From: Catellatospora sp. TT07R-123
GTDB lineage: Bacteria > Actinomycetota > Actinomycetes > Mycobacteriales > Micromonosporaceae
Length of the DNA stretch: 64,000 bases
Direction: 5' to 3'
Assembly: GCF_018327705.1 (NCBI RefSeq)
Contig: NZ_BNEM01000001.1
Location: forward strand, 3,472,001-3,536,000
Within the stretch, counting starts at the first letter, position 1. Every line of letters starts with the position of its first letter. Of this stretch, positions 1 through 64,000 are shown piece by piece. Under the pieces are notes generated by a model, which saw only the letters and a list, made by a program, of their open reading frames with translations, did no database searches and was not told the origin of the DNA. The position numbers and the translations under genes were made by a program.

Positions 1-741
1 GTGGAGACCACGCCGCAGCAGGAAGGCATCTGGACCTGGTACAACGCGACCGAGCTGCACTGGCGGCCGCGTGAGTTCTGGAAGGCCGGCACCGAGATCT
101 TCGTCAAGGTGCGCGCCGGCGGCCTGCCGCTGGGCGACGGCTACTACGGCAAGCGCGACTCGACGCTGGTCTGCAAGGTCGGGCCGGACCTGGTGCTCCA
201 GGTCAACGACAAGACGCACATGATGACGGTGCTCAAGGACGGCAAGTCGGTCAAGACGATCCCGGTCAGCCTGGGCCGCCCGACCATGCCGTCGTCCAGC
301 GGCACGATGGTCATCATCGAGAAGAAGGCGAAGACCGTCTTCGACACCATGAACAACCCGGACCCGGCCAACCGCTACCGCACGAACATCGACTTCGCGC
401 AGCGGATGACCTGGGGCGGCGAGTTCATCCACGCCGCGCCGTGGTCGGTGCAGCACCAGGGGCACCGCAACGTGTCGCACGGCTGCGTCAACGTCTCGAT
501 GGCCAACGCCAAGTGGCTGTTCGAAAACACGCTGGTCGGCACCCCGGTGACCACGACCGGAACCCCGCGCGAGCTGGAGTACGGCAACGGCTGGACCGAC
601 TGGGACAGGCCGTGGGAGGAGTACGTCAAGGGCAGCGCGATCCCGTACGCGCCGCCCGCGACGCCGGCCCCGGACCCGTCGGCCACCCCGGACCCGTCGG
701 CGTCGCCGTCGGCCACCCCGGACCCGGCCCCCAGCGCCTGA
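1..741 (+). CDS. L,D-transpeptidase (YkuD domain), 5' truncated by window edge
   Basis: Peptidoglycan 3-3 cross-linking enzyme acting outside the membrane. The visible 246 residues contain the YkuD catalytic core: a conserved His in the segment FIHAAP, then the signature SHGCVNVS with the nucleophilic Cys. Family members carry a signal or lipoprotein peptide and one or two Ig-like domains ahead of this core. Only the end of that part is present, so the gene begins before base 1 and the GTG at base 1 is probably an internal codon. The tail after the catalytic domain is a Pro/Ala/Ser/Asp repeat (PDPSATPDPSASPS-type), a likely wall-spanning linker. A hairpin terminator follows the stop. Confidence 0.9.
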   Translation: METTPQQEGIWTWYNATELHWRPREFWKAGTEIFVKVRAGGLPLGDGYYGKRDSTLVCKVGPDLVLQVNDKTHMMTVLKDGKSVKTIPVSLGRPTMPSSSGTMVIIEKKAKTVFDTMNNPDPANRYRTNIDFAQRMTWGGEFIHAAPWSVQHQGHRNVSHGCVNVSMANAKWLFENTLVGTPVTTTGTPRELEYGNGWTDWDRPWEEYVKGSAIPYAPPATPAPDPSATPDPSASPSATPDPAPSA

Positions 742-749
742 CGCACCCC

Positions 750-779
750 GGCGCCTGATCAGGACACTGGTCAGGCGCC
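750..779 (+). terminator. Hairpin terminator after the L,D-transpeptidase gene
   Basis: A 9-bp perfect stem (GGCGCCTGA / TCAGGCGCC) with a 12-base loop starts nine bases after the stop codon and is followed by a short T-rich stretch (GGTTTCTT). Confidence 0.65.
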
Positions 780-805
780 GGTTTCTTGCTACCGGAGCAG
801 CAGAA

Positions 806-833
806 AGCCCCGGCGGGAAAACCCGCCGGGGCT
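806..833. terminator. Bidirectional hairpin between the transpeptidase gene and tRNA-His
   Basis: A perfect 12-bp GC-rich stem (AGCCCCGGCGGG with its complement) closes an AAAA loop. It is flanked by TTCTT on the plus strand and by TTTCTG on the minus strand. It can end transcripts from the transpeptidase gene and from the tRNA-His gene, whose 3' end lies seven bases away. Confidence 0.75.
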
Positions 834-839
834 TCTTCA

Positions 840-916
840 TGGGGTGATCGACGGGACTCGAACCCGCGACCCCCGGGACCACAACCCGGTGCTCTACCAG
901 CTGAGCTACGACCACC
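840..916 (-). tRNA. tRNA-His (anticodon GTG)
   Basis: The minus strand folds into a standard cloverleaf. The acceptor stem is GTGGTCG/CGATCAC, the anticodon loop TTGTGGT has anticodon GTG, and the T arm carries GGTTCGAGTCC. There is an extra 5' G (the -1 G diagnostic of tRNA-His) opposite discriminator C73. The 3' CCA is encoded (bases 842-840). Confidence 0.95.
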
Positions 917-1001
917 ATTGTCCACCGCTGACCTCGCAGCCGCGGCGACGGCTAATAATAGCCGGTCCCCCCGGCCTCCCGTCGAGTGGGTATGGGGAGT
1001 G

Positions 1002-1616
1002 TTACGGCAGGACCATCGTGGCGGCGATCCGCTTGGCCTCGTCCACGTCCGGACCGGGCTGCGCCACGAAGATCGCCTCGCGGTAGTACCGCAGTTCGCG
1101 GATGCTCTCGCGGATGTCGGCCAGGGCCCGGTGGGCCAGGCCCTTCTCCGGCTGCCCGAAGTACACCCGGGGGTACCAGCGGCGGCACAGCTCCTTCACC
1201 GACGACACGTCGATCATGCGGTAGTGCAGGTGCGCGTCGAGGCGGGGCATGTCCCGCACGATGAAGCCGCGGTCGGTGGCGATCGAGTTGCCGCACAGCG
1301 GCGCCGTACGCGGCTCGGTGACGTACTTGGAGATGTACTCCAGCACCATGTCCTCGGCCTGGGCGACGGTGACCGCGGAGGCGCGCACCGCCTCGGTGAG
1401 GCCCGAGCGCTCGTGCATCTGCTTCACCACGTCGAGCATCCCGTCGAGCTGGGCGTCCTCGGCGTGGATCACCACGTCGACGCCCTCGCCGAGCACGTTC
1501 AGCTCGGCGTCGGTGACCAGAGCCGCGATCTCGACGAGCGCGTCGCTGCCCAGATTGAGGCCGGTCATCTCACAGTCGATCCACACGAGATGGTCGGCGC
1601 TACGAAGATCTCCCAC
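1002..1616 (-). CDS. orn: Oligoribonuclease
   Basis: 3'-5' exoribonuclease of the DEDDh family that degrades 2-5 nt RNAs and the linear dinucleotides left by cyclic-di-GMP breakdown. It is 204 residues, the usual length for Orn. The N-terminal DEDD motif I is visible as [10 protein letters not shown] (catalytic Asp and Glu), and the C-terminal part holds the [11 protein letters not shown] segment with the catalytic His and Asp. It is transcribed away from the divergent GT87 gene. tRNA-His lies downstream on the same strand. Orn is a single-copy housekeeping gene in actinobacteria. Confidence 0.95.
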
Positions 1617-1708
1617 GGCGACAGCCTACGCCCGAACCCCGCGCGGACCCGATCCGGCGCCCGCTCCTCATGGCGGCGCAGTCCGGCTGGCCGACTAGGG
1701 TTGCGGCC

Positions 1709-2947
1709 ATGTCCACACCACAGGCGCAGACCGCCGCGAAGCGGACCGGGGCGGGCACCGCGGCGCGGGTCGCGATCGTGGTCGCGGTGGTCGCGGTCGC
1801 CGCGCTGCTGTTCCAGCGGCTGCGCGTCAGCCACGACTTCTTCGACATGAAGATCTATCTGTCGGCGGTGCGCTGGTGGGGCGACGGCAACGACCTGTAC
1901 GACTACGCCCAGCCCGACCGGGTGCAGGGCGCTCTGTACTTCACCTATCCCCCGTTCGCGGCCGCGCTGCTGTTCCTGTTCGGGCTGCTGCCGACCGGCG
2001 CGGTGGCGGCGCTGTTCACGCTGGGCACGGTCGCGGCGGTGCTCGTCACGACGTACTGGCTGGTGGGGCCGCTGGCGCGGCGGTGGCAGCAGCCCGCCTG
2101 GTTCGCGGTCGGGGTGGCCGCGCCACTGGTGCTGCTGATCGAGCCGCTGCGCGAGACGCTCACCTTCGGCCAGATCAACATGCTGCTGATCGTGCTGATC
2201 ATGCTGGACCTGCTGGTGCTCGGGCCGCGCGGCTCGCGCTGGACCGGCGTCGGCATCGGCCTGGCCACCGCGATCAAGCTCATCCCGGGCCTGTTCATCG
2301 TCTACCTGCTGATCACCCGGCAGTGGCGGGCGGCGGTGACGGCGGCGGTCACCGCAGCCGGGGCGACGCTGCTGGCCGCCGCGGTCGCGCCGCGCGCCTC
2401 GTGGCAGTTCTGGACCTCGGCGCTGTGGGACACCGCGCGGGTCGGCCGCCTGGACTACACCGGCAACCAGTCGTTGCAGGGCCTGCTGGCCCGGCTGGTC
2501 GCCCCCGCCGAGCCCGCCAAGGGGGTATGGCTGCTGCTCGCGCTCGCCGTGCTGGCCCTCGGGCTGTGGCGGGCCGCGCGGGCCGGGCGCGCCGGGGACC
2601 GGGTCGCCGCGCTGGCCCTGACCGGCCTGCTGTCCGGCCTGATCAGCCCGATCACCTGGCCGCACCACCTCTACTGGTTCGTGCCCGCCGTGGTGGCCCT
2701 GGTCGCCGCCGCGCTGGACACGTCCGGGGCACGCCGCTGGGCCTGGCTCGCCTTCGCCGCCGCCGCGTACGCGGTGCCGCTGCTCGGGGTGGTGTCGCTG
2801 GTCGACTGGGGCGTGGCGGCGGTGCCGACGGACACCCCGGGGCTGTTCCTGGCCCGCAACGCGTACGTGCTGGCGAGCCTGGTGCTGGTGGCGTTCCTGC
2901 CGATCAGGGACCGAACATCGGATTATCCCATGTCAAGGACCGATTAG
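1709..2947 (+). CDS. GT87-family polyprenol-phosphate mannosyltransferase (DUF2029)
   Basis: A 412-residue multi-pass membrane protein with about ten hydrophobic segments. The first extracytoplasmic loop has the GT87 pattern: an acidic FFDMKIYLSAVR stretch followed by LYDY and TYPPFAALL-type motifs. The family (mycobacterial PimE and relatives) moves mannose from polyprenyl-phosphomannose to envelope glycolipids or glycans on the outer face. The acceptor cannot be read from sequence. The ATG at 1709 is preferred because the in-frame upstream extension (from 1670) is short and not membrane-like. The C-terminus ends in a charged tail after the last membrane helix. Confidence 0.85.
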   Translation: MSTPQAQTAAKRTGAGTAARVAIVVAVVAVAALLFQRLRVSHDFFDMKIYLSAVRWWGDGNDLYDYAQPDRVQGALYFTYPPFAAALLFLFGLLPTGAVAALFTLGTVAAVLVTTYWLVGPLARRWQQPAWFAVGVAAPLVLLIEPLRETLTFGQINMLLIVLIMLDLLVLGPRGSRWTGVGIGLATAIKLIPGLFIVYLLITRQWRAAVTAAVTAAGATLLAAAVAPRASWQFWTSALWDTARVGRLDYTGNQSLQGLLARLVAPAEPAKGVWLLLALAVLALGLWRAARAGRAGDRVAALALTGLLSGLISPITWPHHLYWFVPAVVALVAAALDTSGARRWAWLAFAAAAYAVPLLGVVSLVDWGVAAVPTDTPGLFLARNAYVLASLVLVAFLPIRDRTSDYPMSRTD

Positions 2948-3048
2948 ACATACTTGTCCGTTCTGACGGATTTGGCGTACCGTAGACGACATCGGGACAC
3001 GTCTCCCCCGGGACAGGTCCCCAGTAGTGACACCGTTCCCCCGGTGAG

Positions 3049-3080
3049 AGCGGCCCGGACGCAGATGCGTCCGGGCCGCT
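3049..3080. terminator. GC-rich hairpin downstream of the GT87 gene
   Basis: A 13-bp perfect stem (AGCGGCCCGGACG / CGTCCGGGCCGCT) with a 6-base loop lies in the gap between two convergent genes. No T-run follows, as is common in GC-rich actinobacteria. Confidence 0.55.
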
Positions 3081-3138
3081 CGTCTGTCCCCCGCCCCTCC
3101 CACCGCACGCCGCCGCGCGACCCGCGCCGCCGGAGGGG

Positions 3139-3196
3139 CAGTTTCGGGGAAAGTGCAGGAATCTTGGGCCGCTTTCGTGCAGTTTCCCCGAAACTG
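3139..3196. repeat. Family B inverted repeat, copy B1 (convergent junction)
   Basis: 19-base arms (3139-3157 and 3178-3196) built on CAGTTTCGGGGAAA and its complement pair with one mismatch around a 20-base loop that begins GGAATCTTGG. Close relatives occur at 47704-47765 and 54863-54934. The copy sits ten bases from the end of the minus-strand gene. The rest of the 2948-3206 gap holds only the hairpin above. Confidence 0.85.
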
Positions 3197-3206
3197 CACG
3201 AACCTC

Positions 3207-4433
3207 TCACCCCCGCGTGGGCACCCGGTCGCGGTGCAGGCGCAGGGTGCAGGCCGGGCGGGGCAGGAACGGGACCGGCGGCAGCTCCTCGGTCACCACC
3301 TCGCGGACCGGCTCGGTGACCGGCGGTTCGGTGCGGCGGCGGGGCGGCCAGACCAGGTCGAGCGGCGCGGCCGCCGGGGCGGGGCCACCGCCCGCCACCG
3401 CCTGGAACACCGTCTCGGCCGTACACGGCGCGCCCGCCGGGGGCGTGCCGGGCCACGGCCGCTCGTCGGCCGTCCTCGGCTGTAGCGGGAGCCGGGCGGG
3501 CGAGACCAGCAGCGTGCCCGGGGCCGCATCGGCCCGCGCGGGCTCGCCTGACGTGAACACCGGCACGACCCGCCCCGGCCCGGTGCCGTATCCGCCCAGG
3601 CCCGGCACGATCGGCATCGGCGCGGCGTCGCGCCCGTTGAGACCGGGCACGATCGGCACCGGACCGGCCGCCGGATCGGTCACGGCCGCGGCGAGCTCCA
3701 CCGTCGGCGTCCGGCCCGCCGGGACGACCGGGGGCGGGCCGGCCGCCGCCGTGACGGCCCCGCGGTCCTCGACCGGGCGGCTGGGCCAGGCGAGCAGCAC
3801 GTATCCGAGGGTGAGCGCGACGATCCCGAGGATGAGCAGGCCCCACGAGGCGGTACGGACCCAGTCGGCGTGCACCGCCACGTCCAGATGGGCGGCGTGC
3901 CCGGCCGCCGTTCCGTCGCGCAGGACGACGACCAGCGCGACCCGGCGGCCCCGGTCCTCGCCCGGCCGCCACGACAGCGAGCCGATGCCCTGCCGCTGCC
4001 AGAGGTCCTGCGCCTCCGGGTCGGCCGGCTCGGCGCCCTGGGCGCCCTGGCCCTCCACCCGCTGCGTCCGCACCGGCAGCTGTCCCCGCCCCAGCTGCAC
4101 CTGCGAGATCTCGGTGTAGCGGACCCCGGCGAGATACTCGGCGACCCGGCCCGGGTCGGCCACGCCGAGGAAGGCGGGCGTGCCGCCGGAGCTGACGCTC
4201 AGCCGCAGCGTGGTCTCACCGACGCGGGCGTACGGCGCGTCGCGGCGCAGCAGCGCGTCCAGGTCCGGCACGACCAGGACCCGGTCGGGCCGCTCGATCG
4301 GCACCAGGTCGGCGTGGAACGCCCCGTCCGGGCTGGGGTGGCGCATCACCCACCAGGCCACCACGCCGCCGGCCGCCGCCGGGATCGCGACCAGCAGGGC
4401 CAGTATGCCGACGATCCACCGCAGCCCGCGCAT
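3207..4433 (-). CDS. Membrane-anchored protein of unknown function, Pro/Gly-rich C-terminus
   Basis: Not recognised. The 408 residues contain an N-terminal membrane segment (about residues 5-30, ILALLVAIPAAAGGVVAWWV), an extracytoplasmic region of about 170 residues, a second membrane helix (LLILGIVALTLGYVLLAW), then about 190 residues of low-complexity, probably cytoplasmic sequence with repeated PIVPGL and VVPVF motifs. The ATG at 4433 is chosen because GGAGG lies ten bases upstream; a longer frame starts at 4460. It is the last gene of the minus-strand run after ycnI but 129 bases from it, so co-transcription is uncertain. Two membrane segments plus a repetitive tail could suit a scaffold or regulator. 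Confidence 0.6.
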   Translation of the reverse strand: MRGLRWIVGILALLVAIPAAAGGVVAWWVMRHPSPDGAFHADLVPIERPDRVLVVPDLDALLRRDAPYARVGETTLRLSVSSGGTPAFLGVADPGRVAEYLAGVRYTEISQVQLGRGQLPVRTQRVEGQGAQGAEPADPEAQDLWQRQGIGSLSWRPGEDRGRRVALVVVLRDGTAAGHAAHLDVAVHADWVRTASWGLLILGIVALTLGYVLLAWPSRPVEDRGAVTAAAGPPPVVPAGRTPTVELAAAVTDPAAGPVPIVPGLNGRDAAPMPIVPGLGGYGTGPGRVVPVFTSGEPARADAAPGTLLVSPARLPLQPRTADERPWPGTPPAGAPCTAETVFQAVAGGGPAPAAAPLDLVWPPRRRTEPPVTEPVREVVTEELPPVPFLPRPACTLRLHRDRVPTRG

Positions 4434-4562
4434 CCGCGTGTCCCTCCGACCGGGCGGCACCCACGGCGCGGCTCGTCCACGCCGCCGCCCCTCGGGGACA
4501 ACGCGGCCGGGTGCCCCCAGACGCGGGCACCCGGCCGATGTACTCCGTGCGGAGGCGAGCGG

Positions 4563-5273
4563 CTACGCCGTCCCGGTCGGCTTGCGGGTACGGGCCAGCG
4601 CCAGGCCTGCCAGGATCAGCGCGAGCACGCCCGCGACCAGCCCGGCGACGCCGGTCCAGCCGCTGCCGCCGTCGGCCTTCCCGTCCTGGGCCAGCGGCAC
4701 GGTCGCCGCGGCGGTCGTCTGCGCGGCCGCCCCGGTGGTGGTGGCCGCGGTCAGCTTCAGCACCGGCGCCGGGCTCTCGGCCTCGGTGCCGTCGCCCGCG
4801 GGCTCGTCGATCCAGCGCACCACGGTGCCGTCGGAGTAGGTCTGGAGTGCCTTGAAGACCATCTGGTCGACGGTCGGCAGCGGACCCAGCGAGATCGGGA
4901 ACTCCTGGAACTGGCCGGGCTTGATCGCGGCGTCGGCGGTGGCGACCCAGGTGACCACCGAGACGACCTCGCTGACCGGGCTGCCGTGCACCTCGATCGG
5001 CTTGTCCAGCTTGCGCTTGGTGACCGTGGCGGTCCAGCCGGGCACCGGCGAGGTCATCACCGAGGCGACCGGCGCGTCCTCGGGCAGGTGCACCTCCAGC
5101 CTGGTGGTGCTGTCGGTGTCCGACTCGTTCGGCACCCGGAACGCCAGCCGGGCGTATCCGCCCTGCACGGCGCTGCTCGGGTTGACGGTCACGTGGGCCG
5201 AGGCGGGCACTGCGACGGCCACCAGGCCGAACACGGCCGCAGCCACCACACCGAGGCGACGCATCGTCTTCAT
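4563..5273 (-). CDS. ycnI: YcnI-type copper-binding membrane-anchored protein (DUF1775)
   Basis: 236 residues. A signal peptide ends at ASA, so the mature protein should start HVTVNPSSA. In Bacillus YcnI the DUF1775 domain binds Cu(II) using the N-terminal His (a mono-histidine brace). The domain spans about residues 27-150, with the conserved YARLAFRVPNE and PGWTA stretches. A low-complexity linker (TAATTTGAAAQTTAAATV) and one C-terminal helix (about 205-228, VAGLVAGVLALILAGLAL) then anchor it outside the membrane. It lies 34 bases downstream of copCD on the same strand, the usual pairing in actinobacteria, and points to copper delivery or storage at the cell surface. Confidence 0.9.
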   Translation of the reverse strand: MKTMRRLGVVAAAVFGLVAVAVPASAHVTVNPSSAVQGGYARLAFRVPNESDTDSTTRLEVHLPEDAPVASVMTSPVPGWTATVTKRKLDKPIEVHGSPVSEVVSVVTWVATADAAIKPGQFQEFPISLGPLPTVDQMVFKALQTYSDGTVVRWIDEPAGDGTEAESPAPVLKLTAATTTGAAAQTTAAATVPLAQDGKADGGSGWTGVAGLVAGVLALILAGLALARTRKPTGTA

Positions 5274-5307
5274 GTCTGGACCTTTCCTACGGCTCGCGGC
5301 GCGAGCA

Positions 5308-6966
5308 CTAAGAGATCGGCACCGTGGCGGTGACCGACGCTTGATCGATTTCAGAGGTGCGGAGCGTGAACTTCAGCTGCCACTGGCCCGGCGTGGGCAG
5401 GGTGACCTGCCCGCTGGCGTGGTTGTCGGTCAGCTTCAGCACGGTGAACGTGATCGGCTCGATGCCCGCCGAGGGCAGCGCCGCGGTCGCCTTCCACTCC
5501 AGCACCGGCAGCGGATCGCCGGTCGGGGTGTAGGCGTACAGGTGGACCAGGTTGTCGCCGACCTTGTTGCCCGGGTCGATCTCGACCTGGAGCGTGTAGA
5601 GCTTGGTGCTCAGCGCCGTCGAGTACAGCTGCTGCTGCGCCACGCTCTCGGCGGTCTCGGCCGCGGTGCGGGCCGGGGTGGTCTGGGTCAGCGCGCCGGT
5701 CAGCGCCAGCACGACCGCCGCGACCGACAGTTCGACCAGGACCACCCGGCGCAGCGGCTTCGGCGCGTCGGCGGCCCCGTTCAGCACGTGGCGGCGGGCG
5801 AGCCAGGCCGCGATCAGTGCGATCGCGACCAGGCCGACCTTGACCAGCAGCACCCGGCCGTACGTCGTCTGCACCAGCGCCAGCGGGGTGCCGACCTGGA
5901 TCAGCCCGGACACCACGCCCGCGAGCAGCACCGTCGACACGGCCAGCGACGCCCAGCGGGACCAGATCGGCAGGATCGCGCCCAGCTCGCGGGCGTCGGC
6001 CTTGCGCAGCAGGTATGCCCCGAGCATGAGCAGGCCGCCGAGCCACACGGCGGCCCCGGCCAGGTGCAGCGCGTCGACGGTGACCGAGACGGGCGGCACC
6101 GGCGAGGCGGCCGGGTGCCCGGACAGCGGCCACGTCAGCGCGCCGATCCCGGCCACGGTCAGCAGCAGCGCCCGGTCGACCGGGCCGTCGCGCCCGGCCA
6201 GCAGCGGCCGGACCAGGATCGCGGCGACGGCCAGGCAGGCCAGCCGGACCAGGGCGGCGATGCCGTACTGGCTGCCCAGCACGTCACCCAGGTCGCCCGC
6301 GGTCGCCCCGAACAGGGAGGTGCCGGTGGTGTACGGGGCTTGCAGGTACAGCCCGGCCAGGGTGGCGAAGGCGACCAGGCCGAAGCCGGCCCACATCAGC
6401 CTGCGCGGGCCGCGGCGGTCCAGGCGGCCGGGCCAGAGCAGGGCCAGCACCAGCACCGGGCCGACGATGAGCACGAGTCCGGCGTACCCGATGACCTTGA
6501 TGATGGCGATCAGCGTCTGGATGGTCGGGTCGACCTTGTCCTCGGCGGGGGCGGCCGGGGTGGCCGAGGGGGCGCCGACGGAGAAGGTGAAGCCGCCGGG
6601 CACCGGGTGGCTGTCGGCGGAGACGATCCGGAAGCTGACCAGGTATGTCCCGCGCGGGGCGTCGTCGCGCAGCCCGATGCGCAGCACGTTGCCGTCGACG
6701 GTGGGGGTGCCCCGGTCGGCCCGCTCGCCGTCCGGGCCGATGATGCGGATCTTGTCGGTGACCGGGGTCACCGGCTCGCTGAAGGTGAGCTGCACCTCCT
6801 GCGGGGCCTTCGGCACGACCGACCCGGCCGGGGGGTTGGTGCGCAGCAGCGCGGCGTGGGCGTACGCGGGGCTGCCGGGCAGCAGCACCATCAGCGCGAA
6901 CGCCGCCAGCGCCAGCAGCGCGCGCACCGGGCGCACGAAAGATCGAGGGGTCTTCACATCGGTCAC
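5308..6966 (-). CDS. copCD: CopC-CopD fusion copper protein
   Basis: 552 residues in two parts. After a signal peptide ending AYA, a CopC domain begins HAALLRTNPPAG and includes SADSHPVPGGFTFSV. The N-terminal His plus the Asp and His of SADSHP are the known CopC Cu(II) ligands. Then a CopD region with about eight membrane helices (residues about 155-430) and a C-terminal extracytoplasmic domain of the YtkA-like type (TLQVEIDPGNKVGDN to the end). The GTG at 6966 overlaps the anti-sigma stop (GTGA), so translation is probably coupled. CopCD fusions are linked to copper import or cuproenzyme loading rather than efflux. Gene order anti-sigma, copCD, ycnI suggests control by the divergent sigma factor. 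Confidence 0.9.
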   Translation of the reverse strand: MTDVKTPRSFVRPVRALLALAAFALMVLLPGSPAYAHAALLRTNPPAGSVVPKAPQEVQLTFSEPVTPVTDKIRIIGPDGERADRGTPTVDGNVLRIGLRDDAPRGTYLVSFRIVSADSHPVPGGFTFSVGAPSATPAAPAEDKVDPTIQTLIAIIKVIGYAGLVLIVGPVLVLALLWPGRLDRRGPRRLMWAGFGLVAFATLAGLYLQAPYTTGTSLFGATAGDLGDVLGSQYGIAALVRLACLAVAAILVRPLLAGRDGPVDRALLLTVAGIGALTWPLSGHPAASPVPPVSVTVDALHLAGAAVWLGGLLMLGAYLLRKADARELGAILPIWSRWASLAVSTVLLAGVVSGLIQVGTPLALVQTTYGRVLLVKVGLVAIALIAAWLARRHVLNGAADAPKPLRRVVLVELSVAAVVLALTGALTQTTPARTAAETAESVAQQQLYSTALSTKLYTLQVEIDPGNKVGDNLVHLYAYTPTGDPLPVLEWKATAALPSAGIEPITFTVLKLTDNHASGQVTLPTPGQWQLKFTLRTSEIDQASVTATVPIS

Positions 6967-7604
6967 CCGGCGACCGTAGCCGGGTGGTGACCGGAACGGG
7001 AGGTGTCCGGGGTACGGCTCAGCGCCCACAGCAGCCCGGCCTGCGCCAGCGCGGCCAGGTGCCCCATCTCGTGCGCGAAGGCGGTCATGCCGTCGGCGAC
7101 GTCGAACGCGCTGGTGAGGATCAGGCACACCGCCAGTACGAACGCGACCGGCAGGAACGCCCGTGCCCGCTCGGGCCGCCACGCGGCCAGCGCGAACCCG
7201 ACCGCCAGCGCGATGTCGAACGAGGCCGCCTCGCGGCCGGTGTGCAGCTCGCCGACCCCGGCCAGCAGCGCGGGCAGCGCCAGCAGCAGCTGCACCAGGG
7301 CGGTCGCGGCCAGCGCGATCCGCAGGATCTGGCGGCGGCCGTGCACCTGCTCGCGGTGGGCGCGCTCGGCCGCCGTCTGGTCGGCGGCGACGGCGGCCAG
7401 GATCGGGGCGGTGAGGTCGGGCACCTCGACGGGCTGGAGGCGCACCGTGCGGGTCAGCTGCTCCGCGGCGCGCAGCCAGGTGCGGCAGTCGGCGCACCCG
7501 GCGAGGTGCCCGTCCAGGGACACCGCCGACGTCGCCGCCCAGCCTTCTTCCTCACCGTCCAGCCGGGCCGAGAGCCCTTCGCGTACCTCGTCGCAGATGT
7601 TCAT
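6963..7604 (-). CDS. Zinc-finger anti-sigma factor (zf-HC2) with membrane domain
   Basis: 213 residues. The N-terminal ZAS motif His33-x3-Cys37-x2-Cys40 (HLAGCADC) is complete. This domain holds ECF sigma factors inactive at the membrane. After a linker, residues about 95-200 form four hydrophobic helices with two striking His-containing stretches (FAHEMGHLAALAQ). It is divergent from the ECF sigma gene at 7727 and overlaps copCD by four bases, so the anti-sigma factor is co-made with the copper proteins instead of with its presumed sigma partner. The signal it reads is unknown; copper or envelope redox stress is an inference from its neighbours. Confidence 0.85.
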   Translation of the reverse strand: MNICDEVREGLSARLDGEEEGWAATSAVSLDGHLAGCADCRTWLRAAEQLTRTVRLQPVEVPDLTAPILAAVAADQTAAERAHREQVHGRRQILRIALAATALVQLLLALPALLAGVGELHTGREAASFDIALAVGFALAAWRPERARAFLPVAFVLAVCLILTSAFDVADGMTAFAHEMGHLAALAQAGLLWALSRTPDTSRSGHHPATVAG

Positions 7605-7726
7605 GGGCGGGTAGTCGGCGCTCGGGGGCGTCCGGTTCCCGGCGGCACGGAGGAATCAGCGTGGCGTGGGACACGCACAGCGTCACCATTCCGTGACCGA
7701 CCGATCGGCCGTTAGGCTTGCTCCCC

Positions 7727-8308
7727 GTGTCCCCCCAGCCATCCGATGCCGCCCGCCCGGTCGCCGATCCGGCCACGCAGCGCGATGCTGCTACGCAGTG
7801 GGCGCTGGCCGCGCGTGGTGGAGATCCGCTGGCGCAGGCCGCGCTGGTGCGGGCCACCCAGGCCGAGGTGTGGCGGTTCGTAGCGGCCCTGGTCGATCCG
7901 GGCAGCGCGGATGATCTGACCCAGGAGACCTATCTGCGGGCGTTCCGGGCACTGCCCGGCTTCGAGGGCCGGTCGACGGTACGCACGTGGCTGCTGGGAA
8001 TCGCCCGCCGCACCTGCGCCGACCATGTGCGTACGGTGGTAAGGCAGCGCCGGCTGGACACCCGTCTGGCCGGCGAGGCGGCGACGGGCGGGCTCCACCC
8101 CGACCCGGCAGGTCAGGTCAGCGCGGCGCAGCTGCTGGAGCGGCTGTCGCCGGAGCGCCGGGAGGCGTTCGTGCTGACCCAGCTGCTGGGGCTGCCGTAC
8201 GAGCAGGCGGCGGCGGTGCTGGAGGTGCCCGTCGGCACGATCCGGTCCCGGGTCGCGCGCGCCCGCGCCGACTTGGTCACCAGCGTCGTTACCGCACTAG
8301 CCGCCTAA
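7727..8308 (+). CDS. ECF-type RNA polymerase sigma factor
   Basis: 193 residues from the GTG at 7727 (a TTG at 7718 is also in frame). Region 2 runs about residues 25-95, with DDLTQETYLRAFRAL and the promoter-melting segment GRSTVRTWLLGIARR. Region 4 is about 130-185, with LSPERREAFVLTQLLG and the HTH EQAAAVLEVPVGTIRSRVAR. There are no extra domains. It starts a tightly spaced plus-strand operon with the MauE-like, DsbA-like and 9649 genes (gaps of 18, 18 and 8 bases). The divergent partner encodes a zf-HC2 anti-sigma factor. It resembles the SigC/SigE-like ECF group, but I cannot assign the exact subgroup. Confidence 0.9.
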   Translation: MSPQPSDAARPVADPATQRDAATQWALAARGGDPLAQAALVRATQAEVWRFVAALVDPGSADDLTQETYLRAFRALPGFEGRSTVRTWLLGIARRTCADHVRTVVRQRRLDTRLAGEAATGGLHPDPAGQVSAAQLLERLSPERREAFVLTQLLGLPYEQAAAVLEVPVGTIRSRVARARADLVTSVVTALAA

Positions 8309-8326
8309 CGGCGTGGAGGAGGAGAC

Positions 8327-8887
8327 ATGAGCGGTTGGCACAGGGCACAGCCGTGGGTGAGCCTGGTCGTCCGGCTCGCCCTCGCCGGGGTCTTCCTGAC
8401 CGCGGGGCTGCTCAAGGTGTCGGACCTGGCCGCGACGGGACGCGCCGTGAACGCGTACCAGATCCTGCCGTACGACCTCGCCATGGCCTTCGGGGCGGCG
8501 CAGCCGTTCGTGGAGATCGCCCTCGGCCTGCTCCTGCTGGTCGGCCTGGCCACCCGCCTGGCCGGCTGGATCAGCGCGGTCACCATGGTCGCCTTCATCG
8601 CGGGCATCTCCTCGGCCTGGGCCCGCGGCCTCAACATCGACTGCGGCTGCTTCAGCAAGGGCGGCGTGCTCCCGCCCGGCGTCACCCCCAACTACGTTCC
8701 GGAGATCCTCCGGGATGTGGCCTTCCTGGCGATGGCCATCTTTTTGATCATCTACCCGGTCAGCCGTTTCTCCCTCGACGCACGACTGGATCAACCGTCC
8801 GCGACGGACGCCGTGTTCGAGGAGTATGACGATGACGACAACGAAGACGAGCCTGCCGCCGCGGCGGCACGCCAGAAGCGGGCGTGA
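8327..8887 (+). CDS. MauE/DoxX-family redox-associated membrane protein
   Basis: 186 residues with four membrane helices (about 12-30, 55-75, 82-102, 125-148). Between helices three and four lies a Cys pair in NIDCGCFSKGG, typical of MauE-like proteins that pass electrons through the membrane to periplasmic thioredoxins. The C-terminus is a very acidic patch (EEYDDDDNEDE) followed by a basic end. It has a good Shine-Dalgarno (GGAGGAG) and follows the sigma gene by 18 bases. Next to the DsbA-like gene it probably supplies reducing or oxidising equivalents to that thioredoxin. Confidence 0.85.
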   Translation: MSGWHRAQPWVSLVVRLALAGVFLTAGLLKVSDLAATGRAVNAYQILPYDLAMAFGAAQPFVEIALGLLLLVGLATRLAGWISAVTMVAFIAGISSAWARGLNIDCGCFSKGGVLPPGVTPNYVPEILRDVAFLAMAIFLIIYPVSRFSLDARLDQPSATDAVFEEYDDDDNEDEPAAAAARQKRA

Positions 8888-8905
8888 CCTGGCGGCGGTG
8901 ACGGC

Positions 8906-9640
8906 ATGAGCAGCCGCAAGGACCAGAACGCCGCGGCGCGGCTGGTGCGCGAGCAGATCGCCGCCGAGAAGCGCCGCAAGCGCACCCTGTACATCACGAT
9001 CGGGGCGGTCGCCGCGCTGGTCATCGCCGGCCTGATCGGCTGGAGCCTGTACGCGTCGAGCAAGAGCGGCGAGTACACGGCCCCGCGCAACACCAACAGC
9101 GCGGGCAGCGGCGTCGTGGCGGGCGCGGGCCCGGTCACCGTCGACGAGTACGTCGACTTCCTGTGCCCGCACTGCAAAGCCTTCCACGACGACTACGGTG
9201 CCCAGGTCAAGCAGCTCGTCGACGACAAGAAGATCACCCTGGTGACGCACCCGGTGGCATACCTCGACGGCGCCTCGACCAACCGCTACTCGACCCGGTC
9301 GTCCGCCGCCTCCGGCTGCGCCGCCGACGAGGGCAAGTTCGCCGAGTACGCCGACGCGCTGTTCGCCAACCAGCCCGCCGAGGGCACCGCCGGGCCCAGC
9401 GACGACGACCTGGTCGCCCTGGGCAAGACGGTCGGCCTGGGCGACGCCTTCGGCCAGTGCGTCCAGGACAAGAAGTTCGTGACCTGGGCGGACCACGTCA
9501 CCACCGAGGCGGGCAAAGCCGGTGTCAGCGGTACGCCTACCGTGCTGGTGAACGGCAAGCCGGTCCAGGCCACCGGCCCGGCCATCGCGGCGGCGGTCGC
9601 CGAGGCGACCGGGGCCAAACCCACCCCCACCGTGAGTTAG
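8906..9640 (+). CDS. Membrane-anchored DsbA-like thioredoxin-fold protein
   Basis: 244 residues: a basic cytoplasmic N-terminus, one membrane helix (about 28-50), then a thioredoxin-fold domain with active site Cys87-Pro-His-Cys90 and an inserted helical part characteristic of DsbA. The cis-proline loop is visible as GVSGTPTVLV. CPHC is the DsbA active-site motif, so it is likely a thiol oxidase or isomerase on the outer face of the membrane. It sits between the MauE-like gene and the 391-residue membrane protein gene in one operon. Two other Cys (about residues 133 and 185) could form a structural disulfide. Confidence 0.9.
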   Translation: MSSRKDQNAAARLVREQIAAEKRRKRTLYITIGAVAALVIAGLIGWSLYASSKSGEYTAPRNTNSAGSGVVAGAGPVTVDEYVDFLCPHCKAFHDDYGAQVKQLVDDKKITLVTHPVAYLDGASTNRYSTRSSAASGCAADEGKFAEYADALFANQPAEGTAGPSDDDLVALGKTVGLGDAFGQCVQDKKFVTWADHVTTEAGKAGVSGTPTVLVNGKPVQATGPAIAAAVAEATGAKPTPTVS

Positions 9641-9648
9641 CAGGTCAG

Positions 9649-10824
9649 ATGACACCCCTCCTGGTACGACGCGCGGGCGCGGTCCTCGGGACCGCGCTCG
9701 CGGCGCTCCTGGCCACCGCCACCCCGGCCTTCGCGCACGGCGCCGACGCCCCCGACGCCACCAACTTCCGGACCACCATCACGGTCAGCCCGGACCTGCC
9801 CGGCCTCGAAGTGATCAGCATCGAGGCGGGGGCCCGGCTCCAGCTGACCAACGACAGCGGGAAACCGGTCGAGGTGCTGGGCTACCAGAACGAGCCCTAC
9901 CTGGAGGTACGCCCCGACGGGGTGTACGAGAACATCCACTCCCCCGCGACGTACCTCAACATCACGATCGCGCACGTGGACCCGCCCGCGACCGCCGACC
10001 CGACGCTGCCGCCGGAGTGGCGCAAGGTCAGCGACGACCCCGTGTACCGCTGGCACGACCAGCGCGTCATCTGGACCGAGCCCACCGACCCGCCCGAGGT
10101 CAAGGCCGCGCCCGGCCAGGCCCGCCGCATCCGCGACTGGACCGTGCCGATGCGCACCGAGGTCACGCCGCTGACCCTGTCCGGCACCCTCGACTACGTG
10201 CCGCCGCCGTCGCCGGTCACCTGGTGGGCCGTCGCCGTCGCCGGTGCCGTGCTGGTGGCGCTGCTCGGCCTCATCCCACGCCGCCCGCGCTGGGTCACCG
10301 CCGTGCTGGCGGTCGCCGCCATCGCCGCGGGCGCCCTCGCCCTGGCGTACGCCGTCGGCCGCGAGATCGACGCCGGGAACACCACCGTGCTGCCCATCCT
10401 CGGCCAGCTGTTCACGGTGCAGCTGTGGCCCGCGGTCAGCGCGCTCGCGGCCCTGGCCGCCGGGATCTACTCGCTGGCCCGCAAGGCGGCGGGCGACTTC
10501 GCGCTGGCGCTGGGCGGCGCGGCCGCGGGCCTGTTCGCCGGTATGGTCAACGCCGCAGTCTTCCACCGCTCGATCGCCCCGCTGCCGCCCCTGTCCGGCA
10601 AGGCCTCCGACGACCTGGCCCGCATCCTCATCACGGCCGTCGTCGCCCTGGGCGTGGGCGTCGCCGCCGCCGGCATGCTCCGCCTGCGCGGCCTCACCCC
10701 CGCACCAGCCCCCACCACCACCGCGCGTCCAGCCACCGTGCCGACTCCCAGCACCGACCCGGCTCCCGCCGCTCTTGCCGACGTCACGCCCGAGCCCGCC
10801 ACCGGTACACCCGACCAGAGCTAG
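9649..10824 (+). CDS. Exported membrane protein with predicted N-terminal His (unrecognised family)
   Basis: 391 residues; family not recognised. A signal peptide ends AFA, so the mature chain would begin His30-Gly-Ala-Asp. An extracytoplasmic domain follows (about 30-185), with more candidate metal ligands in YENIHSPATY and YRWHDQRVIW, then about five or six membrane helices (188-345) and a Thr/Pro/Ala-rich tail. An N-terminal His after AxA cleavage is the shared feature of CopC and YcnI, both encoded close by, so a copper role is a reasonable guess. It is the last gene of the sigma operon, eight bases after the DsbA-like gene. Actinobacteria often encode such a protein beside MauE and DsbA-like genes. 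Confidence 0.6.
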   Translation: MTPLLVRRAGAVLGTALAALLATATPAFAHGADAPDATNFRTTITVSPDLPGLEVISIEAGARLQLTNDSGKPVEVLGYQNEPYLEVRPDGVYENIHSPATYLNITIAHVDPPATADPTLPPEWRKVSDDPVYRWHDQRVIWTEPTDPPEVKAAPGQARRIRDWTVPMRTEVTPLTLSGTLDYVPPPSPVTWWAVAVAGAVLVALLGLIPRRPRWVTAVLAVAAIAAGALALAYAVGREIDAGNTTVLPILGQLFTVQLWPAVSALAALAAGIYSLARKAAGDFALALGGAAAGLFAGMVNAAVFHRSIAPLPPLSGKASDDLARILITAVVALGVGVAAAGMLRLRGLTPAPAPTTTARPATVPTPSTDPAPAALADVTPEPATGTPDQS

Positions 10825-10857
10825 CCGGCGGCCGTCCCGGCCGCACCCACTTTCCGC

Positions 10858-10896
10858 CCGCAGACGGCGATCTTGCCCGAAGATCACCGTCTGCGG
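10858..10896. repeat. Family C inverted repeat, copy C1 (convergent junction)
   Basis: CCGCAGACGG...GATCTT pairs with AAGATC...CCGTCTGCGG around a 5-base loop, one mismatch. Thirty bases on (10926-10950) is a second half-copy of the family core GACCGCAnAC, then CGATCACC. Related cores occur at 15111-15184, 24141-24190 and 49218-49242. Confidence 0.75.
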
Positions 10897-10984
10897 TCAT
10901 TTCCGACGCTTCAGCAGCAGGTTCCGACCGCAAACACCGATCACCCTGCCCGGCCCGGCCCGGTGTGGTGCGGGGAATGGCTGG

Positions 10985-11752
10985 TCAGCTGGACGTTGGG
11001 ATGGCGAAGCCGTAGGGGAGTTCCAGGCGGTGGCGGGTCAGCAGGTCGTCGTCGGCGAGCAGGTCCCGGGTCGGGGCGTCGGCGACGATGCGGCCGCTGT
11101 CGAGGATCACCGAGCGTTCGCACAGCTGGAGGGCGTACGGCAGGTCGTGGGTGACCATCAGGACCGTCACGTCCAGCCCGAGGATGATCTCGGCGAGTTC
11201 CCGTCGCGCCTGCGGGTCGAGGTTCGACGAGGGCTCGTCGAGCACCAGCAGGTCGGGGCGCATCGCCAGCACGGTCGCGACGGCGACGCGGCGGCGCTGC
11301 CCCAGCGACAGGTGGTGCGGGGCGCGCGCCTTCATGTCGGCCATGCCCACGGCGGCCAGGGCCTCGTCGACCCGCTCGGCCAGCTCCGCGCCGCGCAGGC
11401 CCAGGTTGGCCGGGCCGAACGCCACGTCCTCGCCGACCGTGGGCAGGAACAGCTGGTCGTCGGGGTCCTGGAAGACGATGCCGACCCGGCGCCGGACCTC
11501 GGCCAGCCCGGCCCGGTCGCGCGGCTCGACGGCGCGGTCGCCCACCCGCACCGTGCCCTCGGAGCCGATCGCGCCGGTCCCGGGCAGGATGCCGTTGAGG
11601 TGCAGTACCAGCGTGGTCTTGCCCGCCCCGTTGGGGCCGAGCAGGGCGACCCGCTCGCCGGGCTCGACGCGCAGGTCGACGCCGTGCAGGGCCTGGTGGC
11701 CGTCGGGGTAGGCGTACCGGACGCCGTCGAGGTGCAGTGCGGCGGTGGTCAT
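10985..11752 (-). CDS. nikO: Energy-coupling factor transporter ATPase (NikO/CbiO)
   Basis: 255 residues. Walker A is GPNGAGKTT, the Q-loop is VFQDPDDQLF, the signature is LSLGQRRRVA and Walker B is LLVLDEPSSNLD; the switch His follows in VTHDL. The QDPDDQLF Q-loop is typical of ECF-type importers for nickel and cobalt. The ATG overlaps the nikQ stop (ATGA). It is the energising subunit of the NikMN-Q-O complex. A Nur box ahead of nikMN points to nickel as substrate; cobalt cannot be excluded from the protein alone. Confidence 0.92.
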   Translation of the reverse strand: MTTAALHLDGVRYAYPDGHQALHGVDLRVEPGERVALLGPNGAGKTTLVLHLNGILPGTGAIGSEGTVRVGDRAVEPRDRAGLAEVRRRVGIVFQDPDDQLFLPTVGEDVAFGPANLGLRGAELAERVDEALAAVGMADMKARAPHHLSLGQRRRVAVATVLAMRPDLLVLDEPSSNLDPQARRELAEIILGLDVTVLMVTHDLPYALQLCERSVILDSGRIVADAPTRDLLADDDLLTRHRLELPYGFAIPTSS

Positions 11753-12519
11753 ACGCCGATCCTTCCGAGCAGGAGCACCGCGGCGGCCGCCGCGGGCACG
11801 ATCGCGGCGACCGCCCACTGGCGCGCGCCGGCGGCGGTGCCCTCGTGCAGCGCGGCGGGCAGCCGCCCGGTGTAGCCGCGCGAGCGCATCGCCAGGTAGA
11901 CCCGCTCGCCGCGTTCGAACGCGCGCAGGAACAGGGTGCCCAGGCCCGCGGCGAAGCCGCGCAGCTGCCACAGGAAGCGCGGGTCGTCCAGCCGCGAGAT
12001 CCGGGCCAGCCGCATCCGCCGTGCCTCGTCGGCGAGCACGTCCAGGTAGCGCAGCATGAACAGGGCGATCTGCGTGATCGCCTGCGGGGTCCGCAGCCGG
12101 TCGAGGCCGACCAGGATGTCGCGGGCCGGGGTGGTGCCCGCCAGCAGCAGCGCCACCAGTACGCCCAGCGTGCCCTTGATCAGGATGTTCCACCCGCCCC
12201 AGAGCCCCTCGACGGCGACGCTCAGCCCGAGCACGTGGGTGCGCGGTCCGGAGGCGAAGAACGGCAGCAGCAGCGCGGTGGCCACGAACGGCAGCTCGAT
12301 CAGGCTGCGCCGGGCCAGCCACCCGGCCGGGACCCGGGCCAGCACGGCCAGGACTCCGATCATCACCGCGTACGCCGCGAAGGCGCCCGCCAGCTCGCGC
12401 GGCGTCGCCACCACCACGATCGTGAACAGCACCGCCGCGGCGATCTTCACCTCGGGGGCGAGGCGGTGTACGGGCGAGTGCCCGTGCACGTACATCGAGT
12501 GGGTGTGCCCGGCGCCCAT
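11749..12519 (-). CDS. nikQ: Energy-coupling factor transporter transmembrane protein (NikQ/CbiQ)
   Basis: 256 residues with about five membrane helices. It carries the coupling motifs that dock onto the ATPase: ARISRLDD near residue 160 and AMRSRGYTGRLP near 205 (the Ala-Arg-Gly type signature of EcfT proteins). The N-terminus is His-rich (GHTHSMYVHGHSPVH). The ATG at 12519 is four bases beyond the nikMN stop, so the genes are translationally close. This scaffold joins the substrate-binding NikMN to the ATPase. Confidence 0.9.
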   Translation of the reverse strand: MGAGHTHSMYVHGHSPVHRLAPEVKIAAAVLFTIVVVATPRELAGAFAAYAVMIGVLAVLARVPAGWLARRSLIELPFVATALLLPFFASGPRTHVLGLSVAVEGLWGGWNILIKGTLGVLVALLLAGTTPARDILVGLDRLRTPQAITQIALFMLRYLDVLADEARRMRLARISRLDDPRFLWQLRGFAAGLGTLFLRAFERGERVYLAMRSRGYTGRLPAALHEGTAAGARQWAVAAIVPAAAAAVLLLGRIGV

Positions 12520-12523
12520 CTGC

Positions 12524-13573
12524 TCAGCCCCGGTCCCCGGCACCGACCGGCTCGACCGGGCGCTGCGCCCCGGCCGCCGCCCGGCGGCGCCGGACCAGCC
12601 AGAAGACACCCAGCCCGAGCGCGAACGTGAGCACGACACCGAGCAGCCCGGCCAGGCCGGTGGAGTCCTTCAGGCCCTTGACGGCGTAGTCGGCCAGCAG
12701 CGATCCGCCCAGCTCGTGGCCGCCCGCCCGCTGCGCGATGCAGTTCCCGGCGATGATCTCCCCGGCCTCGTTCAGGGTGCAGCCGTCGAGGGTGGTCGCG
12801 TCGAGGCCGTCCGGGGAGCTGGAGGCCAGGTAGCTGACGCCGCCCGCGAGCACGGCGGCCACGCCCAGGCCCGCCAGCACGAACCTGCGGCTGGACGTGC
12901 CGGCCCCGGCCGGGTCGAGGCGGCGGCCGCGCAGCGCGTACACCAGGTCGGGGCGGACCTTGGCGACCGTGGTGACGGTGACCGCCGCGATCAGCCCCTC
13001 ACCGATGCCGATGAGCACGTGCACCCCGGCCATGGTCGCCGAGATCTGCCCGTACCCGATGGTCAGCGGGATGTCGCCGCCGAGGGCGTACTGCGCCACG
13101 AAGCCCTGCGAGGCGAGGACCACGCTCAGGATGGAGCCGAGGAACACGGCCAGGCCCAGCCCGGCGGCGGTGCGCGGCAGCACCTTCATGAGCGCGGTCA
13201 GCACCAGGAACCCGACCGCGGTTCCCAGCAGGGCCATGTTGGAGATGTTGAGGCCGAGCGCGCTGATGCCGCCGTCGGCGAAGACCAGGGCCTGCACGAT
13301 CAGCACCACGGACACGCACAGGGCGCCGACCCACGGACCGACCAGCGCCGCGGCCAGCGTGCCGCCGAGCAGGTGGCCGCTGACGCCGGGCAGCACGGGG
13401 AAGTTGAGCATCTGCACCGCGAAGATGAACGCCGCGACCAGCCCGGCCATCGGGGCGAGGCGGTCGTTGAGGTCGTGCCGGGCCTTGCCCAGGCAGTACG
13501 CGAGCAGTGCGACGGCGGCCACGCCGTACGCCAGTGAGACCGGTCCGTCGATGATGCCGTTGCTGATGTGCAT
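12524..13573 (-). CDS. nikM: Nickel/cobalt ECF substrate-binding protein, NikM-NikN fusion
   Basis: 349 residues from the ATG at 13573 (a GTG at 13585 would add MNLA). I prefer 13573 because NikM/CbiM proteins need the N-terminal Met-His, whose amino group and His2 bind the metal; here it reads MHISNG. The M domain has seven helices (about 1-210) with the conserved GHLLGG. The C-terminal third is the N subunit, with one helix, an outer loop containing SSPDGLD (PDGLE-type motif) and a closing helix. The outer loop holds two Cys. First gene of nikMN-Q-O, 33 bases below a perfect Nur box. Confidence 0.9.
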   Translation of the reverse strand: MHISNGIIDGPVSLAYGVAAVALLAYCLGKARHDLNDRLAPMAGLVAAFIFAVQMLNFPVLPGVSGHLLGGTLAAALVGPWVGALCVSVVLIVQALVFADGGISALGLNISNMALLGTAVGFLVLTALMKVLPRTAAGLGLAVFLGSILSVVLASQGFVAQYALGGDIPLTIGYGQISATMAGVHVLIGIGEGLIAAVTVTTVAKVRPDLVYALRGRRLDPAGAGTSSRRFVLAGLGVAAVLAGGVSYLASSSPDGLDATTLDGCTLNEAGEIIAGNCIAQRAGGHELGGSLLADYAVKGLKDSTGLAGLLGVVLTFALGLGVFWLVRRRRAAAGAQRPVEPVGAGDRG

Positions 13574-13605
13574 CGCGAGGTTCACCGGGCCAGCCTATGT
13601 CTTGT

Positions 13606-13622
13606 TGCAAATAACTTGCAAT
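13606..13622 (-). promoter_or_regulatory. Nur box (nickel-responsive operator) upstream of nikMN
   Basis: Exact TTGCAA-N5-TTGCAA (N5 = ATAAC). This matches the consensus described for Nur, the nickel-sensing Fur-family repressor of Streptomyces. It lies 33 bases upstream of the nikMN ATG, where it would overlap the promoter and block transcription when nickel is plentiful. The nur gene is not in this window. Confidence 0.8.
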
Positions 13623-13703
13623 AAGCCTCACCCCTCCCCCGCCTCGCCCCGCCGGGACCTCCGGTGGCGGGGCCGGGACACGACCGCGGACTAGGGTGGC
13701 GGT

Positions 13704-14180
13704 GTGACGGAGAACGTTCGACTCGCGCCCGGGGACACCGCGCCCGACTTCACCCTGCCCACCGCCGACGGCGGCACGCTAGCCCTGTCCAGCCTGCGGG
13801 GCAGGAAGGTCATCCTGTACGCGTACCCCGCCGCGATGACCCCCGGCTGCACCACCCAGGCCTGCGACTTCCGCGACTCGCTCGCCTCGCTGACCGCGCA
13901 CGGCTACGCCGTCGTCGGCATCTCCCCCGACGGCGCGGCCAAGCTCGCCAAGTTCACCGAGCGCGACGCGCTGACGTTCCCGCTGGTCGGGGACGAGGAC
14001 AAGGCCGTGCTGAAGGCGTACGGCGCCTACGGCGAGAAGAAGAACTACGGCAAGACGGTCCAGGGCGTGATCCGCTCCACCTTCGTCATCGACGAGAAGG
14101 GGCAGATCGAGCACGCCTTCTACAACGTGAAGGCCACCGGGCACGTCGCCAAGCTGCGGCGCGACCTCGGGCTGAACTGA
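13704..14180 (+). CDS. bcp: Thioredoxin-dependent peroxiredoxin, BCP/PrxQ type
   Basis: 158 residues, the usual BCP length. Peroxidatic Cys49 in MTPGCTTQAC with resolving Cys54 five residues later (the 2-Cys alpha-helical PrxQ arrangement). The proline and threonine upstream are conserved active-site residues. It reduces H2O2 and alkyl hydroperoxides using thioredoxin in the cytoplasm. The GTG at 13704 follows GGTGGCG. It is divergent from nikMN across a 130-base gap that holds the Nur box, so binding there could also touch this promoter, though the spacing favours nikMN. Confidence 0.93.
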   Translation: MTENVRLAPGDTAPDFTLPTADGGTLALSSLRGRKVILYAYPAAMTPGCTTQACDFRDSLASLTAHGYAVVGISPDGAAKLAKFTERDALTFPLVGDEDKAVLKAYGAYGEKKNYGKTVQGVIRSTFVIDEKGQIEHAFYNVKATGHVAKLRRDLGLN

Positions 14181-14253
14181 TACCGCGTGTCGCGGACGCC
14201 GCGCCGGACCTGGGTCAGCGCCGGGTCCGGCGATGGGCGACAATCTTTCCACT

Positions 14254-14327
14254 GGGGCCGTAGCCCAATTGGCAGAGGCACGCGGTTTAGGTCCGCGCCA
14301 GTGCGGGTTCGAGTCCCGCCGGCCCTA
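14254..14327 (+). tRNA. tRNA-Leu-like, anticodon TAG, short variable loop
   Basis: 74 bases with a complete cloverleaf. The acceptor stem is GGGGCCG/CGGCCCT with a G1-U72 wobble and discriminator A73. The anticodon loop TTTAGGT gives UAG (reads CUA/CUG leucine codons). The T arm is GCGGG-TTCGAGT-CCCGC. The D arm is leucine-like, with a 3-bp stem (GCC/GGC) and the loop AATTGGCAGA. The variable loop is only five bases (CCAGT), whereas bacterial tRNA-Leu normally has a long variable arm. CCA is not encoded (CTA follows). Confidence 0.8.
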
Positions 14328-14404
14328 CTACACCTGCTCGACCGTCTCGGCGACCGGCACGACGGGGGACCAGTCCCCGTGCGCGTACCCGCTATGCTCC
14401 CGGC

Positions 14405-15064
14405 GTGTCCACCCCCGACATTGACACCAGCAAAGACGCCGATGACGCGCTGACCATCGCACTGGCCGAATACAACGCGCTCAGCGACTGGCAGAAGGCG
14501 CTGCGGGACCAGTCCGCCGCCCGGTTCAACTTCTTCCTCGCCATCGTGACCGCCGTCGCGGCGGTGTCGGGCGGGCTGGTCTCGGGCGGCAGGCTGAGCG
14601 AGCCCGCGAAGGGCACGCTCGGCACGGTGGGCTTCCTGATCCTGGTGCTCGGTCTCTCCACGTTCCTGCGGCAGGTGGAGTTCAGCCAGCGCGGTCACCG
14701 GTACGCGGCCGCCACCGACGCCCTGCGCACCTACCTGGCGCGGCGATCGACCTCGGTGGCGCCCTACCTGCTCATGCCGGTGCTCGGCGACCTCGGCGTG
14801 ATCGGCACGACCTACCGTGAGCGCACCGGTGTGCTCCGCGACGTCATGAGCCTGCCCGGCACGGTCGGAGTGATCAACAGCGCGCTGCTGGCGCTCGGCG
14901 CGGGCTTCGCCACCGGGATCTGGCTGGACTTCACGGTCTGGCCGCCGGCCGTCGCGGCGGCCACCTTCCTGCTCAGCATGACGCTGCACATCCGCCACCT
15001 GCGGCGGGCGTTCACGCGCAGCCGAACCGAGGTCGCCGCGCTGCTCGCCGCCCGCGGCCTCTGA
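14405..15064 (+). CDS. Four-helix membrane protein of unknown function
   Basis: 219 residues starting at GTG 14405. A short acidic N-terminus is followed by an amphipathic helix (ALAEYNALSDWQKALRDQS). Four hydrophobic segments form two pairs: FFLAIVTAVAAVSGGLV and VGFLILVLGLSTFL, then VINSALLALGAGFATGIWL and AVAAATFLLSMTLHI. The segment between the pairs is charged, and the tail is basic. The layout is reminiscent of SLATT-like small membrane proteins, but I cannot claim membership. It starts 78 bases after the tRNA-Leu gene and stands alone between plus-strand and convergent genes. No function is assigned. Confidence 0.6.
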   Translation: MSTPDIDTSKDADDALTIALAEYNALSDWQKALRDQSAARFNFFLAIVTAVAAVSGGLVSGGRLSEPAKGTLGTVGFLILVLGLSTFLRQVEFSQRGHRYAAATDALRTYLARRSTSVAPYLLMPVLGDLGVIGTTYRERTGVLRDVMSLPGTVGVINSALLALGAGFATGIWLDFTVWPPAVAAATFLLSMTLHIRHLRRAFTRSRTEVAALLAARGL

Positions 15065-15110
15065 TCCCCCGACGGCGCGGCGAAGATCGCCGGCTGCGGA
15101 CTCTGGTGGC

Positions 15111-15184
15111 GCGGTGAAGATCGCTGGCCGCGGTCGGAAACTGCGCCGTAGGTCCAGGTTGTGACCGCAAGCGACGATCACCGC
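15111..15184. repeat. Family C inverted repeat, copy C2 (convergent junction)
   Basis: Outer arms GCGGTGA (15111-15117) and TCACCGC (15178-15184), inner arms GCGGTC (15130-15135) and GACCGC (15163-15168). A tandem half-copy lies just before (GCGGCGAAGATCGCCGG from about 15076). It occupies nearly the whole gap between two convergent genes. Confidence 0.7.
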
Positions 15185-15211
15185 CCCCCCGGCCGCCGCG
15201 CGCCGCAGCGG

Positions 15212-15568
15212 TCAGCGGGGGCCGGTCGGCGGGCCCAGCCGGGGCAGCCAGACCTTTCGCGGCACGCACATCCGCCACGCCTCGGTGACCAGTTCGTAGA
15301 GCTCCTGCTCGTCGATGGCGGCCAGCCGCACCTGCACCCAGTGGAAGCGCAGGTCGGACTCGCGGGGCAGCAGGAACTTGTCCGGCTCGGCGGCGACCAG
15401 GTCGGCCCGCTCCTCCTTCGGGAAGCCGAACCCCATGACCGTCTCGTCGGGCGAGACCGAGGCGTAGACGATGCCCCGCACGCGGAACTTCACGTAGTCG
15501 CGGACCAGCGCTTCCTCGGTGCGCGGCAGCGTCCGCGTGATCTCCCGTATCTGCTCCAGCGTGACCAT
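15212..15568 (-). CDS. YjbR/MmcQ-like DUF419 protein
   Basis: 118 residues of the double-wing, YjbR-type fold, recognised by the spacing of FRVRGIVYASVSPDETVMGFGFPKEERADLV-type strands and a C-terminal ELVTEAWRMCVPRKV helix. Members are small cytoplasmic proteins suspected of binding DNA; none has a well-defined reaction. It is single and faces the 4-helix protein gene. Its upstream gap carries the family E inverted repeat. Confidence 0.7.
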   Translation of the reverse strand: MVTLEQIREITRTLPRTEEALVRDYVKFRVRGIVYASVSPDETVMGFGFPKEERADLVAAEPDKFLLPRESDLRFHWVQVRLAAIDEQELYELVTEAWRMCVPRKVWLPRLGPPTGPR

Positions 15569-15621
15569 GCCCGCACGCTAACCCCGCCCTCCGACAGCCG
15601 CGGGTGGGGTGCAGACATTCA

Positions 15622-15665
15622 GAAGGGCACCTTCTACATCGCAGCGCGATGAGAAGGTGCCCTTC
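15622..15665. repeat. Family E inverted repeat downstream of the S8 protease gene
   Basis: GAAGGGCACCTTCT (15622-15635) pairs perfectly with AGAAGGTGCCCTTC (15652-15665). The inner stem continues with CATCGC/GCGATG after a one-base bulge, closing on a 3-base loop. The 'GAAGGGnnCCTTC' style of element is, from memory, frequent between genes in Micromonospora-like genomes. It sits 30 bases past the protease stop codon and may act as its terminator. Confidence 0.7.
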
Positions 15666-15695
15666 CTTACCTCACGACCTCACACGGCGCGGAGG

Positions 15696-18600
15696 TCAGC
15701 AGGCGTCCAGGGGGTCGAGGGTGAAGTCGGCGGTGCGGACGATGCCCGCCTCGATCTTCAACCGCGTGGCCTCCGGGATCCAGCCGTCCTTGGCGACGAT
15801 GACCTCGTAGTTGCCCTTCGGCACCCAGTACGCGAAGGAGCCGTCGGCGCCCGCGCGCAGGGTCCAGCCCGTGTCCGGGATGTCGAGCAGGTTCACCCGG
15901 ACGATCGCGGGCACGCCCACCAGGCCGCCCGCGCAGGACTGGCCGAGCACGGTGCCCTGGATCTTGCCCCAGTTCGGCGGCGGCGAGACGTTCATCTCGA
16001 CGTCCACCCCGGACACCGGGTACGGCGTGTCCGAGCGCAGCGCGAGCTGGGCCTCGTACTTGCCGGGCTGCTGCACGCCCGCGGCGGGCGTGGCGGTCAG
16101 CGTGACCGTGATGGTGCGCGACTTGCCCGCCGCCAGCGTGAACGACGCCGGGTTCTCGCTCAGCCAGGTGACCTCGGTGGCCTCGTCGCACTGCCCGAGG
16201 TCGCCCAGGAACTCCGACTTCTTCGACCCGACGAACGAGGTCGGCGAGCCGCCGATCTTGTACGCGCCGCAGGCGGCCCCGGCCCGGTACACCGCGTTGG
16301 CGGCGTTGGGCAGGGTGAGCCAGGCGTTCGCGGCCGGGTCGTACGCGATGGTCTTGTTCGTCACCGTGGTGGAGCCGTCGGTGACGCCACCGGCCAGCAC
16401 CAGCAGGCCGCCGGCGGAGGTGCCCGCCGAGCCCCACAGGTCGAACGGCATGTCCGCGATCGGCGACCAGCTGTTGGCCGCCGGGTCGTAGGCGAAGCCG
16501 TTGTCGAAGTCGGCGTCACCGCTGCCACCGGCGCAGTAGACCTTGCCGGAGACGCCGCCGCAGGACATCCAGGCGACGCCCTGCGGGTAGGCCGCACCGA
16601 GCGTGAACACGTTCGCCGACGGGTCGAAGATCACCGTGTCGGTGGAGTCGGTGCAGCTGCTGTCGGTGCAGCCGCCCACCAGGATGATCTTCCCGTTCGC
16701 GACCGCGATGCCCGCCGCCGAGCGCGGCTTCGGGTTGATCACGCCGGACAGGGTGCTCCACGTCCCGGCCACCGGGTCGAAGACGTCGACACTGGAGATC
16801 GGCGTACCGCTGCCGTTCCAGCCGCCCAGCACGTACAGCTTGCCGCCGACGGCGGCGACCTGCGGCTTGGCCCGGCCGGTGGGCAGGTTCGGCAGGGCCG
16901 CCCACGCACCGGTCGCCGGGTCGTACCGGAAGGCCTTGTTCTCGTTGCCGGTGCCGCTACCGCCGCCGACCGAGTAGACCTTGCCCTCCAGGGCGGCCGC
17001 CGCGTTGTCGAAGACCTCCACCGGGTAGTCGGCGATCGGAGCCCAGGCCCCGGCCGCCGCCGGAGTCGAGGCCGCCGGTCGGGTGCCGGCCACGCCGGTC
17101 ATCCCGCGCGGTGCCTTGCCCCCGGGCAGCTTCGACTCCATCAGCGGGGCACCGGCCCGGCCGAGGATCGAGAAGTCGCCGCCGCGCTCCAGCACCTGCA
17201 CGGTCGCCGCCGCGGAACCGGTGTTGGTCACCGTCAGCGTCGTCTTGCGGGTGCTGTTGTACGGCTGGAACGACTGCACCGTGGTCGGCGAGATCGTCAA
17301 CCGGCCCGACTTCAGCGCGAAGTCGGCCCGCTTGATCCCGTCGGCCGCCACGGCCACGCTCTTGCTGAGCGGGGCGTACGGCGCCTTCGTCGCCGCGAAC
17401 GGGTGCGTCCCGGTCACGGTCGAGAACAGCCAGTAGAAGCCGTCGGCCAGCGCCGCGTCGTCCGGCGTGGCCGCCGACGTCGCCTTGTCACCCGGCACGT
17501 CGGTGCTGGTCACGGTGACACCGTTGAGCCCGGCGCCGGTGTTGGCGTCGGTGGTCAGACCGGCGACCAGGCCGCCCGGGACCGGCGAGCAGGTCCGGTT
17601 GACGACCTCGACGTTGTCGACCTGCCACCACCAGGCCCAGGTGCCCTTGTAGTGGAACCGGATCCGGGCGGTGGCCGAGCCCGCGAGCGAGGTCAGCGCG
17701 ATCTGCTCGACCCGGGGGCCGCGCAGGTTGGTGGTGGTCTGGTGCCACACGTTCGTCCACGTGGTGCCGTCGGTGCTGACGTCCACGTCGGCGATGCTGT
17801 TGGAGAACGCCCGGTAGTCGCTGTTGAAGCGCAGGTACGGCGCGCCCGAGCCGGACAGGTCGACCACCGGGGTGATCAGATCGGCGTCCTGCGTCTTGCC
17901 CTGGCCCAGGTTGTCGCTGTCCAGGATGGCGAAGCCGCCGGTGCCGCCGGTCAGGTTGCCGCGCGCGCCCGCGTCGGTGAACGACCAGTTGCCGTCCGCC
18001 GTACGGGCGTTGGCGGTCCAGCCGGCCGGGAGGCTGCCGCCGCCGAAGTCCTGCGACAGCAGCGGCGCGGTGAACGCCGAGGCGTAGCCCGCGGCGGTGC
18101 AGCCCGGGTCCACCCCGACCGCGATGTTCACGGTCTTGGCCGCCGCGGCCAGGACCACCGGGGTGGTCGCGGTGCGGTAGCCGGGGTACAGCGCGGCGGT
18201 GCTGAACTGGTAGGTGGCGTTGCCCGGCAGGTTGACGCTGTAGCGGCCGGTGAACGGGTCGGTGAAGACCGGCACGCCGGGGCCGCCCGCGACGTCGAGT
18301 CGGGCGTAGAGCGGGTAGCCGTGGCCGGAGCCGTCGGTCACCTTGCCGCTGACGGTCACCATCGGCGCCGGGGTCAGCGCGAAGTTCTGCGTGACGGTGG
18401 CGTCCTCGGCGACGGTCACGGTCTGGGTCGACGCGTGGTAGCCGTACTTGCTCGCGGTCACCTCGTTCGCCCCGGCCGGGACCGACAGCTCGAAGGAGCC
18501 GTTGGCCGCGGTGGTGACGGTGCGGCCGGGCACCGAGACGGTCGCCCCGGCCAGCACGGTGCCGGTCGCGGCGTCGGTCACCGTGCCGGTGACGGTGCCG

Positions 18601-20057
18601 TGCGGGCCGCGCGGCGCGGCCGTGACCGCCGCGTACGCGTCGAGCCGGCCCTCGCCGAAGTTGTTGTTGTCGTCGACGGTGCCGCCGCAGCCGAGCGAGT
18701 CGACGTCGACAGCGGTGTCGTCGAGCAGCGCCTTGGTGGCGTCGATGTCGCCCTTGAGCGCCGGGGCCGCCGACCACAGCAGCGCGACGGTGCCCGCGAC
18801 GTGCGGGGACGCCATCGAGGTGCCGCTGAAGGAGTCGTACCCGCCGCCCGGCACGCTGGAGCGCACGTTCACGCCCGGGGCGGCGATGTTCGGCTTGATG
18901 CCGCCGTCCACCTCGGACGCGCCGCGGCTGCTGAAGCCCGCGATGACGTTGCCGCTGTTGTAGGCACCGGCCGAGTACGACTGCGGGTAGTCGCCGGGCG
19001 AGCCCGCCGTGCCGCAGTTCGGGCCCTCGTTGCCGTTGGAGAACATCGGGAAGATGCCCGCGGCGATCCAGGCGTCGACGGAGTCCTCGTACCAGAGGTC
19101 GCCGCCGCTGCCGCCCCACGAGTTGTTGACCACGTCGGGGTGCAGGTCGGGGCGCGGGTTGTTGCCGGCCCGGTCGGTCGGGGCGAGCACCCACTGCGCG
19201 GCGGCCAGCAGCGACGCGTCGGAGCAGGTGTTGACCTCGCAGCCCTTGGCCGCGATCCACTTCGCCCCGGGCGCGACGCCGATCACGTTGCCGGCGCCGT
19301 CGTCGCCGACCATGGTGCCCATGGTGTGGGTGCCGTGGTCGTTGTTGTCGCAGGGCGTGCCGCCGGTGCAGATGCCGGTCGGGTCGAACCAGTTGTAGTC
19401 GTGGCTGAACGTGCCACCGGTGTTGCCCCGGTACTTGCCGACCAGCGCCGGGTGGTCGTACTGCACACCGCTGTCGATGTTGGCCACGACGATGCCCTCG
19501 CCGCGCACGCCGTACTCCGACCAGACCTGCGGCGCCTTGATGTTGTCCAGGCCCCATTCCACCGCGTTGACGGTCGCCTGGTCCGTGCCCTGGATGGGCT
19601 GGACCAGCGGGTACGTCTTGGAGGGCGCGATGGAAGCCACGCTCGGCTCGGCGGCCAGCGCGTCGACGACCGACTGGTCACCGGTCACCAGCAGCGCGTT
19701 GGCGATCCAGAACGACCGGTACGAGACCTTCCGGTCGTCCAGCAGCGCCCGCACGTCCCGCTGGCTGGTCGCCGCGGTGGCGGTCAGCGCGGTGTAGACG
19801 CGGGTGGCACGCTCGGTCGAGCTCGCGGCGCTCGCCGCCGGGCTGAGGTCGGCCCGGTCGCGCAGATACACCAGGAACCCGGTGCTCCCGCCGCCCGCCA
19901 CCGCGGCGCGCACCGCCGCGCTGACCTCGGCCTTGGGCGCGGGCGCCGCCTGCACCGCCACCGCGGGCACGGTGGTGGCGGCCAGTAGCAGCACCGATAT
20001 GGCGGCCAGGCGTTGCGGCCACCGCGACCGGCTGCGACGCCGGTTGGCTTGTGACAT
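15696..20057 (-). CDS. Secreted subtilisin-like S8 serine protease with kelch repeats
   Basis: 1453 residues; ATG 20057 has GGGGAGG seven bases upstream. Signal peptide 1-38; I9-type propeptide about 60-150; S8 catalytic domain about 170-480 with Asp195 (NIDSG), His241 (NDHGTHTMG), oxyanion Asn near 341, and Ser414 (GTSMASPHV). Then carboxypeptidase-regulatory-like beta domains (from about 485), a MAM/immune-inhibitor-like domain (about 640-800), a further beta domain, about five kelch repeats (about 1040-1290, AVGGKLYVLGGW-type blades) and a C-terminal beta domain with Cys at the end. Secreted multi-domain protease, probably for protein scavenging. Divergent from the winged-helix regulator. 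Confidence 0.92.
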   Translation of the reverse strand: MSQANRRRSRSRWPQRLAAISVLLLAATTVPAVAVQAAPAPKAEVSAAVRAAVAGGGSTGFLVYLRDRADLSPAASAASSTERATRVYTALTATAATSQRDVRALLDDRKVSYRSFWIANALLVTGDQSVVDALAAEPSVASIAPSKTYPLVQPIQGTDQATVNAVEWGLDNIKAPQVWSEYGVRGEGIVVANIDSGVQYDHPALVGKYRGNTGGTFSHDYNWFDPTGICTGGTPCDNNDHGTHTMGTMVGDDGAGNVIGVAPGAKWIAAKGCEVNTCSDASLLAAAQWVLAPTDRAGNNPRPDLHPDVVNNSWGGSGGDLWYEDSVDAWIAAGIFPMFSNGNEGPNCGTAGSPGDYPQSYSAGAYNSGNVIAGFSSRGASEVDGGIKPNIAAPGVNVRSSVPGGGYDSFSGTSMASPHVAGTVALLWSAAPALKGDIDATKALLDDTAVDVDSLGCGGTVDDNNNFGEGRLDAYAAVTAAPRGPHGTVTGTVTDAATGTVLAGATVSVPGRTVTTAANGSFELSVPAGANEVTASKYGYHASTQTVTVAEDATVTQNFALTPAPMVTVSGKVTDGSGHGYPLYARLDVAGGPGVPVFTDPFTGRYSVNLPGNATYQFSTAALYPGYRTATTPVVLAAAAKTVNIAVGVDPGCTAAGYASAFTAPLLSQDFGGGSLPAGWTANARTADGNWSFTDAGARGNLTGGTGGFAILDSDNLGQGKTQDADLITPVVDLSGSGAPYLRFNSDYRAFSNSIADVDVSTDGTTWTNVWHQTTTNLRGPRVEQIALTSLAGSATARIRFHYKGTWAWWWQVDNVEVVNRTCSPVPGGLVAGLTTDANTGAGLNGVTVTSTDVPGDKATSAATPDDAALADGFYWLFSTVTGTHPFAATKAPYAPLSKSVAVAADGIKRADFALKSGRLTISPTTVQSFQPYNSTRKTTLTVTNTGSAAATVQVLERGGDFSILGRAGAPLMESKLPGGKAPRGMTGVAGTRPAASTPAAAGAWAPIADYPVEVFDNAAAALEGKVYSVGGGSGTGNENKAFRYDPATGAWAALPNLPTGRAKPQVAAVGGKLYVLGGWNGSGTPISSVDVFDPVAGTWSTLSGVINPKPRSAAGIAVANGKIILVGGCTDSSCTDSTDTVIFDPSANVFTLGAAYPQGVAWMSCGGVSGKVYCAGGSGDADFDNGFAYDPAANSWSPIADMPFDLWGSAGTSAGGLLVLAGGVTDGSTTVTNKTIAYDPAANAWLTLPNAANAVYRAGAACGAYKIGGSPTSFVGSKKSEFLGDLGQCDEATEVTWLSENPASFTLAAGKSRTITVTLTATPAAGVQQPGKYEAQLALRSDTPYPVSGVDVEMNVSPPPNWGKIQGTVLGQSCAGGLVGVPAIVRVNLLDIPDTGWTLRAGADGSFAYWVPKGNYEVIVAKDGWIPEATRLKIEAGIVRTADFTLDPLDAC

Positions 20058-20290
20058 CTCGTCCTCCCCTGGAATGGGCACCGCGCAGCGGGGATGTCCC
20101 GCGCGAGGCATGCATGCCATGCTTCGGTCAGGCAATGGCGCCTATCAATGGCCGCAGGCGGGCAAGTCCCTGTCAGTACTCCGTCGATCCGGGCAGAATG
20201 CCGACAGCGGCAGGTTTCCGCCCCGGTATGAAGTTGACTTGATCTATATGAGCGGGTTGTCTGTAGGCGGTGGAGCCTGGGGAGGTTGCG

Positions 20291-20800
20291 GTGATCGCTG
20301 TTGATGTGCCGCTGGTTGTCTGCGTATCGTCCGATCTGGCGGTACGCGAGCGCCTGGTGCGCCGCCTCGACTCGTGCGGTGCCGTGCTCATCTGCGCCGA
20401 CCTCGACGAACTGCGGGGCATCCTGTTCCCCGAACCCGCCGCCGAACCGCCGCTCGCCCCGCCCGTTCCCGCCGCGCAGACCGAACGCGTGCAGCTGGGC
20501 GGGCTGGTCATCGAGGCGGGCGGCCACCGGGCGAGCTGGCACGGCGAGCCGCTGCCGCTGACCCGGCTGGAGCGGCGGCTGCTGGGCTGCCTGGCCGGGC
20601 CGCCGCCGACCGTCTGGACGTACCAGCGGCTGTTCCAGGCCGTGTGGGGCGGGGCCTACCTGGGCGACACGTCCATCCTGCACTCGGCGGTGAAGCGGCT
20701 GCGAGTCAAGCTCGCCGCCGCCGAGGGGGAGCTGGCCGTGGAGACGGTGCGCGGGGTCGGCTACCGCCTGGTCGCCACGGACGCCACGCGCGCCGCCTGA
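20291..20800 (+). CDS. Winged-helix transcriptional regulator with vestigial receiver
   Basis: 169 residues. The C-terminal half (about 75-165) is an OmpR/PhoB-type winged helix: LTRLERRLLGCLAG, WTYQRLFQAVWG, SAVKRLRVKLA and VRGVGYRLVA. The N-terminal 45 residues look like the first strand, helix and second strand of a response-regulator receiver (VVCVSSDLAVRERLVRRL...VLICADLDEL) and stop before the phosphorylatable Asp, so control by phosphorylation is unlikely. GTG 20291 is chosen for GGGGAGG six bases upstream. Placed between the divergent S8 protease gene and the M14 carboxypeptidase gene 150 bases downstream, it probably regulates one or both. No histidine kinase is nearby. Confidence 0.8.
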   Translation: MIAVDVPLVVCVSSDLAVRERLVRRLDSCGAVLICADLDELRGILFPEPAAEPPLAPPVPAAQTERVQLGGLVIEAGGHRASWHGEPLPLTRLERRLLGCLAGPPPTVWTYQRLFQAVWGGAYLGDTSILHSAVKRLRVKLAAAEGELAVETVRGVGYRLVATDATRAA

Positions 20801-20950
20801 GCCGCCGCACCGCTGCTCCGCCCTAGCCTGGGCGGGGCGCCCGGACAGCGTGCGTTCGGCCGTACTCGATCGTGGTCTTATCTATTGACATATCTGACGG
20901 TGACCCGAAGGCTTTCTTTCGGAAGTCCTCGACACCCTGGAGGGGCACAG

Positions 20951-23900
20951 ATGACAAGATCACGGATCGTGGCCGCGGGCCTCGGCGTGGTCGGCGCGAT
21001 CGCGCTGATCCTGCCGGGCAGCGCGCAGGCGGTCGGTTCGGCGGCCCCGCCGACCACCGCCAAGGCCGCCGGCCAGAGCAACCCGTTGGAGGTATACGTC
21101 GGCGAGATCGCCGCCGACCAGCTCGCCCGGTTCCGCGCGCTCGGCCTCGACCGCGAGGACGTGGCGGTCAAGCCCGCGTCCGGCGACCGGTTGTCGGTCG
21201 AGGTCGTGCTGACCCGGCGCGACGCGGCGCGGCTGGCGAGCCAGGGCGTGAAGCTGGCGGTCAAGAAGATCGACGGCGTGCCCGCCTCGCAGTCGATGGC
21301 CCGCCTGGCCGGCCCGGCCGTGTTCCGCCCGTACAGCGGCGCCGGGAACCTCCAGGAGGAGCTGGAGCAGACCGCCGCCGCCCACCCCGGCCTGGCCAAG
21401 CTGGAGACCATCGGCTACACCGTGCAGGGCAAGCCGATCAAGGCGGTCAAGGTCACCCGCAACGCCCGCTTCGCCAAGGACGGCAGCCGCCCGGCCGTCA
21501 TGTACATGGGCGGCCAGCACGCCCGCGAGTGGATCACCCCCGAGATGGTGCGCCGCCTGCTGCACCACTTCCTCGACGGGTACGGCACCGACCCGCAGCT
21601 GACCGAGCTGGTGAACACCCGCGAGCTGTGGTTCCTGCCGGTGGCCAACCCCGACGGCTACGACTTCACCTTCACCGACGGCAACCGCCTGTGGCGCAAG
21701 AACCTGCGCGACCTCGACGGCGACGGCGCGATCGGCGCCGGTGACGGCGTCGACCCGAACCGCAACTACGCCACCAAGTGGGGCTACGACAACGAGGGCT
21801 CCTCCGACGACCCGGCCAGCGAGACCTACCGGGGCAGCGGGCCGAACTCCGAGCCCGAGTCCAAGGCGCTGGACGCGCTGTTCAAGCGGGTGGGCTTCGA
21901 CTTCTTCGTCAACTACCACTCCGCCGCCGAACTGCTGCTGTACGGCGTCGGCTGGCAGGTCAGCACGCCCACGCCCGACGACGTCATCTACGAGGCGCTG
22001 GCCGGCGACGACGCGCACTCGGCGATCCCCGGCTACGACCCGGACATCTCCGCCGAGCTGTACACCACCAACGGCGACACAGACCTGCACATGGCGGTCA
22101 AGTACGGCACGCTCGGGTTCACGCCCGAGATGAGCACCTGCGAGACGGCCTCCAACATCGACCCCGACGACCCGTGGAACGCCGACGACTGCGCCAGCGT
22201 CTTCAACTTCCCGGACGACGAGCAGCTGATCCAGGACGAGTTCCTGAAGAACATCCCGTTCGCGCTGTCGCTGGCCCTGTCGGCGCCCGACCCGGCCAAC
22301 CCGGTCTCCTCGATCGGCCGCACCACGCCGGACTTCGTCGTCGACTCCTTCGACGTGTCGTACGGCCGCACCCAGCCGGTCGCCGCGACCATCCGGCGCA
22401 GCCTGAAGAACGTGCAGGTGCACTGGCGGGTCAACGGCGGCTACACCAAGACCGGCGGGGTCAAGGAGTGGCGCGGCGGTGAGCGCTACGGCGACACCAA
22501 CGCCGACTTCTACGGCGAGTTCCGCGGCAAGGTCACCGGCACCAGGCCCGGCGACCAGGTCGAGGTCTGGTTCACCGGCCGCGGCAAGGGCGGCCCGGTC
22601 GCCAGCGAGCACTTCACCTACCGGGTGCACGACGACATCGGCGGCCGGGTGCTCATCCTGGCCGCGGAGGACGTCACCGGTGCGAGCCCGGCCCAGACCG
22701 GCACGGCCGCCAAGTACACCGACCCCTACGCCGCGGCGCTGACCGCGGCCGGATACACCAGCGACGTGTACGACTTCGACACCATGGGCCGCAAGGCGCC
22801 GCACCCGCTGGGCGTGCTGTCGCACTACGACGCGGTGGTCTGGGAGACCGGCGACGACGTCATCCTGCGCCAGCTCGGGCAGCCCGGCGGCACCACCGCC
22901 AAGGCGTCGCTCGACATCGAGCTGGCCGTGCGCGACTACCTCAACGAGGGCGGCAAGCTGCTGCTGTCCGGGCAGTACGCCGAGTACGCCCAGTCGGCCG
23001 ACGGGTCCTACTTCTACAACCCGAACTCCCCCGCCGAGCCCGAGTGCACCGTCCGCGACTACCCGTGCCTGCCGGTCACCAACGACTTCCTGCAGTACTG
23101 GCTGGGCGCGTACAACTACATCGACGGCGGCGGCACCGCGCCGGACGACAGCCCGTACCCGCTGGGCGGCAACGGGGGCGCCTTCACCGGCTTCGCCGGC
23201 AGCCTCAACGGGGCCGGGTCGGCGGGCAACCAGGCGCACACCGCCTCGTTCCTGAGCACGTCGAGCTTCCTGCCGCCGGCGAAGTTCCCGCAGTTCCGCA
23301 GCTCGGCCCCGGCCGACTGGCTGCGCCCCGGCGCGGCGCCGTTCGACCCGCGCACCGGCGGCTGGTACCTCTACAGCGGCCGGGCCGACTCCAGCTACAA
23401 GCGGCTGACCCAGACCGTCGACCTGAGCGGTAAGACCAGCGGTGAACTGCGGTTCTGGTCGTCGTTCGACACCGAGCCGAACTGGGACTACCTGTTCGTC
23501 GAGGCGCACGTGGTGGGCTCCGACGACTGGACGACGCTGCCCGACCTCAACGGCCACAGCACTCAGGGCACCGGCGACAGCTGCGGGGCGGGCTGGGTCG
23601 ACGGCGTGCACCCGTTCCTGGGCCACTACCAGGGCGCGGACTGCTCGCCGACGGGCACCACGGGTTCCTGGAACGCGCTGACCGGCCCGTCCGGCGGCTG
23701 GACCGAGCTCGCGTTCGACCTGACCCCGTACGCGGGCAAGCAGGTCGAGCTGTCCATCTCGTACGCCTCCGACTGGGGCACCCAGGGTCTGGGCGTCTTC
23801 CTCGACGACGTGACGGTCAAGGCCGACGGCGCGACCGTCGCCGACACCTCGTTCGAGGACGGCCTGGGCGGCTGGACGGTCGCGGGCCCGCCCGCGGGCT

Positions 23901-24067
23901 CGCCCGGCAACAGCAGCGACTTCGCCCGCAGCCAGCTGGCCTTCGAGGAGGGCAGCATCGTGACGACCCGCGACACGGTCTTAACCGGCTTCGGCATCGA
24001 GGGCCTGCCCCCGGCCGACCGAGACGACCTGGTCAAACGAGCCCTCAAGCACCTCCTGGGCCACTGA
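20951..24067 (+). CDS. Secreted M14 zinc carboxypeptidase, large multi-domain
   Basis: 1038 residues from ATG 20951 (GGAGGGG upstream). Signal peptide to about 27; propeptide-like region; M14 catalytic domain about 125-430 with zinc ligands His190 and Glu193 (GGQHAREW) and His323 (NYHSAAE), and catalytic Glu393 (GFTPEMS). The C-terminal 550 residues resemble the non-catalytic part of immune-inhibitor-type peptidases: a beta domain, a Rossmann-like segment (RVLILAAEDVTG) and a lectin-like domain (SSFDTEPNWDYLFVEAH). Removes C-terminal residues from extracellular peptides and would complement the neighbouring S8 endoprotease. A rare TTA leucine codon (23981-23983) occurs near the end. Confidence 0.92.
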   Translation: MTRSRIVAAGLGVVGAIALILPGSAQAVGSAAPPTTAKAAGQSNPLEVYVGEIAADQLARFRALGLDREDVAVKPASGDRLSVEVVLTRRDAARLASQGVKLAVKKIDGVPASQSMARLAGPAVFRPYSGAGNLQEELEQTAAAHPGLAKLETIGYTVQGKPIKAVKVTRNARFAKDGSRPAVMYMGGQHAREWITPEMVRRLLHHFLDGYGTDPQLTELVNTRELWFLPVANPDGYDFTFTDGNRLWRKNLRDLDGDGAIGAGDGVDPNRNYATKWGYDNEGSSDDPASETYRGSGPNSEPESKALDALFKRVGFDFFVNYHSAAELLLYGVGWQVSTPTPDDVIYEALAGDDAHSAIPGYDPDISAELYTTNGDTDLHMAVKYGTLGFTPEMSTCETASNIDPDDPWNADDCASVFNFPDDEQLIQDEFLKNIPFALSLALSAPDPANPVSSIGRTTPDFVVDSFDVSYGRTQPVAATIRRSLKNVQVHWRVNGGYTKTGGVKEWRGGERYGDTNADFYGEFRGKVTGTRPGDQVEVWFTGRGKGGPVASEHFTYRVHDDIGGRVLILAAEDVTGASPAQTGTAAKYTDPYAAALTAAGYTSDVYDFDTMGRKAPHPLGVLSHYDAVVWETGDDVILRQLGQPGGTTAKASLDIELAVRDYLNEGGKLLLSGQYAEYAQSADGSYFYNPNSPAEPECTVRDYPCLPVTNDFLQYWLGAYNYIDGGGTAPDDSPYPLGGNGGAFTGFAGSLNGAGSAGNQAHTASFLSTSSFLPPAKFPQFRSSAPADWLRPGAAPFDPRTGGWYLYSGRADSSYKRLTQTVDLSGKTSGELRFWSSFDTEPNWDYLFVEAHVVGSDDWTTLPDLNGHSTQGTGDSCGAGWVDGVHPFLGHYQGADCSPTGTTGSWNALTGPSGGWTELAFDLTPYAGKQVELSISYASDWGTQGLGVFLDDVTVKADGATVADTSFEDGLGGWTVAGPPAGSPGNSSDFARSQLAFEEGSIVTTRDTVLTGFGIEGLPPADRDDLVKRALKHLLGH

Positions 24068-24081
24068 CCCCCGGTCCGTGA

Positions 24082-24114
24082 CGAGGGGCCCCGCCGATTC
24101 GGCGGGGCCCCTCG
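24082..24114. terminator. Strong hairpin after the M14 carboxypeptidase gene
   Basis: A 14-bp perfect stem (CGAGGGGCCCCGCC with its complement) closes a 5-base loop 15 bases after the stop codon. It lacks a T-run. Confidence 0.7.
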
Positions 24115-24140
24115 CTCATGATCGGTGTTTCGGGTCGTTC

Positions 24141-24190
24141 TCTGCGGTCTGGGCGCACTTTCTGACCGCAGACAGCGATCACCGCCCCGG
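24141..24190. repeat. Family C inverted repeat, copy C3 (convergent junction)
   Basis: TCTGCGGTC (24141-24149) pairs with GACCGCAGA (24164-24172), followed by the family C core ending CGATCACC. It lies between the carboxypeptidase terminator and the end of the minus-strand methyltransferase gene. Confidence 0.7.
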
Positions 24191-24198
24191 CCCGGCGG

Positions 24199-25041
24199 TC
24201 AGCGCCAGGCGGCGCCGATGCCGTCGCCGGGGTACCAGTGGTGGGCGGGCTCCTCGCGGAAGGCGAGGAACCGGCGGCCGGTCTTCTCGGCGACCTGCGA
24301 CAGCACCCGGGTGACGGTGACGTTGTCGGTCAGCAGCAGCGCCCGCTCGGACAGCTTCGGCTCGACCGCGGTGAACTCGCGCAGCTCGTGCGCGGCGCTG
24401 TGGTCGCTGTCGTGCAGGAACAGGTCGACCGGCCGGTCCAGCGCCCCGATCGAGGCGATCGAGTCGCCGATGACCAGGTCGACGACCGACGCCCACGGCT
24501 GCGCCTTCGCCAGGTATCCGGCCTCGGGGTTGATGTCGAGCGAGGTGACCCGCCCCGGGTGCCCCTCGGCGGCGTTGCGCAGCAGCGCCGAGGCGATCAC
24601 GCAGGTGCCCAGGCCTTTGTCGACCCCGGTCTCGACCACGTGCGCGGGCTTGGCGGCGCGGATGAGCGCATACCAGCCCAGGCGGCGGGCGTAGCGGACC
24701 GTCTTGTCGGCCAGGCCGCGGCGGGCGGCGGTCGCGGTGGTCTGCTCGATGTGGGTGCGCAGTGCCGTGTCGGCCTCGATCTCGGCCATCCACTCGCGGA
24801 CCTGCCCCACCGGGGCGTCGCCGACGACGCTGACGAACCAGGCCAGGTGCTCGCGGTTCAGCGCGGTCAGGTCGTAGGTGTAGTTGTGGTGCTCGCGGGA
24901 CTTGATCAGCCAGCGGGCGGACTCGCGCAGCACCCCGGCGTCGTGCTTGGCGACCCGGACCAGCCGCTTGGGCAGCGCGGCGAGCGGTGCGAGCGGGGTG
25001 CGCGACACCGCGCGCCGGATCCTCGTCTTGCGGTCGGGCAT
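24199..25041 (-). CDS. Class I SAM-dependent methyltransferase
   Basis: 280 residues from ATG 25041, chosen for GGAAGG upstream; in-frame ATGs at 25062 and 25086 are less well placed. The SAM-binding fold is seen as HVVETGVDKGLGT (motif I), VTSLDIN (acidic end of strand 2), and DLFLHDSDHS (motif post-I). The N-terminal 90 residues are basic and helical. This type (Methyltransf_24-like) is common near glycan or natural-product genes, but no such neighbours are present. The substrate is unknown. It is divergent from the hut operon regulator. Confidence 0.75.
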   Translation of the reverse strand: MPDRKTRIRRAVSRTPLAPLAALPKRLVRVAKHDAGVLRESARWLIKSREHHNYTYDLTALNREHLAWFVSVVGDAPVGQVREWMAEIEADTALRTHIEQTTATAARRGLADKTVRYARRLGWYALIRAAKPAHVVETGVDKGLGTCVIASALLRNAAEGHPGRVTSLDINPEAGYLAKAQPWASVVDLVIGDSIASIGALDRPVDLFLHDSDHSAAHELREFTAVEPKLSERALLLTDNVTVTRVLSQVAEKTGRRFLAFREEPAHHWYPGDGIGAAWR

Positions 25042-25151
25042 CGGGGCACCTTCCACGAACATGAATCGCTTAGCGCTTTCTATCATCCCGAGCCGCCCCG
25101 TACCAGGTGTCCCGAGTCGGCATCGGGCCGTCACATGGCTGTGGCGTTTGA

Positions 25152-25165
25152 ATGAAAACTTGCAT
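25152..25165 (+). promoter_or_regulatory. Candidate operator ahead of the RpiR/hut operon
   Basis: Imperfect 14-base palindrome ATG-A-AA-AC-TT-G-CAT, nine bases before the GTG start. A short distance from this palindrome to the GTG suggests a leaderless transcript with a CATACA-like -10. Autoregulation by the RpiR protein is inferred from position only. Confidence 0.35.
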
Positions 25166-25173
25166 ACAGTGGC

Positions 25174-26028
25174 GTGGTGAATGTTGGGGTTACTTCAGGG
25201 GCGGCCTCCGGGGTGCGCGCGCTCGTGCAGGGTGCCCGGCTCACCCCGACCCAGCGGCGCATCGCCCGGGAGCTGGTGCACCACGCCGACACCGCCGCAT
25301 ACCTGTCGGCCGCCGAGGTGGCCGAGATGGCGCAGGTCAGCCAGCCGTCGGTGACCCGGTTCGCGATGGCGCTGGGCTTCGACGGCTACCCGGCGCTGCG
25401 CCGGCGGCTGCGCGAGCTCAGCTCCGGCGGCGCCCCGGCCGCCGAGGACGAGGCCAACGACCTCCAGCGGGCCGTACGCGACGAGATGGCCAACCTGAAC
25501 CGCCTGGCCGACACCCTCGCCGACCCGGCCGCCGTGCACGCCGCGGCGGGCCTGCTCGCGGCCAGCCGCCCGCTGCCGGTGCTCGGCCTGCGCGCGGCCG
25601 CGCCGCTGGCGGGCTACTTCGGCTACTTCGCCGCCAAGATCCACCCCGAGGTTCGCGTGCTCGACACCGGCGGCAGCCTGCTCATCGAACGGCTGGAGCA
25701 GGCCGCCGACTCCGGCGCGCGGGCCGTGCTGGCGTACGCGCTGCCGCGTTATCCGCGCGAGCTGCGCGACGCGCTCGCCGAGGCCCGGTCCCTGGGCCTC
25801 GCGCTGGTCGTGGTGACCGACTCCCCGGTCAGCCCGGCCGCCGACCTGGCCGACGTCACGCTCACCGCGGCCGTCGGCTCCCAGCTCGTGTTCGACCTGC
25901 ACACCGCACCGATGGTGCTGACCATGGTGCTTCTTCAAGCGATGAGCGACATCGATCCGGCGGCCACCCAGCGCCGGCTCGAACACTTCGAGAGCTCGGC
26001 CACCCGCCGTGCCGTCTTCATGGAGTAG
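25174..26028 (+). CDS. MurR/RpiR-family transcriptional regulator of the hut operon
   Basis: 284 residues. N-terminal HTH_6 domain (about 1-80) with the recognition segment [35 protein letters not shown], and a C-terminal SIS sugar-isomerase-like sensing domain (about 115-250). SIS domains normally bind phosphosugars. Here the gene is followed by hutU after four bases, so it most likely senses a histidine-pathway metabolite or has been recruited to this operon. Histidine operons in many bacteria use HutC (GntR family) or HutP instead. Start GTG 25174; GTG 25177 is equally possible. Confidence 0.88.
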
Positions 26029-26032
26029 GCAG

Positions 26033-27682
26033 ATGGACCAGATCATTCGCGCCGCCCGCGGCACCACCCTGTCGGCCAAGGGCTGGCAGCAGGAAGCCGC
26101 GATCCGGATGCTGTGCAACAACCTCGACCCGGACGTCGCCGAGCGCCCCCAGGACCTGGTGGTGTACGGCGGCACCGGCAAGGCCGCCCGCGACTGGCCC
26201 AGCTTCCACGCGCTGATCCGCACCCTGACCACGCTCAAGGACGACGAGACCATGCTGGTCCAGTCGGGCCGCCCGGTCGGCGTGTTCCGCACCCACGAGT
26301 GGGCGCCCCGGGTGCTGCTGGCCAACTCGAACCTGGTCGGCGACTGGGCGACCTGGCCGGAGTTCCGCCGCCTGGAGGCCCTCGGCCTGACCATGTACGG
26401 CCAGATGACCGCCGGCTCCTGGATCTACATCGGCACCCAGGGCATCCTCCAGGGCACGTACGAGACGTTCGCGGCCGTCGCCGAGAAGCGGTTCAACAGC
26501 ACGCTGGCGGGCACGCTGACGCTGACCGGCGGCTGCGGCGGCATGGGCGGCGCCCAGCCGCTGGCCGTCACCATGAACGGCGGCGCCTGCCTGATCATCG
26601 ACGTCGACAAGACCCGCCTGGACCGCCGGGTGCAGCAGCGCTACCTCGACGTCGTCGCCGACTCGCTCGACCACGGCATCGAGCTGGCCCTGGCCGCCAA
26701 GGCGCAGCGCCGCCCGCTGTCGGTCGGCGTGGTCGGCAACGCCGCCGCGGTCTTCCCCGAGCTGCTGCGCCGGGGCGTGGCCATCGACGTCGTCACCGAC
26801 CAGACCAGCGCGCACGACCCGCTGTCGTACCTGCCGGAGGGCGTGAGCGTCGAGCAGTGGCAGACGTTCGCGGCCGACAAGCCGGAGGAGTTCACCGAGC
26901 GGGCCCGCGCCAGCATGGCCAAGCACGTCGAGGCCATGGTCGGGTTCATGGACGCCGGGGCCGAGGTGTTCGACTACGGCAACTCGATCCGCGGCGAGGC
27001 CCAGCTCGGCGGGTACGACCGGGCGTTCGCGTTCCCGGGGTTCGTGCCCGCGTACATCCGGCCGCTGTTCTGCGAGGGCAAGGGCCCCTTCCGCTGGGCC
27101 GCGCTGTCCGGTGACCCGGCCGACATCGCCGCCACCGACAAGGCCGTGCTCGACCTGTTCCCGGAGAACGAGTCGCTGTCCCGGTGGATCAGGATGGCCC
27201 AGGAGAAGGTCGCGTTCCAGGGCCTGCCCGCCCGGATCTGCTGGCTCGGCTACGGCGAGCGGGACCGGGCCGGGGTCCGGTTCAACGAGATGGTCGCCGA
27301 CGGCACGCTGAAGGCCCCGATCGTCATCGGCCGCGACCACCTCGACTGCGGCAGCGTCGCCTCGCCCTACCGGGAGACCGAGGCGATGCTCGACGGCTCC
27401 GACGCGATCGCCGACTGGCCGCTGCTGAACGCGCTGGTCAACACCGCTTCGGGCGCCTCGTGGGTGTCGATCCACCACGGCGGCGGCGTCGGCATCGGCC
27501 GCTCCATCCACGCGGGGCAGGTCACCGTCGCCGACGGCACCGCGCTGGCCGCGCAGAAGATCGAGCGGGTGCTCACCAACGACCCGGGCATGGGCGTGAT
27601 CCGCCACGTCGACGCCGGGTACGACCTGGCCGCCGACGTCGCCGCCGAGCGCGGCGTACGCGTGCCGATGCGCGAATCCTGA
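26033..27682 (+). CDS. hutU: Urocanate hydratase
   Basis: 549 residues, normal length. Second step of histidine degradation: urocanate plus water to imidazolone propionate, using tightly bound NAD+ as an electrophile. The NAD-binding glycine stretch [11 protein letters not shown] (about 170) and the C-terminal active-site region [19 protein letters not shown] (conserved Cys, Arg, Glu) are intact. ATG 26033 is preceded by GGAGTAGG. It follows the regulator by four bases and precedes the M20 gene by eight. Confidence 0.97.
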
Positions 27683-27690
27683 GGCACGGC

Positions 27691-28878
27691 ATGAGCACCT
27701 TCGCCGAACTGTGGGCGCAGCTGGCGCCGGTGGGGCGCGACCCCGGCACCGGCGGCTACCTGCGGTACGCGTACACCCCGGCCGAGGCGCTGCTGCGGGA
27801 CTGGTTCCTCGACCAGGCCCGCGGCCGCGGCCTCGCGGTCGAGCAGGACGGCAACGGCAACCTGTTCGCCTGGTGGGGCGACCCGGCCGCCGGGGACGCC
27901 GTGCTCACCGGCTCGCACCTGGACTCGGTGCCGCACGGCGGCGCGTACGACGGCCCGCTGGGCGTGGTCAGCGCGCTGCTCGCCGTCGACGAGCTGCGGG
28001 CGCGCGGGTTCGCCCCGGCCCGCCCGATCGGGGTCGCCGTCTTCGCCGAGGAGGAGGGCTCCCGGTTCGGGCTGGCCTGCCTCGGCTCGCGCCTGTTCAC
28101 CGGGGCGGTCGACCCGAACGCCGCGGCCGCGCTGACCGACCGCGACGGCGTCACCCTGGCCCAGGCCATGGGCGCCGTCCCGGCCGGGGCCCGGCCCGAC
28201 CTGCTGGCCCGGCTCGGCTGCTACGTCGAGCTGCACGTCGAGCAGGGCCGCGCCCTGGTCGACCTGGACCGGGCCGTGGGCGTGGCGACCGCGATCTGGC
28301 CGCACGGCCGCTGGCGGCTGGACTTCCGCGGCGAGGCCAACCACGCCGGCACCACGCTGATGGCCGACCGGCGCGACCCGATGCTGACCTTCGCCGCGAC
28401 CGTGCTGGCCGCCGACGCCGAGGCCCGGCGCCTGGGCGCGCACGCCACCATCGGCCGGGTGCAGGTCGCCCCGAACGCCACCAACGCGATCCCGTCGCTG
28501 GTCAGCGCGTGGCTGGACGCCCGCGCGGACGCCCCGGACACGATGGAGGCGGTGGTCGCCGCCGTGTACGACCGGGCCCAGGCGCACGCCCGCGAGGACG
28601 GCACCAAGGTGTCGCTGACGGCGGAGTCGGTGTCGCCGGAGACGGAGTTCCACGTCGGGCTGCGCGACCGGCTGGCGAAGGTGCTCGACGGGGCGCCGGT
28701 GTTGCCGACCGGGGCCGGGCACGACGCCGGGGTGCTGAGCGCGCTGCTGCCGACGGCGATGCTGTTCGTCCGCAACCCGACCGGGGTGTCGCACTCCCCG
28801 GCCGAGCACGCGAGCGACGCCGACTGCGAGGCCGGGGTACGGGCGCTGGCCGACGTGCTGCAGGAGCTGGCGTGCTGA
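27691..28878 (+). CDS. M20-family amidohydrolase (allantoate amidohydrolase-like)
   Basis: 395 residues of the M20/M28 Hyd-type family. The metal site motifs are GSHLDSVPHGGAYDGPLGV (His and bridging Asp), FAEEEGSRFG (Glu pair) and YVELHVEQG (His). The dimerisation domain includes NHAGTTLMADRRDP, and the distal His is in GVSHSPAEH. Best known relatives hydrolyse allantoate or N-carbamoyl amino acids. Its place between hutU and hutF, with no hutG gene in the operon, suggests it cleaves N-formyl-L-glutamate to glutamate and formate; that is inference. It overlaps hutF by seven bases. Confidence 0.85.
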   Translation: MSTFAELWAQLAPVGRDPGTGGYLRYAYTPAEALLRDWFLDQARGRGLAVEQDGNGNLFAWWGDPAAGDAVLTGSHLDSVPHGGAYDGPLGVVSALLAVDELRARGFAPARPIGVAVFAEEEGSRFGLACLGSRLFTGAVDPNAAAALTDRDGVTLAQAMGAVPAGARPDLLARLGCYVELHVEQGRALVDLDRAVGVATAIWPHGRWRLDFRGEANHAGTTLMADRRDPMLTFAATVLAADAEARRLGAHATIGRVQVAPNATNAIPSLVSAWLDARADAPDTMEAVVAAVYDRAQAHAREDGTKVSLTAESVSPETEFHVGLRDRLAKVLDGAPVLPTGAGHDAGVLSALLPTAMLFVRNPTGVSHSPAEHASDADCEAGVRALADVLQELAC

Positions 28879-30158
28879 TCCGCTGCGAGTACGCCTGGCT
28901 GCCCGACGGGGTGGCCGCCGACGTGCTGATCGAGATCCGCGACGGCCGGATCGTGCGCGTGGCGCCCCGCTCCGGCGAAGCCGCCGAACGGCGCGCCGGG
29001 ATCACCGTCCCCGGGTTCGCCAACGCGCACTCGCACGCGTTCCACCGGGCCCTGCGCGGCCGCACCCACTCCGGCCGCGGCGACTTCTGGACCTGGCGCG
29101 ACCAGATGTACACCGTCGCCCGCACCCTCGACCCCGACTCCTACTACCGCCTGGCCAGGGCGGTCTACGCCGAGATGGCCCTGTCCGGCGTCACCGCCGT
29201 GGGCGAGTTCCACTACCTGCACCACGCCCCCGGCGGCACCCCGTACGCCGACCCGAACGCGATGGGCCACGCCCTCGTCGCCGCCGCCAAGGACGCGGGC
29301 CTGCGCATCACCCTCCTGGACACGCTCTACCTGACCGCCTCGGTGGACGGCAAACCCCTGGAGGGCCCGCAGCTGCGCTTCGGCGACGGCGACGCGCTGC
29401 GCTGGGCCGAACGCGTGGACGCCATCGAGGACCAGCCGCACCTGGTCGTCGGCGCCGCGATCCACTCGGTGCGCGCCGTCCCGACCTCGCAGCTGCCCAC
29501 GATCGCCGCCTGGGCGGGCGGGCGCCCGCTGCACGCGCACGTGTCGGAGCAGGTCGCCGAGAACGAGGCCTGCCTGGCCGAGCACGGCCGTACGCCGACG
29601 CAGGTGCTGGCCGACTTCGGGGCGGTGCACGAGACGTTCTCGGCGGTGCACGCCACGCACCTGACCCACGCCGACATCGCGCTGCTGTCGGGGTCGTACG
29701 CCTGCTTCTGCCCGACCACCGAGCGCGACCTCGGCGACGGCATCGGCCCGGCCCGGACCCTGGCCGACGCGGGCGTCCGGCTGACCTTGGGCAGTGACAG
29801 CCACGCGGTCATAGACTTCTTCGAGGAGTCGCGGGCGCTGGAGCTGAACGAACGCCTGGCCACGCAGCGGCGCGGGCACTTCACCCCGGCGGAGCTGCGC
29901 ACGGCGGCCACCGGCCACACCAGCCTGGGCTGGCCCGACGCGGGCGCGATCGCGGTCGGCAGGCGCGCCGACCTGGTCACCGTCTCGTTGGACAGCGTGC
30001 GGACCGCCGGGATCGAGCCCGAGGGCGTGCTGTTCGCGGCGGGCGCCGCCGACGTCACGCACGTGGTCGCGGACGGCCGCGAGATCGTCCGCGACGGGCG
30101 GCACGGTTCGGTCGACGTGCCGCGCGAGCTGCGGGAGGCGATCACGTGCCTGTTCTGA
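28872..30158 (+). CDS. hutF: Formimidoylglutamate deiminase
   Basis: 428 residues, amidohydrolase superfamily. Metal-binding HxH is in [14 protein letters not shown]; further ligands lie in LHAHVSEQ (His) and the [15 protein letters not shown] stretch (Asp, His). Converts N-formimino-L-glutamate to N-formyl-L-glutamate and ammonia, marking the five-step histidine pathway. GTG 28872 overlaps the upstream gene's last codons (GTGCTGA), so coupled translation is likely. hutI follows after a 40-base gap. Confidence 0.93.
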
Positions 30159-30198
30159 GCAGCGCATACCCGCCGGGCCGCGACTGGGAGGCGATCGC

Positions 30199-31425
30199 GT
30201 GAGCGTGCTGATCACCAACATCGGCGAGCTGGTCACCAACGATCCGGCGCTGGGCGAGGGCCCGCTGGGCATCCTGCGCGACGCGGCGATCGTGGTCGGC
30301 GACCGGGTCGAGTGGGTCGGCCCGGCCGGTGCCGCACCCGCCGCCGACGAGCGGCTGGACGCCCTGGGCGGCGCGGTGCTGCCCGGGTTCGTGGACAGCC
30401 ACAGCCACCTGGTCTTCGCCGGGGACCGGGCGGCGGAGTTCGCGGCGCGGATGAGCGGCGAGCCGTACACCGGCGGCGGCATCCGCACGACCGTGGCCGC
30501 CACCCGCGCCGCCACCGACGACCAGCTGCGCGCCAACGTCGCACGCCTGGTCGGCGAGGCGCTGCGGCAGGGCACCACCACGATCGAGATCAAGAGTGGG
30601 TACGGCCTGAGCACGCACGACGAGGCCCGCAGCCTGCGCATCGCCGCCGAGTTCAGCGACGAGGTCACCTACCTCGGGGCGCACGTGAAGCCCGCCGACG
30701 GGCCGCCGGACTACGTGTCCCTGGTCAACGGGGAGATGCTGGCCGCCTGCGCGCCGTACGCGGGGTGGGTGGACGTGTTCTGCGAGCGGGGCGCCTTCGA
30801 CGTCGAGGAGTCGCGCTCGGTGCTGAAGGCGGGCATCGCCGCCGGACTGCGCCCGCGCATCCACGCCAACCAGCTCACCATGGGCGGCGGCGTGCAGCTC
30901 GCGGTCGAACTCGACTGCGCCTCGGCCGACCACTGCACGCACCTGTCCGACGCCGACGTCGACGCCCTGGCGAACTCCGGCACGGTGGCGACGCTGCTGC
31001 CCGGGGCCGAGTTCTCCACCCGCGCGCCGTATCCGGACGCCCGCCGCCTGCTCGACGCCGGGGCGACCGTCGCGCTGGCCACGGACTGCAACCCGGGCTC
31101 GTCGTACACGTCCTCGATGCCGTTCTGCATCGCGGTCGCCGTACGCGACATGAAGCTCTCCCCCAGCGAGGCCGTCTGGTCCGCCACCGCCGGCGGCGCC
31201 CGCGCCCTGCGGCGGCCGGACCTGGGCCACCTGTCCGTCGGCGCCGCCGCCGACCTCCAGGTGCTCGACGCCCCCTCCCACCTGCACCTCGCCTACCGCC
31301 CCGCCGTCCCCCTCACCCGCCTGGTGGTGCGCAGGGGCGTCTTCCATCCGCTCTACGCAGGTGAAGGCCCCCTGCTCAACGCCTCTTCGAAACTCGAAAT
31401 GCCGCACAAGGGAGTGCCGAAATGA
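30199..31425 (+). CDS. hutI: Imidazolonepropionase
   Basis: 408 residues, amidohydrolase superfamily. Zn ligands in [15 protein letters not shown]; substrate Arg and Tyr loops in [12 protein letters not shown] and KSGYGL; the Asp/Asn pair lies in [16 protein letters not shown]. Hydrolyses imidazolone-5-propionate to N-formimino-L-glutamate. Starts with GTG 30199 after GGGAGGCGATCGC and its stop overlaps the hutH start (ATGA). Confidence 0.97.
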
Positions 31426-32957
31426 CCGTCATCGTCGAGCCGAACGGGATCGCGCCCGCCGACATCGCCGCCGTCGCCCGCCAGGACGCGCGCGTCGAGC
31501 TGAGCCCGGCCGCGATCGAGGCCATGCGGGTCAGCCGCGCCATCGTCGACGGCATCGAACGCGACGGCCGCCCCGTGTACGGCGTCTCCACCGGCTTCGG
31601 CGCCCTGGCCAACACGTTCATCGCCCCGCAGCGCCGCGCCGAGCTCCAGCACGCGCTGATCCGCTCGCACGCCGCCGGCGTCGGCGCCCCGATGCCGCGC
31701 GAGGTGGTCCGGGCGATGATGCTGCTGCGGGTGCGCTCGCTGGCCCTGGGCCACTCCGGCGTACGCCCGCTCGTCGCGCAGGCCATGGCCGACCTGCTCA
31801 ACCACGACATCACGCCGTGGGTGCCCGAGCACGGCTCGCTCGGCGCCTCGGGCGACCTGGCCCCGCTGGCCCACTGCGCCCTGGTGCTGATGGGCGAGGG
31901 CTGGGTGCTGGGCAAGGACGGCGCCCGGCTGGAGGGCGCCGACGCGCTGCACGCCGCCGGGCTTACCCCGATCACGCTCAGCTCCAAGGAGGGCCTGGCG
32001 CTGATCAACGGCACCGACGGCATGCTCGGCATGCTCCAGCTCGCCTGCGACGACTTCGCGCACCTGTGCACCATGGCCGACATCACCGCCGCGCTGTCGA
32101 TCGAGGCGATGCTCGGCACCGACAAGCCGTTCCACCACTCGATCCACGACATCCGGCCGCACCCCGGCCAGGGCGTCAGCGCCGCGAACATCTTCAGGCT
32201 GCTCCAGCACTCGCAGATCATGGACAGCCACCGCGACGACCTGGAGCACGCGGTGCAGGACGCGTACTCGATGCGCTGCGCCCCGCAGGTCGCCGGAGCA
32301 GCCCGCGACACCCTGGAATTCGCGCGTACGATCGCCGCCCGCGAGCTGGTCAGCCTGGCCGACAACCCGGTCGTGCTGCCCGACGGCCGGGTCGAGTCGA
32401 CCGGCAACTTCCACGGCGCCCCGCTCGGCTTCGCCGCCGACTTCCTGGCCATCGCCGCCGCCGAGATCGGCTCGATCAGCGAGCGCCGCGTCGACCGGCT
32501 GCTGGACGTGACCCGCTCCCGCCAGCTCCCGCCGTTCCTGAGCCCGGACGCCGGGGTCAACTCGGGGCTGATGATCGCGCAGTACACGGCTGCGGGCATC
32601 GTCGCGGAGAACCGCCGCCTGGCCTCGCCCGCCAGCGTGGACACCATCCCGACCAGCGGCATGCAGGAGGACCACGTCTCGATGGGCTGGGCGGCGGCGA
32701 AGAAGCTGCGCACCGTCCTGGACAACCTGACCAGCCTGCTCGCGGTGGAACTGCTGGCCGCCGTACGCGGCCTCCAACTGCGCGCCCCCCTGACCCCGTC
32801 CCCGGCAGGCCGCCTCGCCATAACCGCGGTAACCCCCCACGCCGGCCCCCCCGGCCCCGACGTCTTCCTCGCCCCCGTCCTGGAAAACCTCCGCACGGTG
32901 GTCTCCACCCCCACCCTCCGCACCACCATCGAATCCGAGGTCGGCCCCCTCGCCTAG
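31422..32957 (+). CDS. hutH: Histidine ammonia-lyase
   Basis: 511 residues. Ala142-Ser143-Gly144 in [13 protein letters not shown] cyclises to the MIO electrophile; Tyr53 ([10 protein letters not shown]) and the QEDHVSMG segment are conserved. Removes ammonia from L-histidine to give urocanate, the first step, although the gene is last in the operon. ATGA overlap with hutI. A family A inverted repeat begins 14 bases after the stop. Confidence 0.97.
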
Positions 32958-32970
32958 GGGCCCCCACCCC

Positions 32971-33107
32971 GTCGATCATGAACCTATGGCACGGTTCAGC
33001 GGCGTGTCGTGTGCACGGCTTCCTGATCGTTTCCGCGCAGCGGGATGGTCAACAGGAGGTTGTGCACGCGACACGCCGTCGAGCCGTGCCATAGGTTCAT
33101 GATCGAC
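32971..33107. repeat. Family A long inverted repeat, copy A1 (convergent junction)
   Basis: 137 bases. The terminal arms (32971-32994 and 33084-33107; start GTCGATCATGAAC) are 24 bases and perfectly complementary. After a short internal loop the pairing resumes: GGCGTGTCG, then GTGCA, with their partners at 33062-33078, one G-U pair. The centre holds a further small CCTG/CAGG stem. It can fold almost end to end. Paralogues are at 39815-39973 and 61068-61128. No open frame or transposase is present. Confidence 0.85.
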
Positions 33108-33146
33108 GCGGAGAGACCCCCGACGGACCGGCGGTGGGCTGGGCGG

Positions 33147-34340
33147 CTAGAGGGACTCGGGGCGGGCGCCGATGCCGACCATGCGGGCCGTGAGGCCCTG
33201 CAGGAAGGGCAGGTGCTGGAGGAGGCGGACGGCGGCGGGGGCGTTGACGGGGCCGTCGGCGCGCAGGGCGGTGCCGATGACGCGGGACTGGGCCACGCGC
33301 TGGACCCGCTGGGTGACCACGGTCGGGAAGCGGCGGCGGCGGCGTACCAGGTCGAGGTCGGCGGTGGTGAGGGTGCCCGCCTTCAGTTTTGGGCCGAGCA
33401 GGCGGGCGGTGGCGACGGCGTCCTGCACCGCCAGGTTGACCCCGACCCCGCCGACGGGGCTCATGGCGTGGGCGGCGTCGCCGATGCACAGCACGCCGGG
33501 CGCGTGCCAGCGGTCGAGGCGGTTGACCCGTACCGTCAGCAGCTTGACCTGGTCCCAGTCGGCCAGCTCGCCGGCGCGGCCGGCCAGGTCCGGCACCAGC
33601 GCGGCGATCCGCGCCCGCAGCCGGTCCAGCCCCTCGGCACGCACCTGGTCGTAGCCGCCCTTGGGGATGACGTACGCGCACTGGAAGTAGTCGTGCCGGT
33701 CGATGGTCAGCAGCAGCGCCCCCGACCCGACCCGGATGTCCAGCCCGGTGTGGTCGGCCTCGGTGCGCGGCAGCCGGAACCACAGCACGTCCATGGGCGC
33801 GCCGAACTCGCGCGGCACCAGCCCGAGCCGGTCGCGGACGACCGAGAACCGCCCGTCGCAGGCCACGGTCAGCCCGGCCCGGATCTCGACCGGCCCGTCC
33901 GGCCCGGACGCGGCGACGCCGACGACCGTCCCGGCGGCGTCGCGCAGCACGTCGACGGCCTCGGTGGAGCGCAGCAGGGTGAACTCCGGCAGCGTGGCCG
34001 CCTCGGCGGCGAGCAGGTCGAGGAAGTCCCACTGCGGCAGGAACATGAGGTAGTTGTGCGGCTTGGGCAGCCGGGTGAAGTCGGCCATGGCGAAGGTGCC
34101 GTCGTCGAAGGTGGCGGTCATGGCGCGCTCGTGCCGTCCGGGCAGGGCCTGGATGCGCTCCTCCAGCCCGAGCTGGGCCAGCAGGTCCAGGGTGGACGGG
34201 TGGATGGTGTCGCCACGGAAGTCGCGCAGGAAGTCCGCGTGCTTCTCCAGCAGTACGACGCCGACGCCCTGCCGGGCGAGCAGCAGCGACAGCATGAGCC
34301 CGGCGGGCCCGCCGCCGACGACGCAGACCTGGGTGTCCAT
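33147..34340 (-). CDS. FAD-dependent aromatic-type monooxygenase
   Basis: 397 residues of the p-hydroxybenzoate hydroxylase-like group A family. N-terminal Rossmann motif CVVGGGPAGLMLSLLLARQG, central DG motif AACDGRFSVVRDRLG-type, and C-terminal FAD motif LCIGDAAHAMSPVGGVG. Likely hydroxylates a small aromatic or polyketide-like compound, or inactivates a drug such as a tetracycline or rifamycin; substrate not readable. ATG 34340 fits the family N-terminus and has GGGAGTGAGG upstream. Divergent from a TetR gene with a palindrome between them, so it is the probable TetR target. Confidence 0.82.
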   Translation of the reverse strand: MDTQVCVVGGGPAGLMLSLLLARQGVGVVLLEKHADFLRDFRGDTIHPSTLDLLAQLGLEERIQALPGRHERAMTATFDDGTFAMADFTRLPKPHNYLMFLPQWDFLDLLAAEAATLPEFTLLRSTEAVDVLRDAAGTVVGVAASGPDGPVEIRAGLTVACDGRFSVVRDRLGLVPREFGAPMDVLWFRLPRTEADHTGLDIRVGSGALLLTIDRHDYFQCAYVIPKGGYDQVRAEGLDRLRARIAALVPDLAGRAGELADWDQVKLLTVRVNRLDRWHAPGVLCIGDAAHAMSPVGGVGVNLAVQDAVATARLLGPKLKAGTLTTADLDLVRRRRRFPTVVTQRVQRVAQSRVIGTALRADGPVNAPAAVRLLQHLPFLQGLTARMVGIGARPESL

Positions 34341-34360
34341 CTGACCCTCACTCCCTATCA

Positions 34361-34372
34361 CAACTGTAGTTG
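34361..34372. promoter_or_regulatory. Candidate TetR operator in the divergent promoter
   Basis: Palindrome CAACT-GT-AGTTG lies 20 bases upstream of the monooxygenase start. A second half-site CAACTA sits at about 34408, next to the TetR side. The spacing would let one dimer cover the monooxygenase promoter. Confidence 0.45.
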
Positions 34373-34437
34373 CATTAAGCTGAGTCTGAACCGGCAACAC
34401 GCCAAAAGCAACTATGGATGCGATAAGGAGATCGGTG

Positions 34438-35040
34438 ATGGTCGTCACGCGCCCCGGTGGCCGCAGCGCGCGGGTACGCGCCGATGTCCTGGCCGCCACC
34501 CGGCAGGCCCTGGCCGAGCACGGCTACGGCGGCCTCACCGTCGACCGCATCGCCGAGCTGGCCGGGGTCAACAAGACCACGGTCTACCGCCGCTGGACCG
34601 ACCTGGACGGCGTGCTCACCGAGCTGCTCACCGACCTGGCCGCGCGCGCCGTGCCCATCCCGGACACGGGTGACCTGGACGCCGACCTGCACCGGCTGGC
34701 GGGCTCGATCGGCGGCGTGCTCACCGATCCGTCGATCGCCGCCCTGATGACGGGCCTGGTCGCGGCCGCGACCCGCAGCCCGGAGGCGGCCGCCACGCTG
34801 CGCGGGTTCATCCACGGCCGCGCGGCGGCGGGCGCGGAGATCTTCACGCGCGCCGCCGCGCGCGGCGACATACCAGCCGACACCGATCCGGTATCGGCCG
34901 TCGAGGCGCTGGTCGCGCCCTACTACCTGCGGCTGCTGCTCACCGGCGAGCCGTTGGACCCGCCGCTGGCGGCGCGCACCGCGGCGACCGTCGCCGTCGC
35001 GGCCCGCGCCGGCGTGTTCCGAGCCGCTCGGCCGGGCTGA
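34438..35040 (+). CDS. TetR/AcrR-family transcriptional regulator
   Basis: 200 residues. N-terminal HTH (about 10-58) with LTVDRIAELAGVNKTTVYRRWTDLDGVL; C-terminal ligand domain of the TetR_C_16/33-like type with a hydrophobic helix set. ATG 34438 is preferred over ATG 34414 because AAGGAG lies seven bases before it. Probably represses the divergent FAD monooxygenase. Ends ten bases from the convergent lipoprotein gene. Confidence 0.88.
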   Translation: MVVTRPGGRSARVRADVLAATRQALAEHGYGGLTVDRIAELAGVNKTTVYRRWTDLDGVLTELLTDLAARAVPIPDTGDLDADLHRLAGSIGGVLTDPSIAALMTGLVAAATRSPEAAATLRGFIHGRAAAGAEIFTRAAARGDIPADTDPVSAVEALVAPYYLRLLLTGEPLDPPLAARTAATVAVAARAGVFRAARPG

Positions 35041-35049
35041 GCCGTCGGC

Positions 35050-35979
35050 TCAACCCAGGGCCAGCAGCTGCTGCGCGCGGCCCAGCGCCTTCGACATGAA
35101 CTCCCGCCAGGCGACGATGTCGGCCTCGTGCGCGGCGAGCTGCTCCGCCATCGCCTGTGCCCGGACCTGCTGGCTGACCTCGCGCAGCCGGGTGGTGTCC
35201 GCGCACGTCGCGTCGGCGAGCGCGGCCTCGATCTCCCTGGCCAGGGCCCGGTCCAGCCCGGCCCGATCCGCGGGGTCGACGTCGGCGTAGATCTCCTCCG
35301 CGTTCCGGCGGGCGGCGGCGGGGTCGGCGAGGCCGGGACGGCCCTTGTCCCGCATGCAGGCCGACCAGGAGCTCAACGCCTGCGACAGGCCCTCGTCGTC
35401 GCGGACGGCCTGGGCGCGCGCCTCCTTGAGCTGGTTGGTGACCAGCCAGTCCAGCCGCAGGAACTCATGCAGATCGCCGTAGATCGCGAGGCGGGTCCGG
35501 CCGACGCATCCGCCGAGCGGGCTGCTGATCTGGCCGTGGCCGAAGTCGTACGAGACGACGTCGCTGTCCATGTCGCCGAACCTGGCCCGGGTGTAGCGGA
35601 GTCTCTCCGCGTCGGGCAGCCGCTCCCACGCCGATCTGGGCGGCTTCTCCGATTCCGGGGGACGGCGGCGCGGATCCAGGCCGTAGCCGAGCAGCCGCGC
35701 CGTCTCGACCGGTGGCGACTCGAAGTTCTGCCGGGACGAGGGCACGGCAGCGCCGTCCAGGTCGTACAGCGGCAGGCCCTGGGCCGTCAGGCAGCGGTCC
35801 ACGAGGGTGTTCTCCACGGCGAGGACCTGGCGTTTCAGCTCCGCGCCCGTGTCGAGCGCGGCCTGCGCGCGCCGGGCCGCCGCCGGGTCCGGCGTGTCAT
35901 CGGAGCCGCAGGCGGCGATCCCGGCCAGCAGGGCGACACCACCGATCAGCAGGGCGGATCGGCGAAACCACGCGAACAT
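35050..35979 (-). CDS. Putative lipoprotein of unknown function
   Basis: 309 residues. Signal peptide with lipobox LAGIAAC (Cys about 24), so the mature protein is lipid-anchored outside the membrane. The rest is mostly helical and charged, with four scattered Cys (DRCLTAQG, LGGCVGRT, WSACMRDKG, ATCADTT) that could form two disulfides. ATG 35979 is preferred for GGGGGG six bases upstream. Similar large Cys-containing lipoproteins are common in actinomycetes and usually unassigned. It is not clearly in an operon. Confidence 0.7.
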   Translation of the reverse strand: MFAWFRRSALLIGGVALLAGIAACGSDDTPDPAAARRAQAALDTGAELKRQVLAVENTLVDRCLTAQGLPLYDLDGAAVPSSRQNFESPPVETARLLGYGLDPRRRPPESEKPPRSAWERLPDAERLRYTRARFGDMDSDVVSYDFGHGQISSPLGGCVGRTRLAIYGDLHEFLRLDWLVTNQLKEARAQAVRDDEGLSQALSSWSACMRDKGRPGLADPAAARRNAEEIYADVDPADRAGLDRALAREIEAALADATCADTTRLREVSQQVRAQAMAEQLAAHEADIVAWREFMSKALGRAQQLLALG

Positions 35980-36066
35980 CAAGCCCCCCGGCAGCACGTG
36001 TCGACGTGCGCCGATGCTACCGGCCGCAGGCCCGCGACGGGGTCCCGCGGCCGGTGGCCGGTCGGC

Positions 36067-36683
36067 TCAGGTGAGGTTCTTGGCGATGACCGCGGCCAGC
36101 GAGCGGAACGCCTTGCCGCGGTGGCTGATCGCGTCCTTCTCGGCGGGCTCCAGCTCGGCGTTGGTACGCGTGTTGCCCTCCGCCACGAAGATCGGGTCGT
36201 AGCCGAAGCCGCCCTCGCCCCGCGGCGCGCGCAGCAGGCGCCCGGTCATCTTGCCGCTGACCAGGTGCTCGCGCCCGTTCGGCGCGCCGCCGCCGGGCAG
36301 CACCAGGGCCGCCGCGCAGACGAACGCCGCGCCGCGGTGCTCGTCGGGCACGTCGCCGATCTGCCCCAGCACCAGGTCCAGATTGGCCCGGTCGTCGCCG
36401 TGCCGGCCGGACCAGCGGGCGCTGAACACGCCCGGCATGCCGTTGAGCGCGTCGACGGCCAGGCCCGAGTCGTCGGCCACGGTCGGCAGCCCGGTGTGCT
36501 TGGCCCCTTCACGGGCCTTGAGCAGCGCGTTCTCGGCGAAGGTCAGCCCGGTCTCGGGCACCTCGGCATACTCGGGGACGTCGTCGAGGCCGACCAGCTC
36601 CACCTTGAGCAGTTCGGGCGAGGACGCCAGGATGCGGCGCAGCTCGTCGAGCTTCTTGACGTTGCGCGTGGCGAGCAGGACCT

Positions 36684-36687
<4 letters not shown>
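36067..36687 (-). CDS. rdgB: XTP/dITP diphosphatase (RdgB/HAM1)
   Basis: 206 residues from GTG 36687, overlapping the rph stop (GTGA). Signatures: [13 protein letters not shown] at the N-terminus, [30 protein letters not shown] and GFGYDPIF, and SHRGKAF at the C-terminus. Hydrolyses deaminated purine nucleotides (XTP, ITP, dITP) to monophosphates, keeping them out of DNA and RNA. Same order as Rv1340-Rv1341. Confidence 0.96.
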
Positions 36688-37460
<773 letters not shown>

Positions 37461-37502
37461 GCGCCCACCCTATGGCGCTGACCCGGCCCGTGCGCGAGCG
37501 GG

Positions 37503-38249
37503 TCAAACTTCGTACCGGGCCCCGGGACGGACGATCTCCACAGGACCGGCGAACGTGGCCGTAGCGTTGTTCAACGTCTCGGCCTCCGAGCCCCACGCGG
37601 TGACCAGGTGCGTCAGCAGCAGCCGCCGCGCGCCGGCCTTGGTGGCGATCTCGCCCGCTTCGGCCCCGGTCAGGTGCAGGTCCGGCGGGTTGTCGACCCC
37701 GTCGAGGTAGCTGGCCTCGCACAGGAACAGGTCGGCCCCGGCGGCCAGGCGCAGCAGCGCGTCGCAGGGCGCGGTGTCGCCGGAGTACGCCAGCGACCGC
37801 CCGTTGTGCTCCACCCGCACGCCGTACGTCTCCACCGGGTGGTTCACCCGGTCGACGCTGACCTGGAACGGGCCGATCGGGAAGCTGCCCGGTTGCAGCG
37901 CGTAGAACGTGTACACGTCGTCGAGCGGACCCTCGTCGAGGCTGTACGCCGTGGCGATGCGCTCGGGCGCCCCGGCCGGGGCGTACACCGGGATCGGCGG
38001 GTACGGGCCGTCGGGGGCGTAGCGGCGGACCACCACGTATGAGCAGGCGTCGAGCATGTGGTCGCAGTGCAGGTGGCTCAGCAGGATCGCGTCCACCGAC
38101 TTGATCCCGGCGTAGCGCTGGAGCGCCGACAGCGAGCCGGTGCCGAAGTCCATCAGCAGCCGGAACCCGTCCGCCTCCACCAGGTACGCCGAGCAGGCCG
38201 CCTCCGGCCCGGGAAAGCTCCCCGCACAGCCCAGAACGGTCAGTCTCAT
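37503..38249 (-). CDS. MBL-fold phosphodiesterase, Rv1339-like (cyclic-nucleotide PDE)
   Basis: 248 residues. Metallo-beta-lactamase fold with His59-x-His61-x-Asp63-His64 (SHLHCDHMLD), then the later His (RVNHPVET) and Asp (YSGDTAP). Gene order murI, this gene, rph, rdgB is the same as Rv1338-Rv1341 of M. tuberculosis; the Rv1339 product has been described as an atypical class II cAMP phosphodiesterase. By synteny and motif this is the likely counterpart, lowering cAMP. An RNase Z-like or PhnP-like activity is the alternative. A 9-bp hairpin abuts its start codon. Confidence 0.85.
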   Translation of the reverse strand: MRLTVLGCAGSFPGPEAACSAYLVEADGFRLLMDFGTGSLSALQRYAGIKSVDAILLSHLHCDHMLDACSYVVVRRYAPDGPYPPIPVYAPAGAPERIATAYSLDEGPLDDVYTFYALQPGSFPIGPFQVSVDRVNHPVETYGVRVEHNGRSLAYSGDTAPCDALLRLAAGADLFLCEASYLDGVDNPPDLHLTGAEAGEIATKAGARRLLLTHLVTAWGSEAETLNNATATFAGPVEIVRPGARYEV

Positions 38250-38278
38250 CGTGAATCTCCGCTCCGCGAAGATTCACG
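38250..38278 (-). promoter_or_regulatory. Hairpin abutting the start codon of the phosphodiesterase gene
   Basis: On the minus strand CGTGAATCT pairs perfectly with AGATTCACG, and the second arm touches the ATG. The 11-base loop carries GGAG (TCGCGGAGCGG), the likely Shine-Dalgarno. Folding would present or hide the ribosome site, so translational control is plausible. Confidence 0.5.
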
Positions 38279-38325
38279 ACGAGGCTCGGAGCCGCTGTGC
38301 CCCATGATTCGCTCGCTTCGCTCGC

Positions 38326-39120
38326 TCATGCCCTTGCTCCCGCCTGCTCCAGCGCGGAGCCGAGGAAGCGGCGCGCGAGCCGGTCGAAGATCTCCTGGTC
38401 GCCCGTTGTCAGCAGCTCGTGAGCGGGCGGCGGCGCGTCGTCGGGCCGTACCATGTCGCCCTCGACGAGCACGCGGAAGACGTCCCGCGCCGTCTCGTCC
38501 GCGCTCGACACCAGTGTCACCTGATCCCCCATCACGAGACTGATCACGCCGGTCAACAGCGGATAGTGGGTGCACCCCAGCACGAGCGTGTCGACCTGGG
38601 CCTGCTGTAGCGGCTCCAGGTAGGCACTGGCCAGGCCGAGCAGGGCCCGGCCGGAGGTGACGCCCCGCTCGATCAGCGGGACGAACTGAGGGCAGGCCGT
38701 CGCGGTCACCTTGAGGTGCGGTGCGGCCGCGAAGGAGTCCTGGTAAGCCCCTGAGGTGATGGTAGCGGTCGTACCGATCACCCCGACCCGTCCGTTGCGC
38801 GTCGCCGCCACGGCGCGCCGGACAGCGGGTCTGATCACCTCGACCACCGGCACCGAGTAGCGCTCGCGCGCGTCGTGCAGGCAGGCGGCCGAGGCGGTGT
38901 TGCAGGCGATCACCAGCATCTTGGCGCCGCGCTCGACCAACTGGTCGAGGCAGGCCAGCGCGTACGACCGCACGTCGGCGATCGGCTTGGGCCCGTATGG
39001 CATGTGCGCGGTGTCGGCGAGGTAGACGATCCGCTCATGTGGCAGCTGGTCGAGGATGGCGCGGGCAACCGTGAGCCCGCCGACCCCCGAGTCGAAGATG
39101 CCGATCGGCGCGTCCGTCAC
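38326..39120 (-). CDS. murI: Glutamate racemase
   Basis: 264 residues. Catalytic Cys pair: Cys73 in [11 protein letters not shown] and the second in [12 protein letters not shown]-terminal [12 protein letters not shown] and [10 protein letters not shown] are family signatures. Makes D-glutamate for peptidoglycan. Leads the murI-PDE-rph-rdgB group. In M. tuberculosis a rhomboid gene (Rv1337) precedes murI; here that place holds an unrelated gene on the other strand. Confidence 0.97.
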
Positions 39121-39286
39121 GCTGCGCAGCCTACTTGGCGGAACCCCCCTCAGGGGAACAGTCCTTTCCGAGATGTCGCCAACGTGACACCGATGCGAGC
39201 GTGCCGTTACGGACGGTCGTCAAAAACCGTTGCACTCAGTGCAGGGCCCGGTGGACGGGCAGGTCAGGCAGAGAATAGCGAGCACA

Positions 39287-39781
39287 GTGCGTACTGAGTC
39301 AGACTCCGAGCGCGACGGCGAGGGCACTCTCGCCACCGTGGACCCCGCTGACGCATCGAGCGACGCGGCCACCACGGCCGGTAACGATCACAGCACCATG
39401 CCCGCGGCCCGGACCGCGCCCGACGAGGACGTGCCGCGTACGCCCGGTCGGCTGCGCTCGGCCGTGTCCGCCCGGTTCCGGCTGCCCGCCGAGGACGACC
39501 CGGCGCCGCGCACCAAGCGGCTGGTCGGCCTGTCCCTGTGGGCCGCCGTCCTCGCCTTCCTGGGCCTGATCCCCGGCGGCCGCCTCGGCGTCACCCTGGC
39601 CCTCAGCCTCGACGCCCCCGCCTGGTACGCCCCGGTGACCCTGGCGATCGGCGTCCTCGGCATCGTGGCGATGATGGCCGGCTTCGCCGCGATCCACCGC
39701 GACCGCCTCCCCACGTACCTCTTCTCCCTCGCCACCCTCCTCCTCCTCACCAACATCGCCCTCGCCTACACCGCCCTCTAG
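39287..39781 (+). CDS. Small three-helix membrane protein of unknown function
   Basis: 164 residues from GTG 39287. An acidic and polar N-terminal half of about 85 residues (DPADASSDAATTAGND-type) precedes three membrane helices: LVGLSLWAAVLAFLGLIPGG, YAPVTLAIGVLGIVAMMAGFA, and LFSLATLLLLTNIALAYT. No Shine-Dalgarno is obvious; a TAG-rich -10-like GAGAATAG about ten bases upstream fits a leaderless mRNA. It occupies the spot of the rhomboid gene in the mycobacterial order but shows no rhomboid Ser-His dyad. Divergent from murI. Confidence 0.6.
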   Translation: MRTESDSERDGEGTLATVDPADASSDAATTAGNDHSTMPAARTAPDEDVPRTPGRLRSAVSARFRLPAEDDPAPRTKRLVGLSLWAAVLAFLGLIPGGRLGVTLALSLDAPAWYAPVTLAIGVLGIVAMMAGFAAIHRDRLPTYLFSLATLLLLTNIALAYTAL

Positions 39782-39814
39782 CCCCCGGCCGCAGGCCAGG
39801 CCCCGCCTCTCCAC

Positions 39815-39973
39815 GTCGATCATGAACTTATGGCACGGGTCGACGGCGTGTTGCGTGCACAGCTTCCTGATCAACTGCCGGTGCGGCAGGACCTGCCCGC
39901 TGGGGCAGGAATGGTCAACAGGAGGTTGTGCAGGCGACACACCGTCGAGCCGTGCCATAAGTTCATGATCGAC
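39815..39973. repeat. Family A long inverted repeat, copy A2 (convergent junction)
   Basis: 159 bases. Perfect 24-base terminal arms (39815-39838 and 39950-39973) that differ from copy A1 by one base in each arm, at paired positions (CTATGG/CCATAG becomes TTATGG/CCATAA). Inner pairing TCGACGG...TGCA is also kept with a few wobbles or mismatches. The middle carries an extra small hairpin (GCAGGACCTGC). It fills most of the gap between the 3-helix protein gene and cysM. Confidence 0.85.
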
Positions 39974-40018
39974 GGGGGATACCGGGCCGGGAGGCCTGGG
40001 CGGACGGGCGGTGGGGGG

Positions 40019-40993
<975 letters not shown>

Positions 40994-41022
40994 CTATCAC
41001 GAAGGTCGGCCGCACAGGCGCG

Positions 41023-41063
41023 AACGGCGGCCGGGCACCCCGGCAGGGTGCCTGGCCGCCGTT
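41023..41063 (-). terminator. Hairpin between cysO and cysM
   Basis: 17-base arms (41023-41039 and 41047-41063, AACGGCGGCCGGGCACC type) pair with one G-U around a 7-base loop. It lies between cysO and cysM on the minus strand and may partly end transcription or stabilise the upstream message. Confidence 0.5.
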
Positions 41064-41086
41064 GGCGCGCAGTGGGTCGGGCAGGC

Positions 41087-41401
41087 TCAGCGGCCGAGGA
41101 CGGCGGCCGCGGCGGCCAGGCCGAAGGCACCGCCGGCGACGGCGGGCAGGATGGTGACGGTGTCGCCGTCGCCGACCTTCGCGTCGAGCGAGCCCAGGAA
41201 GCGCACGTCCTCGTCGTTGACGTAGATGTTGACGAAGCGGTGCAGGCCGCCCTCGGGCGTGATCAGCCGGCCACGCAGGCCCGGGTAGTTGCCGTCGAGG
41301 TCGGTGAGCAGGTCGGCCAGCGTGTCTCCGGCGCCGGAGACGGCCTTGGCGCCACCGGTGTACGAGCGCAGGATGGTCGGAATGCGGACGTCGATCGCCA
41401 T
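41087..41401 (-). CDS. cysO: Sulfur-carrier protein CysO with C-terminal extension
   Basis: 104 residues, MoaD/ThiS beta-grasp fold. The conserved end of CysO, TVTILPAVAGG, stops here at Gly90-Gly91, but the frame continues for 13 residues (AFGLAAAAAVLGR). In M. tuberculosis CysO the Gly-Gly is the true C-terminus and is adenylylated and thiocarboxylated. The extension must be removed before the protein can carry sulfur. The neighbouring Mec protease is a natural candidate, since it cuts after Gly-Gly. Confidence 0.92.
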   Translation of the reverse strand: MAIDVRIPTILRSYTGGAKAVSGAGDTLADLLTDLDGNYPGLRGRLITPEGGLHRFVNIYVNDEDVRFLGSLDAKVGDGDTVTILPAVAGGAFGLAAAAAVLGR

Positions 41402-41455
41402 GATGGATTACTCCTGGAAGAGGAAAGGGCCGGACAGGAAGCGGTCAGGGTCGGG

Positions 41456-41977
41456 TCAGCGCTGGGGCTGACACTCGTACTCGACCGCCGTCGGGCTCTG
41501 CCCGAACATGTACGACTGCACGACGTGCGGGTCGCCGCTCTTCTCCTCGGACCGCATGGACTGCATGCTCTCATCAACGAGCCGGACCGTCTCTTCGGTC
41601 ACCTGCCCGTCCACGATGCGGAACGAGCGGATCTCCGCGGTCTGCGGATCGCGCGTCGACACGAGCACGTAGTGCGCGTTCGGCTCCCCCGCGTACGACA
41701 CGTCGGTGCGCGACGGGAACGGCTCGGTGGCCGTGTGCGAGTGGTAGATGACCACCGGCTCCTCGTCGCGGTCGTCCATCTCCCGCCACACGCGCAGCTG
41801 CTCGCCGGCGTCGAAGCGGTAGAAGGTGGTCGAACGCTCGGCGTTCTCCATCGGGATGTGCCGCACCGCGGTGTCCGATCCGATGGGCCCGGCGACGACA
41901 CCGCAGGCCTCGTCCGGGTGGTCCCGGCGGGCATGGGCGACGATCGCCTCGATGATCTCCCGGTGGATGGTCAGCAC
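41456..41977 (-). CDS. mec: Mec JAMM/MPN+ metalloprotease (CysO-cysteine peptidase)
   Basis: 173 residues from GTG 41977. Complete JAMM site: Glu23 in HPDEACGV, His79-x-His81, Ser89 and Asp92 in YHSHTATEPFPSRTD. It releases cysteine from the CysO-cysteine adduct in the mycobacterial pathway. Alignment with Rv1334 supports this start (VLTIHREI corresponds to the beginning of the domain). A C-terminal extension of about 30 residues (EEKSGDPHVVQ to the end) exceeds the mycobacterial protein. Lies 54 bases upstream of cysO. Confidence 0.93.
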   Translation of the reverse strand: MLTIHREIIEAIVAHARRDHPDEACGVVAGPIGSDTAVRHIPMENAERSTTFYRFDAGEQLRVWREMDDRDEEPVVIYHSHTATEPFPSRTDVSYAGEPNAHYVLVSTRDPQTAEIRSFRIVDGQVTEETVRLVDESMQSMRSEEKSGDPHVVQSYMFGQSPTAVEYECQPQR

Positions 41978-42044
41978 GACGACAAGCCTACCGACCGCGC
42001 CCACGCCGCGACAGGCCGAGTGATCCGTACCGCAGCGGGAACAT

Positions 42045-42545
42045 TCAGCCGATGAGGGCGTCCAGCAGAGACTCCTGGAGGTACCCGAGATACGAGTAGA
42101 CGCTGAGCTGGAAGACGCGGGCCGACGAGGCGTCGACGGCGAGCGCCTCCTCCAGCTCGTACTCGACGATGGTGTCGTCGGTGAGTTCGAGCCGGATGCC
42201 CAGCGCGAGCCGGGCGTCGTTGATGGCCCGCAGCCAGGCCTCGGCGGCCTCGCGGTCCAGGCGCACCTCGCCGTGGCCGTCCTCGGGCAGCAGGGCCAGC
42301 ACCGCGCCGGCCTGGTCGATCTTGGCGGTCTTGAGGTCGCCCTCGGTGAACCGGCGGAACTCGGCCGAGTCGCGCGGCAGGTCCGGGTACACGTCGGGGA
42401 ACAGTCGCTCGACCACCGGGTCGTCGCGCTCGAACCCCTCGGTGAGCAGTCCTACGACCTCTTCGGTGACCTTGCGCAGGACCCGGACCTCGTCCTCGCG
42501 GAAATCCGCCACGCACTCGCCGCCGACGCGGCGGAACATCGTCAT
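42045..42545 (-). CDS. DUF2017-family protein
   Basis: 166 residues, helical and acidic, with DEVRVLRKVTEEVVGLL and ESLLDALIG. Conserved across actinobacteria between clpS and mec (Rv1332 position); biochemical role unknown. ATG 42545 follows GTAGGG, eight bases after the clpS stop, so the two are probably co-translated. A second ATG is six bases further in. Confidence 0.85.
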   Translation of the reverse strand: MTMFRRVGGECVADFREDEVRVLRKVTEEVVGLLTEGFERDDPVVERLFPDVYPDLPRDSAEFRRFTEGDLKTAKIDQAGAVLALLPEDGHGEVRLDREAAEAWLRAINDARLALGIRLELTDDTIVEYELEEALAVDASSARVFQLSVYSYLGYLQESLLDALIG

Positions 42546-42553
42546 TCGCGGCC

Positions 42554-42856
42554 CTACTGCTTGTCGACGGTGGCCCACAGGCCGTACGTGTGCAGCCGGG
42601 TGGCGTCGTGCTCCATACGCTCGCGCGCGCCGTGTGACACGATGGCCTTGCCCTTCTGGTGGACGTCGAGCATCAGCAGCTCGGCCTTGTCCCGGCTGTA
42701 ACCGAAGAGCTCCTGGAACACCCAGGTCACGTAGCTCATCAGGTTCACCGGATCGTTGTGCACGATCGTCACCCAGGGCCGGGCGAACTCCGATGCTTCG
42801 TCTACGTCCGGTTGATCTACCGGAGTGGTCTGCGGGGCGGCGGTCACGTTCCCCAT
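42554..42856 (-). CDS. clpS: ATP-dependent Clp protease adaptor ClpS
   Basis: 100 residues. ClpS core with [20 protein letters not shown] (substrate-pocket Asn-Asp and Met) and [28 protein letters not shown]. It delivers N-degron substrates to ClpC/ClpA. ATG 42856 gives a normal N-terminus; the frame is open further upstream but without family resemblance. First gene of the clpS-DUF2017-mec-cysO-cysM run and divergent from pncB. Confidence 0.95.
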
Positions 42857-43038
42857 CCTACGAGTTGATTCGGGCAACACACAGGCTCGCGCACCGCCGG
42901 ATGATGTCGCCTCGTACCACGTCGTGACTTGTCCGGTATGCCCTCTCCACCCGCCGCCACCTCGAATGATCAAGGGTGTGTCCCGCGTCGCGCCGGTCGG
43001 GAGCGGCGGCGGGCGCGGCCCGGCCTTAGGGTGGCGCC

Positions 43039-44340
43039 ATGGGTGAATTCGCCGGTGCGGGAGCTCCCGCCCTGCTGACCGACCACTACGAGCTGACCAT
43101 GATCAGCGCGGCGCTGCGCGACGGCACCGCGCACCGGCGCGGCGTGTTCGAGGTCTTCGCGCGGCGGCTGCCGCTCGGGCGCCGCTACGGCGTGGTGGCC
43201 GGCACCGGGCGACTGCTGGAGCAGCTCGCGGCGTTCCGGTTCCACCCGGACGAGGTCGACTTCCTGCGCCGCACCGGCGTGGTCGACGAGCCGACCGCGG
43301 CCTGGCTGGCCGACTACCGCTTCTCCGGCGACGTCGACGGATACGCCGAGGGCGAGCTGTTCTTCCCCAACTCCCCGATCCTGACCGTGGCCGGCACCTT
43401 CGCCGAGTGCGTGGTGCTGGAGACGCTGATCCTGTCGGTGCTCAACCACGACTGCGCGGTGGCCGCCGCCGCGGCCCGCATGGTCACCGCGGCCCGGGGC
43501 CGCACGCTGATCGAGATGGGCGGGCGCCGGGCGCACGAGGAGGCCGCGGTCGCCTCGGCCCGCGCGGCGTACCTGGCCGGCTTCAGCTCGACCTCCAACC
43601 TGGCCGCCGGGCTGCGCTTCGGCATCCCGACCCGGGGCACCGCCGCGCACGCGTTCACGCTGCTGCACGACGACGAGAAGGCGGCGTTCGCCTCGCAGGT
43701 CGCGGCGCTGGGCGAGCAGACCACGCTGCTGGTCGACACGTACGACATCAGCCAGGGCATCCGCAACGCCATCGCCGTGGCCGGTCCCGGCCTGAACGCG
43801 GTGCGCATCGACTCCGGCGACCTGTCGGTGCTGGCCGCGCAGTCGCGCGCGCTGCTGGACGAGCTGGGCGCGCCGGACACGAAGATCGTGGTCAGTGGCG
43901 ACCTGGACGAGTACGCCATCGCCGCCCTGGCCGCCGAGCCCGTCGACGTGTACGGCGCGGGCACCGCCGTGGTCACCGGCTCCGGCGCCCCGACCGCGGG
44001 CCTGGTCTACAAGCTGGTCGAGGTCGAGGGCCGCCCGGTGGTGAAGCGCTCGGAGAACAAGGCCACGGTCGGCGGGCGCAAGACGGCGTACCGGCGGCAC
44101 AAGCCCACCGGCACCGCGGTCGAGGAGATCGTGCTGTCGCAGGACGAGCCCGACCTCCAGCCCGGCGACCGGCTGCTCCAGCGGCCGCTGATCCGCGGCG
44201 GCGAGCTCGTGCCGGACCTGCCCACGCTGGAGCAGAGCCGCGCCCACCTGCGCGACTGTCTGATCACGATCCCGTGGGAGGGCCTGAAGCTGTCGGCGGG
44301 CGACCCGGCCATCCCGGTGACGGTGGCGCCCACCGCGTGA
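43039..44340 (+). CDS. pncB: Nicotinate phosphoribosyltransferase
   Basis: 433 residues. [15 protein letters not shown] at the start, the autophosphorylated His region [14 protein letters not shown], and PRPP/phosphate-binding VRIDSGDL and [10 protein letters not shown]. Converts nicotinate and PRPP to nicotinate mononucleotide in NAD salvage. Divergent from clpS as in mycobacteria (Rv1330c). The nicotinamidase gene follows 93 bases downstream, so nicotinamide can be taken to NaMN by neighbouring products. Confidence 0.96.
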
Positions 44341-44433
44341 GGCGGGGGTCCGCGTGACGCAGAGATCATTGCGCCGGTGGCGGCCGTGGCGCAGCATGGG
44401 TGCTGAGCCACGACGCCAAGCGGGAGGCCGGTC

Positions 44434-45006
44434 ATGACCCGGGCACTGATCATCGTCGACGTGCAGAACGACTTCTGCGAGGGCGGGTCGCTGGCGGTCG
44501 CCGGCGGCGCGGCGGTCGCCGCGAACCTGTCGGCGCAGCTTGCCGCCGACACCGCCACCGGGCACCGGTGGCAGCACGTCGTGGCCACCCAGGACCACCA
44601 CACCGACCCGGGCGGCCACTTCGGCGATCCGCCGGACTACGCCTCCAGCTGGCCGGTGCACTGCGTGGCCGACACGTTCGGCGCGCAGTTCCACCCCGAG
44701 CTGGACACCGACCGGGTCGAGGCCGTGTTCCGCAAGGGCGAGTACGCGGCGGCGTACTCCGGGTTCGAGGGGCACACCGCGGGGATCGGGCTGGCGGCCT
44801 GGCTGCGGATGCGCGACGTGACCGAAGTGGACGTCGTCGGCATCGCCACCGACCACTGTGTACGGGCGACCGCGCTGGACGCCGCCCGGGAGGGCTTCGA
44901 CACCACCGTGGTGCTCGGGTTCACCGCCGGGGTCGCTCCGGAGACGACCGAGCGGGCCATCGAAGAGCTCCGAGCTGCGGGTGTGCACCTGGTGGAGACC
45001 ATTTAG
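44434..45006 (+). CDS. pncA: Nicotinamidase (isochorismatase fold)
   Basis: 190 residues. Catalytic triad Asp9 (IIVDVQNDF), Lys101 (FRKGEYAAAYSGFEG) and Cys142 (GIATDHCVRATALDA); metal ligands in TQDHHTDPGGHF. Hydrolyses nicotinamide to nicotinate, feeding pncB. Start ATG 44434 after GGGAGG. The same enzyme activates pyrazinamide in mycobacteria. Confidence 0.95.
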   Translation: MTRALIIVDVQNDFCEGGSLAVAGGAAVAANLSAQLAADTATGHRWQHVVATQDHHTDPGGHFGDPPDYASSWPVHCVADTFGAQFHPELDTDRVEAVFRKGEYAAAYSGFEGHTAGIGLAAWLRMRDVTEVDVVGIATDHCVRATALDAAREGFDTTVVLGFTAGVAPETTERAIEELRAAGVHLVETI

Positions 45007-45028
45007 GTCCGGTTTTAGGTAAGGACTA

Positions 45029-45043
45029 TTCCTTTTTAAGGAA
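45029..45043 (+). promoter_or_regulatory. Candidate operator upstream of the chitinase gene
   Basis: Perfect inverted repeat TTCCTT-TTT-AAGGAA in an unusually AT-rich stretch (45002-45058). It lies 58 bases before the chitinase start. It is not a DasR (dre) site. The regulator is unknown. Confidence 0.45.
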
Positions 45044-45100
45044 ACTTAACTTATTGTTTGGCGCCATCGGGGGGACCGGTGTCAATCAATGAGGAGAGCC

Positions 45101-46759
<1,659 letters not shown>

Positions 46760-46775
46760 TCCAGCAGGGCCCGCT

Positions 46776-46828
46776 GAGCGGGGCCCCGGTCCGGACCGCG
46801 ACGTCCGGACCGGGGCCCCGCTCCTTTT
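46776..46828 (+). terminator. Rho-independent terminator of the chitinase gene
   Basis: A 21-bp perfect stem (46776-46796 with 46803-46823) and 6-base loop, followed by CTTTT. Confidence 0.9.
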
Positions 46829-46870
46829 CGTCCGGCAGGCTGCGGCGACGCCGTCGGGCAGGATGGGGGT

Positions 46871-47674
46871 ATGCCCGAAGGCGACACCGTCTACAACACC
46901 GCGCAGCTCCTGCGCGAAGGGCTGGTCGGGCGCACGCTGACCGGGGCGCAGTTCCGGGTGCCGCAACTGGCCGTGGTCGACCTGACCGGCGCCGAGGTCG
47001 TCGCGTCGCTGAGCCGCGGCAAGCACCTGCTGCTGCGCCTGCGCACCGCGGGCGGCCGCGAGCTGAGCCTGCACTCGCACCTGCGGATGGAGGGCGCCTG
47101 GCGGGTGTACGGCCCCGGCCAGCGCTGGAACGCCCGGCCCGCCCACACCATCCGGGTGGTGCTGCGCGCCGGGGACCATACCGCCGTCGGCTTCCACCTG
47201 CACGACCTGGCGCTGGTGCCGACCGCGCAGGAGGAGCGCCTGGTCGGCCACCTCGGCCCCGACCTGCTCGGCCCGGACTGGGACCCGGCCGAGGCGGTCC
47301 GCCGCCTGACCCGCGACCCCGCCGCCCCGATCGCGGCGGCACTGCTCGACCAGCGCAACCTGGCCGGGATCGGCAACCTGTACAAGTGCGAGGTGCTGTT
47401 CCTGCGCGGCGTCTGGCCGTGGACCCCCGTCGGCGAGGTCCCCGACCTGCCCGGGGTGGTCGACCTGGCGCAGCGGCTGCTCGCCCACAACCGGGGCCGC
47501 TGGACCCAGACCACCACCGGCTCGCTGCGCCGCGGCGAGACCAGCTACGTGTACGGCCGCCGCGCCCAGCCCTGCCGCAACTGCAACGGCCCGATCAGCA
47601 AGGACGGCGACGGCGACCGCATCACCTACTGGTGCCCCCGCTGCCAGCCCCGCCCCACCCCCACCCCGGGGTAA
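46871..47674 (+). CDS. nei: Fpg/Nei-family DNA glycosylase/AP lyase
   Basis: 267 residues. N-terminal MPEGDTVYNTA (Pro2 nucleophile, Glu3), H2TH helix region DQRNLAGIGNLYKCE, and a C-terminal zinc finger with two Cys pairs (QPCRNCNG, YWCPRCQ). PEGDT matches the Nei/Nei2 branch rather than Fpg (PELPE). Removes oxidised bases, mainly pyrimidines. Start ATG 46871. A family B repeat follows the stop. Confidence 0.93.
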   Translation: MPEGDTVYNTAQLLREGLVGRTLTGAQFRVPQLAVVDLTGAEVVASLSRGKHLLLRLRTAGGRELSLHSHLRMEGAWRVYGPGQRWNARPAHTIRVVLRAGDHTAVGFHLHDLALVPTAQEERLVGHLGPDLLGPDWDPAEAVRRLTRDPAAPIAAALLDQRNLAGIGNLYKCEVLFLRGVWPWTPVGEVPDLPGVVDLAQRLLAHNRGRWTQTTTGSLRRGETSYVYGRRAQPCRNCNGPISKDGDGDRITYWCPRCQPRPTPTPG

Positions 47675-47703
47675 GGAACGACGACGAGCACGGGCTCGGG
47701 TCC

Positions 47704-47765
47704 TGCAGTTTCGGGGAAACTGCAGGAATCTTGGTGCGGATTCCAGCACTTTCCCCGAAACTGCA
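47704..47765. repeat. Family B inverted repeat, copy B2 (convergent junction)
   Basis: The left arm TGCAGTTTCGGGGAAACTGCA pairs with the complementary right arm ending at 47765, one mismatch; the loop again begins GGAATCTTGG as in copy B1. It lies between the nei stop and the end of the convergent MFS gene. Confidence 0.85.
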
Positions 47766-47819
47766 CCGGCCGCCGCCCGGCGGCGCGCGTGGCGCGGCGC
47801 GGCCGGTGAGGGGCGCGGC

Positions 47820-49064
47820 CTAGGTGGCGAGGCCGGGGGCGGGTTCGGTCAGCGGTTCGTGCGGCGGTGCCGGGGCGGGAGCACCGGCGGGGGCGAGATC
47901 GGCGCCGGAGCGCCAGAAGGGCAGTGCCACCGCCAGGAGCAGCAGGGCGACCAGGCCCGCCGCGGCGAAGGCCCGGCCGGGGCCGACCGAGTCGATGATC
48001 GCGCCGGCGAAGGGCGCGCCTGCGGCTACGCCGATGGTCAGGGCGGTGCCGTGCAGGCCCATCGCCTCGCCGCGCGACCCGGCGGGCACCCACGAGCTGA
48101 GCGTGTCGATGGTGGCCGACAGCGACGGCGCGACCAGCACACCCGACGGGATCAGGATCAGGCAGACCGCCCACCACGGTGCTCCGGCCGCCAGCCCGAC
48201 CGGCACGGTCAGCACGGCCAGGCCGCCCGCCAGCAGCGCCGCTGACACGTTGCGGTGCAGCGCCCCGTAGACGAAGCCGCCGATCAGGGAGTAGAGGCAC
48301 CAGATCGCGATCACGACACCGGCCCAGTTCTGCTGGCCGGACCCCTTGAGCGCCGCGATGAGGGACAGGTCGGAGGCGGTCAGCACGAAGGTCAGCGACG
48401 CCGTGAGCGCGAACAGGGCGATCACGCGGGGGCGCAGCCACTGGCGGCGCGGCACGGCGGCCTCGGACTCGCCGTCCTCGACCGGGGCCTGGGTCGGCGC
48501 GTTGAGGGCGATGAGCGCGACCCCGGCCAGCACCACCCCTACGCCGACGGCGATCATGACCGGGCGGCTGCCGAACTGGCTCACCGCGGCCACGGCCCCC
48601 GCCGGGGCGACCATGTACGACAGCTCGACCGCCATCGAGTCCAGCGCGAACCCGGGGCGGCGCTGGTCGGCGGGGACCATCGCGGCCAGGCTCTGCCGGA
48701 CGATGGTGAACACGGGCAGCCCCAGCACTCCGGCGATCGCGGCGGCGCCGAGCAGGACCGCGTAGCCGAGGCGGGGCGCGGCGAGCCAGAACAGGGCCTG
48801 CGCGGCGGTGGTGGTGATCAGGACGGGGCGCAGGCCGTACCGGTCGATCATGCGGCCGGTGATCGGGGAGCCGATCGCCGAGCCGAGGGTGGACGCGGTG
48901 CCGACGAGGCCCGCCTGGGCGAAGCCGAGGCCGAGGGTGTTGACGACGTGCAGCGTCAGCACGATGCCGGTGGCGATGACCGGGATCCGAGCCACCAGCC
49001 CGACCAGCAGCAACGCACGTACGCCGGGCAGGCCGAGAATCTTGCGGTAAGGCTCGATGGTCAT
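47820..49064 (-). CDS. MFS transporter
   Basis: 414 residues with 12 predicted helices and a cytoplasmic loop near 200 (APTQAPVEDGESEAAVPRRQ). The loop between helices 2 and 3 reads GRMIDRYGLRP, the MFS motif A. Probably a drug or metabolite exporter; the substrate cannot be inferred. ATG 49064 is preceded by GGAGGTAACAACCGC. Pro/Ala-rich C-terminus. Confidence 0.85.
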   Translation of the reverse strand: MTIEPYRKILGLPGVRALLLVGLVARIPVIATGIVLTLHVVNTLGLGFAQAGLVGTASTLGSAIGSPITGRMIDRYGLRPVLITTTAAQALFWLAAPRLGYAVLLGAAAIAGVLGLPVFTIVRQSLAAMVPADQRRPGFALDSMAVELSYMVAPAGAVAAVSQFGSRPVMIAVGVGVVLAGVALIALNAPTQAPVEDGESEAAVPRRQWLRPRVIALFALTASLTFVLTASDLSLIAALKGSGQQNWAGVVIAIWCLYSLIGGFVYGALHRNVSAALLAGGLAVLTVPVGLAAGAPWWAVCLILIPSGVLVAPSLSATIDTLSSWVPAGSRGEAMGLHGTALTIGVAAGAPFAGAIIDSVGPGRAFAAAGLVALLLLAVALPFWRSGADLAPAGAPAPAPPHEPLTEPAPGLAT

Positions 49065-49217
49065 TGCGGTTGTTACCTCCAGCCGACCATGGTGCCCGAC
49101 ACCCCCGACTTTCAGGCAATCCGTTTACCGGCTGACCCGGGGTAATTCCCGTCACCTTGATCGCCGCCGCCTTGATCGCCATCGCCGGTCACGAAGTCAC
49201 GCCAGGCCGCACACTTC

Positions 49218-49242
49218 GACCGCAAACGCCGATCTTGCCGCC
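49218..49242. repeat. Family C core, single copy C4
   Basis: GACCGCAAACGCCGATCTTG matches the family C core of copies C1-C3, but no opposing arm is nearby. It lies in the tandem gap 49065-49350, which otherwise holds the ctaD terminator and nothing else recognisable. Confidence 0.55.
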
Positions 49243-49290
49243 GGTGCGCGCCGCGGCGCGCACCGGTCGCGGCGCGGCGCCGCCGAACGG

Positions 49291-49333
49291 CCGAGGCCCC
49301 GGCCCGCCGGGATGCGGCGGGCCGGGGCCTCGG
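49291..49333 (-). terminator. Hairpin terminator after ctaD
   Basis: A perfect 18-bp stem (CCGAGGCCCCGGCCCGCC with its complement) and 7-base loop, 18 bases past the ctaD stop; no T-run. Confidence 0.75.
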
Positions 49334-49350
49334 GTGAAGCAGGTGGTGGG

Positions 49351-51075
49351 TCAGACCTCGTGGTCGCCGCCGTGGCGGCCGTGCGAGTAGCTCGGCGCCT
49401 CGATGACCGGGGCCTTGGTGCCGGTGCTGACCGCCAGGTGCGGGAACTTCGCGTCGAACGCGGGCCGCTCGGAGCGGATGCGCGGCATGCTGTCGAAGTT
49501 GCGCAGCGGCGGCGGGCAGCTGGTCGCCCACTCCAGCGAGTTGCCGTGGCCCCACGGGTCGTCCACGGTCACGATCGGGCCAGTCCGGTACGACTTCCAC
49601 ACGTTGTAGATGAACGGCAGCGTGGAGGCGCCCAGGATGAACGCGCCGATGGTCGAGAACGTGTTCAGGAAGGTAAAGCCGTCCGTGGGCAGGTAGTCGG
49701 CGTACCGGCGGGGCATGCCCTCGGCGCCGAGCCAGTGCTGCACCAGGAAGGTGGCGTTGAAGCCGATGAAGGTCAGCCAGAAGTGGACCTTGCCCAGCTT
49801 CTCGTCCATCATGCGGCCGAACATCTTCGGGAACCAGAAGTAGATGCCCGAGTACACGGCGAACACGATGGTGCCGAAGAGCACGTAGTGGAAGTGCGCG
49901 ACGACGAAGTAGGAGTCCGACACCTGGAAGTCGATCGGCGGGCTGGCCAGCAGCACGCCCGACAGGCCGCCGAAGAGGAAGGTCACCAGGAAGCCGACGG
50001 CGAACAGCATCGGCGTCTCGAAGGTGATCTGGCCCCGCCACATGGTGCCGATCCAGTTGAAGAACTTCATGCCGGTGGGCACGGCGATCAGGAAGCTCAG
50101 GAACGAGAAGAACGGCAGCAGCACCTGGCCGGTGGCGAACATGTGGTGCGCCCACACGCTCATCGACAGCGCGGCGATGCCGAGGGTCGCGGCGACCAGA
50201 CCGGTGTAGCCGAAGATCGGCTTGCGGCTGAAGACCGGGATGACCTCGGAGATGATGCCGAAGAATGGTAGCGCGACGATGTACACCTCAGGGTGGCCGA
50301 AGAACCAGAAGAGGTGCTGCCACAGCATCGGGCCGCCGGTGGCGGGGTCGAAGACGTGGGCGCCGAGGCGGCGGTCGGCCAGCAGGGCCAGCAGCGCGGC
50401 GGCCAGCAGCGGGAAGACCATGATCACCAGAAGGCTGGTGACGAGGATGTTCCACGTCATGATCGACATACGGAACATCGTCATGCCGGGCGCGCGCAGG
50501 GTCAGGATCGTGGTGATCATGTTGACCGCGCCGAGGATGGTGCCCAGACCCGACAGCACCAGGCCGGCGATCCACATGTCGGCGCCGATGCCGGGCGAGT
50601 TGATCGCGTCGTTGAGCGGCGCGTACGCGAACCAGCCGAAGTCCGCGGCGCCGCCCGGCGTGATGAACCCGGCGGTGGCCAGGCTCGCGCCGAACAGGTA
50701 CAGCCAGTACGCGAAGGAGTTCAGGCGCGGGAACGAGACGTCCGGCGCACCGATCTGGATCGGCACCACGTAGTTCGCGAACGCGAACACGATCGGCGTC
50801 GCGAAGAACAGCAGCATGATCGTGCCGTGCATCGTGAACAGCTGGTTGTACTGCTCCGGCGTCAGGAACTGCATTCCCGGCTTCGCCAGCTCGGCGCGCA
50901 TCAGCAGCGCCAGCAGGCCACCGATCATGAAGAACACGAAGGCGGTGACCATGTACATGATCCCGATCTGCTTCGCATCCGTGGTGCGCAGCAGACGCGC
51001 GAGCGCCGAACCCTTGACCTGCTTACGCACGGGGTAGGGCCGCGTCGCGATCGGCTGCGGTGCGACGGTGGTCAC
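49351..51075 (-). CDS. ctaD: Cytochrome c oxidase subunit I (aa3-type)
   Basis: 574 residues from GTG 51075 (AGGAGG seven bases upstream), 12 helices. Heme a ligand His in TMHGTIM, CuB ligands His and cross-linked Tyr in FGHPEVYI, CuB His pair in VWAHHMF, heme a3/a His in VAHFHYV. Terminal proton-pumping oxidase of the cytochrome bcc-aa3 chain. The other cta/qcr genes are not adjacent, which is usual for the separate ctaD of actinobacteria. Confidence 0.97.
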
Positions 51076-51223
51076 GTGTGGCCTCCTGTGGCTGGCCCGG
51101 CCGCCTGGCGCCTGCGCGCCGCCGCCGGATTGATCAGTTGAGGCGTACCTCGGAGGCAGAATAATCCTTCGCAGGTGGCCTGGGAGCACGGGGTGCACCT
51201 AGCCGCGCCGAACGGTGTAGGTT

Positions 51224-51252
51224 GGCGGCCCGGTCACGCGGGCCGGGCCGCC
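51224..51252 (-). terminator. Hairpin after the small membrane protein gene
   Basis: 10-bp perfect stem (GGCGGCCCGG/CCGGGCCGCC) with a 9-base loop, 24 bases past the stop. The rest of the 51076-51275 gap shows no gene. Confidence 0.6.
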
Positions 51253-51275
51253 GTTCACGTTCGGCGTGTCGCTGG

Positions 51276-51569
51276 TCAGCGAGTTCCCGCGGCGGCGCTG
51301 AGATTGAGCGAGATCGCGCCTGCGGCGACCGCGGCGAGCACCAGCAGCACCACGCCCCAGCCGATGAGCCGGTCGGCCGCGCTGATGCGGTGCAGCCAGC
51401 GGGTGAACCGGCTGCCCGCGGCCACGGCGGTCGCACCCAGCGGGTCCGTGGTGAGGGCGGCGGTCGCGCCCGGATCGGGGGTGAGTGTCTTCACGACGGT
51501 CACCGTCGCACCGGCCAGGATCAGCAGCGTCCCGAGCACGGCCAGCAGACCGGCGATCCAGTCCTTCAT
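51276..51569 (-). CDS. Small two-helix membrane protein, unknown function
   Basis: 97 residues from ATG 51569 with GGGGAGG upstream. Two membrane helices (about 5-27, IAGLLAVLGTLLILAGATVTVV; and about 70-92, LIGWGVVLLVLAAVAAGAISL) flank a short outer or inner loop. No recognised domain. Divergent from fdhF. Confidence 0.6.
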   Translation of the reverse strand: MKDWIAGLLAVLGTLLILAGATVTVVKTLTPDPGATAALTTDPLGATAVAAGSRFTRWLHRISAADRLIGWGVVLLVLAAVAAGAISLNLSAAAGTR

Positions 51570-51681
51570 CGATCGTCCTCCCCAGGGGATGGGATCACGC
51601 CGGCCGGGGTGCCGGCGACCGCCACAGGCTAGACGCCCACCGGCGGCTTCGCATCGCGGGAAACGTGAGATGGTCTTAGGT

Positions 51682-53952
51682 ATGGCGAAGAAGCCTCCCC
51701 GCGACGATGTCGGTGACCAGGACCTGACCGTGCGTGCACCCAAGGACAGCGCGGCCGGCCTGCCCGGGGTGATGCACGGCCTGCGCGCCGCAGGAGCGCA
51801 GATGGGCGTACGCCGCTCCGCCCTCACCCTGCTCAAGATGAACCAGGCCGACGGCTTCGACTGCCCCGGCTGCGCCTGGCCGGAGCCCATCCCGGCGCAC
51901 CGGGCCCACTTCGAGTTCTGCGAGAACGGCGCCAAGGCGGTGGCCGAGGAGGCGACGCTGCGCCGGGTGACCCGCGCGTTCTTCGCCGAGCACGCCGTGG
52001 CCGACCTGGCCGGGCGCAGCGACTACTGGCTGGGCCAGCAGGGGCGGCTCACCGAGCCGATGGTGAAGCGACCGGGCGCGACGCACTTCACACCGATCGG
52101 CTGGGACGAGGCGTTCACGCTGGCCGCGGACCACCTGCGCGCGATCGAGCCGGACCGGGCGCTGTTCTACACCTCCGGCCGCACCTCCAACGAGGCCGCC
52201 TTCCTCTACCAGCTGATGGCGCGGGCGTACGGCACCAACAACCTGCCGGACTGCTCCAACATGTGCCACGAGTCGTCCGGGGTGGCGCTGAACAGCACCA
52301 TCGGCATGGGCAAGGGCTCGGTGACCCTGGAGGACGTGCACCGGGCCAAGCTGATCGCGGTGGTGGGCCAGAATCCGGGCACCAACCACCCGCGCATGCT
52401 CAGCGCCCTGGAGCTCGCCAAGAAGAACGGCGCGAAGATCATCTCAGTGAACCCGCTGCCCGAGGCCGGGCTGATGCGGTTCAAGAACCCGCAGAAGGTC
52501 GGCGGGCTGGTCGGCGGCGGCACCCCGCTGGCCGACCTGCACCTGCCGATCCGGGTCGGCGGCGACCTGGCCCTGTTCCAGGCGATCGGCTCGCTGCTGC
52601 TGTCGTGGGGCACGGTCGACGAGGACTTCGTCGCGTCGTACACGGCGGGATTCGAGGCCTATGCCGACGCCCTGCGCGAGCTGGACTGGGACCTGGTCCA
52701 CGCCGCGACCGGCCTGGACCGCGACCAGATCGAGGCCGCGGCGCGGCTGTTCGCCGGCTCCCCCGCCACCATCGTGTGCTGGGCGATGGGCCTGACCCAG
52801 GGCCGCGACTCGGTGGCGACCATCCGCGAGGTGGTCAACGTGCAGCTGCTGCGCGGCATGATCGGCCTGCCCGGCGCGGGCCTGTGCCCGGTGCGCGGCC
52901 ACTCCAACGTCCAGGGCGACCGGACCATGGGCATCTGGCACGAGCCGCCGTCGTGGCTGGGCGCCCTCGGCGAGTCGCTGTCGCTGCCGATGCCGGCCCG
53001 GCGGGGGTACGACACGGTCGAGGCGATCCGCGCCATGCGCGACGGCCAGGCGACCGTGTTCATGGCGCTGGGCGGCAACTTCGCCGCCGCCTCGCCCGAC
53101 ACCGGGGTCACCGAGGCGGGGCTGCGCTCGTGCGCGCTGACCGTGCACGTGTCCACCAAGCTCAACCGCTCGCACGTGGTCACCGCCGACCCGCAGACCG
53201 TGCTGATCCTGCCCTGCCTGGGCCGCACCGAGCGCGACGTGCAGGCCTCGGGCGAGCAGTTCGTGACGGTCGAGGACTCGATGTCGTGCGTGCACGCCTC
53301 GCAGGGCCGCCTCGAACCGGCCGCGCCGCAGCTGCGCTCCGAGGTCGCGATCGTGGCCGGGCTGGCCCGGCACCTGCTGCCCGACTCCACCGTCCCGTGG
53401 GAGACGTACGCCGAGGACTACCGCTCGGTGCGGGCCCTGATCGCCGACACCGTGCCCGGCTTCGCCGACTTCGAGGCGAAGGTGCGCGTGCCCGGCGGGT
53501 TCACGCTGCCGCACCCGCCGCGCGACGACCGCCGCTTCCCGACCCCGGACGGCAGGGCCCGGTTCACGGCCAGCCCGCTGGAGGTGCTGACGGTGCCGCC
53601 GGGCCGCCTGCTGCTCCAGACGCTGCGCAGCCACGACCAGTACAACACCACGATCTACGGCCTGGACGACCGCTACCGCGGGGTGAAGGCGGGCCGCCGG
53701 GTGGTCTTCGTCAACCCCGACGACCTGCGCGAGTTCGGCGTGGCCGACGGCGACGTCGTCGACCTGGTGTCGGAGTGGGCCGACGGCGAGCGGGTCGCCG
53801 AGTCGTTCCGGGTGATCGCGTACCCGACCGTGCGCGGCTGCGCGGCGACGTACTTCCCCGAGGCGAACGTGCTGGTGCCGCTGGACTCCACGGCCGCCGA
53901 ATCGAACACCCCGACGTCCAAGCAGGTCGTCGTCAGGCTGCGTACGCGCTGA
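51682..53952 (+). CDS. fdhF: FdhF/YdeP-type molybdopterin oxidoreductase
   Basis: 756 residues. Iron-sulfur ligands start at Cys61-x2-Cys64 (FDCPGCAW) with Cys80; the Mo-coordinating region is [11 protein letters not shown] (Cys190/Cys194 area). Molybdopterin-guanine-dinucleotide binding stretches [11 protein letters not shown] and [11 protein letters not shown]-like are present, and the C-terminal formate dehydrogenase domain ends [18 protein letters not shown]. This YdeP-like branch is annotated as formate dehydrogenase (Rv2900c-like), but its true substrate is poorly established. It overlaps fdhD by one base (TGATG). An ATG at 51670 is a possible alternative start. Confidence 0.88.
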
Positions 53953-54791
53953 TGGGCCGGGCCAGCGACCGCCGTGCCGTCACCCGGATCGACCTGTCCG
54001 GCGGCGCGTCCGCCGCGCGCCGCCCGGACACGCTGGCCGCCGAGGAACCGCTGGAGATCCGGGTCGGGCACCGCGGCGGGCCCCGCCCGCCGCTGGCCGT
54101 CACCATGCGCACCCCCGGCGACGAGCTCGACCTCGCCCTGGGCTTCCTGCTCACCGAAGGCGTCATCACCGCACCGGACGACGTGCACACCGCCCAGCTG
54201 TGCGCCGGAGCCGAGGTCGAGAACAGCTACAACGTGGTGGACGTGGTGCTGGCCGAGCACGTGCCGCCGCCGCAGGCGGGGACGGAGCGCAACTTCTACA
54301 CCACCAGCTCGTGCGGGGTCTGCGGCAAGGCCAGCATCGACGCGATCCGGGTGCGCTCGCGCCACGACGTCGCCGCCGACCCGGTGGCGGTCGATCCGGC
54401 CGTGCTGGCCGGGCTGCCCGACCGGCTGCGCGGGGCGCAGCGCACGTTCGAGCGCACCGGCGGCCTGCACGCGGCCGGGCTGTTCACGGCCGCCGGGGAG
54501 CTGGTGACCGTACGCGAGGACGTCGGGCGCCACAACGCCGTCGACAAGGTGATCGGCGCCGCGCTGCGGGCCGGGCGGCTACCGCTGGCCGGGCACGTGC
54601 TGCTGGTCTCCGGCCGCGCCAGCTTCGAGCTGACCCAGAAGGCGTGGCTGGCCGGGATACCGGTCCTGGCCGCGGTGTCGGCGCCCAGCACGCTCGCCGC
54701 CGACCTGGCCGACGAGGCCGGGATGACGCTGGTCGGCTTCCTGCGCGGCCCGACCATGAACGTCTACACCCGCCCGGACCGCCTCACCTGA
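53952..54791 (+). CDS. fdhD: Formate dehydrogenase sulfurtransferase FdhD
   Basis: 279 residues. The conserved CxxC is Cys121-Gly-Val-Cys124 in [10 protein letters not shown], which receives sulfur from a cysteine desulfurase and transfers it to the molybdenum cofactor. [16 protein letters not shown] and RGPTMNVYT are family signatures. Translationally coupled to fdhF, as in mycobacteria. A family B repeat lies 71 bases past the stop. Confidence 0.95.
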
Positions 54792-54862
54792 CCCGCGCCG
54801 CGCCGCCGCGCCACGCCGCCATGCGGGCGCCACGCCGCGCGCCGCGCGCCGCCCCGCACGCG

Positions 54863-54934
54863 GTTCGTGCAGTTTCGGGGAAAGTGCACGAAAGCGGGCC
54901 GTGATTCCTGCACTTTCCCCGAAACTGCACGAAC
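54863..54934. repeat. Family B inverted repeat, copy B3 (convergent junction)
   Basis: Perfect 26-base arms (54863-54888 and 54909-54934; GTTCGTGCAGTTTCGGGG core) around a 20-base loop, the best preserved copy. The loop CGAAAGCGGG matches the reverse complement of the B1 loop, so this copy is in the opposite orientation. Confidence 0.9.
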
Positions 54935-54939
54935 GCCAG

Positions 54940-55689
54940 TCAGCGGGAGGCGGGGGCGTAGGACCCGTCGGGGGCGACTCGCCAGTGGTCGGGGCCGTCG
55001 GTGACCAGGGCGGACGTGGCGGCCAGGCGGCACAGGCGCGTGGCCAGCTCCAGCTCGCTCGCGCCGGTCAGCCGGGCCAGTTCGTCCCCGGCCAGCAGGT
55101 CGCAGCCGCCGCCGTCCCCCGGCTCCAGCCGCACGAGCGCGTCGTCCGCGCCGTACGCCTCGGCGAGGGCGGCCCGCAGCCGGTCGGGCCGGGCGTCGGC
55201 GGCGAACCGGACGCGGTAGGAGGCCCGCCCGTCCCGCGCCGCCCGCCGGACCAGGTCCACCGCCCCGCCGAGGTAGTCGCGCAGCACGGCGGGCTGGAGG
55301 TTCAGCGCCGCCAGCGCGGGCAGGGTGAACGGCACCCGCACCACGTCGTACGTGCCCTTGGCCGGGTTGGCGAACTCGGGGCCGTACCGGTTGGCGGGGT
55401 CCATCTCGACCAGGCGGCACGCGTAGAGATGGTGCCGGATGAGGCGACGGCCGTCGGGGCCGGTGCTGTCGCGGATCGTCAGCGGCACCGGTGGCGTGAC
55501 CACGGCGCGCAGTTCCTCGTCCAGTTCGCGCAGCAGCGCGGCCAGCAGCGAGGCGTCGTGCCGGTCCCGGCCCCCGCCGGGTGTCACCCAGTACGGCTCG
55601 GGCTGTTCGGGCCGGGTGCGGCGGAGCAGGATCAGCTCGTCGGCGTCGAGCAGGAGCGCGCTGACCCGATCGCGGTCCGGAACCGTCAT
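54940..55689 (-). CDS. Nudix-fold protein with altered Nudix box
   Basis: 249 residues. Residues about 8-105 form a Nudix domain; the box reads GGGRDRHDASLLAALLREL, then DEEL. Against the consensus Gx5Ex7REUxEExGU, the first Glu is replaced by Ala, while the REL-DEE metal helix is kept. Catalysis may be reduced or use another base. The C-terminal 130 residues (AALNLQPAVLRDYLG onward) are not recognised and hold a single Cys pair. Substrate unknown. Faces fdhD across a family B repeat. Confidence 0.7.
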   Translation of the reverse strand: MTVPDRDRVSALLLDADELILLRRTRPEQPEPYWVTPGGGRDRHDASLLAALLRELDEELRAVVTPPVPLTIRDSTGPDGRRLIRHHLYACRLVEMDPANRYGPEFANPAKGTYDVVRVPFTLPALAALNLQPAVLRDYLGGAVDLVRRAARDGRASYRVRFAADARPDRLRAALAEAYGADDALVRLEPGDGGGCDLLAGDELARLTGASELELATRLCRLAATSALVTDGPDHWRVAPDGSYAPASR

Positions 55690-55803
55690 GATTCACAGCC
55701 TGACCGGTGACCGGGGCGCTTGTCGACCCGCCCGGCGGCATGGTTGAGTCTGCGCCAGTACGTAAGCGCCTTGGTCACCGTCAACGTCACTGGAGTGATC
55801 ACC

Positions 55804-56505
55804 ATGGCCGACCCGACCGACCCCGCGACCCAGGACGCGCACCTCGAGACGGTCGACATGCTGCTGCACCTGTCGCGGCGCTCGCAGGCGATGGTGGACC
55901 GGCTCATCGGCTGCCTGGACCGGATGGGCCAGCAGGAGCACGACCCGGAGCGGCTGAAGAACTTCTTCGAGCTGGACTTCCTGGCCCTGCGGATGCGGCG
56001 TAACGACGAGAGCCTGCTGGTGCTCGCCGGGGGCGAGTCGGCGCGCATCCGCCGCGATCCGGTGCCGCTGGAGGAGGTGCTCCAGGGCGCCTGCTCGGAG
56101 GTGGAGGACTTCCGCCGGATCGAGTTCGGGGTGGTCGAGCCGGGCCTGGTCGTCGCCGCCCCGGTCGTCAACGACCTGGTGCACCTGCTGGCGGAGCTGT
56201 TCGACAACGCGGCCGCGTTCTCCGCGCCCGACACGAAGGTGCTGGTGGAGGTGCGGCGCGTCACGGACCGGGCGGTCATCCTGATCGAGGACCGGGGTAT
56301 CGGCATCCCCCCGGCGCGCCTGCGCGAACTCAACCAGCGCCTGGCCCAGCCGACCCCGCCCAGCGCGATCACGGTCCGGCAGATGGGCGTCGGGGTGGTC
56401 GGCCGGCTGGCCCAGCGGCACGACATCCGGGTCGAGCTGGAGCCCGCGGGTGAGCGCGGCATCGCCGCCTCGGTGGTGCTGCCCTCGCACACTCTGGCGG
56501 GATGA
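55804..56505 (+). CDS. Stand-alone histidine-kinase-like ATPase
   Basis: 233 residues from ATG 55804. The N-terminal 75 residues are a two-helix bundle (LLHLSRRSQAMVDRLIGCLDRM...LDFLALRMRRNDESLLVLAG) resembling the helical part that precedes the ATPase in conservon-type sensor kinases; no H-box with a phosphorylatable His near E is obvious (HLSRRSQ is the nearest). The HATPase_c domain follows with LLAELFDNAAAFS (N-box), IEDRGIGIPP (G1) and GVGVVGRLAQRH. No membrane segment, no sensor. It ends 82 bases before lysS. May act as a regulator by binding ATP or a protein partner. Confidence 0.75.
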   Translation: MADPTDPATQDAHLETVDMLLHLSRRSQAMVDRLIGCLDRMGQQEHDPERLKNFFELDFLALRMRRNDESLLVLAGGESARIRRDPVPLEEVLQGACSEVEDFRRIEFGVVEPGLVVAAPVVNDLVHLLAELFDNAAAFSAPDTKVLVEVRRVTDRAVILIEDRGIGIPPARLRELNQRLAQPTPPSAITVRQMGVGVVGRLAQRHDIRVELEPAGERGIAASVVLPSHTLAG

Positions 56506-56587
56506 GTCCGGGGCGGGCGTAAAACCCGTTCACGGCATCCGGGAGAATGGGGGGACACCCTCAACTCACGGAAAGGACGTGCTGGTC

Positions 56588-58327
56588 GTGGCTGTAAGCC
56601 CCGAGGCCGACTGGGTCTCCCGCTTCGCGGATGAAGTGATCGCCGAGGCGGAGCGTCGCGCGCCGGGCAAACCGATCGTCTGCGCGTCCGGCCTGAGCCC
56701 GTCGGGCCCGATCCACCTGGGCAACCTGCGCGAGGTGATGACCCCGCACCTGGTCGCCGACGAGATCCGCCGCCGCGGCCACGAGTGTGTGCACCTGATC
56801 TCCTGGGACGACTACGACCGGTTCCGCAAGGTCCCGGCCGGGGTCCCGGGCATCGACGAGACCTGGGCGCAGCACATCGGCAAGCCGCTGACCTCGGTGC
56901 CCGCCCCCGCCGGCAGCAGGTACGCCAACTGGGCCGAGCACTTCAAGGCGCCGATGATCGAGTCGCTGGCGCAGCTGGGCGTGGAGTACCACCCGATCAG
57001 CCAGACCGAGCAGTACACCACCGGCAAGTACCGCGAGCAGATCCTGCTGGCCATGCGCGAGCGGGCCCGCATCGACGCGGTGCTGGACCGCTACCGCACC
57101 AAGAACCGCACCGCCGGGGGCGCCCAGCCGGGCAAGCTCGACGAGGAAGAGGCGGCCGCCGCCGCGGAGGCCGCCGAAGGTTCGGGCGCAGCCGGCGAGG
57201 ACGACGGCAACACCGTGGCGGGGTACTTCCCGTACAAGCCGTACTGCTCGGTGTGCGACCGCGACCTGACCACGGTGGTGGCGTACGACGACGAGACCAC
57301 CGAGCTGGACTACACCTGCGCCTGCGGGCACGCCGAGCAGGTCCGGCTGTCCGAGCACAACCGGGGCAAGCTGGTCTGGAAGGTCGACTGGCCGATGCGC
57401 TGGGCGTACGAGGGCGTGATCTTCGAGCCCTCGGGCGTGGACCACTCCTCCCCCGGCTCGTCGTTCCAGGTCGGCGGGCAGCTCGTGGGCGAGATCTTCG
57501 GCGGCGAGCAGCCGATCGGCCCGATGTACGCCTTCGTCGGCATCTCCGGCATGGCCAAGATGAGCAGCTCGCGCGGCGGCGTGCCGACCGCGGCCGACGC
57601 GCTGGACATCATGGAGCCGCCGCTGCTCCGCTGGCTGTACGCCCGCCGCCGCCCGAACCAGTCGTTCAAGATCGCATTCGACCAGGAGATCCAGCGCCTG
57701 TACGACGAGTGGGACACCCTCGGCCGCAAGGTCGGCGACGGCACCGCCACCCCGGCCGACGCCGCGGCGTACACCCGCGCCGTGGGCACCGCCGCCGGGC
57801 TGCTGCCGGTCACGCCGCACGTGCTGCCGTACCGGACCCTGGCCTCGATCGTGGACGTCACCACCGGCGACGAGGCGCAGACCCTGCGCATCCTGCGCGA
57901 CCTCGACCCGGCCGACCCGGTCGCCTCGCTGGACGAGACCCGGCCCCGCCTGGACAAGGCCCAGCGCTGGATCACCACGCACGTGCCCGCCGACCAGCGC
58001 ACCCGCGTGCTGGCCGGGCCGGACACCGCGCGGCTGGCCGAACTCGGCGAGACCGAACGGGAGTCGCTGCGGCTGCTGCTGGCCGGGCTCGACGAGCACT
58101 GGTCCCTGGAGGGCCTGACCACCCTGGTGTACGGCGTGCCGAAGGTCATGCTGGGGCTGCCGCCGGACGTCAAGCCGACGCCGGAGCTGAAGACGGCGCA
58201 ACGGGAGTTCTTCGCGCTGCTGTACCACCTGCTGGTCGGCCGCGACACCGGCCCGCGCCTGCCCACGCTGCTGCTGGCGGTCGGCCCGGACCGCGTCCGC
58301 ACCCTGCTGACCCCCGCCGCGGCCTGA
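56588..58327 (+). CDS. lysS: Lysyl-tRNA synthetase, class I type
   Basis: 579 residues. Class I signatures: PSGPIHLGN (HIGH, residues 38-46) and KMSSS (KMSKS, 324-328), with the Rossmann fold and a zinc-like Cys set (Cys220-x2-Cys223, Cys244-x-Cys246). The HIGH/KMSKS set is diagnostic of the class I LysRS otherwise typical of archaea and some bacteria. An Ala/Glu-rich insert (about 180-207, EEEAAAAAEAAEG) is likely a flexible loop. GTG 56588 is chosen because AAGGA lies ten bases upstream; GTG 56579 is too near that site. Charges tRNA-Lys. Confidence 0.93.
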   Translation: MAVSPEADWVSRFADEVIAEAERRAPGKPIVCASGLSPSGPIHLGNLREVMTPHLVADEIRRRGHECVHLISWDDYDRFRKVPAGVPGIDETWAQHIGKPLTSVPAPAGSRYANWAEHFKAPMIESLAQLGVEYHPISQTEQYTTGKYREQILLAMRERARIDAVLDRYRTKNRTAGGAQPGKLDEEEAAAAAEAAEGSGAAGEDDGNTVAGYFPYKPYCSVCDRDLTTVVAYDDETTELDYTCACGHAEQVRLSEHNRGKLVWKVDWPMRWAYEGVIFEPSGVDHSSPGSSFQVGGQLVGEIFGGEQPIGPMYAFVGISGMAKMSSSRGGVPTAADALDIMEPPLLRWLYARRRPNQSFKIAFDQEIQRLYDEWDTLGRKVGDGTATPADAAAYTRAVGTAAGLLPVTPHVLPYRTLASIVDVTTGDEAQTLRILRDLDPADPVASLDETRPRLDKAQRWITTHVPADQRTRVLAGPDTARLAELGETERESLRLLLAGLDEHWSLEGLTTLVYGVPKVMLGLPPDVKPTPELKTAQREFFALLYHLLVGRDTGPRLPTLLLAVGPDRVRTLLTPAAA

Positions 58328-58389
58328 CCCCCACCGCGGCCTGACCGCTCCGGTCCCGCCCACCCGGCTCCACCACCCGCTTTACATAA

Positions 58390-58446
58390 ACGTTGGCCTA
58401 TCTCATCGAGTTCGATCTTCTCGGAGTCGATGAGATAGGCCAACGT
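58390..58446. repeat. Element D: 20-bp perfect inverted repeat (convergent junction)
   Basis: ACGTTGGCCTATCTCATCGA (58390-58409) pairs with its exact complement at 58427-58446; the loop is 17 bases. The element is far less GC-rich than its surroundings. It is the only copy in the window. Its arms read as MAYLI on both strands; this is a by-product of the symmetry. Confidence 0.85.
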
Positions 58447-58511
58447 CTTTCAAAGACGGGGCGGGAGCGGGGCGGCGGGGCGGCGGGATGGCGGGATGAC
58501 GGGGGCGGGGG

Positions 58512-59240
58512 TCAGGGTTCCAGCAGGCGGGTGCGCAGGGCCTGGACCAGCGGCTCGTCGACGCCCAGCCGCTGCTCGGCGTACCCGCGCACCGACCCGT
58601 ACCGCTCAGTCAAATCCGCCAGGAACAGCCGCATGACCCCCTCCGGCGCCCGCCCGTATCCCGGCCAGACCGGCGGCCGCCCCATCCGGGCCGTGATGTC
58701 CGCCACCAGATGCTCGGTGATCAGGCCCGTCAGCGCGAAATCGGCGACGATCACGTCCTCGGGCACGTCCAGCAGCGACAGCACCAGCGCCGCCACGATC
58801 CCGGTCCGGTCCTTGCCCGCGTAGCAGTGGAACACCAGCGGCCCGTCGCCCTCCCCGGCGATCAGCCGCAGCGCCGTGGCCAGCTCCGCCACCCCGTCCT
58901 CGGCCACCTCGGCGTACTTGCCCGCCAGGAACGGCACCGGGTCGACCTCCGGCCCCTGGCTGGCCTGCTTGTACGGCCGGTGCTCGACGCTCAGGTTGTG
59001 CCAGGTGAAGCTGTCGTGCTCGCGAACCCGGCCGCCGCGCTCGATCTCCCACGGGTAGCGCAGATCGATCACGGTGCGCACACCCAGGGCCAGGAAGGCC
59101 GCCCAGTCGTCGTCGTCGAACTTGCCCAGCGTGTCCGACCGGTACAGCCGCCCCCAGGCCACGGTGCGGCCGTCGGCCGTCCGGTAGCCGCCGAGGTCAC
59201 GGAAGTTGCGTACGCGCTGGAACGGGACATGTCTGCTCAC
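58512..59240 (-). CDS. Tyrosine-type protein phosphatase
   Basis: 242 residues from GTG 59240 (longer in-frame starts exist). Cys-based phosphatase loop HCYAGKDRTG (HCx2GKDRTG), general acid region and IDLRYPWEIERGG. The type (Y_phosphatase3) covers bacterial dual-specificity and phosphoinositide phosphatases of the PtpB kind. N-terminal FQRVRNFRDLGGYRT is the family entry motif. Substrate unknown. Divergent from the gene at 59326. Confidence 0.85.
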   Translation of the reverse strand: MSRHVPFQRVRNFRDLGGYRTADGRTVAWGRLYRSDTLGKFDDDDWAAFLALGVRTVIDLRYPWEIERGGRVREHDSFTWHNLSVEHRPYKQASQGPEVDPVPFLAGKYAEVAEDGVAELATALRLIAGEGDGPLVFHCYAGKDRTGIVAALVLSLLDVPEDVIVADFALTGLITEHLVADITARMGRPPVWPGYGRAPEGVMRLFLADLTERYGSVRGYAEQRLGVDEPLVQALRTRLLEP

Positions 59241-59325
59241 ACCGCCCGACTGTACGGCGCCCCCGTTCACCCCGCCGCCCCTTTTGCGCCCGCTGCCGGT
59301 TGCCTCGGCGGAGCATCCTGGAACC

Positions 59326-59673
59326 ATGACCAACGAGTGGAACGAGATCGGCGACCGTCTTCAGGGGCTCGGGCTCAAGCTCAAGCTGCACTTCGAGCAG
59401 TCCGGCCCCGGCGAGTGGCCCGACGCGCTGATCAAGCTCGGCACCGCGGTCGAGGATCTGTTCAAGACCGCGGGCAACGCCGTACAGGACGAGGCGGTGC
59501 GCGCCGACGTCCGCAACGTGGGGCACCTGCTCGCCGACGCGGTCTCCAACACCATCGGGTCGGCCGGGCACGACGTCCGCGGCTGGTTCGACGGGGTACG
59601 TGACGGCGGCAGCGGCAGCGGCAAGGAGCCGCCGAAGCCCGAGGACCCCGGCAGCGGCACCCCGGCGAGCTGA
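59326..59673 (+). CDS. Small helical protein of unknown function
   Basis: 115 residues. An amphipathic helical N-terminal two-thirds (EIGDRLQGLGLKLKLHFEQSG, then IKLGTAVEDLFKTAGNAVQDEAVRADVRN-type) is followed by a Gly/Ser/Pro-rich tail (GSGSGKEPPKPEDPGS). No membrane segment. Not recognised. Divergent from the phosphatase and 35 bases upstream of the next gene. Confidence 0.6.
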   Translation: MTNEWNEIGDRLQGLGLKLKLHFEQSGPGEWPDALIKLGTAVEDLFKTAGNAVQDEAVRADVRNVGHLLADAVSNTIGSAGHDVRGWFDGVRDGGSGSGKEPPKPEDPGSGTPAS

Positions 59674-59708
59674 CCGCCCGCTTGCCGCGCGCCGCTACGT
59701 TGGGGCGC

Positions 59709-60197
59709 ATGGCCGAAGGCACGGCACGCAGCGGGTGGCAGAACGGGCTGATGGCGGCGACCGCACTGGTCGCGGCAGCGGGCGGGGCGGTGCTGCTGCT
59801 CCTGCTCGTCGGAGCGCAGTCGGCGCCGCTCGGCGTCCTGGCGGCACTGCTGTGGGCGGCCGGTGCCGTGGCGCTCGCGGTGCGGGCGATCCGCGCCGGC
59901 GTGTACGCCGAGCCGCCCTTCCTGGTCGTGCGCGGCATGGCCCGGACGTGGCGGATCCCGGCCGCGGACGTGGTCCGGGTGCCGGTGGTCGGGCAGTCCA
60001 ACGGCCGTGGCGGCCGCTACTGGGCCCCGGTGATCGTGTATCGCACGGCAGACCCGCGGCACCTGACCGCACCACCGACCACGTCGGTCCTGCTGCCATG
60101 GCAGGCGGCGGCGACAGAACAGGGCGCACAGCGCCACGCGGACCGGATCGAGGCGGTGGCGGCGCTGGCCCGCGCCGGGGCAACCGGGGGCCGGTAA
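59709..60197 (+). CDS. Small membrane protein with PH-like domain
   Basis: 162 residues from ATG 59709. Two membrane helices (about 15-38 and 45-63) and then a beta-rich C-terminal part (FLVVRGMARTWRIPAADVVRVPVV) in the style of small bacterial PH domains. Such proteins are abundant in actinobacteria and generally unassigned. Co-directional with the previous gene. Confidence 0.6.
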   Translation: MAEGTARSGWQNGLMAATALVAAAGGAVLLLLLVGAQSAPLGVLAALLWAAGAVALAVRAIRAGVYAEPPFLVVRGMARTWRIPAADVVRVPVVGQSNGRGGRYWAPVIVYRTADPRHLTAPPTTSVLLPWQAAATEQGAQRHADRIEAVAALARAGATGGR

Positions 60198-60302
60198 GCC
60201 CCGCACGATCACCGCCACCCGCAATCCCCCTGGTCAGGACAGTCCGTAACCATCGCATCCGTTGCGGGACAACCCAGCCGGCCTCGGCCTGGTAGCGTGC
60301 GG

Positions 60303-60321
60303 CCCCATGATCATCATGGGG
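60303..60321 (+). promoter_or_regulatory. Palindrome overlapping the Shine-Dalgarno of the lipoprotein gene
   Basis: CCCCATGA-TCA-TCATGGGG, a perfect 8-base inverted repeat. Its right arm includes the GGGG of the ribosome site (GGGGGAACGACGATG). Pairing would mask that site, or a dimeric repressor could bind the DNA. Confidence 0.45.
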
Positions 60322-60329
60322 GAACGACG

Positions 60330-60782
60330 ATGAACCGAACCAGGATCGTAGTGAGCAGCCTGGTCGTCGCGGCGACGATCGCGCTGTCGGGATGCGACTC
60401 GTCATCCGGATCGGAGCCGTCCGCCACCGCGACGGGACCGGTGACCGCGAGCGCCGCCACAGCCGACGACGCGGCCACCGCGAAGGCCTGCGCCGACCTG
60501 ACGAAGACCATCAAAGAGAACGCGGACAAGGTCGCCGAGGCCGAGAAGATCGGCCCGCCGGCCGGGCACCTCGCGGTGAGTGCGCAGTGGAGCGCGGGCT
60601 CGGCCGCGGTCATCGTGGGTTCCATCGGCGCGAACGCGACGGTCGGCGCGGCCGCCGACAAGGTCCAGCAGGAGATGATGCGGCTGGGCGAGGCATACCT
60701 GAAATCGGCCACCGCCAAGCCCGGCAAGCAGCAACTGGAAGCCGCCATCGCGGAGCTGACCGCCGCCTGCTCGGCGGCCTGA
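60330..60782 (+). CDS. Putative small lipoprotein
   Basis: 150 residues from ATG 60330. Lipobox IALSGC (Cys about 22). A Ser/Thr/Ala-rich linker leads to a helical domain with two Cys (AKACADLT, TAACSAA) that may form a disulfide. Function not recognised. Confidence 0.7.
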   Translation: MNRTRIVVSSLVVAATIALSGCDSSSGSEPSATATGPVTASAATADDAATAKACADLTKTIKENADKVAEAEKIGPPAGHLAVSAQWSAGSAAVIVGSIGANATVGAAADKVQQEMMRLGEAYLKSATAKPGKQQLEAAIAELTAACSAA

Positions 60783-60854
60783 CCGCGTTCCGATCGGCTG
60801 CGCTCGTCGACCGGCGGGCACAGCCGATCCACATCCCGCACGTTCATACAAAAA

Positions 60855-60886
60855 AGAACGCCCAGGTCTTTCGACCCGGGCGTTCT
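60855..60886. terminator. Rho-independent terminator of tRNA-Ala (bidirectional)
   Basis: A 14-base stem with one mismatch (AGAACGCCC.GGTC and its partner at 60873-60886), loop TTTC. On the minus strand it is followed by six T. It also ends the plus-strand lipoprotein message. Confidence 0.85.
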
Positions 60887-60894
60887 CTCTCCGG

Positions 60895-60967
60895 TGGAGC
60901 CGAGGGGACTCGAACCCCTGACCCCCACACTGCCAGTGTGGTGCGCTACCAGCTGCGCCACGGCCCC
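60895..60967 (-). tRNA. tRNA-Ala (anticodon GGC)
   Basis: Acceptor stem GGGGCCG/CGGCTCC with the G3-U70 alanine identity pair and discriminator A73. Anticodon loop CTGGCAG gives GGC. T arm carries GGTTCGAGTCC. CCA is not encoded. Confidence 0.95.
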
Positions 60968-61067
60968 TTGTTACTGGTAAGTCCCCGTTTGCCGTTTCCG
61001 TGTCCCGGGCACCTGCGAAATAGTACACGGCCCCGGCCCCCCTGCAAAAACGGGTATCCCCCGGCGT

Positions 61068-61128
61068 GTTGATCACGGCCCCACGGGCATGACACACCGT
61101 CGACCCCGACCATAAGTTCATGATCAAC
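61068..61128. repeat. Family A element, short internally deleted copy A3
   Basis: 61 bases. Terminal arms GTTGATCA and TGATCAAC. The right half (61091-61128) matches copy A2 closely (ACACACCGTCGA, then CATAAGTTCATGATC), while the left half is mostly lost. Relative to A1 and A2, each terminal arm carries one change, and the two changes pair with each other. Confidence 0.65.
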
Positions 61129-61156
61129 GGTGCAGGCCTGCCCGACGGCGGGGGGG

Positions 61157-61786
61157 TCAGTTGAGGGTGGGGTTGGGGGGGTAGTTGGCCAGGGCGGAGG
61201 TGATGCCGCCCTGGCGGCGGAGGACCAGGGGCCACAGGTCTTCGGGCTGGGTGCGGAAGGGGTCGCTGGGGAGGGCCTCGAAGACGAGCCAGGAGCCCTC
61301 GGTGATCTCCTGTTCGAGCTGCCCGGCGGCCCAGCCGGCGTAGCCGTGGTAGACCCGGACGCACTCCAGGCGCTGGCCGACCCGGGCCGGGTCGCGACTG
61401 AGGTCCACGGTCCCGATCTGGCCCATCACGCGGCTGAAGCCGACGAAGCCCGCCACCCCGGCGCGGGCGCGGGCCACGCAGATCGCCGAGTCGGTGCCGA
61501 CGGGGCCGCCCTCGAAGAGGACCCCGGGCTCGCGCAGCAGTGACTCCCAGCCCGGCAGGACGTCGCCCACCGGGGCCTCGGTGGGCCGGTTCAGCACCAC
61601 CCCCAGCGCTCCGTCGGCCTCGTGGGCCAGCACGAAGACGACCGTACGCTCGAAGTTCGGGTCGTTCAGTGTGGGCAGGGCAACCAGCAGGTGCCCGGTC
61701 AGTGACTCCACCCCGTATCGCCCCGAACCTTTCCCCGCCTTGTCATGCCACGTGGTGTGTGGCTCTCCCGACGCCATGACTGGCAC
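61157..61786 (-). CDS. YqgE/AlgH-family protein (DUF179)
   Basis: 209 residues from GTG 61786; ATG 61777 is an alternative. Family motifs: GHLLVALPTLNDPNFERTVVFV, GALGVVLNRPT, LFEGGPV, and the end YAGWAAGQLEQEI. Conserved across bacteria; linked to transcription of alginate genes in Pseudomonas, molecular role unclear. The GC-rich C-terminus ends PPNPTLN. Confidence 0.85.
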   Translation of the reverse strand: MPVMASGEPHTTWHDKAGKGSGRYGVESLTGHLLVALPTLNDPNFERTVVFVLAHEADGALGVVLNRPTEAPVGDVLPGWESLLREPGVLFEGGPVGTDSAICVARARAGVAGFVGFSRVMGQIGTVDLSRDPARVGQRLECVRVYHGYAGWAAGQLEQEITEGSWLVFEALPSDPFRTQPEDLWPLVLRRQGGITSALANYPPNPTLN

Positions 61787-61929
61787 GATATCCGCCCGGA
61801 CCCGGCATGGTTAGGGTCTCGACACGGCTTCTGCGGCGGATATCGCCACTGTCGGCGATTGGACAGCGTCTGCCCCGGGCGCGGCGGCGGACGGCCATCG
61901 CCGTAACGCGATAGTCCTACACTTTGCGG

Positions 61930-62508
61930 ATGCTGCTGACCGGTGCCATCCGACCCGACCTGCCACTGCTCGCCGTGGCTCTGCCGGAGGAGGCCGAGCA
62001 CCTGAACTCGCCGTACCCGGTGCTGCTGACCGGGGTCGGCAAGGTGCAGGCGGCGCTGTCGGTGACCCGGGCGCTGGCGGCGGGGCCGCGGCCCCGCGAG
62101 ATCATCAATCTGGGTACGGCCGGCGCGCTGCACCCGGGCCTGACCGGCATCCACCTGGTCAGCCGGGTGGTGCAGCACGACTTCGACTCCAGCGGCATCA
62201 CGGCGCTGACCGGGCACACGTTCGGCGCTCCGATCGACCTGGCCGGCCAGGGGCCCGTGCTGGCCACGGGGGACGTGTTCGTCTCCGACCCGCAGCTGCG
62301 GGCCGCGCTCGCCCGCTCGGCGGCGCTGGTCGACATGGAGGGCTACGCCGTGGCCGCCGCCGCCTCGGCGTTCGGCGTGCCGGTGCGCCTGGTCAAGCAG
62401 GTCAGTGACGAAGCAGACGGGCAGGCGTTCCGGAGCTGGAACGCGGCGGTGAGCGAGTGCTCGAAGGCGCTGGGCGCGTGGCTGGCGGGAGACGTCCGCG
62501 CGGCCTAG
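61930..62508 (+). CDS. Purine/uridine phosphorylase superfamily nucleosidase
   Basis: 192 residues. NLGTAGALHP, ATGDVFVSD and the purine-site stretch VDMEGYAVAAAASAFGVP with catalytic-type Glu and Asp (QVSDEA) match 5'-methylthioadenosine/S-adenosylhomocysteine nucleosidase relatives, though the protein is shorter than MTAN (about 230). Likely hydrolyses a purine nucleoside. ATG 61930 lies only eight bases after a TACACT -10-like element, so a leaderless message is likely. Shares its TAG stop with the opposite gene. Confidence 0.8.
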   Translation: MLLTGAIRPDLPLLAVALPEEAEHLNSPYPVLLTGVGKVQAALSVTRALAAGPRPREIINLGTAGALHPGLTGIHLVSRVVQHDFDSSGITALTGHTFGAPIDLAGQGPVLATGDVFVSDPQLRAALARSAALVDMEGYAVAAAASAFGVPVRLVKQVSDEADGQAFRSWNAAVSECSKALGAWLAGDVRAA

Positions 62509-62771
62509 GTCTCCCCGCCCAGGTCGATTCCGTATGCCTGGTAGAGCACGTCCGCGCTGTGCTGCCGGTATGCGACGAGCCGCTCGGCGAGCCGCTCCTC
62601 AGTGCCGTGGTCCAGCGGGCGTGCCGACACCGCGTCGAGCAGGGCGCGCCGGTCGTCCTCCAGCGCCCGCACCCGGTGGACCAGGCGCGGAGCGTCCCTG
62701 ACGACCTCGCCCAGCCCGTGTGCGGGCCCGAGCACGGCAGCTCTCATCTCGTCCAGTGGATCGGTGGCCAT
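62505..62771 (-). CDS. Small helical protein of unknown function
   Basis: 88 residues, Arg/Ala/Leu-rich and probably helical (RLVHRVRALEDDRRALLDAVSARP). Convergent with the nucleosidase gene; a CTAG palindrome provides the TAG stop codon of both genes. No recognised domain. Confidence 0.5.
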   Translation of the reverse strand: MATDPLDEMRAAVLGPAHGLGEVVRDAPRLVHRVRALEDDRRALLDAVSARPLDHGTEERLAERLVAYRQHSADVLYQAYGIDLGGET

Positions 62772-62853
62772 GGCTCACCCCCGCCGACCGCGAAACGTCC
62801 TTACGTTCGATGGTCACGCCGGTTCGCGGCGATGTCCACCCTTTGCCCATGTT

Positions 62854-62867
62854 TGAACGAACGTTCA
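62854..62867. promoter_or_regulatory. Candidate TetR-type operator
   Basis: TGAACG-AA-CGTTCA, a 14-base palindrome in the gap 62772-62918. Motifs of this form are common targets of TetR repressors beside ABC-2 exporters. No tetR gene is in the window. Confidence 0.35.
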
Positions 62868-62910
62868 GCCACCTGCCCGGCCGGGCGCGCGGCACGGCCG
62901 GACAGGTGGC
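62868..62910 (-). terminator. Hairpin after the ABC-2 export operon
   Basis: 16-base arms (62868-62883 and 62895-62910; GCCACCTG core) with one mismatch, ending nine bases past the permease stop. Confidence 0.65.
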
Positions 62911-62918
62911 GGTGCGCG

Positions 62919-63650
62919 CTACTCCCAGCGGAAGAGCCGGATCGCCAGCAGCCAGGTGACCACGATGTATCCGGCCAGCACCGCCAGGTGCAGCGGCTGC
63001 GGCCAGTGGCCCACGGCGGCGTCGCCCATCGCCTGCACCCCGGCGCCCAGCGGCGTCAGGTCGCTGACGTGGCGCAGCCCCGGCGGCATCGCCTCGCGGG
63101 GCACCCACAGCCCGCCGAAGAACAGGATCGGGAAGAACAGCACCGAGCCGATACCCTGCGCCACCTTGACGCCCGGCACGGCGGACGCCACGAGCAGCCC
63201 GATCCCGAACAGCGCCGCCGCCGACAGCACCAGCGCCAGCACCCACGCCACCGGGTTGCCCGGCAGCGCCACCCCGAACACCAGCCGCCCCAGCACCAGC
63301 ACCGCCGCCGTCCCGAGCGCCATCAGCACCAGGTGCACCAGCAGCTGCGCCGCGAGCAGGTCGCGCGGCCGGGCCGGGGTGACCGACAGCCGCCGCAGCA
63401 CCCCGCGCTCGCGGTAGGTGACCAGCTGCGCGGGCAGCATCGTCAGCGCGATCGTGCCCAGCGCCATCGCGATGAGGATCGGCACGTACAGGTCGATCAC
63501 GCGGAGGCCGCCCAGGCCCGGGTCGGGCTGGCGGAAGCCGGGGACGCTGCCGAGGATCACCAGGATCAGCGGGGTCAGCAGGATGCCGAATATCACCGCG
63601 GCGGGGTCGCGCAGGAACAGGCGCGCCTCCATCCGGACCAGCTTGTTCAT
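62919..63650 (-). CDS. ABC-2 type exporter permease
   Basis: 243 residues with six helices, typical ABC2_membrane. MNKLVRMEARLFLRDPAAVIFGI start, YRERGVLRRLSVTPARP intracellular loop, and the C-terminal signature ILFFGGLWVPREAMPPGLR. Partner of the ATPase encoded just upstream (ATGA overlap). Such pairs export drugs or lipids. Confidence 0.88.
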   Translation of the reverse strand: MNKLVRMEARLFLRDPAAVIFGILLTPLILVILGSVPGFRQPDPGLGGLRVIDLYVPILIAMALGTIALTMLPAQLVTYRERGVLRRLSVTPARPRDLLAAQLLVHLVLMALGTAAVLVLGRLVFGVALPGNPVAWVLALVLSAAALFGIGLLVASAVPGVKVAQGIGSVLFFPILFFGGLWVPREAMPPGLRHVSDLTPLGAGVQAMGDAAVGHWPQPLHLAVLAGYIVVTWLLAIRLFRWE

Positions 63651-64000
63651 GCCGTCGCTTCCGTCAGTGCGATGAACGCGTCTTCCAGCCCGGCCTGCTC
63701 CACGCGCAGCTCGGTGGGGGTGATGCCCTGGCGGGCCAGTTCGGTGACCACGGCCAGCAGCACGTCGCGCCCGGCCACCACCAGTTCGCCGCCCTCGCGG
63801 GCCGCGGAGTCGACGCCGGGCAGGGCGGCCAGCGCCGCCGTGTCCACGGCCGACGGCGCGCGGAACAGCACCCGCTGCCCGGCCGCGACCCGGCCCACCA
63901 GCCCGTCAGGGGTGTCCACGGCGGCCACCCGGCCCTCGTGGATGACGGCGATGCGGTCGCACAGCCGCCGGGCCTCGTCCATGAAGTGGGTGACCAGCAC
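63647..64000 (-). CDS. ABC exporter ATP-binding protein, partial (N-terminus beyond window)
   Basis: The last 117 residues only; the gene continues past base 64000. The visible start MLVTHFMDEARRLCDRIAVIHEGRVAA is the switch-His region and D-loop follow-on of a daunorubicin-resistance-type ATPase, followed by the regulatory C-terminal domain (VEQAGLEDAFIALTEATA). The stop overlaps the permease start. Confidence 0.85.
   Translation of the reverse strand: MLVTHFMDEARRLCDRIAVIHEGRVAAVDTPDGLVGRVAAGQRVLFRAPSAVDTAALAALPGVDSAAREGGELVVAGRDVLLAVVTELARQGITPTELRVEQAGLEDAFIALTEATA

Follow-up and report, generated by a model that had tools for sequence, protein, structure and literature searches.

Palindromic repeat families at the convergent gene junctions of a Catellatospora genome are probably mobile-looking elements tolerated at 3' ends

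Several kinds of short palindromic repeats have been described behind or inside bacterial genes. In the accessible text of Di Nocera 2013 (PMC3733652), REP sequences are GTAG- or CGTC-tagged palindromes, present in many copies, mostly between convergent and unidirectional genes and near 3' ends; some are located in coding genes, and different REPs occupy about the same recB site in two species. In the accessible sections of PMC10969869, the Rickettsia palindromic elements are described as families of ~150 bp palindromes, many of them in frame in protein genes, and the MITEs and the SPRITE of Streptococcus pneumoniae as short inverted-repeat elements with terminator-like hairpins and clustering. 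Stem-loops at 3' ends occur, according to the available part of Petrillo 2006 (PMC1590033), in all bacteria studied, more often in convergent than in divergent gaps and preferably within the 50 bp behind stop codons. For Streptomyces clavuligerus, the consulted portion of PMC8269248 describes HS-U-lack 3' ends, which are stable hairpins without a U-rich tract, and 55 bidirectional ends. Among open-access titles and abstract beginnings, no paper on the families described here was found.

The window is the whole stretch of 64,000 nucleotides that was analysed. Among the records searched, the closest named relatives by protein identity are a Hamadaea MAG (74%) and Catelliglobosispora koreensis (66%), so that the host probably belongs to Micromonosporaceae. 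An earlier note on the window had claimed that every convergent gap of more than 100 bases, nine in number, carries a long inverted repeat and that the four families of repeats are unrelated in sequence, and had proposed that they may insulate facing transcription units genome-wide, by bidirectional termination or by cruciform folding. An independent gene caller gave identical ends for the nine gaps, and the four families (A, B, C, and D) formed separate similarity clusters at the clustering threshold used. The inverted repeats were compared with 100 dinucleotide shuffles per gap. Those at junctions B1, C3, A1, A2, B2, B3, and D exceeded all 100 shuffles, the C1 repeat was matched by one and is marginal, and the best repeat of C2 was matched by 52 (MFE z -1.6, an ordinary value); the repeat search of the window listed no repeat in the C2 gap. 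An inverted repeat beyond chance is thus present in seven gaps, and the observation is confirmed in part. The best repeat of C3 belongs to a hairpin that lies outside the family C copy. The profile search, in turn, detected a family copy in all nine gaps (B in three, C in three, A in two, and D in one), and C2 proved to be a decayed family C copy. The features are as follows; numbers preceded by G denote genomes of sister species.

3048..3081, no strand: perfect terminator-like hairpin in the B1 gap, outside the families (16-bp perfect arms; no family match)
3138..3199, no strand: family B palindromic element, junction B1 (profile E 8e-19; inverted repeat above all 100 shuffles)
10858..10943, no strand: family C element, junction C1 (a hairpin at 10858-10896 together with a profile match at 10882-10943; 1/100 shuffles)
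15119..15181, no strand: decayed copy of family C at junction C2, whose best inverted repeat is not significant (profile E 6e-10; 52/100 shuffles)
15622..15666, no strand: family G element, tandem gap, absent from the earlier note (profile E 1e-13)
24082..24114, no strand: perfect hairpin in the C3 gap, outside the families (repeat search and shuffles)
24118..24182, no strand: family C element, junction C3 (profile E 7e-11)
28971..28973, + strand: approximate empty site within a hutF-like gene; D or E in frame in sister species (alignment of 10 genomes)
32968..33108, no strand: long family A element, junction A1, two A units head to head (profile match; empty in G005 and G009)
39813..39975, no strand: long family A element, junction A2, two A units head to head (repeat search and profile)
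47704..47766, no strand: family B element, junction B2 (shuffles and profile)
49186..49234, no strand: family C match, weak, tandem gap (profile E 6e-5)
54216..54218, + strand: approximate empty site within fdhD; G-like element in frame in sister species (alignment of 11 genomes)
54867..54930, no strand: family B element, junction B3 (shuffles and profile)
58376..58460, no strand: family D element, junction D (shuffles and profile)
61057..61130, no strand: family A unit, with a tRNA gene on one side and the 3' end of the gene at 61157 on the other, absent from the earlier note (profile E 2e-12)

Two more wide convergent gaps, 742-1001 and 60783-61156, each with a tRNA gene, had been omitted from the nine. 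Their gene-to-tRNA parts contain hairpins outside families A-D and F-H, and the second additionally contains the A copy at 61057-61130. Within the window, the families also occur in tandem gaps, as the weak C match, this A unit, and the G element show.

Eight families, A-H, were recognised in the genus. The elements are 45-170 bp long and, like MITEs, are short, ended by inverted repeats, and present in many copies. The first look at the genome itself gave 226 candidates for B, 170 for A, 101 for D, and 100 for C, numbers in which a palindrome may count on both strands, so that the places are fewer. The best 40 candidates were scored per family; for C, at least 23 matches passed among 40 of the 100. 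Match numbers from DNA queries in the genome searches are lower bounds, with 15 or 40 candidates scored per genome. Sequences of this genome supplied the family profiles, except that of family E, which came from relatives. The arms of the long A elements start with CGTC, inside the paired arms, at both ends.

Placement was counted for seven families over 1.6 Mb of this genome beyond the window. The gaps were taken from the independent gene caller, whose start codons, and hence the lengths of tandem and divergent gaps, are approximate; 10 of the 171 elements, three in genes and seven at stretch edges, were excluded. Of the 172 convergent gaps, 53 held an element; the figures were 57 of 545 for tandem and 15 of 229 for divergent gaps. 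The families are thus commoner in convergent gaps than in the other two kinds, as would be expected from the earlier note (odds ratio 4.3, p 8e-12, seven families pooled). Over half of the copies are nevertheless located outside convergent gaps. Of the 72 copies in tandem gaps, window included, 63 are nearer to the upstream stop codon, and in convergent gaps the median distance to the nearest stop is 30.5 nt. This means that the elements are placed by proximity to a gene end, whether or not the next gene faces it.

The junctions of the window were followed in ten sister species. Among 43 orthologous cases, 17 had the same family, 14 another family, and 12 none of A-H; preservation of position with a swapped family, which had been anticipated, was therefore seen in 14 of the 43. 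When G003 and G010 were compared, a profile match in either genome was present in 8 of 20 orthologous convergent, 7 of 65 tandem, and none of 21 divergent gaps. By profile, the two genomes differed in 6 of the 8 occupied convergent gaps and in 3 of the 7 tandem gaps; such absence calls are fallible. Five of the convergent differences are of presence against absence, and in two of these a C-like copy was seen by eye in the "empty" genome; of the three tandem differences, one concerns the fdhD insert, of which another form is present in G010.

Elements were also found in frame inside protein genes. The hutF site, readable in 10 of 11 genomes, contains D in two and E in six and is empty in two; the fdhD site is filled in eight of 11 genomes and empty in three. 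E was recognised by eye in the hutF alignment, as was G in the fdhD alignment, and profile matches exist for D in hutF of G005 and for G in fdhD of G003. When filled and empty sites were aligned and viewed by eye, they were too diverged for a legible target-site duplication.

These observations make it quite likely that the junction repeats are dispersed REP/MITE-like palindromes that are gained, lost, and exchanged between species, are tolerated at 3' ends, and possibly act as terminators without a U-tract. The copy number, the position behind stop codons, the presence, absence, or swapping of families at orthologous junctions, and the in-frame copies with empty counterparts in two protein genes are observed; the families presumably move by transposition, with turnover visible from one species of the genus to the next. 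Selection would remove copies near promoters and from gaps inside operons, and convergent gaps would collect most per gap, since two 3' ends meet there and promoters are absent. Behind a stop codon, an element may then serve as a U-less hairpin terminator, often for both strands, a step that we propose with less confidence. It would occupy the position that a family-free hairpin has in the majority of the remaining convergent gaps.

Candidates for the moving enzyme and for the mode of insertion were considered. The Y1/RAYT transposase (PF01797) was not found in the genome by a search that was positive in 5 of 14 control genomes, and RAYT was rejected as the mover on this ground; no family was tied to a transposase in this search of the Y1 kind. 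The A units that occur in pairs with a gene between them are strikingly uniform in orientation. The enclosed genes seem ordinary (ATL-type, thioredoxin-like, and acetyltransferase-like, as named by eye); in 10 of 11 species one and the same small ATL-type gene has A units on either side, and this gene is at the same locus in 11 genomes. The A pairs were accordingly rejected as a composite transposon. Targeting of terminator hairpins by insertion was rejected as well: the flanks should pair, but in families A, B, C, D, F, and G, where old remnants may have decayed, their pairing does not exceed that of flanks exchanged at random among copies.

The elements might instead be purely selfish palindromes without a role, held in place by purifying selection alone. 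This overlaps with the mobility part of our explanation, and we regard it as a real possibility, though on the whole not the expected one. It agrees with the in-frame copies in hutF and fdhD, with the additional copies inside genes of this genome, and with the presence of several families at once in some gaps. The pairing of family B is hardly maintained: its arm mismatch of 0.031 is nearly the same as the 0.037 +- 0.002 obtained with arms swapped between copies. In D, F, and G, by contrast, the arms match their own partner clearly better than the arms of other copies (0.058 vs 0.120, 0.077 vs 0.114, and 0.076 vs 0.120), which speaks for maintained pairing unless subfamilies explain it. For family H, the arm comparison comprised only five copies, and the A alignment was without usable structure. 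A purely selfish nature is also at odds with the avoidance of short tandem gaps. At a residual gap length of 15-40 nt, 8 of 23 convergent gaps contained an element and only 3 of 76 tandem gaps (p 3e-4). Because the lengths are matched, this avoidance hints that the elements affect transcription; it may instead reflect ribosome-binding sites.

The converse reading is that the elements are dedicated bidirectional terminators, selected to insulate facing units, for which any palindrome serves and families can be swapped. It overlaps with the terminator part of our explanation and seems rather unlikely as a whole. The convergent preference of the single families (odds ratio 2.5-4.3, p < 0.05 in six of the seven), the family swaps at the same junction, the avoidance of short tandem gaps, and the occupancy in the ten relatives (38 of 49 convergent, 40 of 169 tandem, and 0 of 69 divergent gaps, overlapping stretches being counted twice) fit such terminators. 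However, the density per 3' end is similar, with 0.19 in convergent gaps (65 elements, 344 ends) and 0.17 in tandem gaps of at least 60 nt (69 elements, 418 ends). In addition, the statement that every wide junction carries an element does not extend to the genome: outside the window only 46 of 71 convergent gaps of at least 100 nt have one, and 25 do without. Relatives, too, dispense with elements at the same junctions. A1 is empty in G009 and G005, where the facing genes are 10 nt apart or overlap, and B3 is empty in G004 and G001, where they are 5 nt apart.

As to termination itself, a stable hairpin soon after the stop codon is present in eight of the nine window gaps, that of C1 being marginal. 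A U-tract behind the element was found on 4 of 328 sides in families A, B, C, D, F, and G, against a background of 4 of 495. In convergent gaps shorter than 700 nt, a further hairpin was present in 10 of 59 with an element and in 73 of 113 without. This scarcity equals what is expected if the element simply cuts a hairpin (0.17 seen, 0.19 expected) and is therefore no independent proof of replacement; no split hairpin was found in the element flanks. Hairpins exceeding 20 shuffles in gaps of 100-600 nt outside the window (convergent 19/26, tandem 66/142, divergent 20/98) are not special to convergent gaps. Terminator activity, including bidirectional activity, is a plausible prediction from sequence, given that short tandem gaps are avoided and that the elements are placed where other gaps have hairpins.

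A role at the DNA level, as cruciforms or protein-binding sites that shape the chromosome around the origin, is improbable. The elements are indeed depleted far from dnaA (contig 1 position 4572284): 5 were found in 18 stretches beyond 3.5 Mb and 166 in 63 nearer pieces, distances that assume joining of the contig ends nearest dnaA, and the chromosome quarter farthest from dnaA is nearly without them. The same depletion is expected, however, of a far side made up of younger DNA that changes fast, and the position behind stop codons favours RNA or tolerance. A linear chromosome, as guessed from the positions of the B copies, is one possible reading; the location of dnaA, close to the contig 1 end, fits an origin-centred spread equally well. 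That the pattern arises merely because a gap is called wide when it has an element inside is very improbable and, as a complete account, refuted. There is some circularity in "wide", since an element adds its own length to the gap (convergent median 160 nt with an element, 84 after its removal, and 50 in gaps without), but the enrichment holds at all gap lengths of at least 15 nt (53/172 vs 72/774) and at matched residual length.

The proposal of genome-wide insulation is thus retained in part: convergent gaps are favoured, positions are kept with the family swapped, and bidirectional termination is plausible. With about equal density per 3' end, about one third of wide convergent gaps without an element, hardly any elements in the chromosome quarter farthest from dnaA, relatives lacking one at the same junctions, and a gap width that the elements partly create, the evidence does not look like an insulation device. 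A hairpin at nearly all facing pairs of one window can reflect tolerated mobile repeats and not a designed insulator. We tentatively put forward, as a doubtful but far-reaching extension, that the elements are genus-wide interchangeable mobile terminators, moved by a non-RAYT enzyme, which took over termination at many gene ends, swap at the same sites, and enter genes in frame. If the explanation preferred here is right, a good share of transcript-end DNA in the genus would be mobile in origin, and 3' ends, antisense overlap, and even protein linkers would differ among sister species as elements turn over. Movement and termination can both be tested directly on the sites that occur filled in one species and empty in another.

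Compared with the REP/RAYT system, the elements share the 3'-end placement in convergent and unidirectional gaps. REP palindromes are 20-40 bp long, whereas those described here are longer, and the genome lacks the transposase; the A units flank the small ATL-type gene much as REPs flank RAYT genes. The host is a high-GC actinomycete, and the string "actinobacteri" is absent from the main text of PMC3733652. With the Rickettsia palindromic elements, as described in the accessible sections, in-frame insertion with empty homologues is shared through hutF and fdhD; the likeness is one of description, the phylum is different, and most copies here are behind genes with few inside. MITEs and SPRITE, as far as the same sections describe them, likewise share short inverted-repeat elements, hairpins, and clustering, whereas no target duplication was read here and no parent transposon was found in a search that covered Y1 transposases. 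In the available part of Petrillo 2006, a small share of the stem-loops belongs to repeat families, whereas one third of the convergent gaps here contain an element. The HS-U-lack ends were mapped experimentally, whereas the U-less hairpins here are known from sequence alone, and repeat families are not mentioned in the consulted portion of PMC8269248. The repeats are REP/MITE-like in kind; here the kind occurs without Y1/RAYT, in longer form, in eight families, and in an actinomycete host.

When genes were called again with a purpose-written, independent codon-usage gene caller, the nine wide convergent gaps of the window (GC about 73%) were returned with ends identical to those in the earlier note, which had placed a long inverted repeat in every one of them. 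Profile searches found a copy of a palindrome family at each of the nine junctions. Seven of the gaps carried an inverted repeat beyond all 100 dinucleotide shuffles, the repeat at C1, a family C junction, was reached by one shuffle, and that at C2 was ordinary. Two more wide convergent gaps between protein genes, with a tRNA gene inside, had been omitted. The observation was largely correct, with "all" and "long inverted repeat" slightly overstated. The same searches located three extra copies in tandem gaps of the window, one from a fifth family.

The genome of TT07R-123 comprises 9.17 Mb in two contigs, with the window at bases 3472001–3536000 of contig 1. The window and 80 spaced 20-kb stretches together gave a sample of 1.664 Mb. 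When intergenic inverted repeats from relatives and from the sample's first half were clustered de novo, the four families already noticed (A–D) emerged along with at least four others: E, seen in relatives only, F, G, and H. The sample held 171 copies of seven families, of which 149 were in gaps outside the window (65 convergent, 69 tandem, and 15 divergent). There, convergent gaps contained 44% of the copies and 13% of the intergenic bases, and among gaps of at least 15 nt, 53 of 172 convergent, 57 of 545 tandem, and 15 of 229 divergent ones were occupied. Equal frequency in tandem and divergent gaps, which the earlier note had set against its idea of a genome-wide insulation of facing genes, was not observed: convergent gaps were favoured, with an odds ratio of 4.3 (p = 8e-12). 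Family by family the ratio was 2.5 to 4.3, with p < 0.05 in six of the seven; the exception was H (5 copies, p = 0.23). Genome-wide, "every" did not hold, as an element was present in 46 of the 71 convergent gaps outside the window that reached 100 nt. The median length of element-bearing convergent gaps was 160 nt, or 84 nt without the element, and that of gaps lacking one was 50 nt; the large width is partly caused by the element itself. Farther than 3.5 Mb from dnaA, the seven families were nearly absent (5 copies in 18 stretches versus 166 in 63 pieces nearer), and 2 of 14 wide convergent gaps there had an element. Several families were stacked within one convergent gap at L039 (about 19012–19245), L060 (14594–14982), and L068 (10992–11174).

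In tandem gaps, window included, 63 of 72 copies were closer to the stop codon of the upstream gene; the median distance was 46 nt to that codon and 137.5 nt to the next start. Outside the window, the density per 3' end was 0.19 for convergent gaps and 0.17 for tandem gaps at least 60 nt long. The placement rule is therefore "behind a gene end". In addition, short tandem gaps were avoided at matched residual length: 3 of 76 tandem versus 8 of 23 convergent gaps were occupied at 15–40 nt (p = 3e-4), 10 of 138 versus 19 of 78 at 40–80 nt, and 17 of 169 versus 21 of 49 at 80–150 nt; below 15 nt there were almost no elements (0 of 295 and 1 of 57). This pattern is consistent with an element that either blocks transcription or damages a ribosome-binding site, combined with the presence of a second 3' end in convergent gaps.

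Outside the window, gaps of 100–600 nt had hairpins beyond shuffles in 19 of 26 convergent, 66 of 142 tandem, and 20 of 98 divergent cases, which makes them common between tandem genes as well. For convergent gaps between 20 and 700 nt long, a hairpin was present in 73 of 113 without an element and an additional one in 10 of 59 with an element (shuffled controls, about 1% or less). Cutting element-free convergent gaps at a matched place left 19% with a hairpin; therefore, all that this exclusion shows is a shared place for element and hairpin. In tandem gaps with an element, a further hairpin was seen in 6 of 55, below the null (mean 24%, range 14–36%). Since no pairing was seen between the two flanks of an element, nothing pointed to insertion into hairpins. 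The elements lacked adjoining U-tracts (4 of 328 sides). In D, F, and G, the arms of an element paired better with each other than with those of other copies; in B they hardly did so, and no usable structure came out for A. Another convergent gap of this genome (L059, about 8869–8918) holds a near-perfect palindrome around CCACATGTGG that belongs to none of the families.

Orthologous junctions were compared in ten genomes of the same genus, in which the two anchor genes lay at the expected spacing wherever they were on one contig; two stretches were read per genome, some being shorter at contig ends. For six window junctions there were 43 orthologous convergent cases. The family matched that of the window in 17 and differed from it in 14, and the other 12 held none of A–H. 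The swapping of families at a preserved position, for which the earlier note had proposed to look, was thus found in 14 of 43 cases. Junction A1 was empty in the two nearest species, where the facing genes were 10 nt apart or overlapped; seven other species had E, A, or C there. At junction A2, the three species without A had another hairpin. Junction D had family D in five species, E in three, and none of A–H in two, both with another hairpin. In G004, the junction orthologous to window 58328–58511 contains a palindrome beginning GCCGTGCTCGTTTCGGGACGC, which matches none of the profiles A–H. Occupancy in the stretches read from relatives was 38 of 49 for convergent gaps, 40 of 169 for tandem gaps, and 0 of 69 for divergent gaps, overlapping stretches being counted twice. 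Two sister genomes, G003 and G010, share 95% identity across the first stretches; across 103 kb of the longer set, the figure is 93%. By profile, they differ in six of eight occupied convergent gaps, in two of which the profile missed a C-like copy visible in the alignment, and in three of seven occupied tandem gaps, one difference being the fdhD insert described below.

Elements also occur inside genes. At one site of a hutF-like gene (window about 28972; relatives L233–L252), D was found in two and E in six of the ten readable genomes, and the site was empty in TT07R-123 and G001; the insertions are in frame, and the reading frame is open in 10 of 10. In fdhD (window about 54217), a G-like palindromic insert of varying length was present in 8 of 11 genomes and absent from three including TT07R-123, and the frame stays open, filled or empty. 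Further copies lie within called genes of TT07R-123. Filled and empty versions of one coding site are the clearest sign of element gain and loss.

Neighbouring A units within 3.5 kb share their mutual orientation, strong ends outward, in 12 of 13 pairs (dimers, 7 of 7; wider pairs, 5 of 6), some of which are orthologous and hence not all independent (L077, window 32970–33108, L069, L071, L243, L076, L248, L060, L141, L049, L097, L067, and L094). Oppositely oriented A units lie on either side of a small gene, named by eye, in 10 of 11 genomes (L344–L354), G001 having a single unit:

L049:3743–4036, small ATL (alkyltransferase-like) type gene, copy of TT07R-123

This arrangement is unlike the rapid turnover elsewhere. 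Family B was detected in each of the 11 genomes from the genus, among them TT07R-123, but in none of 50 others. The same 11 genomes all carried family A, as did 3 of the 50 others; one genome of the same taxonomic family had 15 matches, and a Hamadaea contig had weak ones. Family G had one occurrence in another genome of that taxonomic family (L261).

The elements are best regarded as mobile-looking palindromic repeats, which selection would confine to the spaces behind genes. They may also terminate transcription, a role likely enough to be tested. Within the open-access literature searched, and as far as that search shows, these families in an actinomycete without a Y1 transposase (REP-associated transposase, RAYT), the exchange of one family for another at a single junction, and the in-frame copies of these families are new. 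A general preference for convergent gaps and 3' ends has been published for stem-loops (PMC1590033, in the part consulted) and for REPs (PMC3733652, likewise). According to the portions consulted, Rickettsia palindromic elements (PMC10969869) similarly lie inside protein genes, and some REPs (PMC3733652) inside coding genes. The A units flanking the ATL-type gene are reminiscent of REPs around RAYT genes.
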